A stretch of DNA of 64,000 nucleotides from assembly GCA_030710605.1 (NCBI GenBank), contig CP092874.1:23325007-23389006 (forward strand). The letters are read 5' to 3'. The position numbers were made by a program, and so were the translations under genes. This DNA is from Cordylochernes scorpioides. Its lineage: Eukaryota; Arthropoda; Arachnida; Pseudoscorpiones; Chernetidae. The notes beneath the pieces are model-generated. The model was not told the origin of the DNA, ran no database searches, and saw only the letters and a program-made list of their open reading frames with translations. Of the stretch, positions 1 through 64,000 are shown piece by piece. Within the stretch, counting starts at the first letter, position 1. Every line of letters starts with the position of its first letter.

Positions 1-235
1 GACAGATAAATTCTGAATTTGGTTAATATTTAGTAAGCCGTGTAAGAATATTTCTAATTCATAATTTTCCTTAAAAATAAAAATTTAATAAAATAATATT
101 TTCTCTCAATAAGACAGATAAATTCTGAATTTGGTTAATATTTAGTAAGCCGTGTAAGAATATTTCTAATTCATAATTTTCCTTAAAAATAAAAATTTAA
201 TAAAATAATATTTTCTCTCAATAAGACAGATAAAT
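1..235. repeat. 112-bp tandem repeat, about 2 copies
   Basis: The motif beginning GACAGATAAATTCTGAATTT starts at 1 and again at 113, and a diverged third start is at 225. The first two copies are almost identical. The array runs off the left edge of the window. No coding potential is seen. Confidence 0.9.
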
Positions 236-1536
236 TTCATAAGCTGAGTTAGAATATTCTTAATTCATAATATTTTTCTAATAAAATATTATTTTTATTC
301 CTTAAATTTTAACTGTAGTAATATTATTTTTCCTATTTAATATTTCGAGAATTTAGTATATTCAAGGTTTATTATTCTGTGGGAGTTAGAGATTGAGGGC
401 GCTGAAAAAAAGGGATACCGGGCGAGATTTTTTGGGGGAGCTGGACCAAGGACCAGTCAGTTTTTGACGCGGCTTTCGAGGGGGGCGGACGGAAATTCCC
501 CACCGGGCGAGAAGTAGGTGGCCGAGGCGTTTAGGTAAGTTCCACTCTAAAATTTTTATCGTGAAGACATATTTATATACATGACGAAGTCATGGTAGGT
601 AGAAAGGATTGTTTTTTTTTTTTTTTTGATAAAGACGCCTTGCCATTTATAGCGAGTTCATAGTGAGAGAGGGACTTATTCATGTATTAATAGATAGATT
701 ATTTCGCCCAAACAAGATCGCCTTGAAAGAGGTGTTATAGGCTCATATTTTACTTAACTATGTCATGTCATAGTAAATACAATTTGTTTTACATTGTATT
801 TTTTTTTTTAATATATCCCTTATTTGTCGAATAAAAGTTGATGTGGTAAATTTTAATGTGTACTAATGTCTATATAAAATCACAGATCACACATGAACTT
901 TGGTGCGTATGCTGTGGATATTGAGTGTATTATAAGAGGTTCATTGCCTTATCATAAACGGAGAATATGTATACACCTGAATTTCTTTATATGCTAAAGG
1001 AGATCAAGATATAAATGTTTTTATAATCGAAGCTCAATTACAAGACGAATGTTAATTCGAGTGTATACATTATTTACTGTGTATGATGTAATGTAAGAGC
1101 GTATCTTACGTCCCAAAAATGTCATCTTAAACAAATCACATATTTTGATTATTTATATGAGTTCCTGTGTTCGTCATACAATATCGAGTGTATACCTGAG
1201 TGTAAATTTGGTTATTATATATGCTGGTGTAAGTATTTGGCGAGTGTTACATTTGTATGTCTAAGTTAAAGGATGGAGTTTAGTCATCTAGATGTAGAAG
1301 GTCCTGGCTTTAGGACGCAACATATGTACAACAAAAACAAAATATTTATTTTTTGGAAATTATGTGTATATGTTTAATTTATTTTTATTTTATAAATAAC
1401 ATGGTTTATTATTGATTTTAAAAGAAGGCCTGAGAGGCCGAACGCCAGTAATTGTGTAAGGAAAATAGGCGCCAGTAACTAAGGGTTAAATCTTGATTAA
1501 GTGTTTTCTAAACATGCTAAAACTTAAAGAAAGTAT
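236..1536. other. non-coding AT-rich stretch with a GC-rich island at 380-540
   Basis: No ORF of note lies here. The only compositional feature is the GC-rich island described separately. From about 1490 the sequence belongs to the repeat that resumes at 2147 and recurs at 11090-11567. Confidence 0.5.
361..534 (+). promoter_or_regulatory. candidate 5' non-coding exon with GC-rich promoter region
   Basis: A 160-bp GC-rich block sits in otherwise AT-rich DNA and ends in a strong splice donor (TTTAG then GTAAGT at about 535). There is no ATG with a long ORF, so it would be a non-coding first exon. The only plus-strand gene downstream on this contig is the TRAF-like ORF at 20080, which opens with a splice acceptor and so needs an upstream exon. 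That link is inference. Confidence 0.35.
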
Positions 1537-2592
1537 TATAAAACTATTTTAGAGGCGTAATATTCTTTTTTAAAATAAAACAATTTCTACTGTCCTTACT
1601 GCGATGGAAAAATTAAAGGGAGGGCCTGGCTCATCAGTGGTGAACCCTCCCAGCGGTTTCGCCAGTTTAATCTACCATACCGCTGTTATATTGCATTTTT
1701 GGAACTTCCTTTTATAGGTGACTGTTGTAAGACTCTTGGAATGGGTATTTTAGAAGAACTATGGACATAAGCTTTTAGGACAGCAGAATTAAATATAATT
1801 ATAAATATATAATATACTTCGAGCAATCGCTCTTCCGCAAATATCAAATTGTGTCTTTTATTACAACTCGCCATGTGTAAATAATCTGGACAAGGTGACT
1901 CGCGAGCTGTGCTCGAATGTAACACCTGCAAATTGAGATGAAATAAATAAATGCAATATAACAGCGGTATGGTAGATTAAACTGGCGAAACCGCTGGGAG
2001 GTTTCACCACTGATGAGCCAGGCCCTCCCTTTAATTTTTCCATCGCAGTAAGGACAGTAGAAATTGTTTTATTTTAAAAAAGAATATTACGCTTCTAAAA
2101 TAGTTTTATAATTTGATAACAGATGGCGCTCTAGTACATCGTAACATTAAAGAAAGTATATTAATTTATTATGTTAATATTATAAAAATGAAATTTTAAA
2201 ATTTAAGTGTTAAGTTTGGAAAATAATTATTCACTAGTTTTAAAGATTGCTTGATAAAACATTGACCCTTTTTTTGCTACCATAAATTCCAGCCATATTA
2301 ATTCTAGTTAAATACATAAAGATTTCTAACAAATTTTGTACATTAAAATGGATATATTATTAAGCTTTAATGAAATATTAAATTTAAATATAAAATTGTG
2401 CAACAAATTGAGAAACACTATCGACTTTTAAACAAAGTAACATAAACATTAATTTATAAATAGTTACAAAATGTGATGATGATGGCGATAGGTGTTTGCG
2501 TGCTGCGGAAACTACGTTGTAATTATTTTACTTTTGGTTTGGCATCAAGTACATTTAGGTAAGATATTAGTGTTTATATTTATATATATTTT
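1490..2592. repeat. interspersed repeat R, split by a foldback element
   Basis: Sequence 1490-1536 plus 2147-2592 matches 11090-11567 nearly base for base in the same orientation. The second copy is uninterrupted and shows that 1537-2146 is an insertion. The repeat carries no ORF; its 3' part contains GATGGCGATAGGTGTTTGCG. Family not recognised. Confidence 0.75.
1537..2146. mobile_element. foldback element with 13-bp target-site duplication
   Basis: Arms of about 160 bp (1537-1697 and 1952-2112) are inverted copies of each other around a 255-bp centre. TTAAAGAAAGTAT occurs on both sides (1524-1536 and 2147-2159), which is a target-site duplication, and the empty site exists at about 11125. 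The arms contain the GAAA...CTGATGA core (1982-2021) also found in the 373-bp array at 18365. Other family members are at 31015-31335 and 59920-60410, with decayed pieces near 38975 and 39900. Confidence 0.8.
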
Positions 2593-3440
2593 CCCCGTTT
2601 TATAATTTTTAGCCTTTTTAAAATTGAATTTTTATTTCAATAATTTTAACTATAAAATTTACGTGTACATTTTGAATAAAATTTTCATTTTATAAACTAA
2701 CCCTATGGCGAGTAACAAAAACGATTTTATCATAGAAAGTTTGACAATAAATTTTTTACTTTACAAATTTAAAAAGAGCATTTTATATATTTGTGCTATT
2801 TAGCTAATTATAAATAGAATAAATGTAATAAATTATTTTAAACAAAATAAACTAATTAAATGTGTTAACATTATATCTTTGTACTTAAATATAGAAACAT
2901 TTAATTAACAGAAAATAATTTTAACATCTTTGAGAGTGTGGCCTACATTGGGTTGTTTTCTTACAATGTCCTTTTATTTTGCCATTTAACATAGTGGATA
3001 AAAGTGCCTTAGTAAATTTTGGAACAAAGGAAAAATTACAAATACTATTTTGAAATAGGTGAATAAATTAAACAGGAAGAAAGTGAACAAAGTTTTAGAA
3101 TAAAAAAAGGCAGAAAATTTTATTTAAAATATCATCTTTTAAAGGTAAAATTTAGTGTTTGTTTACCTTCCAGCTAGCACCCTATTTAGTTAACATTCTA
3201 GCTGCTCAATCTTCTTAGACATTCATGTCTTTCCTGTATTTTATTTCAAATAACAGAATGTTACTTTATAAAACAACTCTTTGTATATTCCAGTAACTAG
3301 CAGTCTCCAGTTAGGTTTAAATTGGGTCCAGGATGGACAAAAATTGAAGAAATTTTGTACCAAAATTTGCGTCTCATTGTAACTTTTAAGAATGGTGCAC
3401 ATACGTTAATTACAGCCATGGTGTTCTGAGAGTCAACCTG
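2593..3440. other. no feature seen
   Basis: AT-rich intergenic DNA. I see no gene, array or recognisable transposon end. Confidence 0.4.
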
Positions 3441-3539
3441 TTGTGTTTTTAGTAATAAATTATTTTTTTAAACAAGAATTGTCCATGAAAGTTTGTCAAC
3501 TTATTGATGGTGTCAAATTGTTGTTTGGTCAAATTAATG

Positions 3540-4100
3540 TTTAGTATTTGAAAGGCTTGAGTTGTGGACATGAGAATATGGTCGAATATAAATGCAAGAG
3601 TTGAATTATCATGTGTTGAATCAACAAGGTTATTCTGTATTTCTAACAATGTTCTAACCATTATTTATAACTTGGTTCATACTACTGATTTATTTGTATG
3701 GAAGGCTCATTACACCACAAATGATTGTGGCTATTTTCTACTTTTAATTCTATTCCTGACCATAGCTGCCATATAGAAGTCTGATATTTAGTACATTTGT
3801 GTTGTTTACTTTTGTTTAAAGAATTTTAACTTCCACATGGTTTGGAAGTATATTGAAAATTAATCACAAATTTTTAAAGATTATAGAAATTGGTCCATTC
3901 ACGACAACTCAGACCATATTTAATGAACTCCAGCCACTCAATTTGCCAAATAAATGACTGTGCCTATTTTTGTTAGTTTGAAAGGATTTTTTTTTTCTCT
4001 CGTCCATTCAGAACCATAGTAACTATTAGAAAAAGATTCCTCTTTTTGGAAAGTTGTTAATCAGTAAAAATGGTAATTGTTTAATAAAAACTGTCATTGA
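3540..4100. repeat. repeat shared with 19360-19915, carrying a Tigger right-end fragment
   Basis: 3556-3640 matches the right end of the Tigger element at 10235-10309, and the following 450 bp matches 19455-19915 closely. Both copies carry the same truncated Tigger piece, so the whole block was duplicated after that insertion. The ORFs across it are chance. Confidence 0.7.
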
Positions 4101-4140
4101 TAAAGCACAATTTGGATAATAGATTATAATAAAAGAAAAT

Positions 4141-4640
4141 AAGACCTAATCCAAATAATTTATTAGTGTGTGACGTTTCGGCAACAACATTGTCACCATC
4201 ATCAGACAAAAGAATAAATGAGAAAACTTGTCTTCTTGGCAGCTCCGGCACCAATCTTGGCCTTCTTGGTTCCCCGAACCAAGATGAGAAAACATGTTAC
4301 AGCAAGTTCTTATATAGTCCTGTTATCAAGTGTTTAAACAAGATAACAGATAAGGAAAGTAGTTTTTAAGTCAACTTGAAATATTCTTCTTAGAATTAAA
4401 AGTGGATTTTTTTTTTTAAATATAATTAAAGGCATATCTGTAAATATCATTTATATTTCCCCTTTCTTCCATTCTATTAATTGAAGCACATGTCTTTTGG
4501 TTGAAAAAGGCTTCTTTGAACTGTCTTTTGTAATAATTTTTTTCATAGTCCAGTGTTCTTGGGTTTTCTAAATTGGATTTATTGTGTCCTGTGTCCCTTC
4601 TGTGTTCTACAAGAGCAGAATTTTGATTTCTAATAAATAT
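4141..4640 (-). mobile_element. Penelope-like element fragment (family 2), GIY-YIG C-terminus and 3' end
   Basis: Minus-strand translation over 4640-4416 reads like the C-terminal part of a Penelope-like GIY-YIG endonuclease (EHRRDTGH, then a LDYEKNYYKRQFKEA block). Downstream on the minus strand is a terminal segment with CTGATGA, a hairpin and GAAACGTCACAC at about 4205-4165. That same terminus recurs many times in this window (see family 2 copies). The fragment is 5'-truncated and abuts the inverted RT segment of family 1. Confidence 0.75.
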
Positions 4641-5583
4641 TATGATTGTAGCTATTAAGATTTGACAATATGGAGCTCTCCTGGCCTTTCTTACAAATGC
4701 AAAACACATCATCTATATATCTACGCCACAATTGAATATCAGAAGGGAGAGTGCGGGTGATCCAGTGGTCTATTTGTAATAAAACAATTTCGGCTACAAT
4801 GGAGGATAGAGGGCTGCCCATCGGGGAACCCTTAATCTGTCTGTAGTGGTTCTGAGAGAATGTGAAAGTATTCATGTTTAAACATATATCAGTGAGCTGT
4901 ACTATAGATGAGGAGGTTTGGGAATCAATGTTCTGTGAGTTGAGAAATTGTGACAAACTGCTAGTGATAAGTTCATGTGGCAGGCTAAGGTAAAGGGAGG
5001 TGACATCAAATGAGCACATAATGGTAGAAGGATCGGGGGTCTTAGCGGTTAATTCAATGATAAAACGGGGGGTACTATTGATGGAGTAAGTGTTGTTATA
5101 GCTGCTTAATATTGGGGATAGGTAACTGGATAGAAACTTGGCTAGAGGAAAGGCAGGAGATAAATGGTAAGCTATGATAGGGCGAAGAGGTATCTCTGGT
5201 TTGTGAATCTTAGGGAGGCCGTATATGTATGCTGAGCTGTGTAGGTTAGAAGTAAAGAGGTTGTAATCATTTGGAGTAATATGTTTGTTCTTTTTTAAGC
5301 GGAGCAGCGAAGTTTTATATGCTTTAGTGATGGAGAGACTGACCTGGTTTGATATGAGAGAGAAGGTAGAGCTATCACTGAGGAGGTCATGCATTTTTGA
5401 GAGGTAACTATTTTGATTCAAGATAACAGTATTAAATCCCTTATCAGAACGTGTGATTAATATGGATTTGTTGTGTTTTAGTCTCTGAAGTGTGGTGAGA
5501 TCTGCACGGTTATTGGGGGGAGGGCAATAGGGTTTAGATAAAGATTTAGTCACCATATTCCTGATGGGCCAGGAGAGCTCCAT
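4640..5583 (-). pseudogene. Penelope-like reverse transcriptase segment, inverted relative to the rest of its element
   Basis: A 300-residue open frame carries Penelope-type RT motifs: LITRSDKGFNTVIL, GLPKIHKPEIPLRPI, CSFDVTSLYLSLPHE, MGSPLSSIVAEIVL and RRYIDDVFCI (the YxDD catalytic pair is intact). The frame has no matching start codon and its last residues (QESSILSNLNSYNHNI) are repeated at the start of the plus-strand continuation at 5584. The RT-coding part has therefore been flipped against the downstream half. Penelope copies with inverted 5' partial copies are well known. Confidence 0.85.
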
Positions 5584-6004
5584 ATTGTCAAATATTAATA
5601 GCTACAATCATAATATTTCTTTTACTCTAGAGACAGAATCCAATAATGTTATTCATTTCTTAGATATCCTTATTATCCGTACCCCTTCATCATACCATAC
5701 CACAGTTTACTATAAAAAGCAATGCCCCCCTAGTTACACTCACTTTAATTCTCACTGCCCTACCTCCCACAAAGTTAATATAGTTAAGACCCTTACTAAG
5801 AGAATCCATGCCCACTGTTCCCTAGATATTTTTAAAACCATAGAAAGAAACAATATCATATCTCACCTCTCCAAAGCTTTTTTCCCCCTTGCTTTTATTA
5901 ATAGATATACATACACACCGGGCGCCCCCGTTCCATCCACAACTTATAGATCTATATGTTTCCTTCCCTACTCCCCCCCTGCAGTTGATATACCAGGTCT
6001 ATTA
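5584..6004 (+). pseudogene. Penelope-like ORF, region after the RT, interrupted by mariner
   Basis: The frame continues the RT (LETESNNVIHFLDILI, then YYKKQCPPSYTHFNSHCP), typical of the Penelope thumb and linker region. It is open to 6002, where a mariner is inserted. The reading frame resumes at 7267 in phase once the mariner and one TA are removed, so the mariner hit an otherwise open ORF. Confidence 0.8.
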
Positions 6005-7266
6005 GTATGAAACGCGAAAATTTTCAGTGAATTCAAAAGTTCACCAATTCCATACAACAAAATATTTTTTATTCAAAGTAATTGCCCTGATTAGCTATAC
6101 ACTCGGACCACCTTTCAGGCAATTTTCGAATTCCTTGTCTGAAAAATTCTATTCCTTTTGAGTCGAACCAGTCAACAAGACATTTTCGGAGTATGTCTGA
6201 GTTCGAAAATTCCTGGTTTTTTAGGGCGTGTCCTAAAGATGTGAAAAGGTGGTAGTCCGACAGCGCTAAGTCTGGTGAGTACGGCGGGTGGGGTAAGCGT
6301 TCCCAGCCCAAGTATTTTATGGTGTTTTTGACCACTGTAGCGTTGTGGGCTGGAGCGTTGTCATGCTGCAGTATCAGCTTGTTGTGCTTTTCACGCAATT
6401 CCGGTCTTTTTTCATTCAATTCCTCTCTCAAACTGTGCATTTGTTGTTCGTAGCGACTAGTATTGACCGTTTCGCCAGGTTTCAGGAGCTTGAAATATAC
6501 TACGCCGGTCTGGTCCCACCATACGCAAAGCATTGCCTTTTTTCCTAAGCGATTGGGCCTAGGCTTCCGTTTTGGAAATTGGTCGAGCAGGCCCCACGAC
6601 TTTTGGCGCATAGGATTGCTGAAGTGGATCGATTTCTCATAAGAAGTTACGATTCGGTGCAAAAATGACTTGTTTTCATGCCTGGCGAGCAGCCCTTCGC
6701 AGGTTACCAGACGCCGTTCTTGCTGCCTTTAGCTCAACTCGTGGGGGACCTATCTGGAAAGTTTTTGGGTCATTCTGAGGCTGTTTAAACGTAGGGAAAC
6801 AGAACCTTGAGACACCTGGAGCTGTTTCGCGAGTTTCTCCTGCGTTTGGGTACTGTCGTCATCCAACAAAGCTTGCAGTTCAGCGTCCTCGAACTTTTGG
6901 TGCGGTTTTCTACGTGATTCATTATCAAGTTCGAAATCGCCACTTTGGAATTTTTTAAACCACCTGCAACACTGTGATTTGCTCAGAGCGTGGTCGCCGT
7001 GAACTTCCTCGAGCATTCGGTGGGCTTCAGTGGCACTTTTCTTCCAGTTGAAGGCGAACAACAAAACTTCCCGCAAATGGGCACTTTTTGGCTCGGAAAT
7101 CACCATTTTCCACGGGCTCCAGAAATTTTCCACGATTTGAATTTTTCTAAAACTCCACGCATGCTGATGCCACGTGAGTCAAAAAACAAAATGCCTTCAA
7201 CAGCGCCACCGTTGGCTCAAATAAAGTTGCACAGCGCCTTCTGGCAGCCATTGTCGCGTTTCATAC
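6005..7266 (-). mobile_element. mariner transposon, about 1.26 kb
   Basis: Terminal inverted repeats GTATGAAACGCGA (6005) and TCGCGTTTCATAC (ends 7266) are flanked by TA on both sides (6003-6004 and 7267-7268). The element encodes a mariner transposase on the minus strand. The target is unusual: the flanks form a 26-bp perfect palindrome (5991-6004 plus 7267-7278) with the TA at its centre. Confidence 0.9.
6069..7108 (-). pseudogene. mariner transposase, inactivated
   Basis: The N-terminal HTH part (7108-6750; LREVLLFAF, CCRWFKKFQSGDFELDNESR, FEDAELQALLDDDSTQTQ) ends in a stop. The catalytic part follows in another frame (6662-6069) with WWDQTG, LQHDNAPAH and YSPDLALSDYHLF, then FRQGIRKLPERW. 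The second and third aspartates of the DD34D triad are visible. The first is lost: the usual VTGDEKW reads VTSYEKS. With the frame break this copy cannot be active. Confidence 0.9.
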
Positions 7267-7711
7267 TAATAGACCTGGTAGCTAGACACCTCAAATCATA
7301 CGGCATCCGTACCTATTATAAAAACTCCCCCAACCTCCTCACATCCCTCCGGCATCCTCATACTAAGCCCCTTGTTCCCATAGATCCCCTCCGTTCTGAT
7401 GGCGCGGTCTATTCCGTCTCATGTGATGCTCCGCTACTTATGTAGGCGAGACGGGTAGAACTGTTGCCATCAGGATGTCTGAGCACTCCCTTAACATATC
7501 TAACCAAGACTCCAAATCTCTCATATATCAACACATACAAGACACAGGCCATACTTTTAACATCAAACACCCGACAATACATTACAGACGCATCCGCAAC
7601 CAACATCAAAGACTCATACTAGAATCCATAGAATCCCATAAGCAAGGCAGCATCAACAGAAAAATCGACCTCCCTGAAGCCTATCATGCTCTCCTGGCCA
7701 TCATGTAGTTC
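7267..7711 (+). pseudogene. Penelope-like GIY-YIG endonuclease region
   Basis: Translation gives ARHLKSYGIRTYYKN, then SDGAVYSVSCDA (GIY-YIG start), a frame change near 7440, GETGRTVAIRMSEHS, and the C-terminal block HIQDTGHTFNIKHPTIHYRR...KIDLPEAYHALL ending at 7708. This matches the Penelope endonuclease layout. A stop at about 7443 and the frame change make it a broken copy. Confidence 0.8.
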
Positions 7712-8035
7712 TCCCTATAGTTGCCCGTGTCAGTCATGTACTATATTTCAACAATATTCCCGTTTCCAATTATAATATTAGCATCTCATTTTTGAAGAAT
7801 AGATTCTCTATATGCATTGTTTCATAATGATGTAAATTTCTTATTTGCAATTCTCTTTACCATAGTTATGTAAATATCATAAATGTATATATTCTTGTCT
7901 GCCATGTGTACCATGTTTGTATCGTCGCGTTTGCTTTACACTGCCTGTCGAAGGGTTCTCACCCGAAAGCTTGCGTTTATTTAAAAATTGTTTAATAAAC
8001 TCGTCTTCTCTTATTTTATTGATTATAATATACCT
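7712..8035 (+). other. Penelope-like family 1 3' UTR with hairpin core
   Basis: Contains CTGTCGA (7945-7951), one extra A, stem GGGT/ACCC (7953-7964) and GAAAGC. This is the form taken by all the Penelope-like ends in the window. The segment ends near AATAAACTCGTCTTCTC. Confidence 0.65.
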
Positions 8036-9172
8036 TGCTGAGAAGAATCTCCTATTTCTGATTAGTAAAATGCATTGTTCAATTTAGATATAGGTATTTT
8101 ATCTTTGAATATATATCTATATATAAGGGTGTATATATAGATAGACTATATAAATATAACAAATTTCTATGGTAGGATATATGGAAAACTGTTAAATCAA
8201 TGGGGAAAATGAGCAAAAAGTATATCACACGAGGTCTGCAGAAGCCATATGAATTACATGGGATTCTGCGAACTTGTAGGCCTGTCCACAATCACATGGG
8301 TTAGCTGTGATCTTGTTGGGATTTTAAATATTCAAATTGGAAAAAAATTTCAGACAAACTATAAATATCATGAAAAATGGAATTATGTTTTTAAATAAAT
8401 GTATTTATCTAAAAATTATATAGTTAAAACTCGTATAGAAAGAAATAAAATTAGTTCAATTTATCTCAATAGAGTTTCAATTATTAGTAAATAAAGCAAA
8501 TCTATTTTGAAGATATGTAAATAAAGATTGACCTGTTTGGAGCAAATGGATTAGAAACAATGTTGGTAAAAATTGAAGGAAGAGAGGAAAACCTCCAATG
8601 AGCTGGCTACAAGTGATCAAGAAAGCTACCAGAAGGTGACTAGAGCTGTGAATGTTCACTAACAGATCAAAAAGGAGTCTTGGACATTAACAACATTATA
8701 AAGATGCTAATAACTTCAAAAATTTGCATAAGAATGAACTATTTATTGTGTAATCCAGCAAGTCCTCCCAAGTTGGCTATTGTTCCATATTAGATCTCTG
8801 CTGTCAAATCACTCTCATCAAGCTCAAGGATAATGAAAGAAAAATGACTCAATTGAATTTATTTGCATAGACTTCCATGAAGAATATTTACATATAAGAA
8901 TTCAGTTATTATGCAAATACAGTAATTCATAAATACAACTGAAATAGCTACAAGTGCAGATAGAAAATGACAAGAATAAATGATATTTTTAATATGAAAA
9001 ATACCAAATAAAGTGATTAGAAAATAATTTTTCAATTGATTTTCTGTGTAATAATCTTAAAAGTCTTCAAAACTTTATTAATTTTTCCTTTCTGTCTTAA
9101 TATAATTCAATTTATAATTAGCCAATATAATAAATATTCTATTATAAAGTTTGTATCTATATATTAAATAAA
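8036..9172. other. intergenic, with a Tc1/mariner-like MITE remnant at 8480-8690
   Basis: 8560-8690 is similar to 59460-59570 (GAAGAATTGAAGGAAGA, then GGTCACTAG...GTTCACTAAC), so a shared non-autonomous element is present. I see nothing else. Confidence 0.4.
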
Positions 9173-10360
9173 CTTTGTACCAGAAAGGGGCACCTCTCCC
9201 TTTAAAAGTACATAAAAACAACTATATACAGTCGAACTTCTTTAATTCAACGCCCCAAGGGATCAGAGCTTTCGGTTGAATTAAAGGAAGTGTTGAATTA
9301 AGGTTAGATGATTAGCTAATCATCTAACTCACTAAAATATTTTTAATAATTGCTTTGTAATATAAATTGATAATATTAATTGAAACCATTGTGTGTGTTC
9401 TTTTTTGTATTATTTTTTTTTTCATGATTGACTTTAGTATCAGGGACAAAATGGCAATAATACATATTTTTGAAACAGAAAATAATTACAAATAATATTT
9501 TACTCTAATTGAAGAATATAGCAGTTGAAAGAAATAAATATGGAAAATAAAAAGAAAATTTAAAAATAATATTTAAAAATAATCATGAAGAGATCTTTTT
9601 AAAAATTCCTTTATAGATGTCTGTTTTTGCACTGAAATCCTATTCAGGATATATTCCAGATGGTCTATTTTTAAAAAACATGCATGTCTTTCTTCCTCTG
9701 GAATGTGTTTTTAAATAACTATTGTATTAAAGACATCCACTGCTGCTGCAGGTGTTATTGATTTTGTGTTTAAATCTTTTATAATAATATGGAAATGGAA
9801 TATTTAAATAAAATGTTATCATAATTATTGTGGCTACATTTTATGAAGATTTATTTATTTGAAAGGAAATTATTTGTAAATTTTAAAATAACTAAAATAT
9901 TTCAATGCTGAAAATTAAAAATAAAATAATATTAATAATTAGCACACAAAGCCTAAATTCCCGCGTAAAAAAACAAAACAAAACAATAACACTCGCGACA
10001 TTGCGCCACCGCACTGCAAAGTGAAACTTAAACTAACAGAAACCAAAAGTGTGCAGCGCGATCCTATCGGCACCCGCCGATGCCGATCGTCGCCGCCGTA
10101 ATACCGTTTAGCGGTAAAGTTGTATGTAAAAAAACATTCAACTGTCGAAATTTGAATTTTTAAATGGTCGAACTATCGGAACTGTCGTATTATCGATACT
10201 GCCGAATTACGGTTTGTTATTTGATAGGCCGGAGGTTGGGACATCAGAATATGGTCGAATTAAGGTAGGGTGTCGAATTTTCGTGTGTCGAATTAACGAG
10301 GTTATACTGTACTTACATCACACAACACAAAAATAAAGGGAGCCTCCTTCTGGTACAAGA
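9173..10360. repeat. host repeat that received the Tigger, with inverted ends
   Basis: The outer flanks are inverted copies: TTTGTACCAGAAAGGGGCAC at 9175 against the reverse complement of about 10336-10360 (AAAGGGAGCCTCCTTCTGGT). A loose copy of the same end is at 63245. A MITE is therefore probably split by the Tigger at 9229-10309. Confidence 0.55.
9229..10309. mobile_element. non-autonomous pogo/Tigger element, 1081 bp
   Basis: Left end CAGTCGAACTTCTTTAATTC and right end (reverse complement) CAGTATAACCTCGTTAATTC form pogo/Tigger-type inverted repeats flanked by TA. No transposase ORF is left inside. A second, inverted copy lies at 23721-24179 and is cut by an assembly gap. Right-end fragments are at 3556-3640 and 19370-19460. 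Confidence 0.85.
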
Positions 10361-11089
10361 ATCTTCCCACAATGTTGTAAATTATCTAAAATATAAAGTT
10401 GGCCAAAAGATAGGTCATTGAATACAAGGTGTTAGAAGGCCATCCTATGGGACAATTTGGAGGAGTTTCTTATCATCTTCCCACCACAATGGGTAGTAAA
10501 TTGTTGGAAATGCCTGGCTCATCAGTTCACTATTGTATTAGGTTGTTTCTACTACAATTATACATCATTGAGAGACACTGTCTCTACACCTTAGTTCCAT
10601 AATTACCTTTGAACCCAACAACCTGATACAATAGTCTGTTAGAATCTGGATGGGAGGACTTACCACATAAGTCTTTCCTATAAGTTCATATTGCTGTAAT
10701 AAAAGTCCTTTTTAGTGGTTAGATTCTTACAGAGCACAAATAATTTACATTTGCTTTATATGACATACTTTGAGAAAATAAAAATATATTTATTAAAATA
10801 CATTATTAAAATATAAAAGAGGCAACATTCATCAAAAAAATATTTAGTGAATACAACTTTAGAAACTTACTTTATGGTTTATATTATATCTGCTAAAACA
10901 CAGCGGAAATTAGAACTATAATTAGTTTCAATATTGATTGATAGATGGCGGTACTAATCCACGTTTCTCTTCCTGTCTAGATAACTTTCTGTTTTTGCTA
11001 TTGTGAAATTGGATGAAACAAGTAAGTTTATTTTATTTTTCTTTGGCTTTATTTTATAAAATTCTTCGAAATATTTATTTAAATCTTCA
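10361..11089. other. no gene seen
   Basis: AT-rich intergenic DNA without an ORF or repeat that I can name. Confidence 0.4.
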
Positions 11090-11567
11090 TTAGGTGTTTT
11101 CTAAACATTTTAAAATCTAAAGAAAGTCTATTTATTTATTATGTTAATATACATATATTATAAAAATGAAATTTTAAATTTTAAGTGTGAAGTTTGCAAA
11201 ATAATTATTCACTAGTTTTAAAGATTGCTTGATATATAACATTGACCCTTTTTTTTGCTACCATAAATTCCAGCCATATTATTTCTAGTTGAGTACACAA
11301 AGATTTCTAACAAATTTTGAACATTAAATTGGATTTATTATTAAGCATTAAGGAAATATTAAATTTCAATATAAAATTGTGTAACAAATTGAGGAACACT
11401 ACCGACTTTTAAACAAAGTAACATAAACATTAATTCATAAATAGTTACAAAATGTGATGATAGATGGCGATAGGTGTTTGCGTTCTGGGGAAACTACGTT
11501 GTAATTATTTTACTTTTGGTTTGCCATCAAGTACATTTAGGTAAAATATTAGTGTTTATATTTATAT
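11090..11567. repeat. interspersed repeat R, second copy
   Basis: Same family and orientation as 1490-2592. Here it is continuous and is cut at its 3' side by the gypsy LTR at 11568. Confidence 0.75.
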
Positions 11568-11763
11568 TGTCACTGTAAGAATCTCAAGCAACAGGCGAAG
11601 ATAAATCAAACAATAATCGTTTTATTGCTGCCAACGAACAGACTCCCCTAATCAAAGAATACATGAATATATATATATCAATCATTAATTCAATATATGC
11701 AAAACAAACCCAAACAAAATCTGAAACTTAATTATGTAAAACAATACAACAAATAACGCTACA
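11568..11763 (-). repeat. gypsy 3' LTR, 196 bp
   Basis: On the minus strand the segment starts TGTAGCG and ends CAGTGACA (TG...CA), includes AATAAA, and is preceded by a purine-rich tract (GGAGAGGGGGGCAT) at 11764-11777. The same sequence recurs at 17644-17752 plus 18308-18361, which is the other LTR. Confidence 0.85.
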
Positions 11764-11798
11764 ATGCCCCCCTCTCCAAAAGGACAGCGTCCTCATGG

Positions 11799-12943
11799 TT
11801 AGACGGCAGGCTCATCCTCGAGTAGGTCCAGTTGTTCGTCCGGGTCACGGTAGTTCTTCATTCTCACTACGTGCACAATTTCCTTTGGCTTACGACGGCG
11901 GTTAGTAGTGTCTAGACTTTCGACTTCGTACGTCACCTCCGAAATGCGTCTCGTCACCCTATAAAGGCCGAAATATCGTTTTATTAATTTTTCGGATATC
12001 CCTATTTTCCGGACGGGTATAAATATCCATACTTTATCGCCTGGCTGATAGCTCACCCCTCGATGTTTGGCGTCGTAGAGTCGTTTATTGCCCTCTTGCA
12101 CTCTCAGTGTATGTAGCCGAGCCAATTGTCGCGTCTCCTCTGCTCGGGTCACTATCTCTCGATTATAGTCCTCTTGATCTTCATCTTTTAAAAGAGGAAA
12201 CAATGTGTCTAATGTAGTTTCAGCTTCTCGTCCATGGATGAGGCTGAATGGGGTGAATCCGGTGGTGACTGCTTCGCCGTATTGTAAGCAAACGTGATGA
12301 AAGGAAGAATAACGTCCCATTCTTTTTGTTCAACGTCCACATACATTGACATCATGTCGGCCAGGGTTTTATTAAGTCTCTCAGTGAGACCATTCGTCTG
12401 AGGATGGTACGCCGTGGTAAATCTCTGAGCCGAGGAGCAAAGTTCCGTCAGCTCGGATATTTGTTTAGACTGAAAAACCCTACCCTGGTCATTAATTATT
12501 TCTCGTGGTGCTCCATGTTTAAGCACTACGTCCTCCAGGACGAACTTGGCCACTTGCTGAGTGTCTGCCGATGGTAAGGCTCGGGTGATAGCGTATCGCG
12601 TCAGATAGTCTGTGCAAACTATTATCCATTTATTTCCTGAATGGGATATTGGGAATCTTCCGAGGAGATCAATTCCGACTCTTTGGAACGGAACAGAGGT
12701 GGGTGGTATTGGTTGCAGCAACCCGGGCGGTCGCAAGGGAGCATGTTTACGATGCTGGCACTCCCTACAGTGACCGACATATTTTCTTATGCTCCTCAGA
12801 AGACCTGGCCAAAAATACCTCCTCCTTATTCTATCATGGGTTTTAGCCAACCCTAAATGACCGGCAGTTGGATTATCGTGGAGACTTCTGAGGACGTCAG
12901 GGCGCAAATGCCTGGGGATCACTAATAGCCATGGTTGCCCCAC
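11799..12943 (-). pseudogene. Ty3/gypsy integrase
   Basis: The minus-strand translation has the HHCC zinc finger (H..NPTAGHLG, then CRECQHRK), an RVE core with GIDLLG, INDQGRVF and NGLTERLNKTL (D, D, E visible), and a C-terminal chromatin-proximal part (PGDKVWIFIPVRK, GLYRVTRRI). A frame change lies between 12320 and 12209, so the gene is split into two overlapping frames. It is the 3' part of a gypsy pol whose upstream domains continue to 15250. Confidence 0.9.
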
Positions 12944-13005
12944 TGGGTCGAAATTCCGCTTGTAAAGAGCTCAATTGATTATTTTGAAGCGGTTTTGATC
13001 GTTAT

Positions 13006-14521
13006 TCAAACATTCCTCCGATATTCTACAATTACCGGATCTTTCCGCTGTTCCGCGACAATATCAGTTAAAGCAGCTAATGTTGGTATGTCATCTTCGA
13101 ATTCCCATGGTTTATTCGCTTCGATTGGATTGCGTGAGAGACAATCGGCATCTTGATGTTTTCTACCGTTTTTATATACCACGTTCACATTGTACTCATG
13201 AAGTCTTAAGGCCCACCTGGACAGTCTTCCCGACGGGTCCTTCAGGCCTGAAAGCCAACAGAGCGAGTGATGATCTGTCACAATTGTAAACGAGTGCCCA
13301 AATAGGTATGGACAGAACTTGCCGATCGCCCAAATCGCGGCAAGACACTCCCGCTCCGTTGTTGAATAATTTTTTTCAGCTGTTGACAGCGCTCTTGATG
13401 CATATCCAATCGGTTTTTCACTTCCTCCCTGGACCTGGACCAAAACCGCACCAATTTCAAAACCCACTGACGTCGGTGTGCAGTTTGGTCGCATACTTTT
13501 CGTCAAAGTGGGCCAAAACGGGTTCCAATGCGAGTGCCAGCTTCAAGGATTCATAGGCCTGCCGTTGATCTGGTCCCCATTCGAATCTGGTGTCCTTTCT
13601 CAACAACCTGTGTAGTGGTTCAGCTTTTTAAGCAAAATTCTTAATGAAACGATGATAATATGAGCACATTCCAATGAAACTTCTTACATCAGTGAGGGAT
13701 TTGGGAGTAGGGAATTTGGACATAGCATCAACTTTATCCGGGTCGGGGTGCACGCCCTCTCCCTCCACCAGATGCCCAAAAATGCTTAGTCGTTTTGTTC
13801 CGAACAAGCACTTGTCTGGATTTAACACAAGTCCAGCCTTTGAGAGACACCTGAGAACTAAGTCAAGGCGTCGAACATGTTCGTCAAAGGTGGGTGAAAG
13901 CACAATAATATTGTCCAGATAGCAAAGACACATTGACCACTTCAACCCCCTCAGCAAGGTATCCATCATTTTTTCAAATGTCGCTGGGGCGTTACACCAG
14001 CCTAAAGGCATAACTTTGAACTCGTACAATCCGTCGAGTGTAATGAAGGCGGTATTCTCGCGATCTGCCTCATCCACCTCAATCTGCCAGTAACCAGAAC
14101 GGAGGTCCATGGAAGAATAATAACTCGCCCCTCTTAAGCAATCGAGTGTATCGTCAATCCTTGGTAGTGGATATACATCCTTTTTTATGATTTTATTCAG
14201 GTATCTGTAATCGACACAGAAACGCCAACTACCATTTTTCTTTTTCATCAATACCACAGGAGAGGACCAAAGACTTTCGGAAAGCTGAACTATACCTCCT
14301 TTCATCATTTTGTCGACCTCATTCTGAATGGTTTGACGTTCGACCTGCGACACTCGATATGAACAGCGTTTAATCGGGGGATGGTCCTCTGTATTCATCT
14401 TGTGCTTGGCTGTGCTCGTCAGATTAGACGGAAACTTATTAAATTCAAATAAGCCGCTGAAACTCCCAAGTATCGAACATATCCTGGTCCTTTCAAGCAT
14501 TGATAGGTCAGGGCTTATCAT
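13006..14521 (-). pseudogene. Ty3/gypsy reverse transcriptase and RNase H
   Basis: RT motifs are FCVDYRYLNKIIKKD, MDLRSGYWQIEVDE and FKVMPLGWCNAPATFEKMMD. The catalytic box reads CYLDNIIVLS, so the second aspartate of YxDD is replaced by asparagine. RNase H follows in another frame (EIGAVLVQVQ, ERECLAAIWA, TIVTDHHSLCWL, HQDADCLSRNP). A stop and frame change between 13628 and 13506 separate the two. Confidence 0.9.
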
Positions 14522-15250
14522 CGAGGCACTGTTTGGGGAGTTTTCCTGTCCAAGAATCCTTGCCGATTGGTGCCCAAAGCATCACAGATGACTGCCAGGT
14601 GACTCTCTTCCAGTACTTGTATCTTTCCAATACACATTCCTTTGGGGACAGTTCGATCACATGTACCGATGTTGGTTATCCAAATTCTCCCTTTTCCATG
14701 TTGGACAGCGAAGATCGAGGCGGGAACCATCAGATCACGTTCTAGAAAGAGGATCCTCGAAGGCTCCATTACGACATCACTCACACAGAGTATAGCTTCG
14801 CTGATTACATTTATCTGATTGGTCGATCCAGCGGGGATTATAAAGCTATCGTCGGCGGCCACAGTTTGGAATATGCTCGAAGAATTCTCTGGCAGTTCTG
14901 CTTTTTCTAACAGAATCTCGGCGCTACCACAATCGATTATAGCCCTTGACGCCTCCAGGAAGTCCCAACAGAGAATGATGTCGTGGCTACAACTTGGTAA
15001 AACGACGAATTCGAAGAATTCAAACGGCTGTACCAATCCGTTTATATCTAAATGTAAAGTACATTGGCCCCTGGAAACGATATATTTCCCGTCGGCACTT
15101 CTAAGTGTCATGCCAGCGTCACTGAACATAGTCTTTTGTGTTGTCTAAAGTGGTCCAAAATAACCGAAAATGAAGCGCCGCTGTCGACAAGGGCAGGAAA
15201 AGTTTTATTGTCAATAGTAACGTCCACTATATTCTGTGATAGTTTAGCGG
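14518..15250 (-). pseudogene. Ty3/gypsy aspartic protease
   Basis: Minus-strand FPALVDSGASFSVI at about 15215-15165 contains the D-S-G active site, and SCSHDIILCWDFLEA (usual form ILGxDFL) follows. A frame change near 15130 breaks the reading frame. Downstream the frame runs towards the RT. Confidence 0.8.
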
Positions 15251-17290
15251 CTATGAGCGGCGGAGGATTTATAATCTCCTCAGCGACCTTACCTCCAGCA
15301 AAGGGTGCTTGCTCTAGTTTTCCTCACGATAAGGTGATCAGCCAGATCGTCGGCTTGGCGATATCGAGGGGCGACGTTCAGCTGGGGATCGGCCACGACC
15401 TGGATAGGACGACGGGCTTCGATAACTCGGGCGGCCTGGGGTTTCATTGCTATTATAGATCGTTCGCGGGCCGTTCTGGACAGGGTGGTATTTCCCCGGG
15501 GGCTGTCGATCTGATGAGCCTATTTCGGCGCTATTAGTCCCGAAATCCATGAGGCTCTTTCATTCTCAGGGAGTTCACGAAAATACTACATCCTGCTATA
15601 TAAAAAGTATAATTTGCATGTATCCTGCGCTCACTGGGGTTAAAAAAAAAGGAGAAGGACAACTGTAAAGTTTGATTAAGACTGCAATATATTTATTTAT
15701 CTCTTAAAACAAAAAAAAAATAAGAAAAAATAAATGGAACGGGCAATGAGGATCAAATGGGAAAATTTACAAGGACATACCTGTTAAAAAAATAATCATT
15801 ATAAAAAAAAATACTTAACTTAGTGCTTCAGTTGGAAGGCCGGGGGGGGGGGGGGGGGGGGGGAATTCCTTTCACTCAAATCTTGTAGAACTACATTTTT
15901 GTTTGAATTTTCATGAAACTCTTCTATCCTATATCTCTCTGCTCTAAGAAGAAGTGGCTCTAACTAACTTTTTTTCTCCCCAGGGGGGGTGACCGAAAAA
16001 AATAAAATTAATAATAAATCTTTATCTGGTCACCCAAATAGCTGCTTATTTAAAAGAGAAAGGAAATTTATTATAATTTATATACAAAAAAAAAAAAAAG
16101 GAGGTGAAGAGATGGGCTGGTTTTACAATGAAGAATGCTCGAAGTCCTCTTCTTTCTTGTCGAGGCAGCTTCTTCATTGTCCAACAGCTTTCCATTGATA
16201 CTGTAGGTGAACTTTGTGGAGGTCCCCAGGAGTGGCCTCTACAGTCTTCATTGACCACCAGCTTTCCATTGATACTGTGGGTGAACTTTGTGGAGGCCCC
16301 CAGGAGTGGCCTCTACAGATCCACCATCCCTCGCCGCTCTCGGCAATACCTGGCGACGTGACCCGGGCGTCCGCATTGGAAACAAACGGGAATATTATCC
16401 ACCATCCTCCATTCCCTCCATTCGTCAGTCTTTCTTCGGGCAGTTGTCAGTCTTGTAGGATTTTGCCGCTGGTAATACGAGAGTGGTTTCGGTCCTTCAA
16501 ATCGGCAGCGTTGTTCTCGGTAGTATGGACCCTGCTCCGCAATTGAGGTCAGATTTCTCTCAACCTCTTCATGAATAATTTTCTTCAGGGAGTTCACTTC
16601 TGGCATTATAGACTCGGAATGTAGGGCAGTTTTAATTTCTTCTCTCACGATTCGTCGAATCAGATCTTCCAGAGACGAGGAGTTTGGTTGCTCTATACTT
16701 GCGACGTTAGGGAGTCGCTCAAACCTTGGTTTCCCTGATGCGTCGCTGCTCGCAAGCCTCTACTTTTCGGCACCAATCGACAAAGCTTCAACAGTATCAA
16801 TTTCCTTTACCAAGATGACCTGATAGACATCTTCTACCACACCTTTCATCAGATGTGTCACTTTCTCTTCTTTAGTCATATTGGGATTCACTTGCTTACA
16901 AGCTCAGAACGTCTTGGATATAGGATTCACAGGATTCTGTACTCTTCTGAGCTCGATTCTGAAGGTTGTCTTTAGCGCGTCTGAGAAGGACACCGCCATT
17001 GTCGAATGTCCAGCTAAACATATCCTTAAACACATCCCACGAATCTATTCCTTCTTTCGTTGTTATCATACCATTGGCCAGCGGTCCCTTCCAAAAAGAA
17101 CGGTGCGTTTGCCAATTTCATCGTGGTATTCCAGCAGTTAGATTTTGCAATACGTTCATAATCCTTCATCCATTTGCCACAATCCTCCGTTCCATGCCGT
17201 TAAACACAGTTGGGTTCCGTGTCAAATGTTTGCAAGCATTAACACCTGTGTTAACTCCAGCCCACATTGATATTTTTTCTGATTTGACTA
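15251..17290 (-). pseudogene. Ty3/gypsy gag, interrupted
   Basis: The zinc knuckle CFQCGRPGHVARYC sits at about 16390-16345. Upstream minus-strand frames over 17290-16650 read as a retroviral-type capsid (LANAPFFLEGTAGQWYD, then NMTKEEKVTHLMKGV), with several stops. A non-coding block at 15560-16120 with a 23-base G run interrupts the protease-proximal side, and 16180-16320 holds a 70-bp direct duplication. Confidence 0.75.
16180..16320. repeat. two direct 70-bp repeats inside gag
   Basis: AGCTTTCCATTGATACTGT starts at about 16187 and 16260, each followed by GGTGAACTTTGTGGAGG. A tandem duplication in the decayed gag. Confidence 0.8.
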
Positions 17291-17356
17291 TTCTTTTCGT
17301 CTATATCAAAACGTGGCTCTAGGCTTTCTAGGCGACGGCTTCTTCTGACAGAGGTA

Positions 17357-17863
17357 TCCGTGATGGATAAGCCTTTGATATTTGCTGTTTATATTATTGT
17401 AATGTATTTTAGGTTCTTCTAATGCGAAAGTGTGGCCTGTTTCTTTGCAGTGTTGGAAAATTAGGGATCTATTGATTGATATATATATTCAGGTATTCTT
17501 TGATTTGGGGAGTCTGCTTGTTGGCAGCAATAAAACGATTATTGTAGATTTATCTTTGCCTGTTGCTTGATATTCTTACCGTGACAAGTGGTGGAGAATC
17601 TGGGTACCGATACCATCGGTATTTCTCCTCATTCTCCACCACTTGTCACGGTAAGAATCTCGAGCAACAGGCAAAGATAAATCTACAATAATCGTTTTAT
17701 TGCTGCCAACAAGCAGACTCCCCAAATCAAAGAATACATGAATATATATATCAATCAATAGATCCCTAATTTTCCAACACTGCAAAGAAACAGGCCACAC
17801 TTTCGCATTAGAAGAACCTAGAATACATTACAATAACATAAACAGCAAGTATCAAAGGCTTAT
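17357..17863. repeat. inverted repeat with 245-bp arms spanning LTR and Penelope sequence
   Basis: 17360-17605 is the reverse complement of 17632-17860 with few changes. The spacer holds TACCGATACCATCGGTA, itself a palindrome. Both arms contain gypsy LTR sequence joined to the same Penelope-like fragment, so the inversion-duplication post-dates the Penelope insertion. Confidence 0.85.
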
Positions 17864-18361
17864 CATTGAATCTTTATTATCCAGAAAACACAACAGCATC
17901 AATAGAAAAATAGACTTGCCCGAAACATATAACACAATATATCCTAGTACCAGCAAATAATATCAACAATAATATATGTAACTTATACATAATAGCCAAT
18001 AACCATTGTAAAACTAACTTAAATAATAGAATTCCCAACCTATAAGATAATTCATAGAATATAGCAAACAATAGTAAAATATGTAAATACCTTAACCAAA
18101 TAAAAAACATATCCTAAGTAAAATAATATGCAAAAATATCCTAATGTATATATGTATATATTAGATGTACATAGAATCATAATAGTTTTAGCATCAGGCG
18201 GCGTTATATTTTCTCGTTATATTGTTTCTCCTGTAGAAGGGCAGACAAGCCCGAAAGCTTGAGAAGATCAAAATAAAGATACTTATCTCCGTAAACGTTT
18301 TATTCTGATATCAGATATCAATCATTAATTCAATATATGCAAAACAAACCCAAACAAAATC
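17644..18361 (-). repeat. gypsy 5' LTR, split by a Penelope-like 3' end
   Basis: 17644-17752 matches 11568-11680 and 18308-18361 matches the next part of the 3' LTR. The intervening 17757-18307 is Penelope-like. A primer binding site starting TGG (minus strand, about 17641-17630, TGGTGGAGAATG) lies two bases inside the LTR. The outer edge of the LTR is lost at the 373-bp array. Confidence 0.75.
17757..18307 (+). mobile_element. Penelope-like family 3, endonuclease C-terminus and 3' end
   Basis: Translation from 17757 gives FQHCKETGHTFALEEPRIHY, then KIDLPETYNTI and a stop, the Penelope endonuclease C-terminus. The 3' end carries CTGTAGA (18231-18237), one A, stem GGGC/GCCC (18239-18252) and GAAAGC. 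A second copy of this 3' end is at 63320-63720. Confidence 0.8.
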
Positions 18362-18364
18362 TAA

Positions 18365-19345
18365 AAAACTTGAAAACCATTTATAAGATTCCATCCTTCA
18401 GTGTAGCATATAAAAGCAGAATGATCCAATACAGTATTAGAGCTCTGAGAAGCGGTCTGGTGGATTAAATTGGCGAAACCGCTGGGAGGGTTCACCACTG
18501 ATGAGCCAAGCCCTCCCTATATATTTTTTCTTCGCAGTAAGGACAGTAGAAGTTCGTTTTATGTATAAAAGAAACATTCGCGCTTTTAAATCATTTTGTT
18601 TTATATGTATAGATGGCGCGTTATTGCTTTGTGTTATTATATTCCTAACTGGCCTTGTCTTTATAGTTTGCTGAAGAGCATTGCTCGAAGCAAATATTTG
18701 AATGTAGTTCTACTGTCCTATAAGCTTATGTCCATAGTTTGCTTGAAAACCATTTATAAGATTCCATCCTTCAGTGTAGCATATAAAAGCAGAATGATCC
18801 AACACAGTATTAGAGCTCTGAGAAGCGGTCTGGTGGATTAAATTGGCGAAACCGCTGGGAGGGTTCACCACTGATGAGCCAAGCCCTCCCTATATATTTT
18901 TTCTTCGCAGTAAGGACAGTAGAAGTTCGTTTTATGTATAAAAGAAACATTCGCGCTTTTAAATCATTTTGTTTTATATGTATAGATGGTGCGTTATTGC
19001 TTTGTGTTATTATATTCCTAACTGGCCTTGTCTTTATAGTTTGCTGAAGAGCATTGCTTGAAGCAAATATTTGAATGTAGTTCTACTGTCCTATAAGCTT
19101 ATGTCCATAGTTTGCTTGAAAACCATTTATAAGATTCCATCCTTCAGTGTAGCATATAAAAGCAGAATGATCCAATACAGTATTAGATCTCTGAGAAGCG
19201 GTCTGGTGGATTAAATTGGCGAAACCGCTGGGAGGGTTCACCACTGATGAGCCAAGCCCTCCCTATATATTTTTTCTTCGCACTAAGGACAGTAGAAGTT
19301 CGTTTTATGTATAAAAGAAACATTCGCGCTTTTAAATCATTTTGT
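18365..19345. repeat. 373-bp tandem array, about 2.6 copies
   Basis: GAAAACCATTTATAAGATTC recurs at 18372, 18745 and 19118, so the period is exactly 373 bp, and copies differ by only a few bases. Each unit contains TTGGC-GAAA ... CTGATGA-GCCAA (18470-18509 in the first unit), which looks like a hammerhead core in type II order with stem II closed. Only 19 nt lie between GAAA and CTGATGA, too few for normal stems I and III, so catalytic activity is doubtful. Tandem arrays of 150-400 bp units are how animal retrozymes are organised. Confidence 0.85.
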
Positions 19346-19359
19346 TTTAAATTAATGTT

Positions 19360-19915
19360 TAGTATTTGACAGGCTTGTGTTGTGGGCATGAGAATATGGT
19401 CGAATAAATGCAAGAGTCGAATTATCATGTGTTGAATCAACAAGGTTATTCTGTATTTCTAACAATGTTCTTACCACTATTTATAACTTGGTTCATACTA
19501 CTGATTTATTTGTATGGAAGGCTCATTACACCACAAATGATTGTGGCTATTTTCTACTTTTAATTCTATTCCAGACCATAGCTGCCATATAGAAGTCTGA
19601 TATTTAGTACATTTGTGTTGGTTACTTTTGTTTAAAAAATTTTAACTTCCACATGGTTTGGAAGTATATTGAAAATTAATCACAAAATTTTTAAAGATTA
19701 TAGAAATTGGCCCATTCACGACAACCCAGACCATATTTAATGAACTCCAGCCACTCAATTTGTCAAAGAAATGACTGTGCCTATTTTTGTTAGTTTGAAA
19801 GGAATTTTTTTTCTCTCGTCCATTCAGAACCATAGTAACTATTAGAAAAAGGCTCCTATTATTGGAAGATTGATAATAAGTAAAAATGGTAATTGTTTAA
19901 TAAAAACTCTCATTT
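19360..19915. repeat. second copy of the 3540-4100 repeat
   Basis: Begins with the Tigger right-end fragment (19370-19460) and continues with sequence shared with 3640-4090. The similarity stops near TTTAATAAAAACT, just before the upstream side of the TRAF-like exon. Confidence 0.7.
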
Positions 19916-20079
19916 GTATAGAGGAGTCTTCTAATGAGACTGACCTTTCATGCAGATTCTACTTTAGTAATGTCACCACATTTGCCTCTTTCTTTTTTCT
20001 CTCACAAAAAAAAAAAAAAAAAAACTTTATCTCTTTGCTACCAAATTTTCTGTTTATACTTGTTCAACTTTTAACTTAG

Positions 20080-21891
20080 AAATGTTCTCCAACTGTGTGG
20101 ATCATGTTCCAGAACATGGAGAACACCTGCCCATTCCAGGGATGTTCCCAGACCTTCAACAATATGTCAGAAGCCATGTTGCACAGTACCTTGTGCCAAT
20201 TTTGTTTGGTGGATTGCCCTCAGTCCTGCAGAACAAAAATATTGAGAAAAGATCTGGCATCTCACTTGACAATAACCTGCAAACGTCTATTTGGAAGTTG
20301 TCAGTTTTGTGGAGCAGTCCTAACTCAGGATTCTCTCCAGCAACATGAGGCTCTATGTAACCAAACTGGTGTCAGCCCTGGGGAGAGTGTCCACTCTGTT
20401 AGTAAGAATCCTCAGTCATGTGAGCTGCCGGGCCAGGAATGTAGAAAGGAGGCAGATGTTTGTTTAAAAGAAAAAGATGAAAAATTACTGAATGTTTACC
20501 TCCCTCTTATATGTGATTCAATGAGGGACCTTTCACTGGAAATGTCACAGTGCAAAAACCTGCTGAAAGAAAACCTGGACCAGATCAAAGTCAGGAATGA
20601 GTTCAGGGGAGAGGGTCTGGAATCTCCTATCATTCAGCTCCTTCAAGAAATCAGTTCCAGTATAAAAGCTCAATCTGGAGAGAAGGAAGATCTCAAAGCC
20701 TGGCAGAGGGAGATGTCATGCCTCATGGCAGTTATGACCCGGCAGCTAGAAACTTCTCAGGCTCCCCTCAGCCATATATTGGTCAACCAGAGGTCCGCTG
20801 GGTCATCTCTAGCAGGAGTCCAGAACTTGACTGCCATGTTGTCCAATAAGATTGAGAAAATATCAAACCAACATCTTGTTGACCTCAGATACATCAGGAC
20901 TGAACTAGAGGGTGTGAGGTCAGAATTGTCCACTGGCCCAACTACAACCTCACTTGGTGAAGATCATCTACAAGGATTGGAGAGAGATTTGAAAAGCACA
21001 AAAGAAGAACTGGATACTGTGAAGGCAGGATTTCAAGTTACCATAAATGAACTGAGCACGATAAAGACAGAATTACAAAACACTAAAGGAGAACTGAATG
21101 CTGTGAAGTCTGAATTACATGTTAACAAAAAAGAACTAGAAACTATGCTGACAAAACAACAAGTTGATAAAAAAGAACTGAAAGCTATGCAAATAGAATT
21201 AATTCGTAACAAGGAAGAAATAGAAATTTTTAAAAAAGTAGTAAATTGTAAAAACAAAAAAATTGATTCTTTGAAGGAAGAAATAGAAAGTATAAAAACA
21301 GAACTACAAGGTACTAAGAAAGAAATGGCCACTGTGAGAACAGAGCTCCAAACTACTACCACCACCTGCTGTGATGTCAAATGTCATGAGAATCCAGTGA
21401 AAATAGCAGATGTGGGGCTTGACTTTACACTTGGTGTCCAGAACTGGCTTCCTACTGGTGGAATATATTTTGACATGTTGAAGGACCTTCAGAAATATCT
21501 GTATGGAAGTGGAGTTCACAGAGATAAATTGGAACAACTCTGGTTATTTAGTTGGTATTATTCGAATGATGTCCCACAAGATAGATCAGTTGAGACAATT
21601 AAGAATATTGATGGCACTGAGTACAATGTTAGGAACAAGTGGAGAGTTGGAGGAGAGAGGATTGAAGTTGAGGTGTCATTCCATCAGAGAGGTGGAGGTG
21701 TCAACACTCTGGCCCAATATAAATATTGTATTTTGGAAGTGTGGGATATTATTCTCATTGGTAGTGTATTTATCAACTCTGTGTTGGTTGGTCAAACCTG
21801 CCGCTACCTGATAGACACAGAGAAGTTCAAAAAATATTTTAGTAAACCCGGTCATATGTATGTACGTATAGTTTTGTGTAAACCACAGTGA
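20080..21891 (+). CDS. TRAF-type zinc finger / coiled-coil protein, 3' exon
   Basis: The open frame runs for 603 codons from a splice acceptor (TTTTAACTTAG, ending 20079) to TGA. The first residues (KCSPTVW...) have no upstream ATG in frame, so this is an internal-to-terminal exon; if translation began here, the first in-frame ATGs are at 20104 and 20116. Cys/His spacing in residues 13-90 (CPFQGCSQTF, CQFCLVDCPQ, CQFCGAVL...HEALC) fits TRAF-type zinc fingers. Residues about 290-430 are a long coiled coil made of KxEL-type heptads (TKEELDTVK, TKGELNAVKSEL, IKTELQGTKKEM). The last 165 residues (DFTLGVQNWLPTGGIY ... VRIVLCKPQ) do not show the MATH/TRAF-C signature and I do not recognise them. 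No RING is visible upstream. By family the role would be signalling adaptor or ubiquitin-ligase scaffold; that is inference. Confidence 0.75.
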   Translation, partial: KCSPTVWIMFQNMENTCPFQGCSQTFNNMSEAMLHSTLCQFCLVDCPQSCRTKILRKDLASHLTITCKRLFGSCQFCGAVLTQDSLQQHEALCNQTGVSPGESVHSVSKNPQSCELPGQECRKEADVCLKEKDEKLLNVYLPLICDSMRDLSLEMSQCKNLLKENLDQIKVRNEFRGEGLESPIIQLLQEISSSIKAQSGEKEDLKAWQREMSCLMAVMTRQLETSQAPLSHILVNQRSAGSSLAGVQNLTAMLSNKIEKISNQHLVDLRYIRTELEGVRSELSTGPTTTSLGEDHLQGLERDLKSTKEELDTVKAGFQVTINELSTIKTELQNTKGELNAVKSELHVNKKELETMLTKQQVDKKELKAMQIELIRNKEEIEIFKKVVNCKNKKIDSLKEEIESIKTELQGTKKEMATVRTELQTTTTTCCDVKCHENPVKIADVGLDFTLGVQNWLPTGGIYFDMLKDLQKYLYGSGVHRDKLEQLWLFSWYYSNDVPQDRSVETIKNIDGTEYNVRNKWRVGGERIEVEVSFHQRGGGVNTLAQYKYCILEVWDIILIGSVFINSVLVGQTCRYLIDTEKFKKYFSKPGHMYVRIVLCKPQ

Positions 21892-22460
21892 TATATTTTC
21901 TGCACAGAGAAATACCATTATTACCATCAGTTACCACAAATATAATTAGGATCACTATGTCAACAATAGAGTTCTCTCCATTTTAACTTTCAGTCATTTT
22001 ATATCTCCACATTTAATTTACCATTTTATATCTACTGACTTTATTCTCCCAACATACAATGTAAAAAACACATTATTTACATTTCTAATTGTTAAATTTA
22101 TTCCTTATAACACTAAATTATATTGTTTGACATAGAAAAATTAGGAAAGACAAAGGTCAGGAAGTAATTCATTTGTATCCCCACAATTAAACCCTCTTTA
22201 CATCAAAGAACAGAGAGGCAAAGAGATATGTTTACCTTGTAGCAAAATATTGAAATTAGGTATCTCTTTATGTTAAATATTCTGTTACCCTATTTCCATC
22301 ATGTTTATAAATAACCCACTTTTATATGAAACTATCATCATGGCATTATAAAATATCAATGGTAATTTCCTAATGGTATTGTTGTTGACCAGTATCAGTA
22401 CTGAATGGGATTTATTTCTAATCACTTGTATGGTTGTTTGAATAAAATATATTTGCCACA
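21892..22460 (+). other. 3' UTR of the TRAF-like gene
   Basis: AT-rich and non-coding, with AATAAA at about 22440 as the best polyadenylation signal. No repeat identified. Confidence 0.5.
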
Positions 22461-22620
22461 TGTCTCTTTAGTGTATTAACTAACCACTAACTTGAAGTTA
22501 ACTACATACCATGATTATCATTGCCTGTGACATGTTTACTTAGAAGTAAAAAATATCCATATAGACAAATTTAAACGCTGGTCACTTAATTTACTCATCT
22601 AATTTCAATAGCCAATTACT

Positions 22621-23720
22621 TAACCCTTAACAGGATGGGTTGGGTTGATTCCGCCCATGCCTAAACTTAATATATGAAAAAGTATTTTTTTCGTTTACTG
22701 AGAGCTACCAGCTTTCATTTTTTTTACATTTTAAAGTGGTACAAACATTTTCCAACCATCATTTATAAATATCATTTGGTGAAGGGGGTTAAATTTGCAT
22801 GTGGGGGCGGATTCGGCCCATCCAGGAGCTTGAGAATTTTTCAGTCAGTGTTAGCTCGTGGCTCATACTTGAGTGGCTTTCTTCCGCTATTTTTTTAGCT
22901 TCCTCTTATAAAGAAAACACTTTTTTCTTTGAATAAGCAGAATTATCAATCAAGTTAACAGAGATAACTATTCCTGCCAATCCAAATTATATGTAAGTTT
23001 TAGAGATTAGTCGACCATTTTAGAAGAGTAATAGAAATATTACAGCAGACAATTGGTTCACTTCAGTAGAATAAGTTGAAAGAACATGGCCTTACATATT
23101 TAGGAAGGATGAGAAAGAATAAACCTCAGATTCCACCACAATTTCAACCGCACCCTAATAGAGAATTAGGAACATCTATTTTTGGTTTCTCTGGAACAAC
23201 CACTTTAGACTTCTATGTTGCCCAAAAAAAGAAAACTGGTATTAGGAGAGAGAGAGATTGATAAAAAGATAGGAGTAATTTTATTCGTGATCTTGGGAGA
23301 TGAACACCTGGCCACATATAATCTAAATTCTCTTTCGCTGGAATTACAGACGACAATTCAAGAAGAATGATGTTTCACGTACATCAAGGGAATCTACAAT
23401 GCCACAACAATCTGATACTCCAAAAAGGTGCTACAATGTCCATCAAAAAGGCGGTAAAAAATAAAAACCCTTTGCCTTGTATGTCAATTAAGCATTTGCA
23501 AAAACATTTATTAATAATTTGTGAAATCTGTAAATAGATTAAATTCAGAATTTTTGAACGATAAAATCTCTTATGTTAACATTTGTATTCATTTAATATT
23601 TTTTAAATATTGATTTCAATCATTATTTAGCGCTTATTTCATAAAGTTACATAAGTGGGTTGAATCTACCCAACCCGTCCAGTTATGTAAGAAAAATTCC
23701 CCTGTCCAGTTAAGAGTTAA
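22621..23720. mobile_element. decayed piggyBac element
   Basis: Left end TTAACCCTTAACAGG and right end (reverse complement) TTAACTCTTAACTGG match, and an inner block (GGGTTGGGTTGATTC against GGGTTGGGTAGATTC) also matches in inverted orientation. The TTAA ends fit piggyBac target use. Only a transposase fragment remains inside. Confidence 0.7.
23070..23261 (+). pseudogene. piggyBac transposase fragment
   Basis: [20 protein letters not shown], then [20 protein letters not shown] matches the piggyBac DDE_Tnp_1_7 block with TYVGTxRKNKxxIP and VSYVPKKNK. The rest of the protein is missing. Confidence 0.75.
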
Positions 23721-24179
23721 TACATAGAGCCCTTTGTTATTTAAAAGACATTTCAGAGGAAGAAAGACATGCATGACTTTTAAAAATAGACCATCTGGAA
23801 TACATCCATAAAAGGATTTCAATGCAAAACAGACATCTATAAAGGAAATTTTTAAAAGTTCTTCATGATTTTTTAAAATTAATATATTCAAATTTCTTTT
23901 TATTTTCCATATTTATTTCAACTGCTATATTATTCAATTAGAATGAAATATTATTTGTAATTATTTATGTTTTGAAAATATGTATTAATGCCTTTGTCCC
24001 TTTTACTAAAAGTTATTCATGAAAATATGAAAATGAATACAAAAAAAGTACACACAATGATTTCAATTAATATCATTAATCTATGTTACAAAGTTATATT
24101 TTTTTAAATGTTATTTTGTCGAGTTAGATGATTAGCTAATCATCTAACCTTAATTCAACACTTCCTTTAATTCAACCGA
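23721..24179. mobile_element. Tigger element, inverted copy cut by the assembly gap
   Basis: Reverse complement of about 9275-9760: for example GATGATTAGCTAATCATCTA at 24128 against 9305. It stops at ATTCAACCGA, about 45 bp short of the expected terminal repeat. The missing terminus (reverse complement of AACCAGTCAAAACTCTCGTT) is found at the far end of the next contig, 50582-50612. Confidence 0.8.
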
Positions 24180-24279
24180 NNNNNNNNNNNNNNNNNNNNN
24201 NNNNNNNNNNNNNNNNNNNNNNNNNNNNNNNNNNNNNNNNNNNNNNNNNNNNNNNNNNNNNNNNNNNNNNNNNNNNNNN
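24180..24279. other. assembly gap of 100 N
   Basis: Exactly 100 N, the usual placeholder for a scaffold join of unknown size. It splits a Tigger on the left and a coding exon on the right. Confidence 0.99.
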
Positions 24280-24295
24280 TCCGTTCTTTTTCCTG
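24280..24295 (+). CDS. B3GALNT2: B3GALNT2-like gene, 3' end of exon F (misplaced half)
   Basis: The contig opens with 16 coding bases ending in a donor (TTTTCCTG then GTGAGT). Joined to the minus-strand exon that ends at 50713 (...CAG AAA TTG C), they read KLLRSFSW across the seam with no gap, matching KLLNFYRW in human B3GALNT2. The split TG codon is completed by G at the start of the next exon (32310) to give tryptophan. This exact fit is the main evidence that the contig is inverted. Confidence 0.8.
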
Positions 24296-24329
24296 GTGAG
24301 TCTATTGTTACTAATCCCAACATGTATCA

Positions 24330-24511
24330 CCAAGCTCTCTCCTCTCTGTTGTTTTTGTTTCTTATCCCCTTGTGTACAGATTACACAAATTCTGTGTCCA
24401 TGCTCCTCGAGCTGTCTTCTTCCATTTCAAAACATGTTGTTTTTGTTTCTTATCCTCCTGTGTACAGATTGCACAAATTCTGTGTCCATGCTCCTCGAGC
24501 TGTCTTCTTCC
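24330..24511 (-). repeat. 88-bp minisatellite, left part
   Basis: Two units of the array that continues at 26748. The units are the reverse complement of the 3' tail of the non-LTR element at 50903-54780. The array is split by the ORF1-only element. Confidence 0.9.
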
Positions 24512-26747
24512 AAAAGAAGAGAATTTTCACCTCTGGCGAGCGGAGGAATGTCGCTGGAAGCGACGAATTTGGTATGGGCTGGAAGCCCTCACCCGGCTGA
24601 ACATGAGCCTGCAAGGCTCGGCTCCGAAAGTGAAGCCGTTGCGGATTTATCCGCGGAAAACCATTTTCAAGGTGAAGATTCGAGAATGGATGACGCAAGC
24701 GCCAACTATGCAAATCTGCCAATCGACAGAAGCCATGCAAATTTTGCCGCGGCGTGTATCGCTGACGTCACGCCATCAACAAGCGGCGCCTTGGCCGCTG
24801 CGACGAACTGGGCCGAGCAAATGGAGGCTGCGGAATCAGGTGAAGATAGCTTCACCGTAGTTAAACACAAGCGAAGACGCAGGGAGTCGCCAAACCGCCC
24901 TGTCGAACAACGTTCCAGCGGTGTCGCGGCCTCCAGAAGGACCGGCGCAACCCCGCGAAGACGGCCAACAGCGGGAGGAGCTACGGTGGTCCAGGAAATC
25001 AGGGCTACTCGGGCCGACATCGCCGATGCCAGAGTACAACAGCGCTCTTCAACTGAGGATAACTGCGTCTTCGTGGAACACTGCCCAGACTTCGGATACA
25101 CCCATTACCTACAGGCGGTAGAAGAGCTGGTCGGAGGAGCCGGGAATGTGCTCCAAGTGATGAAAATGGACGGCCACATGCTGGTGGGCCTGTCCACCAA
25201 GGCCCTGGCGGAGCGACTTCTAAGGGACGGCCTTGAAATCGGGCATACCCACCTCAGGGCCTTCCCCTTTAAGAAAAGGGCGGAGAGGATCACCGTCGCA
25301 AACCTGCCCTTTTTCTTAGACGCCGCCGCCGTCATCGAGGCCCTCAAGCCCTTCGGTGACGTGTCTTCCATTGCCCCTATCTGGCTAAGAGCCGGAAGGT
25401 ATACCTTCACGGATGGCCGACGCGAGGTATTCATCCTCCTAAAGGAGGGCTTTACCCTGGAAAAGATCCCGACCCGCGTCGTCATCAGAAACAAAGGAAA
25501 CGTCCTCTCGGCCTTCATATCATATGGAGTCAAGTGCTCCAGATGCGGCCGGCAGGGTCACCGTAGGGCCAACTGCCCCATCAATCCTGGGAGAGCCTCC
25601 AACAACGGCCAGCCACAACCGGCACCCCTTCCACCTGGTGCTTCGTCCACCGTGTCCCGGCAGCAGAGCCGTCCGACACCAGCGGCCCCGGCCTTGCCTA
25701 TGGAGGAAACGCCTACTGCCCCTCCACCTGTGACCCCTGCTCCGCCCCTGCAGGCGCCTGAGGGTCCCGTGGGCCCTCGCCCGGCCGGTTCACAACATCC
25801 TGAGCCGCCTCCCGCTCGGCCGGACCTTGTTGCCCCGCTTGGCCCTCTGCCCGCCCAGAAGACCCTCGGACCTGCGGCCCCAACACCGGACGTGGAGATG
25901 TCCATCGTGGAGGAGACCTTTGCGTCCTCCACGTCATCGGCAAAGAACGCAACGAGAGTCGACCTCGATGCGTTCATCGAGGGGCACCCCAGCGTGTCCT
26001 TCGCTGAGACGGACGCCCTTGGTCTTGGGCGGAAGGAGGTCCTGGACCTCCTCTCCTCGAGGACCAAGGCGCAGAGGAAAGGACCCCTCCTGTCGCCTCC
26101 GCAGTGCGACGCCCTCGCCGGCCTGATCAGGCAAATATTGGATCTGAGGCCCGGAGCAGCCAGCAACCTCTACAAAGTCCTCGGGCAAGTCAAAGCTGAG
26201 CTGAGGACAACACCAACTTCAGTGTCTCCAACACCCCCACTGCCTGCGCCTCGGCCTGCCGAGCCAACACCGCCCGCTCCCCATGGGAAAATGACAACAC
26301 CGGCCCTGGCGACATCTCCACTGTTTCAAGTGGAGGAGGATCTGACGTCGAAGCGCTGGGATGAAGCAGCTGATATAATTTATAAATTGTGCAATGAACG
26401 CTACTCGGGGCCCTTGACTGATTTGGGAATCACAGAGGGTGACATCACGGATGCGGTCATATACCCCGAGGACAGGGAGCCTCTCCTCAGGACCTGCTCC
26501 ACCCAGAAGAAAAACCTTATCACCGAAATCAGTGCTGCAATTGAGCGCGCTCGGGACTCAGATCCCTTTGTACCTGAGGGCTTATACGCGCTCAGGAGGA
26601 TGTTACTCCCCTGACGGAGTCCAGACTACCCTTGGCAGGGGAACCTCCTGATGTGTATTTTTTAAATTGTAAATTTTTAACTGCCTAACTCTCCGGAGTG
26701 TAACAATTGACTGAGTTGTCAATAAATATGTTTTTAATTGTCAATTG
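24512..26747 (+). mobile_element. ORF1-only non-LTR retroelement, 2.2 kb
   Basis: Flanked by a 9-bp target duplication TCTTCTTCC (24503-24511 and 26748-26756) inside the 88-bp array. It has one ORF, about 130 bp of 3' UTR and the end TTTTTAATTGTCAATTG, and no reverse transcriptase. It would have to be moved by another element's RT, as HAL1-type elements are. The interior is far richer in G and C than the flanks, which fits a recent arrival. Confidence 0.75.
24548..26614 (+). CDS. gag-like ORF1 protein with CCHC zinc knuckle, 688 aa
   Basis: The start is taken as ATG 24548 (MSLEATNLVW), since the frame upstream is minisatellite. An RNA-binding, RRM-like region covers residues about 170-320 (NCVFVEHCPDFGYTHYLQAV ... 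ITVANLPFFL, ALKPFGDVSSI). A zinc knuckle CSRCGRQGHRRANC follows at about residue 328. A long proline-rich linker and a C-terminal helical part (RWDEAADIIYKLCNERYSG) complete it. The layout is that of non-LTR ORF1 nucleic-acid chaperones. The ORF is intact and uses G/C-rich codons unlike the host genes. Confidence 0.8.
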   Translation: MSLEATNLVWAGSPHPAEHEPARLGSESEAVADLSAENHFQGEDSRMDDASANYANLPIDRSHANFAAACIADVTPSTSGALAAATNWAEQMEAAESGEDSFTVVKHKRRRRESPNRPVEQRSSGVAASRRTGATPRRRPTAGGATVVQEIRATRADIADARVQQRSSTEDNCVFVEHCPDFGYTHYLQAVEELVGGAGNVLQVMKMDGHMLVGLSTKALAERLLRDGLEIGHTHLRAFPFKKRAERITVANLPFFLDAAAVIEALKPFGDVSSIAPIWLRAGRYTFTDGRREVFILLKEGFTLEKIPTRVVIRNKGNVLSAFISYGVKCSRCGRQGHRRANCPINPGRASNNGQPQPAPLPPGASSTVSRQQSRPTPAAPALPMEETPTAPPPVTPAPPLQAPEGPVGPRPAGSQHPEPPPARPDLVAPLGPLPAQKTLGPAAPTPDVEMSIVEETFASSTSSAKNATRVDLDAFIEGHPSVSFAETDALGLGRKEVLDLLSSRTKAQRKGPLLSPPQCDALAGLIRQILDLRPGAASNLYKVLGQVKAELRTTPTSVSPTPPLPAPRPAEPTPPAPHGKMTTPALATSPLFQVEEDLTSKRWDEAADIIYKLCNERYSGPLTDLGITEGDITDAVIYPEDREPLLRTCSTQKKNLITEISAAIERARDSDPFVPEGLYALRRMLLP

Positions 26748-28420
26748 TCTTCTTCCATTTCAAAACATGTTGTTGTTGTTTCTTATCCTCCTGTGTACAG
26801 ATTGCACAAATTCTGTGTCCATGCTCCTCGAGCTGTCTTCTTCCATTTCAAAGCATGTTGTTGTTGTTTCTTATCCCCTTGTGTACAGATTGCACAAATT
26901 CTGTGTCCATGCTCCTCGAGCTGTCTTCTTCCATTTCAAAACATGTTGTTGTTGTTTCTTATCCCCTTGTGTACAGATTGCACAAATTCTGTGTCCATGC
27001 TCCTCGAGCTGTCTTCTTCCATTTCAAAACATGTTGTTGTTGTTTCTTATCCCCTTGTGTACAGATTGCACAAATTCTGTGTCCATGCTCCTCGAGCTGT
27101 CTTCTTCCATTTCAAAGCATGTTGTTGTTGTTTCTTATCCCCTTGTGTACAGATTGCACAAATTCTGTGTCCATGCTCCTCGAGCTGTCTTCTTCCATTT
27201 CAAAACATGTTGTTGTTGTTTCTTATCCCCTTGTGTACAGATTGCACAAATTCTGTGTCCATGCTCCTCGAGCTGTCTTCTTCCATTTCAAAACATGTTG
27301 TTGTTGTTTCTTATCCCCTTGTGTACAGATTGCACAAATTCTGTGTCCATGCTCCTCGAGCTGTCTTCTTCCATTTCAAAACATGTTGTTGTTGTTTCTT
27401 ATCCCCTTGTGTACAGATTGCACAAATTCTGTGTCCATGCTCCTCGAGCTGTCTTCTTCCATATCAAAACATGTTGTTGTTGTTTCTTATCCCCTTGTGT
27501 ACAGATTGCACAAATTCTGTGTCCATGCTCCTCGAGCTGTCTTCTTCCATTTCAAAGCATGTTGTTGTTGTTTCTTATCCCCTTGTGTACAGATTGCACA
27601 AATTCTGTGTCCATGCTCCTCGAGCTGTCTTCTTCCATTTCAAAGCATGTTGTTGTTGTTTCTTATCCCCTTGTGTACAGATTGCACAAATTCTGTGTCC
27701 ATGCTCCTCGAGCTGTCTTCTTCCATTTCAAAACATGTTGTTGTTGTTTCTTATCCCCTTGTGTACAGATTGCACAAATTCTGTGTCCATGTTCCTAGAG
27801 CTGTCTTCTTCCATTTCAAAACATGTTGTTGTTTCTTATCCCCTTGTGTACAGATTGCACAAATTCTGTGTCCATGCTCCTCGAGCTGTCTTCTTCCATT
27901 TCAAAACATGTTGTTGTTGTTTCTTATCCCCTTGTGTACAGATTGCACAAATTCTGTGTCCATGCTCCTCGAGCTGTCTTCTTCCATTTCAAAACATGTT
28001 GTTGTTGTTTTTATCCCCTTGTGTACAGATTGCACAAATTCTGTGTCCATGTTCCTAGAGCTGTCTTCGTCCATTTCAAAACATGTTGTTGTTGTTTCTT
28101 ATCCCTTTGTGTACAGATTGCACAAATTCTATGTGTCCATGCTCCTCGAGCTGTCTTCTTCCATTTCAAAACATGTTGTTGTTGTTTCTTATCCCCTTGT
28201 GTACAGATTGCACAAATTCTGTGTCCATGCTCCTCGAGCTGTTTTCTTCCATTTCAAAACATGTTGTTGTTGTTTTTATCCCCTTGTGTACAGATTGCAC
28301 AAATTCTGTGTCCATGCTCCTCGAGCTGTCTTCTTCCATTTCAAAACATGTTGTTGTTGTTTCTTATCCCCTTGTGTACAGATTGCACAAATTCTGTGTC
28401 CATGCTCCTCAAGCTGTTTT
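26748..28420 (-). repeat. 88-bp minisatellite, about 19 copies
   Basis: CATGCTCCTCGAGCTGTCTT recurs every 88 bp from 26819 on, with a few shortened units (27820, 28000, 28260). The reverse complement of a unit reads AGCTCGAGGAGCATG, then ACAAGGGGATAAGAAACAAC and AACAAC, which is the 3' tail of the non-LTR element (54707-54780) plus a 20-bp linker. Because 88 is not a multiple of 3 and the unit lacks stops, all three frames are open for hundreds of codons; these are not genes. Confidence 0.95.
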
Positions 28421-28499
28421 ATGATAAGCAATGTAAACATGATAAACATGTAAAACTAGGCTGTGTGTCTTTTTACTTAATTCAAGATATCTACATAAT

Positions 28500-28760
28500 G
28501 AGAACATGTGTGTTTACTTATCCCAAGATATGTATATAACCAGACCATATCTTTGCATATCCCAAAATATATAACCAGAGGCTGTTTATTTTTTACTCAT
28601 CCCAAGATAGGTATATAACCAGACCATGTCTTTGCATATCCCAAAATATATATAACCAGAGGCTGTTTCTTTTTTACTTATCCCAAGATAGGTATATAAC
28701 CAGACCATGTCTTTGCATATCCCAAAATATATAACCAGAGGCCGTTTATTTTTTACTGTT
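28500..28760. repeat. 80-bp tandem repeat, about 3 copies
   Basis: TCCCAAGATAGGTATATAAC recurs at 28521, 28600 and 28681, each followed by CAGACCAT...TTTGCATATCCC. Related single pieces run to 29050. Confidence 0.85.
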
Positions 28761-28885
28761 GTTTCTTATCCCCTTGTGGAAAGATTTCACAAATTCCATG
28801 AGTTCATGCTCCTCGAGCTGTTTGATGATAAGCAGAGGCCTCTCCTAAAGGCGCCAAGCTACATTTTGGGCAAATAAGGTAGATT
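28755..28885 (-). mobile_element. non-LTR element 3' end, 5'-truncated copy
   Basis: Minus orientation copy of the tail of the element at 50903: the reverse complement reads CAAAATCTACC, CCAAAATGTAGCTTGG and AGCTCGAGGAGCATGAACTC, then the AAC tail, with an internal deletion. Confidence 0.8.
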
Positions 28886-29208
28886 TTGTTGTTATTTTCT
28901 TTTTTTTTTTTTTACCTATCTCAAGATATAAAAACAGGCTGGGAATTTTTTTACTATCCCAATGTATTTCACCAGGCTGTTCACTTTCTTATGCTAACAA
29001 ATATATTCAAACCATGTCTTTTTACCTATCCTTTGATATATAACCAGACCCTGTTTGATTATCTTGAAAAAATCTGGGCTTTTCTCTTCTAAACTTGGGT
29101 AACCCAGTCTTGCCTTTCTACTGAAAAATCCAAAGGTCACCTAGATAATGAATATCACGTTTCTCTAACACCATCACTGCCATCATTCTACTTGATCTTC
29201 ATTTTAGA

Positions 29209-30660
29209 ATGTGGATTATATCACTCATAGAGACAAGATTTAAGAGTGTTGTACCTTTTATCATGTATATCAGGATTCAGACAATAACTCTGAAAGATAT
29301 TACAGTGACCTTTATTGAAGACATACCAGATAACCAAGTGTATATACACTCATGGACAAAACTTAAGGAAGTTGTACCTTTTACCATATATATCGGGATT
29401 CAGACAATAACTCTGAAAGATATTACAGTGACCTTTATTGAAGATACACGAGATAACCAAGTGTATATACACTCATAGACAAAACTTAAAGAAGTTGTAC
29501 CTTTTAGCATGTATATCAGGATTCAGACAAGTGTTGTACCTTTTAGCATGTATATCAGGATTCAGACAAGTGTTGTACCTTTTAGCATGTATATCGGGAA
29601 TCAGACAATACCTCTGAAAGATATTACAGTGACCTTTATTGAAGACACACGAGATAACCAAGTGTATATACACTAATAGACAAAACTTAAAGAAGTTGTA
29701 CCTTTTATCATGTATATCAGGATTCAGACAATAATTCTGAAAGATATTACAGTGACCTTGATTGAAGACACACTAGATAACCAAGTGTATATACACTCAT
29801 AGACAAAACTTAAGGAAGTTGTACCTTTTACCATGTATATCGGGATTCAGACAATAACTCTGAAAGATATTACAGTGACCTTTATTGAAGACACACGAGA
29901 TAACCAAGTGTATATACACTCATGGACAAAACTTAAGGAAGTTGTACCTTTTATCATGTATATCAGGATTCAGACAATAACTCTGAAAAATATTACAGTA
30001 ATCTTTATTGAAGACATGCGAGATAACCAAGTGTGTATACACTCATAGACAAAACTTAAGGAAGTTGTACCTTTCAGCATGTATATCAGGATTCAGACAA
30101 TAACTCTGAAAGATATTACAGTGACCTTTATTGAAGACACACGAGATAACCAAGTGTGTATACACTCATAGACAAAACTCAAGGAAGTTGTACCTTTTAA
30201 CATGTATATCGGGATTCAGACAATAACTCTGAAATATATTACAGTGACCTTTATTGAAGATACACGAGATAACTAAGTGTATATACACTCATAGAGACAA
30301 AACTCAAGGAAGTTGTACCTTTTAGCATGTATATCGGGATTCAGACAATAACTCTGAAATATATTACAGTGACCTTTATTGAAGACACACGAGATAACCA
30401 AGTGTATATACACTCATAGACAAAACTTAAGGAAGTTGTACCTTTTATCATGTATATCGGGATTCAGACAATAACTCTGAAAGATATTACAGTAACCTTT
30501 ATTGAAGACACACGAGATAACCAAGAGTATATACACTCATGGACAAAACTTAAGGAAGTTGTACCTTTTAGCATGTATATCGGGATTGAGACAATAACTC
30601 TGAAAGATATTACAGTGACCTTTATTGAAGACACACGAGATAACCAAGTGTGAACTAAAT
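29209..30660. repeat. 123-bp tandem array made from a MITE, about 12 copies
   Basis: CACTCATRGACAAAACTTAA recurs at 29347, 29470 and on at 123 bp, each followed by GGAAGTTGTACCTTTTA and TGTATATCGGGATTCAGACA. A stand-alone MITE with the same left end and an inverted right end lies at 55590-55790, so the array is an amplified piece of it. Because 123 is a multiple of 3, the same short ORF recurs (MYIGIQTITLKDITVTFIED); it is not evidence of a gene. Confidence 0.9.
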
Positions 30661-30980
30661 TACCCCTCTCTCCTTAAAAATAAATAGAATACCGGCGACA
30701 TCAAAGACTTTCCACTTCCTTAAGTTTTATCTATGAGTAGCCAATATTATGTAATATACATTCATGGACAAAACTTAAGGAAGTTTTTACACCTTTTAGT
30801 ATTTATATTGAGTTTCAGTTAATAACTGCGAAAGATATTTGATTGACCTTAATTGGAGAAACACGAGATAACCAAGTGTGAACAAAATTGTCTCTGTCTT
30901 CTTAATAAAAATAGATGACCGGCGACAACAAAGACATTCCACTTCTTTAAGATTTGTGTATGAGTGTATTTGAATCATGA
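30650..30980. mobile_element. MITE copies at the right edge of the 123-bp array
   Basis: Two diverged units that include the opposite end (CTTTCCACTTCCTTAAGTTT then TATGAGT), as in the complete copy at 55590-55790. Confidence 0.7.
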
Positions 30981-31014
30981 TAAGGCACCATTTGGGGATT
31001 ATAGATTATAAACT

Positions 31015-31335
31015 TATTTGAATGTAATTCTACTGTCCTAAAAGCGTATGTCCATAGTTTTCTTAAATACCATTTCTAAGTTCTATCCTTCAGTGTAGCA
31101 TATAAAATCAGAATGATCCAATACCGTATTAGAGCTCTAAAGAAGCAGTCTGGTAGATTAAATTGGTGAAACCGCTGAGAAGGTTCACCACTGATGAGCC
31201 AAGCCCTTCAAATATTGTTTTCATCGCAGTAAGGACAGTAGAAGTTTGATTTATTTGGGAAAAGAAACATTCGTGTCTTAATGTTTTCATTTTTTATTAA
31301 TAGATGGTACGTTATTGTTTTGTATTAAATAAAGA
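31015..31335. repeat. single copy of the 373-bp family
   Basis: Matches the unit at 18470-18745 in permuted order. The core reads TTGGT-GAAA ... CTGATGA-GCCAA (31163-31202), so the C-G closing pair of the array units is a T-G wobble here. Confidence 0.8.
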
Positions 31336-31429
31336 AAAAATGCTAAGAAGGTTGGTAAAAAAGAGTTGGTGGAAGTCAAATTCCTTGATGAGCAACATTT
31401 TCCTAAATATTTTCTCTCTCAATAATTAA

Positions 31430-31925
31430 AGTAGTTTATTTCATTATAAAAGATAATAAGACACCATTTGGATTATAGATTATAAACACAAGGTAATAAG
31501 ACCAAATCCAAATAAATAAATAGATGTTATATATGATGATATAGGAGCAGGATATACGGCCCTGGATTGAGATTCCATACACCGAGTGGTCAGGCTGGCG
31601 CTATGTTTAGTAGGGTCGTTGTCCGTAGGTAACCCAGGGGGCACTGGTATGTCTTAATGTCTTCATTCATTATTACCTTGTGTTTATGATAAGGCACAAT
31701 TTGGATTATAGATTATAAACACAAGGTAATAAGACCAAATAAATAAATAGTGTGTGACGTTTCGGTAACAGCGTTGTTATCATCTTCAGACAAAAGTACT
31801 GAATGAGAGCATGCTGTGGTAAAATTTCCCATTCAGTACTTTTGTCTGAAGATGGTAAAAATGATGTTATCAAAATGTCACACACTATTTATTTATTTGT
31901 ATTTGGTCTTATTACCTTGTGTTTT
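31430..31925. mobile_element. Penelope-like family 2 ends, inverted pair
   Basis: 31680-31800 and 31805-31925 are the same terminal segment head to head: ATAAGACCAAAT, TAGTGTGTGACGTTTCGG, then the mirror image. Between about 31525 and 31650 lies a non-repetitive stretch that I could not assign. Further copies of this end: 32745-33020 (inverted pair), 33190-33320, 34970-35160, 36240-36390, 39118-39245, 50150-50410, 61540-61640, 63025-63110. Confidence 0.8.
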
Positions 31926-32215
31926 GGGGGGGTCGGTGGAAGGCTGGTTAAACCGTTTGGTTTTCGACCACTAAGACCCGGGTTCGATTCTCGCATTGGA
32001 CACTTTTTTTCTGTTTAAAAAAAAAAATGCTCCAATGTCCCCCGATTCTTGCAAAAGTCCAACCTCACCAGTGCGTGCAAGTAACCAAACGGGGCTCTGG
32101 CACATTTGTAAGTGCAAAGTCGAACTGCTTTTCACATGTGTAGACATGTTGTGCACTTACAGTAAAAGCAGTCGTTAACTTCTACCCACCATGATTATCA
32201 TGGCTTTGAGATAAG
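31925..32215 (+). mobile_element. tRNA-derived SINE
   Basis: The head GGTCGGTGGAAGGCTGGTTA carries an A-box-like part and GGGTTCGATTCTCGCATTGG a B box. A shared body follows (TGCTCCAATGTCCCC, CACATGTGTAGACATG, GATTATCATGGC). Other copies are at 35650-35885 (plus) and 61415-61540 (minus). Confidence 0.8.
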
Positions 32216-32309
32216 AAATAAGAAGACCTTGTGTTTATATTCGAATCTATCTTCTCTCTTGAGATCCATCTATCCGTATCAGTAATCCATTGAATGGTGT
32301 GGAGATCAG

Positions 32310-32435
32310 GCTAGAGAGACAACCTATCCAATACCACTTCCTACTCAAGACTGACGACGACGTGGCACTCAACCTTCACAGTATCCAAGAAGAGATTTCC
32401 ATTCTCAACTTCAACGATATGGTTATCTGGAGCAA
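32310..32435 (+). CDS. B3GALNT2: B3GALNT2-like gene, exon G with the DxD motif
   Basis: Acceptor GGAGATCAG, donor GTAAGA. The single leading G completes a tryptophan codon left by the exon ending at 24295. Translation includes QYHFLLKTDDDVALNLHS; the D-D-D is the metal and UDP-sugar binding motif of GT31 enzymes. B3GALNT2 is an ER enzyme that adds beta-1,3-GalNAc to GlcNAc on O-mannosyl glycans of alpha-dystroglycan. The length to the next conserved block equals that of the human protein. Confidence 0.85.
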
Positions 32436-32479
32436 GTAAGACTTCTTTTTTTTTCTTCAAATTTGCATAACTCCAGCAG

Positions 32480-32639
32480 GTTCCGGCGATGGTGGCAGGT
32501 CAACGACTGCAGTAAATGGGCAGACCTGGACTATGTCTCACTGACATATCCTCCGTTCCCCTGTGGTGGAGGCTACGTACTCTCAAGACCCCTGGTGTCC
32601 TGGCTAGCTGACAACAGCCATCTACTTCATCCCTATCAG
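32480..32639 (+). CDS. B3GALNT2: B3GALNT2-like gene, exon H
   Basis: The acceptor is a NAGNAG site (CAGCAG, 32474-32479). The second AG gives WSK-FRRWWQVNDCSKW, the same length as WGNFRLNWAVDRTGKW in human; the first would give N-R in place of K. The exon continues with SLTYPPFPCGGGYVLS, the GT31 P-Y/F-x-C-G-G-G-Y-V-L block, and ends HPYQ before a GTCTGT donor, phase 0. Confidence 0.88.
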
Positions 32640-33594
32640 GTCTGTACTGTCCACAGAAACATCAAATATTATTCATTATTACATGTTGACGGATTCCAAC
32701 AAATTACAAAAAAAAAAAGTATAAGGTGCTGCAACTCTTTTTTATTAATTCACAAGGTAATAAGACCAAATCCAAATAAATAAATAATGTGTGACGTTTC
32801 GGTAACAGCGTTGTTACCATCTTCAGTCAAAAGTACTGAATGATTATAAACACAAGGTAATAAGACTATCATTTTATTATAGATTATAATGAGATTCAGT
32901 AATTTTGTCTGAAGATGATAACAACGCTGTTACCGAAAAGTCACACACTATTTATTTATTTGGATTTGGTCTTAATACCTTGTGTTTATAATCTATAATC
33001 CAAATTGTGCCTTATCAATCAAATATTATTCATTATCACAGGTTGGGGTGATTTCAACAAATTACAAAAAAAGGTATAAGACCCCACAACTTTTTTAAAA
33101 TTAATTATATAAAGAAGCTTTCGGACAAGCTCTTCCTCATCAAACTAAAACAACTGTTGTAAAATCAGCTTGCACCATAATATTTTAATACAAATACAAC
33201 ATTTCTGTAACAGCGTTGTTACCATCTTCATACAAAAGTACTGAAGATGATAACAACGCTGTTACCGAAACGTCACACACTATTTATTTATTTGGATTTG
33301 GTCTTATTACCTTGTGTTTAATACAAATTGGTATAAGATGCTGAAACTCTTTTTTTATTGTATATAGAAGCTTCCAGGCAAGCTCTTCCTCAGTTTATTT
33401 AGTTTGCTGAGGAAGAGCTTCCCCGGCTCGAGAAGCATGAACTCATGGAATTCGTGTAATCTTTACACAAGGGGATAAGAAACAACAACAACAACAACAG
33501 AGCTTGCCCGAAAGCTTCCTTATACAATTCTTTATACAATGAAAAAGAGTTGCAGCATCTTATACCTTTTTGTAATATAATATTATGGTGCAAC

Positions 33595-34130
33595 CTGATT
33601 GTGCAACTAAAAGTTGTTGATGGCTTGCTCCACACACACACATCTGTCAGAATATATATCAACTATATAATATATCACTGATTTTTTAGAATTATTCCAG
33701 AATTTATTGTGAAAGATGGCATAAGCCATCAGCAACTTTTAGTTGAACGATCGAAGGATTCCTTTTTTTTTTCTTAATTTATCCTCCTGAGTTCAGTACA
33801 AGTTTACTTTTGTACTATTTTTTTTTTTTCATAAAATCTTAAGAATAAAAAAATAATCACACATTCGATACTATTAAAAAATTATGCAAAAAGACATCTC
33901 CTTATCGTGCAACTGAAAGTTGATGATGGTTTGCGCCATCTATCAGAATAAATATCAACTATTCTCATTGATTTTTAATGTGTCCATGTCTGTGGTTAGC
34001 TTTTCTTGATTACTCAAGAATGTGTAAATGGCCAATTCTGGAATAATTAAAAATCAACGAGAATAGTTGATATTTATTCCAATAGATGGCAAAATCAATC
34101 AGCAACTTTCAGTTGCACGATAAGGAGATG
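33595..34130. mobile_element. two related foldback MITEs
   Basis: 33898-34125 has ends TCTCCTTATCGTGCAACTG and CAGTTGCACGATAAGGAGA, exact inverted repeats, and the arms pair for about 100 bp. 33603-33757 is a diverged relative (GTGCAACTAAAAGTTG...CAACTTTTAGTTGAACG). Both lie in an intron of the B3GALNT2-like gene. Confidence 0.85.
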
Positions 34131-34255
34131 CCTTTTTCATAATTTATGCACCTTATCCCAGTACAATATTACATTTGTACTATTTTTTCACTATTAAAAA
34201 ATGTTTCTCTTTCGTTCAATATTTTCATTAAGAGAGTATTGTTTGTATGTTACAG

Positions 34256-34312
34256 GGTGAAGATGTGTCCATGGGAATATGGCTGGCAGCCCTAAGACCC
34301 CGTATGATAGAG
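34256..34312 (+). CDS. B3GALNT2: B3GALNT2-like gene, exon I
   Basis: 57 bp, acceptor TTACAG, donor GTATGG, phase 0 at both sides. It reads GEDVSMGIWLAALRPRMIE, against GEDVSMGIWMAAIGPKRYQ in human: nine identical residues in a row. This is the GT31 E-D-V motif with the catalytic acidic residues. Confidence 0.92.
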
Positions 34313-35472
34313 GTATGGTCCAATATGGGGCAGGGTTATTTGTGTGACTTAGGGCAACCATAGAGAAAATACAGGATTTAAACCTAATAAGGTACAGTTT
34401 GGATTATAGATAAGAAATATTGGGTAACAAAACCACATCCATATTTATAATCAAAAGATAACAAGACAAAATATCATGAGAAGACACCTCTTTTCAAAGG
34501 ACAGTTTTCATCACCAAAATTACCATTTTTACTAGTTAGAGGACATCTCTCTCTAAAGGACACTTTTACTCTGCATTTAGATGTCTGTCGCCAAGAAACA
34601 GTCAGTATTTGCCGGTGTCTAAAGGATTAAGAAGGAGGAACAGACAGCCATCTTTTTTTTTTCTTATCTGTTCGGATTTTATCTATTAGCAACACCTGGC
34701 ATCAGGATTCTGGAATTTTCTTCTGTTATCAACACCTGATGTAATCTGTCTGGAATTTTTCCCTGTTATCAGCAACAGACGTCAACAAACCATCAATATC
34801 TTGTGTTCTATCATGGCAGCCTGTAATTTTATCTCTCTCTGTTTTCATTTGAAAGAGATTGTTCTCGTAATCCCCCTTTAGACAACACCATGCTCAACAG
34901 CAGTTTTGTTCCTCGAAAGTGTCCTTTCCAGTGAGGTTCTTCTTTGCCAGCAACTCAGATAGAAACACATAGTAATAAGAGACCAAATCCAAATAAATAG
35001 TGTGTGATGTTTAGGTTAAACGTCACTCACTATTTATTTCTTTGGATTTGATAAGGCACAATTTGGATTATAGATTATAAACACTAGGTAATAAGACCAA
35101 ATCCAAATAAATGCATTATTACCTTGTGTTTCTAATCTATAATCCAAATTGTGTGGCAATGTACATTAATGCTTCCTCTCAAACAAACATCTTGAAATTT
35201 GAACAAAAAAAAAATCCAAAGAAAACAAATTCTCATTCAGAAAACTTCAATTAGGATTTTTATCAATCCTAATTGAAGTTTTCTGAATGAGAATTTTTTT
35301 TCTTTGGATTTTTTTTTTTGTCCAAATTTCAAGATGTTTGTTTGAGAGGAAGCATTGATGCACATTCCCATAGAGCATCATGATTATCATGGCCTCTACT
35401 ACACACAGAATGTTTACAGAGATGTATCCTGTCCTTACTGTAATGTAACCAGATGTTTTGTATTTGTTCCAG

Positions 35473-35610
35473 GATGACAGATGGAACTGTGAAGATTCTT
35501 GTCTTCCTTCCAGCTTCAACTGGCCTCAACTTTCTCCAACTCAGCTGAGGGAATCCTGGGAAACCTTTAGGAACTGTGGCAGTATTTGTCATTGTGGACA
35601 AGTTACATGA
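35473..35610 (+). CDS. B3GALNT2: B3GALNT2-like gene, last exon J
   Basis: Acceptor TTGTTCCAG; 45 codons and TGA at 35608-35610. The pattern CEDSC ... FNWPQLSPTQL ... CGSICHC parallels the human C-terminus (CEKTC, SPWELTEL, CGDPCRC), including the cysteine spacing. It closes the gene at the usual point. Confidence 0.88.
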   Translation, partial: DDRWNCEDSCLPSSFNWPQLSPTQLRESWETFRNCGSICHCGQVT

Positions 35611-35649
35611 AAACTTGATCCTTTTATTCTTCCTCACAACAAGGATTAG

Positions 35650-35885
35650 AACAAGTACCGGGTTCGATTCCCGCATTGGACACTTTTTTCTGTTTAAAAA
35701 AAAAAAGCTCCAATGGCCCCCAATTCTTGCCAAAGTCCAACCCTACCAGCGAGTGCAAGTTACCAAACAGAGCTCTGGCACATTTGTAAGTGCAAAGTCA
35801 AACTGCTTTTCACATGTGTAGACATGTGGTGCGCTTACAGTAAAAGCAGTCGCTAACTACACACCATGATTATCATGGCCTGTAC
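35650..35885 (+). mobile_element. tRNA-derived SINE, second copy
   Basis: Starts inside the B box (GGGTTCGATTCCCGCATTGG) and shares the full body with 31990-32215. It lies directly behind the last exon of the B3GALNT2-like gene. Confidence 0.8.
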
Positions 35886-36389
35886 CACGTGTACTAGGGA
35901 TAAGCAAAAAAAAAAAATCTCAAAATAAGGATTAGGACTCCTACCTAAACACAGCTGTGGAGTGGACCAAGGAGGAGCTCTGAACCTCAGACAGCACCAA
36001 ACAACACTAACAAGATTTAGAACAGGAATTAATGAAATATCAAAGAATAGGTATATAGCGGTGGCGATATTTGGATTCCACAGGATTATATCCCGGAAAA
36101 AGGCCACACAGTGTTCTCCCCATCCCTTGTGAACTGGCGAATCCTGTAAAGGGCGAGAGGCCCTAAATAAAGGCTTTGTTGTTGATTTAGAACAGGCCAT
36201 CTCTAGCCATTGAAGATAGAAAATAACAACAAAATCTACCCCACACAAGGTAATAAGACCAAATTCAAATAAATAAATAGTGTGTGACATTTCTGTAACA
36301 GCGTTATTACCAAAACATCACACTATTTTTTTATTTAGATTTGGTCTTATTACCTTGTGTTTATAAGCTATAATTCAAATTTTGTGCCT

Positions 36390-37150
36390 TGTCAAAATCT
36401 ACCCCACTTGCCCAAAATGTAGCTTGGTGCCTGCAACTCCAGAACACATTTTGGCTTGTATTAGATGTACTAAACAGGACCTTTGGGAGAGGTCACTGCT
36501 TATCATCAGACAGCATGAGTAGAATGAACTCATGGAATTTGTGTAATCTTTACACAAGGGGATAAGAAACAACCACACCAGCAGTGGACCATGAACTCAT
36601 CGAATTCGTGTAATCTTTACACAAGGGGATAAGAAACAACAACAAAAACACTAGCAGTGTAGCATGAACTAATGGAATTTGGGTAATTTTTACACAAGGG
36701 GATAAGAAACAACAACAAAAACACCAGCAGTGTAGCATGAACTCATGGAATTTGGGTAATCTTTACACAAGGGGATAAGAAACAACAACAAAAACACTAG
36801 CAGTGTAGCATGAACTAATGGAATTTGGGTAATCTTTACACAAGGGGATAAGAAACAACAACAAAAACACTAGCAGTGTAGCATGAACTCATGGAATTTG
36901 GGTAATCTTTACACAAGGGGATAAGAAACAACAACAAAAACACCAGCAGTGTAGCATGAACTCATGGAATTTGGGTAATCTTTACACAAGGGGATAAGAA
37001 ACAAAACAACCACACCAGCAGTGGAGCATGAACTCATGGAATTTGGGTAATCTTTACACAAGGGGATAAGAAACAAAACAACCACACCAGCAGTGGAGCA
37101 TGAACTCATGGAATTTGGGTAATCTTTACACAAGGGGATAAGAAACAATA
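36390..37150 (+). repeat. non-LTR 3' end followed by a 73-bp minisatellite, about 9 copies
   Basis: 36390-36500 is the C-terminal coding tail of the non-LTR element (CCAAAATGTAGCTTGG...). From 36495 the terminal segment GCATGAACTCATGGAATTTG ... ACACAAGGGGATAAGAAAC is repeated at 36661, 36734, 36807 and onward (73 bp; some units are shorter). This is the opposite orientation to the 88-bp array. Confidence 0.9.
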
Positions 37151-37334
37151 ACAACAGGATTAGGACAAGTACTTGGAAACTCCCTTATACCAATGTTTCG
37201 ACAAGTTACAAGGAGCATTTTGTTTGCCGATACTTTTACAACACTTTCTTCCCTCAAACAATGCTATGGTGATACACAAGTTATTTTCTTGAAACCATTC
37301 TTTTAAAGAATATTTTTGTAACATTTTTTTAATC

Positions 37335-37700
37335 AGGAATCTTGAAAATAAAGATACTTCGGCCAGTAAATCTTTTTATTACCTCGACGTTTCGACAAAA
37401 AGCTTTTGTCCTCGTCAGGAGCAAACAAAAATTAAAACATTTGGCAAGGCTTCATTCTAAGGCTCCAAGGGTGTTCACACGCGATATTCTAAATTTTGTA
37501 CATTTTTGTTTGCTCCTGACGAGGACAAAAGCTTTTTGTCGAAACATCAAGGTAATAATGTCGTGATACTCCTGTGGAAGGACTGACAGGTCCGAAAATT
37601 AGAGAATAAAATTTGAACAAGAAACTTAGCCCTGGAGACTTTATTTTCTTCATAATAAAAAGATTTACTGGCTGAAGTATCTTTATTTTCAAGAACTATG
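37335..37700. mobile_element. Penelope-like family 4 ends in palindromic arrangement, with a family 5 end inside
   Basis: 37345-37440 and 37500-37550 plus 37660-37695 are inverted copies (AAAGATACTTCGGCCAGTAA against its complement). The plus copy has CTGACGA (37516-37522), one G, stem GACAAAA/TTTTGTC and GAAAC. Between 37562 and 37660 is a different end with CTGTGGA, one A, stem GGAC/GTCC and GAAA (37572-37597). Confidence 0.8.
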
Positions 37701-38136
37701 AATACCGGCCAATCAGCCTCTATCTTTACGGTAAGACTAACTTGGGATTATTTTTCCACAATAGATGTTTTATACAGAATATTTTGTGAAACAGACTCTA
37801 ACATTTATGCACAAAAGGTCATTGATATTAAGAAAAGTTAAATATCATGTGACATGTTCCATGTCCTTTGTGATAATTTCTATACATCAATAGAATTGGC
37901 TTGTAACCTCTTTGTATCACTTTCCCACTAAGACAATCTGTTCAAGGAAGCATCTTGCTAAATCCATCTGATCATCGGGATTGGAAAAGAAAATTCTATC
38001 TTCCAAAATCCATGTTTTTGTAACTAATTTTATATGTTTTCAAATAAATATTTAAAAATAATTATATATATTGTCCATTTTAAAATTATTATTTTTCAAT
38101 CAATAAAAAAAACCTATTGACATTTATCAGATTATG

Positions 38137-38480
38137 TGTCGGATGAAAAAGGAGGAGGAGGAGCAGTAACAAGCTCATTAAAAAACCTGGGCTCAACAGG
38201 CCCAGCTGATAGTACTGTGTAAGGGCTCCTAATCCAGGGATACAGGATGAGCAGTGTTTGTACTCCATGTTAGGAGTGGCTGCACATGGCGTCTGTTCCT
38301 CATGTCAGAGGCGGCCATTTATTTTAAGCTAAGTCGGCCTGCCACTGAGTAGTGCTCCCAGTCTTAATGACAAAGGCAGACGCATTCTACTTCACCCAGT
38401 CATGATGGTTGTCAAACAGACACCATCAAAAGTCTCAAGCTTTACACCCTACTATGATTGAGTGGAGAGAATATGAAGAA
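38137..38480 (+). mobile_element. RIME-like short element A
   Basis: Head GATGAAAAAGGAGGAGGAG and AACCTGGGCTCAAC; body TGTTCCTCATGTCAGAGGCG; tail GATTGAGTGGAGAGAA, which is the 3' end of LINE family 2 (62240-62418). Other copies: 47612-47975 (minus), 49055-49415 (minus), 56815-57130 (plus). No ORF. Confidence 0.85.
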
Positions 38481-39465
38481 TTATGTGTTGTTTTTCTTAA
38501 AATAGAACACCATACAATATTCCAATATCAACTACATGGCACACAAAGCTCTTATTAAAACCTATACCTATACATTGGATATACATAGCTTAATTCAAAA
38601 TAATACATAGGTTTATATATAAACATGTATGCTAATGATAAGAAGAACCTATTAAAAAAAAGACTTCTTTTGATATTCAGCATTACTGTAAAGAAATAGG
38701 TCAATTTAGGGAATTAAAACAAAGTGACCATTATTAAGTGGCTGCCTTTTCCTGTTTGTATGGCTGTTTTTTAATTATACGGTCTAAAAATTTATAAAAG
38801 TTAAAAAAAATGGCCAAACCATGGCTATAGTGAACCAAAAGCTCTGTCCCATTGGGGTTCACTATAGAGGGGTTTTACTGTATTTGGTTTTTTTTTCAAA
38901 GTTTTTAAAAATCAAAATAAAAGTTTAAGTTATTTATGAGAAATACAACTATTAAGCATGAATGTTTATTTTTTAAAGGGCTTGGCTCATAAATGGGTAA
39001 CCCTCGCAACAGTTTGGCCAATTTAATCTACCAGACCTTTTTTAGACTTGTAATACTGATTTATAATAATAATAATAAATATTGGATAATTCTTCTTGTA
39101 TATATATGAGCTCATTTAAACACAAGGTAATAAGACTAAATCCAAATAAATAAATAGTGTGCGACTTTTCAGTAACAACATTATTACCGAAAAGACACAC
39201 ACTATTTATTTATTAGATTTGGTCTTATTACCTTGTGTTTATCATCTATGAATGAACTAGTTGTTTGTGAACTTAACGATTTGATTTCAGATAAAAAATC
39301 ATATTTAAAGTTCAATTCATTTTGTAAATACATTCTAAACTTTCTACAAAATCTGGATCTCCAATGTTTTCATGCGTTGAATAATGTAAATAACTTATGT
39401 AAATAAACTTTTTTCCTTGTTTGGCGCAAGTATCCCTTGCGGGATATAGCGCTTTGGAAATAAAA

Positions 39466-39813
39466 TCTATATATATAAAAATGAATGTTTGTTTGTTTGT
39501 ATGTCCGGTATACAAATTTACAGTATTTCACTAATTCAAACCAAAATTTCCATACATAGGTAAAAAAATACGGGGAAGACGATAGGCTATTTAAAAAAAT
39601 ATATAAATCAATTATTAAAACTATATATTCAAATTATTCTACTTAGCTCACGAACAGCGCCCTCTATCAAAGATTAGATTAAATTATGCTGATGCAAACA
39701 AATAGATAATGCTAATAACAAACAATTATAAAATAAAATTTATCTAAATATATATCACTCGGGTAGATATGCACACGGGTCAATCCCGGGGCGAACTCGG
39801 ATCACCCGTCTAG
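39466..39813 (+). mobile_element. non-autonomous Helitron, 348 bp
   Basis: 5' end TCTATATATATAAAAATGAA and 3' end CTAG, preceded by a hairpin ACGGGT (39775-39780) / ACCCGT (39804-39809), with A before and T after the element and no target duplication. These are the Helitron rules. No Rep/helicase is encoded. Confidence 0.85.
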
Positions 39814-40079
39814 TAATCTATAAACCTAATTGTGCCTTATCATGAGCTCATTTATAAACAGAATCATCGAATACTGTATTAGAGCTCTAAAAGGCACTCT
39901 GATGGTTTAAATTGATGAAACTGCTAGGAGGATTCCCCACTGATGAACCAAGCCTTTCCACTATCCGTAGCAGCAAGGGAAGTAGAAGTTTATTTCATTT
40001 GAAAAAAGAAACATTCCTGCTTTAATGGTTGTACTTCTTATATATAGAGAGAGAGAGTTGGCACATTATTGCCTTATAT

Positions 40080-40375
40080 TTAGAAACACAAGGTAATAAG
40101 ACCAAATCCAAATAAATAAATAGTGTGTGACGTTTCGGTAACAGCGTTGTTACCATCTTCAGACAAAAGTACTGAATGAGAAATTTTACCACAGCAATGT
40201 TGTACCACAATGGTTTAAAAACATGCTGTGGTAAAATTTCTCATTCAGTACTTTTGTCTGAAGATGGTAACAACACTGTTACTGAAATGTCACACGCTAT
40301 TTATTTATTTGGATTTGGTCTTATTACCTTGTATTTATAATCTATAATCCAAATTGTGCCTTATCACTTATATTT
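40080..40375. mobile_element. Penelope-like family 2 ends, near-perfect palindrome
   Basis: About 125-bp arms (40084-40203 and 40222-40350) read AACACAAGGTAATAAGACC ... GTACTGAATGAGAAATTTTA and back, around an 18-bp spacer. Outer ends carry ATTGTGCCTTATC. Confidence 0.85.
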
Positions 40376-43300
40376 AGAAGTTATTTATATATAATAATAA
40401 TTTAGTAGATATGTTTGTACTGTTCAGTAGATTTTGCTGGTTCTATGTAATTCACTCTTGAAATTCTAGGTATAGTTGACGCCTTAGTCTTCCCCAAGAA
40501 TGCAGCGGAGCCCACAGGATCCAAACAACCACCATTCATCCATTCAACCACTGATCTTACACACACTTTATTTTCCAATCACAATTTATATACACTCAAT
40601 TTATACACATGCCCAGATATTGTTGGTCAAATAATATATAGATTAATTAAATAATAATAAAAATTATCAAAGAGAGAGAAAAGCAAAAGAACTAAAATTC
40701 CCCCCCCCCCCCCCCCCCGCAATATAGTAAACCTCTATGAGAGGACACTCTTGCTAAAGGGGATACCTCTCTCTACAAAAAACTATTTTCGTCGCCAAAA
40801 ACATGTACACATAGCCTCTTTTATGACTTCTACATTGAATCTAAATCCATAAAGATTAAAGAACAAAAATATCTATATATAAAAACAAAAAGGTATTTAC
40901 ATACTGTTGGCTTCACGATTGTAAATATTCAGAGAGTGAGGAAGGAATGACCAACCCATCAACAACCACTTTAAACAACATGTTTGTATATATTTCCTTT
41001 ATATAGTAGTCCCTTTTTCTTTCCTTACCTTTTCTGTGCTAACATTTTGCTTTATACTGTATTAAATAAATAACTTTTCCTTGATTGAGTCTTCAACATA
41101 TTTATACATAAACCACTATTGAGTTCTGCATCCATACCATGGAAAATAAAAAGTCCTCTCTCCTCCCTTCAAAATAGACACCATCTATAGTCATCAATTT
41201 TGAAAAGAAAGGTAGACTCAATATCCTCCCAGAAAAAGTTCCATTTATATTTTGACCATAGTTATATGATGATGCCCAAAAGAAAGCTTCAAAGTGCCAT
41301 GATGGCAAGCAGGGTCAGTTTGATCATATGTGTGAATCCCAAGAATAGCTAAGAGGAGAAGACAAACCAATCAGGAAGGAAGATGTCCATCTGGCCCGCA
41401 GTCAAATCGTGCACCCTCATGTTGACTGCTGTTAGATGATTCTTCATGTATATGATTTGCCTGTTCTCCATAATACAAGAAGGTAAATAAAGAAGAGTCG
41501 TGAACAGAGATCCTTACTGATCCTGTGTGCTTATTTGGGCCATCCTTGACACAGCAGCGATGCATAGAGTAAATCTAGCCCCCCCCCTACCAGCTAAACA
41601 CTGTTAGAAAAAAGAAAAATAAATCAATGATCTTAAAATACTTTTAGACTGACAACACTGTAATATAAAACCAGAACAAAGGAGTGTTTTTTTGTTTACA
41701 TAATTAGTAATTGTAATGTAAATTGTAAAATGTTTTTTTTCTCTCTCTCTTTGAAAATAATAAATTTAAAATACTCTTTCTTAAAAGAGGTAAAATCGCC
41801 TAATTCTTTAAACCATTTCAGCTGTAAGTAAACTTGTTTTTTGTTGTTTCATGTCTGAACCATAAAAGATTCCCAACAAACACCTCATTGGCAAGTTCAG
41901 AAGATTTCATTTGATACCTTATAGATCTCATGAAATCAAAGCATGCCCACTAGTCAAAACCATGGTTTCCAGGTGGGTGCTTCTCAAATTGCCAAAGCAA
42001 GTGTTGTAAGATTTATAAATGACCAGAGATGGGAGAGGTGGCCTCTATTTTAATTCCCTCAAAATACTCCCAGCAAAATTTCTAAAAAATAAAAGAGTAT
42101 ATATACACTCATGTTCCTTGATTTAAAACTTGAGCCAGGAAACAGGAGATTTCTGCTTTAAAATAATTATCTTCTTAATCGTAATTAAATATCACATAAG
42201 TTTCGAATATACATAAAGTCAATTTATTTGTTTGACAGAGCATTTAGAGCTGACAGGGGGGGTTAGATGGGAATTTTAACATTGTTAACTGATAATTAAT
42301 AAAATGTAGCAGATTAAAAAATAAACTATAGTGTAAGAGTAAAATACCCCTTGTCATGAGGAATTTATAGTGAGGTTGTTTTAGAAACTCCGCTTTGTTT
42401 TGTCCCTGCTTCCGCTTTTCAAGGAATCCCAAAATAAAACTACCGCTTACTTGACCTAGTGTTGCTGAACTCGCCCCAGAAGATATCATCACGCTTCTCT
42501 GTGAAATAGAAATATTAAAAAAATATATATATATAAGTATATTGGAGAAAAATTCACCAATAAAAAATGAATATGGATAAAAAGTATTAAAAATGAAAAA
42601 TATTTAAAAAACAAAATGAACGTGGAGGAACCTGGACATCTTGAGGTTGAATTGGTAAAGGTTTAGGGCTCGAGAGGTGGAGCTGGTTTTCGGCCTGTAG
42701 ATGGTGATTTTACCAGTCACCATGATTATGTGGCTTGTTCATAAAGATAGGTATGCTGGAGTCTGGCTTGGTGGAATCAAGTCAGCCACCATCTGCGCCT
42801 CACAATCACCAGAGAATTGCAACTTAAATGGGGTTTTGGGTGAATCGTGGCATACTATAATACAAAGGTCACGAGGTGACCTAACAGTGATTTGATAATT
42901 AGCAAATGGCAGCTTTTATGTTCACAATTTAATAGGAATATATTCAAGTACGCAAACTATATTTAAAAATTATTAAGTGAAGGATAAAGATGCTAAGAAA
43001 AAATGTGTCTTATCTGTTGTTTTAATTTCAAACTGTTAAAAAAAGTGGGCATTAGTGGCCACCGAAGCGCAAACCTCAAATTCATAAGCTGCTTAGCAAG
43101 TCCTAGTTGTTACTTTTTCTACCCTTCCCCAAAGTTTTGCCAAACTCACCCCAAAGCTATAAAAAAATAACTCCTTTCTATTCTCTCTCAGTGAAAAAAT
43201 ATTAAAATAAAAATTAATATATATACATATATATATCGAATCGTGGCATATACTATTGTTTACAGGTCATGAGGTGTCTATGCAAGACCAATAACCTTTA

Positions 43301-43860
43301 ATGGGCCATAAAGATTTCTTCCTGTGTATTACAATAAAAAGACAAATAAAATTATTTATTACCGGCTATTTAAAAATTCATATAATAATATTGCAACATC
43401 AATATTATTAGGTTATTTGCGAAAGCGGATAGTTGGTGTCCTGTGCTTCAGGAATCTCTCCTGGGTTACAAATATATCTCTCTGAATGAAAAAAAAAAAA
43501 GAGAAAAAAAAAAGGCTGTTAACAGACATTTTTCTTATAAATGGATTTGGTAAGAAATTTATTATGAGAACAATATATAAATTCCCTTTAAAAACAATAT
43601 TTACTTTTTTTTTTTTTCAAAATCATTATTTTTCTGCAATTCGGAAGTTCCATTTAAAGTCTGGGCTCACTATGTCATGTGACCAAAATGGTGAGTTTGA
43701 AAACAAAAAGTTTTATCCAACTTCAGATTCCAATAAAAATGATTAAAAACCTTCAAACCTTAAAAAAACTTCAACTTTAACCAAAATTTCATCTCAGATT
43801 TTATAATTCATGAAAATTTTTCAATATTTTACGTTTTGTAATACTTATATCTGTCATTTA
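40376..43860. other. intergenic; poly-C tract and unassigned minus-strand exon candidates
   Basis: 40680-40720 holds an 18-base C run. Minus-strand open stretches at 41371-41580 and 41102-41308 are not recognisable. 43485-43418 (minus) follows a long pyrimidine tract and CAG and reads RDIFVTQERFLKHRTPTIRF then RK and a stop, a possible last exon. 42300-42505 has an acceptor-led open stretch (MMISSGASSATLGQ). I assign no product to any of them. Confidence 0.3.
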
Positions 43861-43864
43861 AATA

Positions 43865-43926
43865 GTCTGCGCACAATCCGTCATCTTCCGACTAGAAACC
43901 TTTGGGCACCATTTTGAAGCAAAAGG
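43865..43926 (+). promoter_or_regulatory. candidate 5' UTR exon of the ankyrin gene
   Basis: Short GC-richer stretch ending GAAGCAAAAG before GTATACAT (donor). A possible acceptor, ACATAAATAG, ends at 43981, 27 bases before the ATG. This would give the gene one short 5' UTR intron. Confidence 0.35.
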
Positions 43927-44007
43927 TATACATTTATTTATATTTTCTTTATTTTTATTGTTTATTTTGTTAACATAAATAGAAATATTTGATTTTACAT
44001 ATCAAAA

Positions 44008-46173
44008 ATGGAAGATTATTGGGATATGCTACCCTTTAGTTCTAATCGGGTTTTTCCGATTGTCTATTTTGAACCTTATTACGATACTACATTAATGCAA
44101 GCTGCTAGTGTGGGAGATGTAAAAAGAGTCAAATTATTACTCTACAGTGAACCACCATGGTTAAAAAACATTATTGGATGGAATGCTTTAATGTATGCTA
44201 GCCATAAGGGTCATTTAGAGGTTGCAAAAATCTTAATAAAAGCAAACTCCAGTCTAAATACAATGGATTTTTCAGGGAATACTCCCTTGATTGCTGCAAT
44301 TGATGGTGGACATTTAGAAATGGTAAATTTACTGATGAAAGTGGGTGCTGAATATAACACTGTAAATAGAGAATGTACTGATTGTTTATTTGGAAAATAT
44401 CTATTCAAAAATAAAGCCTGTGACAAATATTTATATGGAAATACCATTTTCAATACCAGATATCCAAGAGGTATTGCTCCACCTAAAGAAATAATAAGTA
44501 AAAAAGAAAAAGATGATGATGAAGAATATTATGATGATAAGAAGTTTGACCAAGCTTCATCTAATGAACAAGTTGAGAATTTTATAACAAATTGTTATAG
44601 ATGGAGTCCGTTAAGTTTAGCTGTGGGTGATGGTCAAATAGATATTGTGAAATTATTACTAATTGCTGGTGCAGATGTTGATGTTGAAAATTCATCAAAT
44701 GAAACACCATTACTTATTGCTGCCTATGAAGGTTGGGTTGATTCAGTTAAGATATTAATTGAGGTAGGTGCAAATATTAATCAAAAAAATGTATTTGGTA
44801 TATCACCCTTAGCACTTGCAGTAAGCCAGGGTTATATTGAAGTGGTGAACGATCTTATTGAAAGAAATGCTGATATCAATATTGAAACTGAAGAAAAACT
44901 AACACCACTTATTATTGCATCTTTCAACGGTTTCATTGATCTGGTTAAATTTTTGTTATATTCTGGTGCCCATATTGAAGCTAAAGATAAAGAAGGTAAT
45001 ACATCGTTGATGCACGCAGTTGCATCCTGTCATTTTGATATTTCAACCTTCTTGATTGAAAATGGTGCGAATGTTAACACTAAGAATATTATGGATCAAA
45101 ATGCTCTAATGTATGCAGCTAAGAATGGCAATTTTATAATCACATCTCAACTTATCCAAGCTGGTTCTCATATAAATGAAATTGACAAGAATGGAGATAC
45201 AGCGTTGGCACATGCTACTTCAGGAGGACATCTGAATGTAATGAAATTGTTGCTGGAACATGGTGCTGATGTCAATTTAACAGGTTCCCGTATTCCTCCA
45301 CTCCTCATTGCCATCAATATCAACCATATCCCAAGTGTAGATCTCCTTATGAAATTCAGGGCCAATGTGAATGCCCAGCTGTTTACCATTGAATCTATTC
45401 TTATTCTGGCTGCTCGGATTAACATGGATATCTTTAAGATGCTCCTGAGGGCAGGGGTACGTCTGAAGAAGACAGATTTGTTCGGCTATCACCCTATCCA
45501 TCAGTTGATTGCTGAGAGAAGGATGGAGGCCTTGGAGCTAATGCGTAGATCTGGGGTGGACATGAACCTTGAGATCCATCGCCAATATACACCCCTGTAT
45601 TTGGCCGTTCAGAAGGGGGATCTGGAAATGGTGGAGTGTCTGGTCCGTTTGGGAGCCATGATCGACTTCAAGAAGAAGAATGAAACCCCCCTCAAACTAG
45701 CTATTGCTCTGAATCACCAAAATATCTCCCAATACCTTATAAGGAAACTGGTCTACTGCATTCCCAGCATGACGAAGCCATTCTACGTCAGCAATGTTGG
45801 CCATGTGTCCAACTACTGGGACCAATGCGTACACGAGGTGAGAGGTATGCAAACCTGTATTCTAGGTTTCAGTAGCGTGACCGTCCGGCAATGCATGCTG
45901 GAGATTGACATTGACAAGCTGGCTGGTTACCTCTCCAACCAAACTTTTGACCGACCCGTAGAAGAGTTATACAAACCTTACTTCCCAATCTACCTTAATG
46001 ATATTGCGGAGACCTTCAACATCGGACTGAAGAGGAGGGCCTACAGAGAAAAGGCTCAGCTCGTTCTGAGACATAGCGATGCTGACGTCCTACCGGAAGA
46101 CATCACCACACTAATCACATTCCTCATTTCCAACACAGATCTGGACAACCTTATTCAGAGCGCCTTAATCTGA
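44008..46173 (+). CDS. ankyrin-repeat protein, 721 aa, uninterrupted
   Basis: Start ATG 44008 follows an A-rich leader (TATCAAAAATGG). About 14 ankyrin repeats cover residues 30-590, for example GWNALMYASHKGHLEVAKIL, GNTPLIAAIDGGHLEMVNLL and NETPLLIAAYEGWVDSVKIL. An acidic, lysine-rich insert (KKEKDDDEEYYDDKKFD) separates repeats 3 and 4 at residues about 155-195. The last 130 residues (from VYCIPSMTKPFYVSN) contain no repeat that I recognise; they end TLITFLISNTDLDNLIQSAL. The first 430 codons are A/T-rich, while the rest use many G/C-ending codons, a sharp change near 45290. Ankyrin arrays bind proteins; the specific role is unknown. Confidence 0.9.
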   Translation: MEDYWDMLPFSSNRVFPIVYFEPYYDTTLMQAASVGDVKRVKLLLYSEPPWLKNIIGWNALMYASHKGHLEVAKILIKANSSLNTMDFSGNTPLIAAIDGGHLEMVNLLMKVGAEYNTVNRECTDCLFGKYLFKNKACDKYLYGNTIFNTRYPRGIAPPKEIISKKEKDDDEEYYDDKKFDQASSNEQVENFITNCYRWSPLSLAVGDGQIDIVKLLLIAGADVDVENSSNETPLLIAAYEGWVDSVKILIEVGANINQKNVFGISPLALAVSQGYIEVVNDLIERNADINIETEEKLTPLIIASFNGFIDLVKFLLYSGAHIEAKDKEGNTSLMHAVASCHFDISTFLIENGANVNTKNIMDQNALMYAAKNGNFIITSQLIQAGSHINEIDKNGDTALAHATSGGHLNVMKLLLEHGADVNLTGSRIPPLLIAININHIPSVDLLMKFRANVNAQLFTIESILILAARINMDIFKMLLRAGVRLKKTDLFGYHPIHQLIAERRMEALELMRRSGVDMNLEIHRQYTPLYLAVQKGDLEMVECLVRLGAMIDFKKKNETPLKLAIALNHQNISQYLIRKLVYCIPSMTKPFYVSNVGHVSNYWDQCVHEVRGMQTCILGFSSVTVRQCMLEIDIDKLAGYLSNQTFDRPVEELYKPYFPIYLNDIAETFNIGLKRRAYREKAQLVLRHSDADVLPEDITTLITFLISNTDLDNLIQSALI

Positions 46174-46248
46174 AGTTCTTGTTGTTGGTTTTTTCGTCAT
46201 TTCAAAGGTAGGTTAACTTGTTCATCTTTAAAATAGTAATTCTCTCTT

Positions 46249-46435
46249 CTGTTTTTGCATATGCTCTAGGTTGGATTTTCTGTTTTTGCATATTCTCTGG
46301 GTTGGATTTTCTGTTTTTGCATATGCTCTAGGTTTGATTTTCTGTTTTTGCATATGCTCTAGGTTGAATTTTCTGTTTTTGCATATGCTCTAGGTTGGAT
46401 TTTCTATTTTTGCATATGCTCTAGGTTGGAGTCTG
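46249..46435. repeat. 31-bp tandem repeat, 6 copies, behind the ankyrin gene
   Basis: CTGTTTTTGCATATGCTCTA plus GGTTGGATTTT, repeated six times with small changes, 75 bp after the stop codon. Confidence 0.9.
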
Positions 46436-46514
46436 ATTTAAGACTCATCAAAAAGTTTTTATTCTCCATAAAAGTTAAAATTTGGCCAAAAGCTTTCAAC
46501 CTTGAAAAAAGCAT

Positions 46515-46720
46515 CCCTCATTCAGAGCGCCTTCAACTGAAGCAGTAAGCTAGTTTTCATTTTGTTTAAGTCATTTCAAAATCAGATTGTTTGTCTTTAA
46601 AAGGCTCTTTTGTTTTTACATATTGCTTATGCTCTAGGTTGGATTTTGATTTAATCTAAGAGACTCATCAAGCGCTCAAAAAAAAAGTTTTTATTCTCCC
46701 ATTTAAAAGTATATTCAACT
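46515..46720. repeat. partial duplication of the ankyrin gene 3' end
   Basis: CATTCAGAGCGCCTTCAACTG at 46520 repeats TTATTCAGAGCGCCTTAATCTG at 46150, and the next 150 bp follows 46180-46450 with one unit of the 31-bp repeat. The terminal exon and the start of the 3' UTR were duplicated in tandem. Confidence 0.75.
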
Positions 46721-46739
46721 TTGCTAAAAGCTTTTCACC

Positions 46740-47600
46740 TTTGAAAAACAGGGTGTTAGAAGTGGGGGTCTCAGAAACATCTGATAATACTTTTTTTTTT
46801 TTTTGAGGTTTGATGAGTCTTACAATCTGGAATTTGCATATGCTGTTTCAATTGGGAACACATCTTTTCTACAAAAATCTTTTTTTTTTTTCATTTGAAA
46901 CATTACCACACATACCTCCTCTCTATAGGGAACCCCTATTGGAACTGAACCTGTGGTTCATAGTCATGGTTCATTATAGTCATTGCTGTTTTTTTTTTTA
47001 CTGTTTTATGTAAATAGTCTTTTTTTTTTTTGTGTGGAGAGGAAAAAGACTAAAATCCATGTGCCAATTTCTTTTTTTCTTTCCACTTTTTTTTTTTCCA
47101 AAGGTGACATCAAAAATTTAAATGCATTTAAAGTTTATAATTCCATTATTAATGAAATTATTTTGTATTTTTTGTATTTATATTTATTATTTATATTTAT
47201 ATTGTATGTGTATATTACAATTGTATGTATTGTAGAGAGGAAATATGTAAATATTGTTAACCCACTGACACATCGTTTAAATTGAGCAAAAATTATTGAA
47301 AGAAAACATCCTTTTTTTCATTGACATCCTATTTCATTTTTTTTATTGTATCAATATTGTCCATAATTGTGAAAAGAACAACCCAAAAGAGGTAACTGAA
47401 TTTATCTAATAACTATTTTTTTCAGGAGGGTTCAATTTTTTTAAAAGAGCATTATAATTTTGATAAATACTTATCAATTGCCTTGTTTATATGACACCTT
47501 GTTTAAAGGTCATTTAAAGAAAGAGTTTACTGAAAAAGAGCTTGCCCGAAAGCTACTTTAAACAATTAATAAAAAAAGTTGCGGAGTCTTATACCATTTT
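46740..47600. other. AT-rich DNA with T tracts; Penelope-like end at 47530-47610
   Basis: Long T runs produce chance ORFs. 47530-47610 (GAGCTTGCCCGAAAGC ... GCGGAGTCTTATACC) matches the end also seen at 33100-33170 and 33350-33420. An accidental Tigger-like end is at 46930-46980. Confidence 0.5.
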
Positions 47601-47611
47601 GTAATATCCAT

Positions 47612-47975
47612 CACTTCTTCTTTCTTATCTCCACTCAATCATATTAGGGTATCAAGTTGTGACCCTTAATGGTGTCTGTTTGACAACCATCATGACTGGG
47701 TGAAGTAGAATGCATCTGCCTTTGTCATTAAGACTGGTAGCACTACTCAGTGGCAGGCCACTGACTTAGCTCCAAAAGAAATGGCCGCCTCTGACATGAG
47801 GAACAGATGCCATGTGCAGCTGCTCCTAACATGGAGTACAAACGCGGCTCATCCTGTATCCCTAGATTAGGAGCCCTTACAGGGTACTATCAGCCGGGCC
47901 AGCTGAACCCAGGTTTTTTAGCGAGCTTGTTACAACTCCCCCTCCTCTGGAGGCGGAGTTGTAACATCCATCTAG
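47612..47975 (-). mobile_element. RIME-like short element A, second copy
   Basis: Minus orientation; the tail TTCTTATCTCCACTCAATCA at 47620 and the head CCTGGGTTCAGCTGGCCCGG (reverse complement) near 47905. Confidence 0.85.
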
Positions 47976-49054
47976 AATTGAGAAATAAAAGGTCCTCTCT
48001 TCAGTCAAAATAGATGCCAAAACTATACACCAGTACCATCTCAGTATTCTCTAGAAGATTAAGATAAAAGTATCATGGGTATATACAATATAACAACCTC
48101 CATGAGTGGACATTCGCTCTAGAGGACACCTCTCCTTAAAGAACACTTTGGCTCTGCAATTAGGTGTTGTCCTTTACAGGGAGGTAGTTCTACTGTATAT
48201 ATGTACTTTTCTAAGAAGAGATAAAGAACTAACGGCAGCGAGTTTCTTTATTAAAGATTAGGCTTAGCAGGAGCTTTTGGACAATAACCTCCTTCAACTG
48301 TAATACAAATATTCGAATTTTGACTCATATTTTTGTGTCAGATATTTTTAATACAATAAAGAAAATATAAAGTCTGTTCTTATATCCATGTTAAAAATTT
48401 GAAGAATAAAAAAACCCCAAAAAGAAAAGATGCCAAACAAAGTCAGTCTATTTTAACACCAAGATTTATAAATACAACATTGAAGGATGACAAATATTTT
48501 TTTAATGAAAAAAAAATAAAAATTTGGAAGTTTGTGAACTCCTGTGTTGTTTATACAACAACACAAAGCTTTTATTAAGACCCCATTGGTCTTACACAGA
48601 TTCTCCAGAGTGTAGACAATATTGATCAGGATGAGTGGAGTTTTATATGTACAATATTACATAAAATGTAGTAAAAAGTATTGTCTAACTTTTATGTTAT
48701 TAAAGTAAGTAAGAAGGACGTAACCAATTTAACTTTACATATTATTTATTATTAATAGCAATTATACAAAACAAATCTTGGTATATGTTTTACATTAGAA
48801 CAACAAAAACAATAAATATTATATACATACAAGTTCTTTTTCAAACACAAGCTCATCTATAGCCATTGTTACTCTGTGTAATATTCCAACACAAGAAGAA
48901 AAAGAAAAAAAGAAGAAAAGTTTTGAAGATTAATTATCATTATTATAATGGAAAGACTAATTTATTAGATCCGCTTTTCTTCATAACTCTTCTGAAGAAA
49001 TTAAATTCAGATAAAGCAATATTGTCTATCAGACTTGATAGAAACTTCTGTTGT

Positions 49055-49415
49055 TTATTATCCTTATCTTTCTTATCTCTACTCAATCATATTAGGGTAT
49101 CAAGCTTTGACAACCATCATGACTGGGTGAAGTAGAATGCTTCTTCCTTTGTCATTAAGACTGGGAGCACTACTCAGTGGCAGGCCGCCTTAGCTCAGAA
49201 AGAAATGGCCGCCTCTGACATGAGGAACAGACGCCATGTACAGCCGCTCCTAACATGAAGTGCAAACGCTGCTCATCCTGTATCCCTGGATTAGGAGCCC
49301 TTACAGGGTACTATCAGCCGGGCCAGCTGAACCCAGGTTTTTTAGTGAGCTTGTTACTGCTCCCCCTCCTCCTTTTTCATCCGGGCTTGGGACCGGCAAA
49401 GGCAGAGTTGTGATT
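49055..49415 (-). mobile_element. RIME-like short element A, third copy
   Basis: Minus orientation, head extended to CTGCCTTTGCCGGTCCCAAG (reverse complement, about 49385-49404), so it shows more of the 5' end than the other copies. Confidence 0.85.
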
Positions 49416-49710
49416 TAGTCCACTGAACCAAAGTAAAGAAGTGAGCAAAACACTGTTGTTTGGAGCCAGATTTTAAAAATACAAATGAAAACCATAGAAA
49501 TGTTTTAGCTCATTGAAATTTTTCAAAAATATCCAAAGTTAAATATGAAATATAACCAAAGAAAAGATAAAAATATTGTTTTCATTTTTTTTTAATTTTA
49601 ACAAATTTGTTGCACATACCTATTTTAAAAGCTTTTATATATCTCTTTATATATATATACTTATTTTGTGGCAATTTTTATCCTATTTTAAAATATTTTT
49701 TATTATATAC

Positions 49711-49859
49711 AGTTAAACCTGTCTATAGCGCCAGATTTTAAATATGTAGTACAATGCGATTTACATTAAAAGTGACCTGTCTATAGCACCCCCTCTCTAT
49801 AGCACCCTATTTTGGTGAGTCCCAACCAAGAGGGGGCATTATATACAGGTTTAACTGTA
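49711..49859. mobile_element. pogo-like MITE, 149 bp
   Basis: ACAGTTAAACCTGTCTATAG at the left and its reverse complement (TATACAGGTTTAACTGT) at the right. Another copy, inverted inside, is 59070-59250. No ORF. Confidence 0.85.
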
Positions 49860-50581
49860 TATATAATTATTATTTATTTTATTTTATGGCAATTTTTATC
49901 CTATTTTAAAATATTTTTTATTATACCTCATATTTGTTTACATCTCATTATTTTTTTTAGAAGAAAAAAACATAATTTTGTGGCAGTTTTGATCCTATTT
50001 TAAATGATTTCTTATCTCTTTTTATACAATATTACATTTATATTTTTTAAATTATTATTTTGTGGAAATTTATATAACCTATTTTTAAAAGCTTTTTATT
50101 ATATCTTTGTTTAGAACTTATATTATTTTTTAAAACAAGAAAATAAGACGATAAGACACAATTTGGATTATAGATTATAAACACAAGGTAATAAGACCAA
50201 ATCTAAATAAATAAATAGTGTGTGTCGTTTCGGGTAACAGCGTTATTACCATCTTCAGACAAAAGTACTAATGATGGAAACAACGCTGTTACAGAAACAG
50301 CACACACTATTTATATATTTGGATTTGGTCTTGTTATCTTGTGTTTAAGAAAATAAGACTTAATCCAAAAAATTCTTGTATCTATAATCCATAATCCAAA
50401 TTGTGCTTTATCGTTATTTATTTAAAAAAAAAACATTATATCAATTTCCATTTTATTTTAAAAAGCTTTTTCCATCTCTCTTGTTTATATATTGTTATTA
50501 TCATTTTTATTTATTAAAAAAATTATTATTTTTTGTGGAAATTTGCATTTGTTATTATTATTCATTGATAAAGAAAGAGAA

Positions 50582-50612
50582 TAACCAGTCAAAACTCTCG
50601 TTTAATTTGATC
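50582..50612. mobile_element. Tigger-type terminal repeat cut by the gap
   Basis: CCAGTCAAAACTCTCGTTTA then ATTTGATC resembles the Tigger left end at 9228 (CAGTCGAACTTCTTTAATTC). In reverse complement it supplies the terminus missing from the element that ends at 24179. Confidence 0.55.
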
Positions 50613-50712
50613 NNNNNNNNNNNNNNNNNNNNNNNNNNNNNNNNNNNNNNNNNNNNNNNNNNNNNNNNNNNNNNNNNNNNNNNNNNNNNNNNNNNNNNNN
50701 NNNNNNNNNNNN
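50613..50712. other. assembly gap of 100 N
   Basis: Exactly 100 N. It interrupts exon F of the B3GALNT2-like gene on its right side. Confidence 0.99.
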
Positions 50713-50902
50713 GCAATTTCTGAGGAAGTCTGCGGTAGCTGTCCAGACCATCTACCATCAGGACATCTCCATGTTCCACCATTTCTTTGTCCAGGTCTTG
50801 TCCAACCTTCTGGGTCACTCTAGCCCAGTGTTCTAGAGCAGCTGATCTTCCAGCAATATGAGACTGAAGAGCAGCGACATCTGCCACATTTAGGATCATC
50901 CA
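50713..50902 (-). CDS. B3GALNT2: B3GALNT2-like gene, exon F, main part
   Basis: Minus-strand frame: WMILNVADVAALQSH, then DKEMVEHGDVLMVDGLDSYR and RLPQKL. The last part follows human DIVFVDVVDTYRNVPAKLL, the GT31 D-x-x-D-x-Y motif region just before the DxD motif. The frame is open into the gap and continues in the 16 bases at 24280. The first 34 bp (50869-50902) are one copy of the target duplication made by the LINE at 50903-54780. Confidence 0.85.
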
Positions 50903-53900
50903 ACTACAGGCAAAGTCAGACTTTCACCAAAGTGTGCCTGGATCATAATGCCATGATCAACGAAAGCTGCACCCCTATACCCCATTCCATGAGATCAGAT
51001 GTTGATTTGCATGCTGCATCGCCCGTCGCGCAGAATAAACAGGGGCGCGGTCAGGACTTAGGTAGAGGGTTCTGTCCGATAAGTATAATACAGTCTCCAC
51101 AAACTTCTAACTTTGCAGCTTCCAAGCAATTGAGAATTTTGCAGTGCAACATAAATGGATTGTGCTCAACAGCAACAAAAATAAAATTAGAAGAAATAAT
51201 GGAAATAGCTGAAAAACAAAAGATACAAATTATAGCCTTACAGGAAACCAAATTAAATGAAAAGTACAATCTCAAATATAAAAACTATAATATCCTCAGA
51301 AAAGACAGAAATAAAGAAGGGGGTGGCCTTGCATTTTTAATCAAGAATTTGTACTATGAAAACATAGCCATTAATATTCCAAACACATCAGACCTCGAAG
51401 CCCAAGGTATCAAAGTCTACCTCAGTCAAAACAAAACCATCGACATATTCAATATGTATCACCCACCAAACAATAAACTTATTGACGATGGAACAATGGC
51501 TCAATTTCTTACAGACAACACAATTATTGTAGGTGACCTTAATGCCAAACATCAACTATGGGGATGTTCCATGCCAAACCCAAGAGGCAAAATACTTTCA
51601 AACATATTTGACGACAATGCCTTCATGTGCTTAAATGATGGGAATCCCACCCACCATTCCTACAGCTATAATACTGCACAAGCACTTGATATAAGTTTCT
51701 CCAGTCCTGACATTTTCCACAAATGCAAATGGCAAATATTAAAAAGTATTGGAAGTGATCATTTGCCTATTTTGATAGAAATTAGCACCAAGACCAAAAC
51801 CAGCTCAATTAAAGAAAAATTCTGGAACTTCAAAAAGGCTAATTGGAATCTTTACCAGAAAAACACCAATGAAGACTTTAGAAAACCACCCACTAGAATA
51901 AAAGATCTGGAACAAAATTGGATATCTTTCAAAAACACCATTATTAAAGCAGCCAAAGTTTCAATACCAAGAGGTAATATTAAGAAATGGATTCCAAATT
52001 ATACACACCAGGCAAAAGATATTCAAACACTTATAACTAAAAGAAATGAACTACAAAAAAAGTGCACCCAAAACCAAACAAATTGTAGAACTGAACTGAA
52101 CATTGTGAATGCAAAAATAAAAAGGTTATACGTAAATATGAAAAGGGAAAAATGGAAACAAACTTGTGAAAACCTGAACCCAAGAAACCCGAATACAAAA
52201 CTTTGGCATTTGGCAAAACAAATTGACAGAGCCCAGCCACAAACTGAAAACACAAATATGATTAAGAATACGGATGGTACCCCAGCAACTAATGACAAAA
52301 ATGCTGCTAATCTTTTAGGTAATTCATATCAAATAAGTAGTAAAATCAAATTCGAAATAAAAGATAAGAAAGTTGAAAAAAAGGCCCGAAAGATTATTCA
52401 TGACTGTAAAAATTTCACCAGCACTCATAATATTTTCCATGAAAAAATCAATATGAAAGAGCTAGATTATGCATTAGAAAACACTGACCTAAACAAGACT
52501 CCTGGGCCAGATGGAATCCATGGCCAAATGATATCAAACTTGGGCAAAAATGGCAAAGAAATACTTCTTGATATTTTCAATAACTCCTGGAAAACTGGAA
52601 AATTGCCTCAAGACTGGAAAACTGCAACAATAATTCCTATTAAAAAACTTGACAAATCTGCTGATGACCCAAAAAACTACCGACCTATCTCCCTCACAAG
52701 TATTTGCTGCAAATTAATGGAAAAAATTATACTCAGACGACTTACCTACCACCTTGACACAAGAAATCTCTTACCAGAAGAACAATATGGATTTAGGAAA
52801 GGACATGGGACAATAGACCAACTCTTATTTTTCACACAAAAGGTAAAAGATGCACAAAACAGAAAACCAACTAGCCACACCATAGCTGCTTTTTTAGACC
52901 TTACACAAGCTTTTGATAAAGTATGGAAAAACAAGTTGATTACAAAATTATACAAGCATTTCAAAATTGATGGAAAAGCTATCACTTGGATAAATGATTT
53001 CCTTAAAAATAGATACATCAGGGTCAAATATAATGGAACTCTGTCTAAAACCTTCAAATTGTACCAAGGATTACCACAAGGATCAGTCCTTAGCCCAACT
53101 CTCTTCACCCTATTTATTGCAGGCATAGAAGAAAAAATTTCACATAAAACCAATATTGGACTTTTCGCTGATGACATTATTCTATGGAGCAGTAACACTA
53201 ACTGGAAAAAAGCTGAAAGGGATTTGAACAAGACTCTTCTCCACCTAGAAAAATTTGCTAATAAACATAAATTAGAATTTAACCCCCAAAAATCTGAAAC
53301 CTGTCTTTTTACTACCGATAAGAAACTATACAAAATAAGGCCAAAAATTATTCTGAAAGAACAACAATTACAATATAATAAACATCCTAAATATCTTGGC
53401 TACACCCTGGATCCAGAAATTAACTCCAGTAATATATTTCAGGAAGAGAGTGGGGAGCCGATGCAACCACACTAAAATTAACTTACACGTCTCTAATTAG
53501 ACCTATCCTGGAATATGGATATCAAATCTATGGTACAGCATCTGAAACAAATCTAAAATCACTGGAAAGAATACAATTAAGTGCAGCTAGAATTATTACA
53601 GGTCTTCGAAATACCTGCCCTAACGATATTGTACTTTACGAGGCAGACATTATGCCCTTAAAGGATAGAAGAAGCTACAATCTGCCAAAATATATAAACA
53701 AAATCAAGAGTTATGGAAACAAACACAGAACTTCCAATTACATACTTAATTGGGAATCCAACCTGAGACTCAAAAAAGAAGGTCCTCTCCACCTGGCCAA
53801 AAGAAATGGATTTTTAAAATATAAAGTAGAAAAAAATTATTTAGCAGAAAAAATTTCTCCATGCGAACCACTACAAAATGTTATTTTTAATGACACTTTA

Positions 53901-54780
53901 AATGAACCCACCAACAAACAATACCAAAATCCAGAATACTTAAAACAATTATCATTAGAAATAATTAATAACATTCCTAAAAATGCAATAACTATTTATA
54001 CCGATGGTAGCAGAGATGAGTTGGGACACACTGGCAGTGGCTGTCTCATCAAAACTACAAATGGCATTGAGAAAATGAACAGAAGAAACCCAGATTTTTG
54101 CTCAGTCTTCAGATCAGAACTTATAGCCATCTATGAAGCCTTAAAATCCATCAGAAATACTAATTATCAAGATATCTGGATTCTTACTGATAGTAGAAGT
54201 GCCATACAACACTTGAGTCACACAGGGGAACTCAGAGACAAAGTAAGCAGGAACATAATTGGTTATCTCCAAAAACTCTCAAAAACCTCAAAAATTCACC
54301 TTCAATGGATACCCTCACATGTTGGAATTGAAGGCAATTAAGCTGCTGATGTTCTAGCGAAAAAAGGTACAAAAGAACCCTTGCCACAGAAAAATAAACT
54401 TACTTTTAAAGAAATAGAAACAGTAGCCAAAACAAAAATAAACAAGAACTGGAGGATCCCACCTAAGCACAGTTGGTACAGTGGAGTGAACCCAGGAGGA
54501 GCTCTAAACATCAGAAATAGACAGCATCAAACAACACTAACAAGATTTAGAACAGGCCATCTCAAGCCATTGAAGATAGAAAATAATAACAAAATCTACC
54601 CCACTTGCCCAAAATGTAGCTTGTCACCTGCAGCTCCAGAACACATTTTGGCTTGCATTAGATGCACTAAACAGGACCTTTGGGAGAGGCCGCTGCTCAT
54701 CATAAAACAGCTCGAGGAGCATGAACTCATGGAATTCGTGTAATCTTTACACAAGGGGATAAGAAACAACAACAACAACA
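50903..54780 (+). mobile_element. non-LTR retrotransposon (I/Jockey-like group), inserted in a coding exon
   Basis: Flanked by 34-bp direct repeats (50869-50902 and 54781-54814, one mismatch). It has a 5' UTR piece, one ORF with endonuclease, RT and RNase H, and an AAC-repeat tail. There is no ORF1. It is in antisense orientation to the host gene. The tail sequence is the source of the two minisatellites in this window. Confidence 0.92.
50953..54743 (+). pseudogene. non-LTR pol: APE endonuclease, reverse transcriptase, RNase H
   Basis: The first in-frame ATG is 50953. Endonuclease motifs: LQCNINGL, ALQETKL, IIVGDLNAKH and IGSDHLPI. RT motifs: NYRPISLTSICCKLMEKII, AAFLDLTQAFDKVW, QGLPQGSVLSPTLF and LFADDIILW (catalytic A-D-D intact). 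The frame breaks at 53440-53475 with a deletion of roughly 35 codons, then resumes at 53463 (EWGADATTLKLTYTS). RNase H (YTDGSRDELGHTGSG, FRSELIAIYEA, ILTDSRSAIQHL, WIPSHVGIEGN) ends at a TAA (54339-54341) where ADVLAKKG should follow directly. The C-terminus has a CPKCSLSPAAPEHILAC zinc motif. Not active. Confidence 0.9.
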
Positions 54781-54838
54781 GAGCAGCGACATCTGCCACA
54801 TCTAGGATCATCCATTTGTCAACAACAGCCCCATAGAA
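54781..54838 (-). CDS. B3GALNT2: B3GALNT2-like gene, exon F, upstream part
   Basis: Minus-strand frame FYGAVVDKWMILDVADVAAL continues directly into QSHIAG of the main part once the LINE and one target copy are removed. Its last 34 bp are the second target copy. It is bounded upstream by a SINE-like insertion with its own target duplication (AACAACAGCCCCATAGAA at 54821-54838 and 55115-55132). Confidence 0.75.
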
Positions 54839-55112
54839 GAGGAGAAACACCTTTGACCTGAGTTCAACTGACCCGGTTGATAGACCTCAGTAAGGGTCCC
54901 TCTACAAGGATACAGAGAAGCTATGTCTCTGTACTCATGTTAGAGTCAGAAGCATCTGTTTCCATGTTAGGAACGGCCTCAAATTACAGGCAAAGTCAGA
55001 CTTTCACTAAAGTTAATCATGGTGCCATGATCAACGAAAGCTGCATCCCTACAACCCATTCAATGAATGAATTCATGGAATTCGTATAATCTTTACACAA
55101 GGGGATAAGAAA
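54839..55112 (+). mobile_element. RIME-like short element B, inserted in the same exon
   Basis: Head TTCAACTGACCCGGTTGATA, body AGGAACGGCCTCAAATTACA and GATCAACGAAAGCTGCATCC, then directly the LINE tail (GGAATTCGTATAATC, ACACAAGGGGATAAG, AAC). The body after the head equals the 5' UTR of the LINE at 50905-50995, so it is a LINE with its coding part deleted. Other copies: 61190-61420 (head), 61640-61800 (with tail). Confidence 0.8.
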
Positions 55113-55134
55113 CAACAACAGCCCCATAGAAAAC
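55113..55134 (-). CDS. B3GALNT2: B3GALNT2-like gene, exon F, 5' edge
   Basis: The minus strand has CCCTATAG then GTTTTCTATGGGGCTG; the AG at 55136-55135 is the best acceptor. The coding frame reads VFYGAV. The phase is 0 here, while the preceding exon E leaves one base, so either a base has been gained or lost or an exon is missing between them. Confidence 0.45.
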
Positions 55135-55139
55135 CTATA

Positions 55140-55585
55140 GGGTTTTCTACAATACATGTCACAACCAACCACAGTATTATTGTATAAGAAATGATTTGAT
55201 AAACTTTAATTAATTACTTTAATTCAAAACCCCAAGAGATGAGAATTTTCAGTTTAATTATCATCTTCTTCTTTCTTATCTCCACTCAACAATCATATTA
55301 AGGTATCAAGCTTGTAGATCTTGTTGATGGTGTCTGCTTGGGGATGAGTAGAGCTCATCAATGGATGAATCAATACAGCAGTTGAATTATAAGTTGGTTA
55401 AATTAAAGTTGGATGAATTATAGAAATTATAATAAATGTATATGTGCACCTAAAATGTGATATTAATGTCATATACATGAGGATATACTTATGAACAAAA
55501 CTGTCTTCTTTATAACATTTTCTCCATGGGACATAGCAATTGGTCTGTTATGAGTTATGTTCTTTATAAATTACGCCTCATTATT
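55140..55585. other. intron DNA with a LINE family 2 tail
   Basis: 55263-55380 (minus) matches the tail at 62240-62418 (TTCTTATCTCCACTCAA, GATGAGTAGAGCTCATCAAT). Short Tigger-like pieces flank it (55212-55258, 55380-55430). Confidence 0.6.
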
Positions 55586-55589
55586 ATAC

Positions 55590-55790
55590 ACTCATGATCA
55601 AAACTTAAGGAAATGGAAGTTGCCCGTCATCTATTTTTTTTAAGGAGACAGAGGCAATTTTGATTACACTTGGTTATCTCGTGTGTCTTCAATAAAGGTC
55701 ACTGTAATATCTTTCAGAGTTATTGTCTGAATCCCGATATACATGCTAAAAAATACAACTTCCATAAGTTTTGTCCATGTGTGTACTTGA
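55590..55790. mobile_element. complete MITE related to the 123-bp array
   Basis: Left end ACACTCATGATCAAAACTTA and right end AAGTTTTGTCCATGTGTGT are inverted repeats. The interior contains TCAATAAAGGTCACTGTAAT, the reverse complement of the array unit. Confidence 0.8.
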
Positions 55791-55806
55791 AAAGAAATAT
55801 ATTTAC

Positions 55807-55891
55807 CTTGAATAACAAACTCCATGGAGATGTAAGAGCTGAATTCAACATGGTGATCCCCACTTTGCCATCCAGTGTTGCCAATCATTAT
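55807..55891 (-). CDS. B3GALNT2: B3GALNT2-like gene, exon E
   Basis: Acceptor TTTCCCAG, donor GTAAAT. The frame from exon B (phase 0) reads IMIGNTGWQSGDHHVEFSSY then ISMEFVIQ and leaves one base. Compare human GGFIYTIQEGDALL for the last part. Other frames have stops. Confidence 0.65.
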
Positions 55892-56169
55892 CTGGGAAAC
55901 ACAGTTTCAACCAAAAATATTTATATAAATAAAAATCAACTTTAATTATGAAATTTGTATAGGAAAAACAACAACAACAACAAAAAAAAGAGACAAATCT
56001 TAAAAAGTATCTTAGAAAAGAGTTTACTAGTCCTAAAACATTGCTTTTCTTTTATTGACATTCACCAAAATATAAAAATATTTTAAATTAAGAGTGCTAT
56101 AAAATTACTCACTAGTTTTTTTCAAATGAGATTTCATCATTTTTAGGAGTATAAATAAGTTCGTGCATT

Positions 56170-56440
56170 TTGAAGCTTTATTGTAGAATATTGGTTAGAC
56201 ATTCAATGTTCAACGTATTGTCCTTCGCTAGACACTACTTTTTCCCATCTTTCTGGCAATTGATGAATCCCATTGCGAAAAAAGACCGGCTCTTTGGTCG
56301 CTATCTATTCATCGATTCTTTCTTTGACTTCATCGTAATTGGAGAAGTGCTTGTGAGCCAGGCCATGTTGCATTGATCATAAGAGATAATAATCGGAAGG
56401 AACAATATCTGGGTTATATGGTGGATACCTAACTGGCCTT
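56170..56440 (-). pseudogene. mariner transposase C-terminal fragment
   Basis: Minus-strand translation: NPDIVPSDYYLL, then HGLAHKHFSNYDEVKERIDE, FFRNGIHQLPERWEKVV and SEGQYVEH, the mariner C-terminus with its third catalytic D in PDIVPSDY. It contains stops and is a different subfamily from the element at 6005. Confidence 0.85.
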
Positions 56441-56700
56441 GTCCTTATTGTTTTAGGAAGAGCATTGCTCGATGCAAATATTTATATGTAATTTTACTGT
56501 CCTAAAAGCTAATGTCCTTTGTTTATTTGGATTACAAGAGAAGGAATTGCCAGACATCATCTTGAAGAAGGAATCAAAGTTTACGTCGATGAGTTTCTTT
56601 TATTTGTGCTGTATAATCAGCAAGCTTTCGGACTATGACGTCCTTCAACAGGCAACTTTCCAAGAAACTAGAGGATACTGTATATATATACACATAAATA
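56440..56700. mobile_element. 373-family piece and Penelope-like family 6 end
   Basis: 56430-56520 matches the second half of the 373-bp unit (CTAACTGGCCTTGTC, AGAGCATTGCTCGA). On the minus strand 56652-56620 has CTGTTGA, one A, stem GGAC/GTCC and GAAAGC, another Penelope-type end. Confidence 0.65.
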
Positions 56701-56814
56701 TTTACATAATTAGAAATTTTCTTAATGAAATGAATGATTATTATACAAGTTTAGCATATATATAAGTAGATACTTTCATTTACAGAAAAAGCCTTCTCAA
56801 GAACAAGATCCTCG

Positions 56815-57130
56815 AGCTCACTAAAAAACCTGGGCTCAGCTGGCCTGGCTGATAGTACCCTGTAAGGGCTCCTAATCCAGGGATACAGGATGAGCAGCGT
56901 TTGTACTCCATGTTAGGAGCGGCTGCACAAGGCGTCTGTTCCTCATGTCAGAGGCGGCCATTTCTTTTGGAGCTAAATCGGCCTGCCACTGAGTAGTGCT
57001 CCCAGTCTTAATGATAAAGGCAGACACATTCTACTTCACCCAGTCATGATGGTTGTCAAACAGACACCATCAAGGGTCACAACTTGATACCCTAATATGA
57101 TCGAGTGGAGATAAGAAAGAAGAAGAAGAT
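56815..57130 (+). mobile_element. RIME-like short element A, fourth copy
   Basis: CCTGGGCTCAGCTGGCCTGG to GAGTGGAGATAAGAAAGAAG with the GAA-rich tail. It is the best preserved plus-strand copy. Confidence 0.85.
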
Positions 57131-57463
57131 CCTCAAGGACCCACACAAAGACACTAATATAAAATATAATTGTATATAAACCCTTTTATATAACCACATC
57201 CTACATTGTAAATATGATTGTCTAGGTTGCTCTTTTTGAGGCAGTATCTTTTAAAGTTATTTTAGAACTTGGCTTACATTTCCTATATATATATGGCACA
57301 TTATTGGTTTTATATTAATTTATTGATATTTTGTACCATTCCAACCTCATGGTACTATGAGTTGGTACCTTGGTGAATTTAGGTTACCCTCCCAAGTACT
57401 GATAGAGCTTGACATAACTTCACTTCTGTGATTGGATGAGACTTGGTGTTTTCAATGGGGTAC

Positions 57464-57565
57464 CTTGGTGAAGGTCAGGACTCCGCCAGCATTATCCCAG
57501 CTGGTGTTGACAGAGGTGACTCCAGGTGGGGGCTGTGGGTCAACAAGGAGGACCCCTTCAAATCC
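57464..57565 (-). CDS. B3GALNT2: B3GALNT2-like gene, exon B
   Basis: 102 bp, acceptor TTCTGTGACAG, donor GTACCC, phase 0 at both ends. It reads GFEGVLLVDPQPPPG, then NTSWDNAGGVLTFTK. Human has SFEGTIVWESQDLHG and KVTVNDGGGVLRVI at this point. This is the lectin-like or stem part before the GT31 core. Confidence 0.82.
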
Positions 57566-57689
57566 CTGTCACAGAACTCGGAATTGCCAACTTTACCTGT
57601 GGAATATGGCTGGAGGTGAACATGTAGCTGAGGTAACACACACATGCATTCACATATATACATATGGTATGAGATCCTATGAGATCCTG

Positions 57690-58055
57690 GTATGAGAAAC
57701 AGTAGTCAAAACAAAAATAAACAAGAACTGGAGGATCCCACCTAAGCACAGTTGGTACAGTGGAGTGAACCAAGTAGGAGCTCTGAACATCAGAAATAGA
57801 CAGCATCAAACAACACTAACAAGATTTAGAACAGGCCATCTCAAGCCATTGAAGATAGAAAATAATAACAAAATCTACCCCACTTGCCCAAAATGTAGTT
57901 TGGTACCTGCAGCTCCAGAACACATTTTGGCTTGCATTAGATGCACTAAACAGGACCTTTGGGAGAGGCCGCTGCTCATCATAAAACAACTCTAGGAGCA
58001 TGAACTCATGGAATTCGTGTAATCTTTACACAAGGGGATAAGAAACAACAACATG
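57690..58055 (+). mobile_element. non-LTR element 3' end, 5'-truncated
   Basis: Starts GAGAAACAGTAGTCAAAAC and follows 54418-54780 with about 97% agreement by eye, including HSWYSG(V)N, the CPKCSLVPAAPEHILAC motif and the ACACAAGGGGATAAG tail. Intronic, antisense to the B3GALNT2-like gene. Confidence 0.9.
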
Positions 58056-58600
58056 AGATCCTGTCGACTCTCTCTATACTGTGATATCCTGAGGGTCTCT
58101 CGCTGTGGTGTGAAATCCGAGAGGGTCGCTAGCTCCACTGTGGTAACCGAGAGGAACAGTCAGGATGTGGAGAGTTTTCTAGTACTTCTCTGCACCTTGG
58201 AAGACCTCTAACAGTTCTCACAGAGTACAGGCAGTCGTGGTCGAGGCAGAGTGGAAAGCTTGAGAATGTCCACACAAAAAACGAAGGAACACAGTTGTAG
58301 TAGGAAAGTTCCGTGAATAGATAAAAGTCAAGCTAAGGAGCAAGATGGAGATTTAAGAAAAGTTCTTTCTGGTCTACATGGTCGATGAGGTGGACCTTGG
58401 ACACAACCGACGAGGGCTTCCGCTGATGGTGAAGTGACTGTTTATTTCTGGCCCTGTTGGAGGCTTGTATATCTTTGCAGAGAGTAAGTATTGGGTTTCA
58501 GCGGATGCTATATGGGCGTAGATCGAAATAGATCATTGTACACTGGCAACACCCTGACATCTTGTAAGCCTTGATTTTAGATGTTTTTGAACTTCTATCT
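58056..58600. other. unidentified GC-richer block
   Basis: No long ORF. It contains CTTGGACACAACCGACGAGG and GGTTTCAGCGGATGC and could be an LTR or another transposon end, but I found no second copy in the window. Confidence 0.3.
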
Positions 58601-58934
58601 CAATCTCTTGCTTTAGCTCAACTCTTAATCTATTACATAGTTTTATTTATTCATCCTCAGTTTGTACAAAGTACATTACATATGATGACGTAATGACACA
58701 TGTCAATCATGCGTATAATTATTTACATTAAAATCTTGTTATATTATATACAATATGAGGTTGTTGGTTTAAATTACCTTATATATACATGCGTACACAC
58801 ACGCATGCACATAAACACATGTATGTGTGCATACCTACATATATACATATCCATGCATACTTACACACAGATATGCGTGAATTCACACAGACAATTTAAA
58901 AAAAAAAAAAGAAAAGAATAAAACTTCAAATTTA

Positions 58935-59360
58935 CCCTCATGGTCAAATGATAAAGCACATTTTGTATTATAGATACAAGAAAATAAGACCAAATAATTT
59001 AATAGTGTGTGACATTTCGGTAACAGCACTGTTACCATCATCAGACAAAGGAATGAAAAATATATATACAGTTAAACCTGTCTATAGCGCCCCCTCTTGG
59101 GACTCACCAAAATAGGATGCTATAGAGTAGGGGTGCTATAGACAGGTCACTTTTAATGTAAATCGCATCGTACTTCATATTTAAAATTGGGCGCTATAGA
59201 GAGGGAGGCGCTATTTAGAGGGGGCTCTATAGACAGGTTTAACTGTATATTCTTTAGATAAGGCACAATTGTATATTCTTTTGTCTGATGATGGTAACAA
59301 TGCTGTTACCGAAATGTAACACACTATTAAATTATTTGAATTAGGTCTTATTTTCTTGTA
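58935..59360. mobile_element. Penelope-like family 2 ends around a pogo-like MITE
   Basis: 58945-59050 and 59270-59360 are inverted copies of the family 2 end. 59285-59291 has CTGATGA, one T, stem GGTAAC/GTTACC and GAAA. Between them 59070-59250 is the MITE with ACAGTTAAACCTGTCTATAG ends. Confidence 0.8.
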
Positions 59361-59629
59361 CTCATGGTCAAACTTAAGAAAGTGGGAAGTCTTTGATGTT
59401 ACCAGTGATCTATTTTAATTTTGAAAGAGACCTAATCAATTTTGTTCACTTGGTTATTGGGAAGAATTGAAGGAAGATAGGAAGACTTGCAATGAGCTGG
59501 CTAGAAAGGGTCAAGAAGCTATTGGAAGGTCACTAGATGAGAGTAATGGTCACTAACATATCAAATTGGACAATATTTGTCCATCTATATGTCCATTATA
59601 TTGCAGCATCAACCACATACTTTTAGATT

Positions 59630-59855
59630 ATTGATAAGGCATACAATTTGGATTATAGATTATAAACACAAGGTAATAAGACCAAATCCAAATAAATAAA
59701 TAGTGTGTGATATTTTGGTAACAGCATTGTTACCATCTTCAGACAAAATTCTGTACTGGATTCAGTACTTTTGTCTGAAGATGGTAACAATGTTGTTACT
59801 GAAACGTCACACACTATTTATTTATTTGGATTTGGTCTTATTACCTTGTGTTTAC
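59630..59855. mobile_element. Penelope-like family 2 ends, inverted pair
   Basis: GCATACAATTTGGATTATAG ... TGTGTGATATTTTGG, then the mirror image ending ATTACCTTGTGTTT. Same layout as 40080-40375. Confidence 0.8.
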
Positions 59856-59919
59856 TTTTAGATTATAATCCTTTGCTAGCAATTTTGGATAATAAAGTGT
59901 AGGGATGAGTATCTTTTAT

Positions 59920-60410
59920 TATGATGCATTAGCGAGCCATCTGTTATGAATATTCGAAACTATTATAGACGTGTATGATTCTTTTTTTAAAAATACACTA
60001 TTTATACTGTAGAACGAAAATTGCAATTATACCGCAAATGTTTCTTCTGAACGAAATATCAAAATTATTTTAAGGAGAAATAGCGATTATTTCCAACCTT
60101 AGGAATGAAGTATGATAGGATGAATTGTGAAGAGTAATGATAAACGGAAAAAAAAAAGAAAGAAACATTTGCGGTATAATTGCAATTTTCGTTCTACAAT
60201 CATAAGCTGCATTATATTGTATTATAAATTTCTACTGCCCTTACTGCAATGGGAAGAATTAATGGGAGGGCCTGGCTCATCAGTGGGTTCACCACTGATG
60301 AGCCAGGCCCTCCCTTTAATTTTTTTCATTGAAGTAAGGACAGTAGAAATTTTTTAATTTTCAAAAAAGAATCATACGCGTCTATAATAGTTTCGAATAT
60401 TCATGAGTAT
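59920..60410. repeat. foldback copy of the 373-bp family
   Basis: Outer arms pair (CGAAACTATTATAGACGTGT with its complement at 60375-60400), and 60260-60313 is a near-perfect palindrome of GGGAGGGCCTGGCTCATCAG. Inner pair: AACGAAAATTGCAATTATAC at 60013 and its complement at 60173. Confidence 0.8.
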
Positions 60411-60419
60411 CTTTTAATT

Positions 60420-60540
60420 AAACGTTTTTTTAAGCTTTCGGGATAACGCTCTTCTACAGGAAAATTGATACAAAATGAAACTTTGCTATAAAGCTCAAAA
60501 AACATTTAATTAAAAGATACTCATCCTTAGACGTTTATTA
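60420..60540. other. decayed Penelope-like end
   Basis: The minus strand reads CTGTAGAAGAGCG, ATCCCGAAAGCTT, and the phrase TTTAATTAAAAGATACTCAT appears inverted on the two sides. The stem is degenerate. Confidence 0.5.
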
Positions 60541-60563
60541 TCTAAAAAAAAATCAACACATAC

Positions 60564-60665
60564 CTTGGGTAGGATGAGATTTCCTCCTATAGGACGATAG
60601 AGGTATCCTTCGTGGTGTGTTCCAGAGTTGACTAGGCCGCCCAGCTGAGTCTTGGCCAGTACCTC
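60564..60665 (-). CDS. B3GALNT2: B3GALNT2-like gene, exon A
   Basis: 102 bp, acceptor GATGTTGTAG, donor GTATGT, phase 0 at both ends. It reads EVLAKTQLGGLVNSGTHHEG then YLYRPIGGNLILPK. Human has KLWYKPVEQFILPE at the end of this segment, directly before SFEGT, as here before GFEGV in exon B. Confidence 0.82.
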
Positions 60666-60784
60666 CTACAACATCAGACTCTCAGTAAGAGGGTAGCACT
60701 GTCTGAATTTCTGTTTCAATGTGAGCTTGAATCCAATAGGAACCTGTTCCAGCAGCCATCAAATGACAGGCAATATTTAATATA

Positions 60785-61085
60785 GCTCTTATAAACACAA
60801 GGTAATAAGACCAAATCCAAGTTGAGAAAACACAGCATTAAAAGGGTAAGTTCTTTTTCTCACATCTATTTTTTTTTTAAATTCTGTAAAATGCATCAAG
60901 TAATTCCTAATGCATTTCTCATTACTAATAGATGGAATTTCCCAAAATCTGATTCAAAATTGAAAAGATTATCACTTAATCTTATAAATGGAGAGATTAG
61001 ATTTCATTGGAAAAATATTCATTTCAATGGATTTGGTCTTATTACCTTGTGTTTATAATCTATAATCCAAATTGTGCCTTATCAA
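60785..61085. mobile_element. Penelope-like family 2 ends, third inverted pair
   Basis: ATAAACACAAGGTAATAAGA at 60791 and its complement at 61032-61060, with unrelated AT-rich filler between. Confidence 0.7.
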
Positions 61086-61189
61086 TTATATAGCTCTATA
61101 ATTTGTTTTAATCATCTTTAATGAACACTATGATTTTTCAATTAAAAAATATATATATTATCCCTAATACAGGTGGTACATGTTGTTAG

Positions 61190-61420
61190 AAGAGGAGTAG
61201 ACCTCTTTAAAAATCCTGGGTTCAACTCACCGGGTTGATAGACCTCAGCAAGGGTCCCACTCCAGGGATATGGAGGAGCTGTGTCTGTACTCATGTTAGA
61301 GTCAGCAGCAATTCCATGTTAGGAACGGCCTCAAATGACAGGCAAAAGTCAGACTTTCACCAAAGTGTGTCTGGATCATGGTGCCATGATCAACGAAAGC
61401 TGCACCCCTACACCCCTGGG
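61190..61420 (+). mobile_element. RIME-like short element B, head part
   Basis: CCTGGGTTCAACTCACCGGG, TGATAGACCTCAGCAAGG, GATCAACGAAAGCTGCACCC. The tail is replaced by a minus-strand tRNA-derived SINE at 61420-61540. A second copy with the AAC tail is at 61640-61800. Confidence 0.8.
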
Positions 61421-61540
61421 GGCCATTGGAGCATTTTTTTTTTAAATCAGAAAAAAAGTGCCCAATGCGGGAATTGAACCCGGGTCGTAGTGGTCAAAAA
61501 CGAAACGGTTTAACCAGCCTTCCACCGACCCCTCGGGTAT
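61415..61540 (-). mobile_element. tRNA-derived SINE, third copy
   Basis: Reverse complement has GGTCGGTGGAAGGCTGGTTA and GGGTTCAATTCCCGCATTGG. It is truncated after the poly-A-like stretch. Confidence 0.8.
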
Positions 61541-61799
61541 ATTATATATGCATTCTTTTGTCTGATGATGTAACAACGCTGTTAATGAAATGTCACACAC
61601 TATTAATTTATTTGGATTAGGTCTTATTTTCTTGTAGGTAGTAGAAAACGGGCAAAGTCAGACTTTCACCAAAGTGTGCCTGGATCATGGTGCCATGTCA
61701 ATGAAAGCTGCACCCCTACACCCCATTCCATGAGAACAGCTCGAGGAGCATGAACTCATGGAATTCGTTGTAAGCTTTACACAAGGGGATAGGAAACAA

Positions 61800-62015
61800 C
61801 ATCAGACAAGAAAGATAGAAAATAACAACAAAATCTACCCCACTTGCCCAAAATGTAGCTTGGCACCTGCAGTTCCAGAACACATTTTGGCTTGTATTAG
61901 ATGTACTAAACAGGACCTTTGGGAGAGGCCACTGCTTATCATAAAACAGCTTGAAGGCATGAACTCATGGAATTTCTGTAATCTTTACACGAGGGGATAA
62001 GAAACAACAACAACA
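61800..62015 (+). mobile_element. non-LTR element 3' end, 5'-truncated
   Basis: Coding tail CPKCSLAPAVPEHILAC and GGGGATAAGAAACAACAACA tail, as at 54595-54780. Confidence 0.9.
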
Positions 62016-62051
62016 AGCCTTCCAGTGGTTTTACCAGCTTAATTTGCATAC

Positions 62052-62153
62052 CTTGTTGAAGTCTTTGAGTAAGGAGACAGTGAAGGTGAGGTTGGAGGTG
62101 GTCAGGAGAGACTCCACCAATCCCAGCTTGTGGATGGCAATGGGATGGTGAAC
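62052..62153 (-). CDS. B3GALNT2: B3GALNT2-like gene, exon C
   Basis: 102 bp, acceptor TGCGGCGCAG, donor GTATGC, phase 0 at both ends. It reads VHHPIAIHKLGLVESLLTTS then NLTFTVSLLKDFNK. Human reads LYPIVITSLGVFYD and NITVKLYQAEQEE here. Three consecutive exons (C, A, B) are each exactly 34 codons. Confidence 0.8.
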
Positions 62154-62214
62154 CTGCGCCGCAGATAATTTACTTGAACCCTTGTTGCCACACAGACTGC
62201 AAGTAAGTAGTTCT

Positions 62215-62870
62215 TCAAATTAAAGATACTTCGGAATGGTTGCAAGGTTTTCCCACTATGTACTAAGTGCAATTCTCAACCTGCAACCCCAAAACACATC
62301 ATTGACTGTATTGACTCATCCATTGATGAGCTCTACTCATCCTCGGCAGACACCATCAACAAGCTCTACAAACTTGATACCCTGATATGATTGAGTGGAG
62401 ATAAGAAAGAAGAAAAGAAGAGGATACTTCGGCCAGTAAATCTTTTTATCACCTCAACGTTTCGACAAAAATATTTTGTCCTTGTTAAGAGCAAACAAAT
62501 ATTAAAACATTTGGCAAAGGGTTAAAAATTATTAATATATATATATATAAAATATATGTAATTTTTAACGCTTTGCCAAATGTTTTAATTTTTGTTTGCT
62601 CTTGACGCAGACAAAATATTTTTGTAGAAACGTCAAAGTAATGAAAAGATTTACTGGCCGAAGTATCTTCTTCTTTCTTATCTCCACTCAATCATATCAG
62701 GGTATCAAGCTTGTAGAACTTGTTGATGGTGTCTGTTGGGGATGAGTAGAGCTCATCAATGGATGAGTTAATACAGTCAATAATGTGTTTTGGGGTTGCA
62801 GGTTGAGAATTGCACTTAGTACATAGTGGGAAAACCTTGCAACCATTCCGAAGTATCTTCAATTTTAAGA
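62215..62870. repeat. 650-bp palindrome of LINE family 2 tails around Penelope-like family 4 ends
   Basis: 62220-62530 is the inverse of 62550-62865: AAGATACTTCGGAATGGTTG at the left, its complement at the right. Each arm holds a LINE family 2 3' end (62240-62418; 62666-62850; coding CTKCNSQPATPKHIIDC) and a Penelope end. The centre is AT-rich (62530-62575). Confidence 0.85.
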
Positions 62871-63319
62871 ACTATGAATGCCGGCCAGGCAGCCATTACT
62901 TTACGATATGTAAGTAAGTAATAAAGCTAATTGATTGGTTCATCAGGAGGAGAAAAATTTAGACCTAATTAGAAATATAAAAAATGGTACAAAATTGAAG
63001 TTGTGATTAGGTGAATAAATTATAATAAGGTCACACACTATTTATTTATTTGGATTTGGTCTTATTACCTTGTGTTTATAATCTATAATCCAAATTGTGC
63101 CTATCACTAGGATGATAAAAAACAGTGTATTTTTTTAATGCATAATTAAATTGAAAGGGCGTGTATATTCCTGCATTTACTCTACATTTCTGCTGGGAAA
63201 ATCTGTATAAGACTAAAAGGTCTTAATAAAGCTTTTTGTTGTTGTTGTAATTAAAGGGAGAGGTTCCTCCTTTGGTACAAGAAAGAACAGTGTAAGTAAT
63301 AAGACAAGGATATTTGACA

Positions 63320-63720
63320 TCAGAATTTAAAACGCTTATGGAGATATGTCCTAATGCCAGCTAACAATATCAGCAATAATATATGTAACTTATACGTAAT
63401 AGCCAATAACCATTATAATTCTAACTTAAAATAATAGAATCTCAAACCTATAAGATAAATCTTAGTATATAGCAAACAATAGTAAAATATGTAAATACCT
63501 TAATCAAATAAAAACATATCTTAAGTAAAACAATATGCAAAAATACGCTTGTATATATATATTAGATGTACATAGAATCATAGTAGTTTAGTATCAAGCG
63601 GCGTTATATTTTCGTTATATATTGTTTCTCCTGTAGAAGGGCAGACAAGCCCGAAAGCTTGAGAAGATTCAAAATAAAGATACATATCTCCATAAGCGTT
63701 TTAAATTCTGATGTCAAGAC
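63320..63720 (+). mobile_element. Penelope-like family 3 3' end, second copy
   Basis: Follows 17950-18307 (AATAATATATGTAACTTATA, CTGTAGAAGGGCAGACAAGC, CCGAAAGCTTGAG). It is flanked by inverted pieces: ACATCAGAATTTAAAACGC at 63321 and its complement at 63695. Confidence 0.8.
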
Positions 63721-63764
63721 AAGGATACTTAGAAGAGTTGTGTATGGGAGACAATAATACAGAC

Positions 63765-63850
63765 CTTGAATCCAAAAGCATGCGCAGCAGTTGTTGAAGA
63801 AATGTTGGACACAAGTTGATGGGTATGGAAATTGGCATCCATTTGGAGTC
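63765..63850 (-). CDS. B3GALNT2: B3GALNT2-like gene, exon D, most upstream exon in the window
   Basis: 86 bp, acceptor TTTGGATGTGTAG, donor GTCTGT. With one base from the previous exon it reads LQMDANFHTHQLVSN then ISSTTAAHAFGFK, phase 0 at its end. FGFK-VHHPI at the D-C junction parallels human SFRV-LYPI. Earlier exons (signal anchor, N-terminal domain) must lie beyond 64000. Confidence 0.65.
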
Positions 63851-64000
63851 CTACACATCCAAAGAAATACAAGGAAGTGTTAATTAAATCTCATCTTGGA
63901 TTAAATATTTTCCAATATTTCTTGTGGCTATGCTCAAACTTCCTCAGGGAACAAAAGTTGTTTTAAAAGAAAACAAATACTATACAAATAATAATAGGGA

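Follow-up and report, generated by a model that had tools for sequence, protein, structure and literature searches.

A B3GALNT2-type gene divided between two strands at assembly gaps in Cordylochernes scorpioides points to a probable misoriented scaffold piece

The locus and its two gaps

The window considered here is the whole 64-kb stretch of DNA that was analysed, taken from an assembly of the pseudoscorpion Cordylochernes scorpioides. It contains two runs of N, each of exactly 100 N, as the original prediction had stated, and these delimit three pieces that we term L, M and R:

1-24179: piece L
24180..24279, no strand: gap L/M, 100 N, a length set by convention
24280-50612, no strand: piece M (26,333 bases), whose orientation with respect to its neighbours is most likely reversed, as judged from the exon seam with R
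50613..50712, no strand: gap M/R, 100 N
50713-64000: piece R, running past the end of the window

Both ends of M hence adjoin gaps of conventional size, a trait expected of a misoriented assembly piece. The GC fractions of the inner stretches measured are 0.360 for L, 0.363 for M and 0.357 for R, and we counted this near-equality in favour of an artefact in which M is misoriented. Because the edge of M at 50609-50612 reads GATC, a turned M would have this site as its first four bases. Neither GATC nor GANTC occurs within 8 bases of the other seam, and the site at the edge of M is possibly there by chance.

Several other elements occupy the window. An uninterrupted open frame on the plus strand at 44008-46173 encodes 721 aa of ankyrin repeats (Ank_2, 2.8e-82), and a 373-bp unit is repeated in 2.6 copies with 99% identity at 18369-19349, reflecting either a recent tandem duplication or an assembly duplication. 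A LINE open frame of 847 aa with endonuclease and reverse transcriptase lies on the plus strand at 50932-53475, just beyond the split exon described below. Among the best 120 of its 304 matches, the first 59 are all C. scorpioides proteins with 74-99% identity, and the first from another species is a spider protein with 47%, in agreement with the origin of the window in this pseudoscorpion. Several of these C. scorpioides matches carry other domains, which suggests that the annotation of this species includes gene models fused with LINE sequence. A tRNA scan of the window returned none.

A B3GALNT2-type gene with exons on both strands

The gene of primary interest comprises the following exons, in the order in which they would be read:

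62055..62156, minus strand: probable upstream B3GALNT2 exon, weak, borders approximate; tblastn E 0.12 (P0150), 0.15 (P0160), 0.049 (P0142)
57461..57577, minus strand: probable upstream B3GALNT2 exon, weak, borders approximate; tblastn E 0.10 (P0002), 0.71 (P0154)
50713..50903, minus strand: first part of the split exon, with homolog matches, ending within a codon at the gap edge
24280..24295, plus strand: last 16 bases of the split exon, TCCGTTCTTTTTCCTG, then the donor GTGAGT
32310..32435, plus strand: exon with LLKTDDD (DxD-type motif), with homolog matches
32480..32639, plus strand: exon FRRWWQVNDCSKW...HPYQ, with homolog matches
34256..34312, plus strand: exon GEDVSMGIWLAALRPRMIE, with homolog matches
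35473..35610, plus strand: last exon, stop TGA at 35608-35610

The two weak upstream exons, which the original prediction did not include, are on the minus strand of R and follow the expected order; the one at 57461..57577 has an in-frame stop near its 5' end, outside the matched core at 57461-57562. The 5' border of the exon at 50713..50903 was set by an assumed acceptor, TGTAG. Each of the four later exons is preceded by AG, and all but the last of them are followed by GT.

When the 225 residues of the joined exons are compared with Pfam, they match Galactosyl_T (PF01762) at 2.7e-19 with 70.2 bits, the cutoff being 23. The exons in the window are also matched by a query that we take to be human B3GALNT2; five further matches of this query outside the gene (E <5) included none that were colinear, and they were treated as chance. 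When 496 candidate proteins of 247-786 residues were scored on the joined part, 59 passed a threshold of E 0.001, the highest identity being 47%. Many of the 59 bear the name UDP-GalNAc:beta-1,3-N-acetylgalactosaminyltransferase 2, among them proteins of the scorpion Centruroides vittatus and of the tick Ixodes scapularis. A search of shorter candidates (138-439 aa) yielded 13 of 158, at identities of up to 45%. A near-identical copy was absent from both searches, so in these length ranges we saw no intact copy from the same species that could be the real gene. Among solved structures, 6 distinct chains match at E <=0.1, and the alignments of the two best-matching ones, B3GALT6 (9sp7) and B3GALT5 (8zwp), extend over the seam between M and R.

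By the names of its top matches, the gene is of the B3GALNT2 type, being nearest to B3GALNT2 among the beta-1,3-glycosyltransferases. It has in common with known B3GALNT2 the Galactosyl_T domain and the names of many matches, but it differs in that the window firmly places the C-terminal half alone, with an identity of at most 47%.

The two halves meet within a codon

The original prediction held that the minus-strand exon stops at 50713 and that the rest of the gene starts on the plus strand at 24280, and the sequence at both edges bears this out. The minus strand of R, read up to 50713, gives ...CCT CAG AAA TTG C, at which point the exon ends inside a codon. Turning one piece yields the join CAG AAA TTG CTC CGT TCT TTT TCC TG/G, which reads in frame as QKL/LRSFSW with no base missing and restores the conserved KLL...W block. 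An open frame of 68 residues, which begins at the ATG of this exon and runs through ...LPQKLLRSFSW to a stop, spans the join. The codon split as TG/G is completed at 32310, and the frame remains open through the four later exons to the TGA ending at 35610. The claims that the join gives KLLRSFSW without loss of a base, and that the phase agrees from 32310 to the stop, have accordingly held up, the former against the in-frame seam and the profile controls given below, the latter against the open frame and its AG/GT borders.

With a profile of 9 homologs, the minus-strand half scores 35.7 bits, the plus-strand half 214.8 and the joined protein 267.7, the two halves matching adjoining, non-overlapping parts of the profile. 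As a control for the seam, the true 16 bases were substituted by each of 4900 other open 16-mers taken from the window, all of them lying before a GT. Of these, 8 reached at least the score of the true seam (7 above and 1 tie) under the 9-homolog profile. Under the larger profile, built from 55 homologs, the score of the true seam is 295.4 bits and the controls have a mean of 285.7, a standard deviation of 3.0 and a maximum of 297.8, with 13 of the 4900 reaching 295.4. That random 16-mers can outscore the true seam was counted against the explanation favoured below.

Nine alternative seam lengths of 1 to 28 nt, the longer of which were made by adding alanine codons, scored 278.0-287.0 bits, that is, 8-17 below the true seam. 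In an alignment of 56 homologs, both motifs flanking the seam are present in 51; the joined protein has them 28 residues apart, a spacing shared by 6 of the 51, and 37 have a spacing of 27 residues. The scores of the alternative lengths, taken together with this spacing, indicate that the seam is most likely without a missing codon. When the three other contig ends were scanned to within 100 nt of the edge, a single candidate, at the 24280 end, had an open run reaching a GT in phase. A comparison of the exon edge with a phage collection gave no match and is uninformative for the seam.

At the level of sequence, these comparisons establish that 24280 and 50713 are neighbouring bases of a single exon on the same strand. 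The exon is continuous across the M/R seam only after a piece has been turned, which is a further trait of a misoriented piece.

Repeats and the seam between L and M

The other seam lies among repeats, of which two reach or approach the edges:

23736..24179, no strand: dispersed repeat reaching the edge of L, 85% identical to 9272-9719 on the opposite strand
24347..28417 (24347-24512 and 26746-28417), no strand: 88-bp tandem repeat beginning 67 bases inside M, with an interruption of about 2.2 kb

The two copies of the dispersed repeat are identical over the last 50-odd bases at the edge of L, and the copy at 9272-9719 continues into a hairpin past the shared part. The interruption of the 88-bp array (24513-26745) forms part of an open frame of 772 aa at 24296-26614 with a weak zinc-knuckle match below the Pfam cutoff, and it looks like the insertion of a mobile element.

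No copy of a repeat in the window spans any of the five joins tried. When 9272-9719 was extended past its edge in an anchored comparison, the turned M gave p 0.14 over 45 bases and 0.05 over 60, and local alignment with the turned M gave p 0.033 (40 bases), 0.11 (80), 0.19 (150) and 0.52 (300); these values are uncorrected, and correcting for the number of tests would leave none of them significant. At 80 bases, M as given ties with the turned M in local alignment. In a hairpin test the turned M and R have equal energy at 30 bases, and R is lower at 45. We infer that L probably adjoins the other end of M.

Origin of the arrangement

The reading that we favour, and consider highly probable on the sequence in hand, is an assembly artefact: the true order would be L, the reverse complement of M, then R, a contig having been cut in silico and M put back reversed. 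A single contig would originally have continued through the B3GALNT2 exon; scaffolding software would have cut it at two points, the zero-base seam being an indirect sign of this; the middle piece of 26 kb would have been too short for its orientation to be set reliably from proximity-ligation contacts; and it would have been reinserted in reverse, flanked by conventional 100-N gaps. The position of the zero-base seam inside an exon suggests that software cut one contig here, and not that two contigs were assembled independently, since independent contigs would seldom meet within an exon without overlap or loss, whereas the parts of a software-cut contig would do so. The tandem repeat 67 bases from one edge and the dispersed repeat at the edge of L were likewise counted for a software break, such breaks being reported for Dovetail as enriched near repeats (PMC5545040).

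The methods literature describes the relevant behaviours. For Dovetail these are 100 Ns per join, automatic splitting of sequences, and joins and breaks near repeats (PMC5545040); for SALSA2, the splitting of suspect contigs three ways, into a left, a junction and a right piece, together with a difficulty in orienting short contigs (PMC6719893); and for 3D-DNA, the misorientation of 4.3% of contigs on test data (PMC7672694). For C. scorpioides itself, a 2021 paper (PMC8136511) reports an Illumina draft, QEEW00000000.1, and states that an assembly from long reads and proximity ligation was forthcoming; our literature search found no paper on a chromosome-scale assembly of this species.

Concerning the question of which piece was turned, the exon seam fixes the relation of M to R and leaves L out, so R could be the turned piece instead. 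In that version R would be misplaced, alone or along with the order of the pieces, and the true order would have the reverse complement of R first and M, in its given orientation, after it. R extends past the end of the window, so its size is not fixed here, and the tests of the L/M seam are non-significant, both of which leave room for this alternative. Against this, a misplaced R would need a changed order in addition to a changed orientation, and the pieces usually misoriented are short ones, according to two papers on scaffolders (PMC6719893, PMC7672694). We regard it as unlikely. Parsimony, and with it the weak, non-significant L/M match, thus favours M over R as the piece that was turned. 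Of the proposal of a misoriented contig, then, the part that concerns the restored conserved exon at the M/R seam stands, whereas the choice of M over R rests on these latter considerations.

A real inversion with one breakpoint in the exon, fixed or heterozygous, is less probable still. If it were heterozygous, contigs would end where the haplotypes branch, that is, at both breakpoints, and the ancestral order would be recoverable without loss. The original prediction hence went too far in arguing that both breakpoints of a real inversion would not lie at gaps. However, such an inversion would destroy a conserved gene by breaking an exon, and the zero-base seam would need a breakpoint without loss or gain. 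A comparison between the two breakpoints, taking 3 kb to each side, found no inverted match at E <=0.01, and an inversion mediated by repeats was rejected on this ground; the same comparison gave three short direct matches. The specific version, in which the pseudoscorpion carries a segregating heterozygous inversion with a breakpoint in B3GALNT2 and both arrangements are mixed in the assembly, appears slightly more remote again.

That two unrelated partial copies, or two genes, face each other by chance is scarcely credible, since nothing beyond the strand layout as given favours it and the two halves, which adjoin without overlap on the profile, meet within a codon at the gap edges.

Conclusions

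If the arrangement is an artefact, its effect would be local: within this stretch, gene models and calls of synteny would be wrong, and a loss of B3GALNT2 or a 26 kb inversion inferred from the assembly as given would be false. On a small scale, the locus also illustrates that the orientation of a scaffold piece can be worked out, with no recourse to reads, from an exon that a gap interrupts.

The case looks like a scaffolding error of an ordinary and already known kind, a product of computation and not of biology. The misorientation of short contigs in Hi-C scaffolds, known from 3D-DNA, SALSA2 and similar tools (PMC7672694, PMC6719893), likewise involves a short reversed piece, gaps of fixed length and a broken gene model. 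The present locus differs from that usual form in its zero-base seam within an exon, which suggests that the piece was cut out by software and does not end at a natural contig end.
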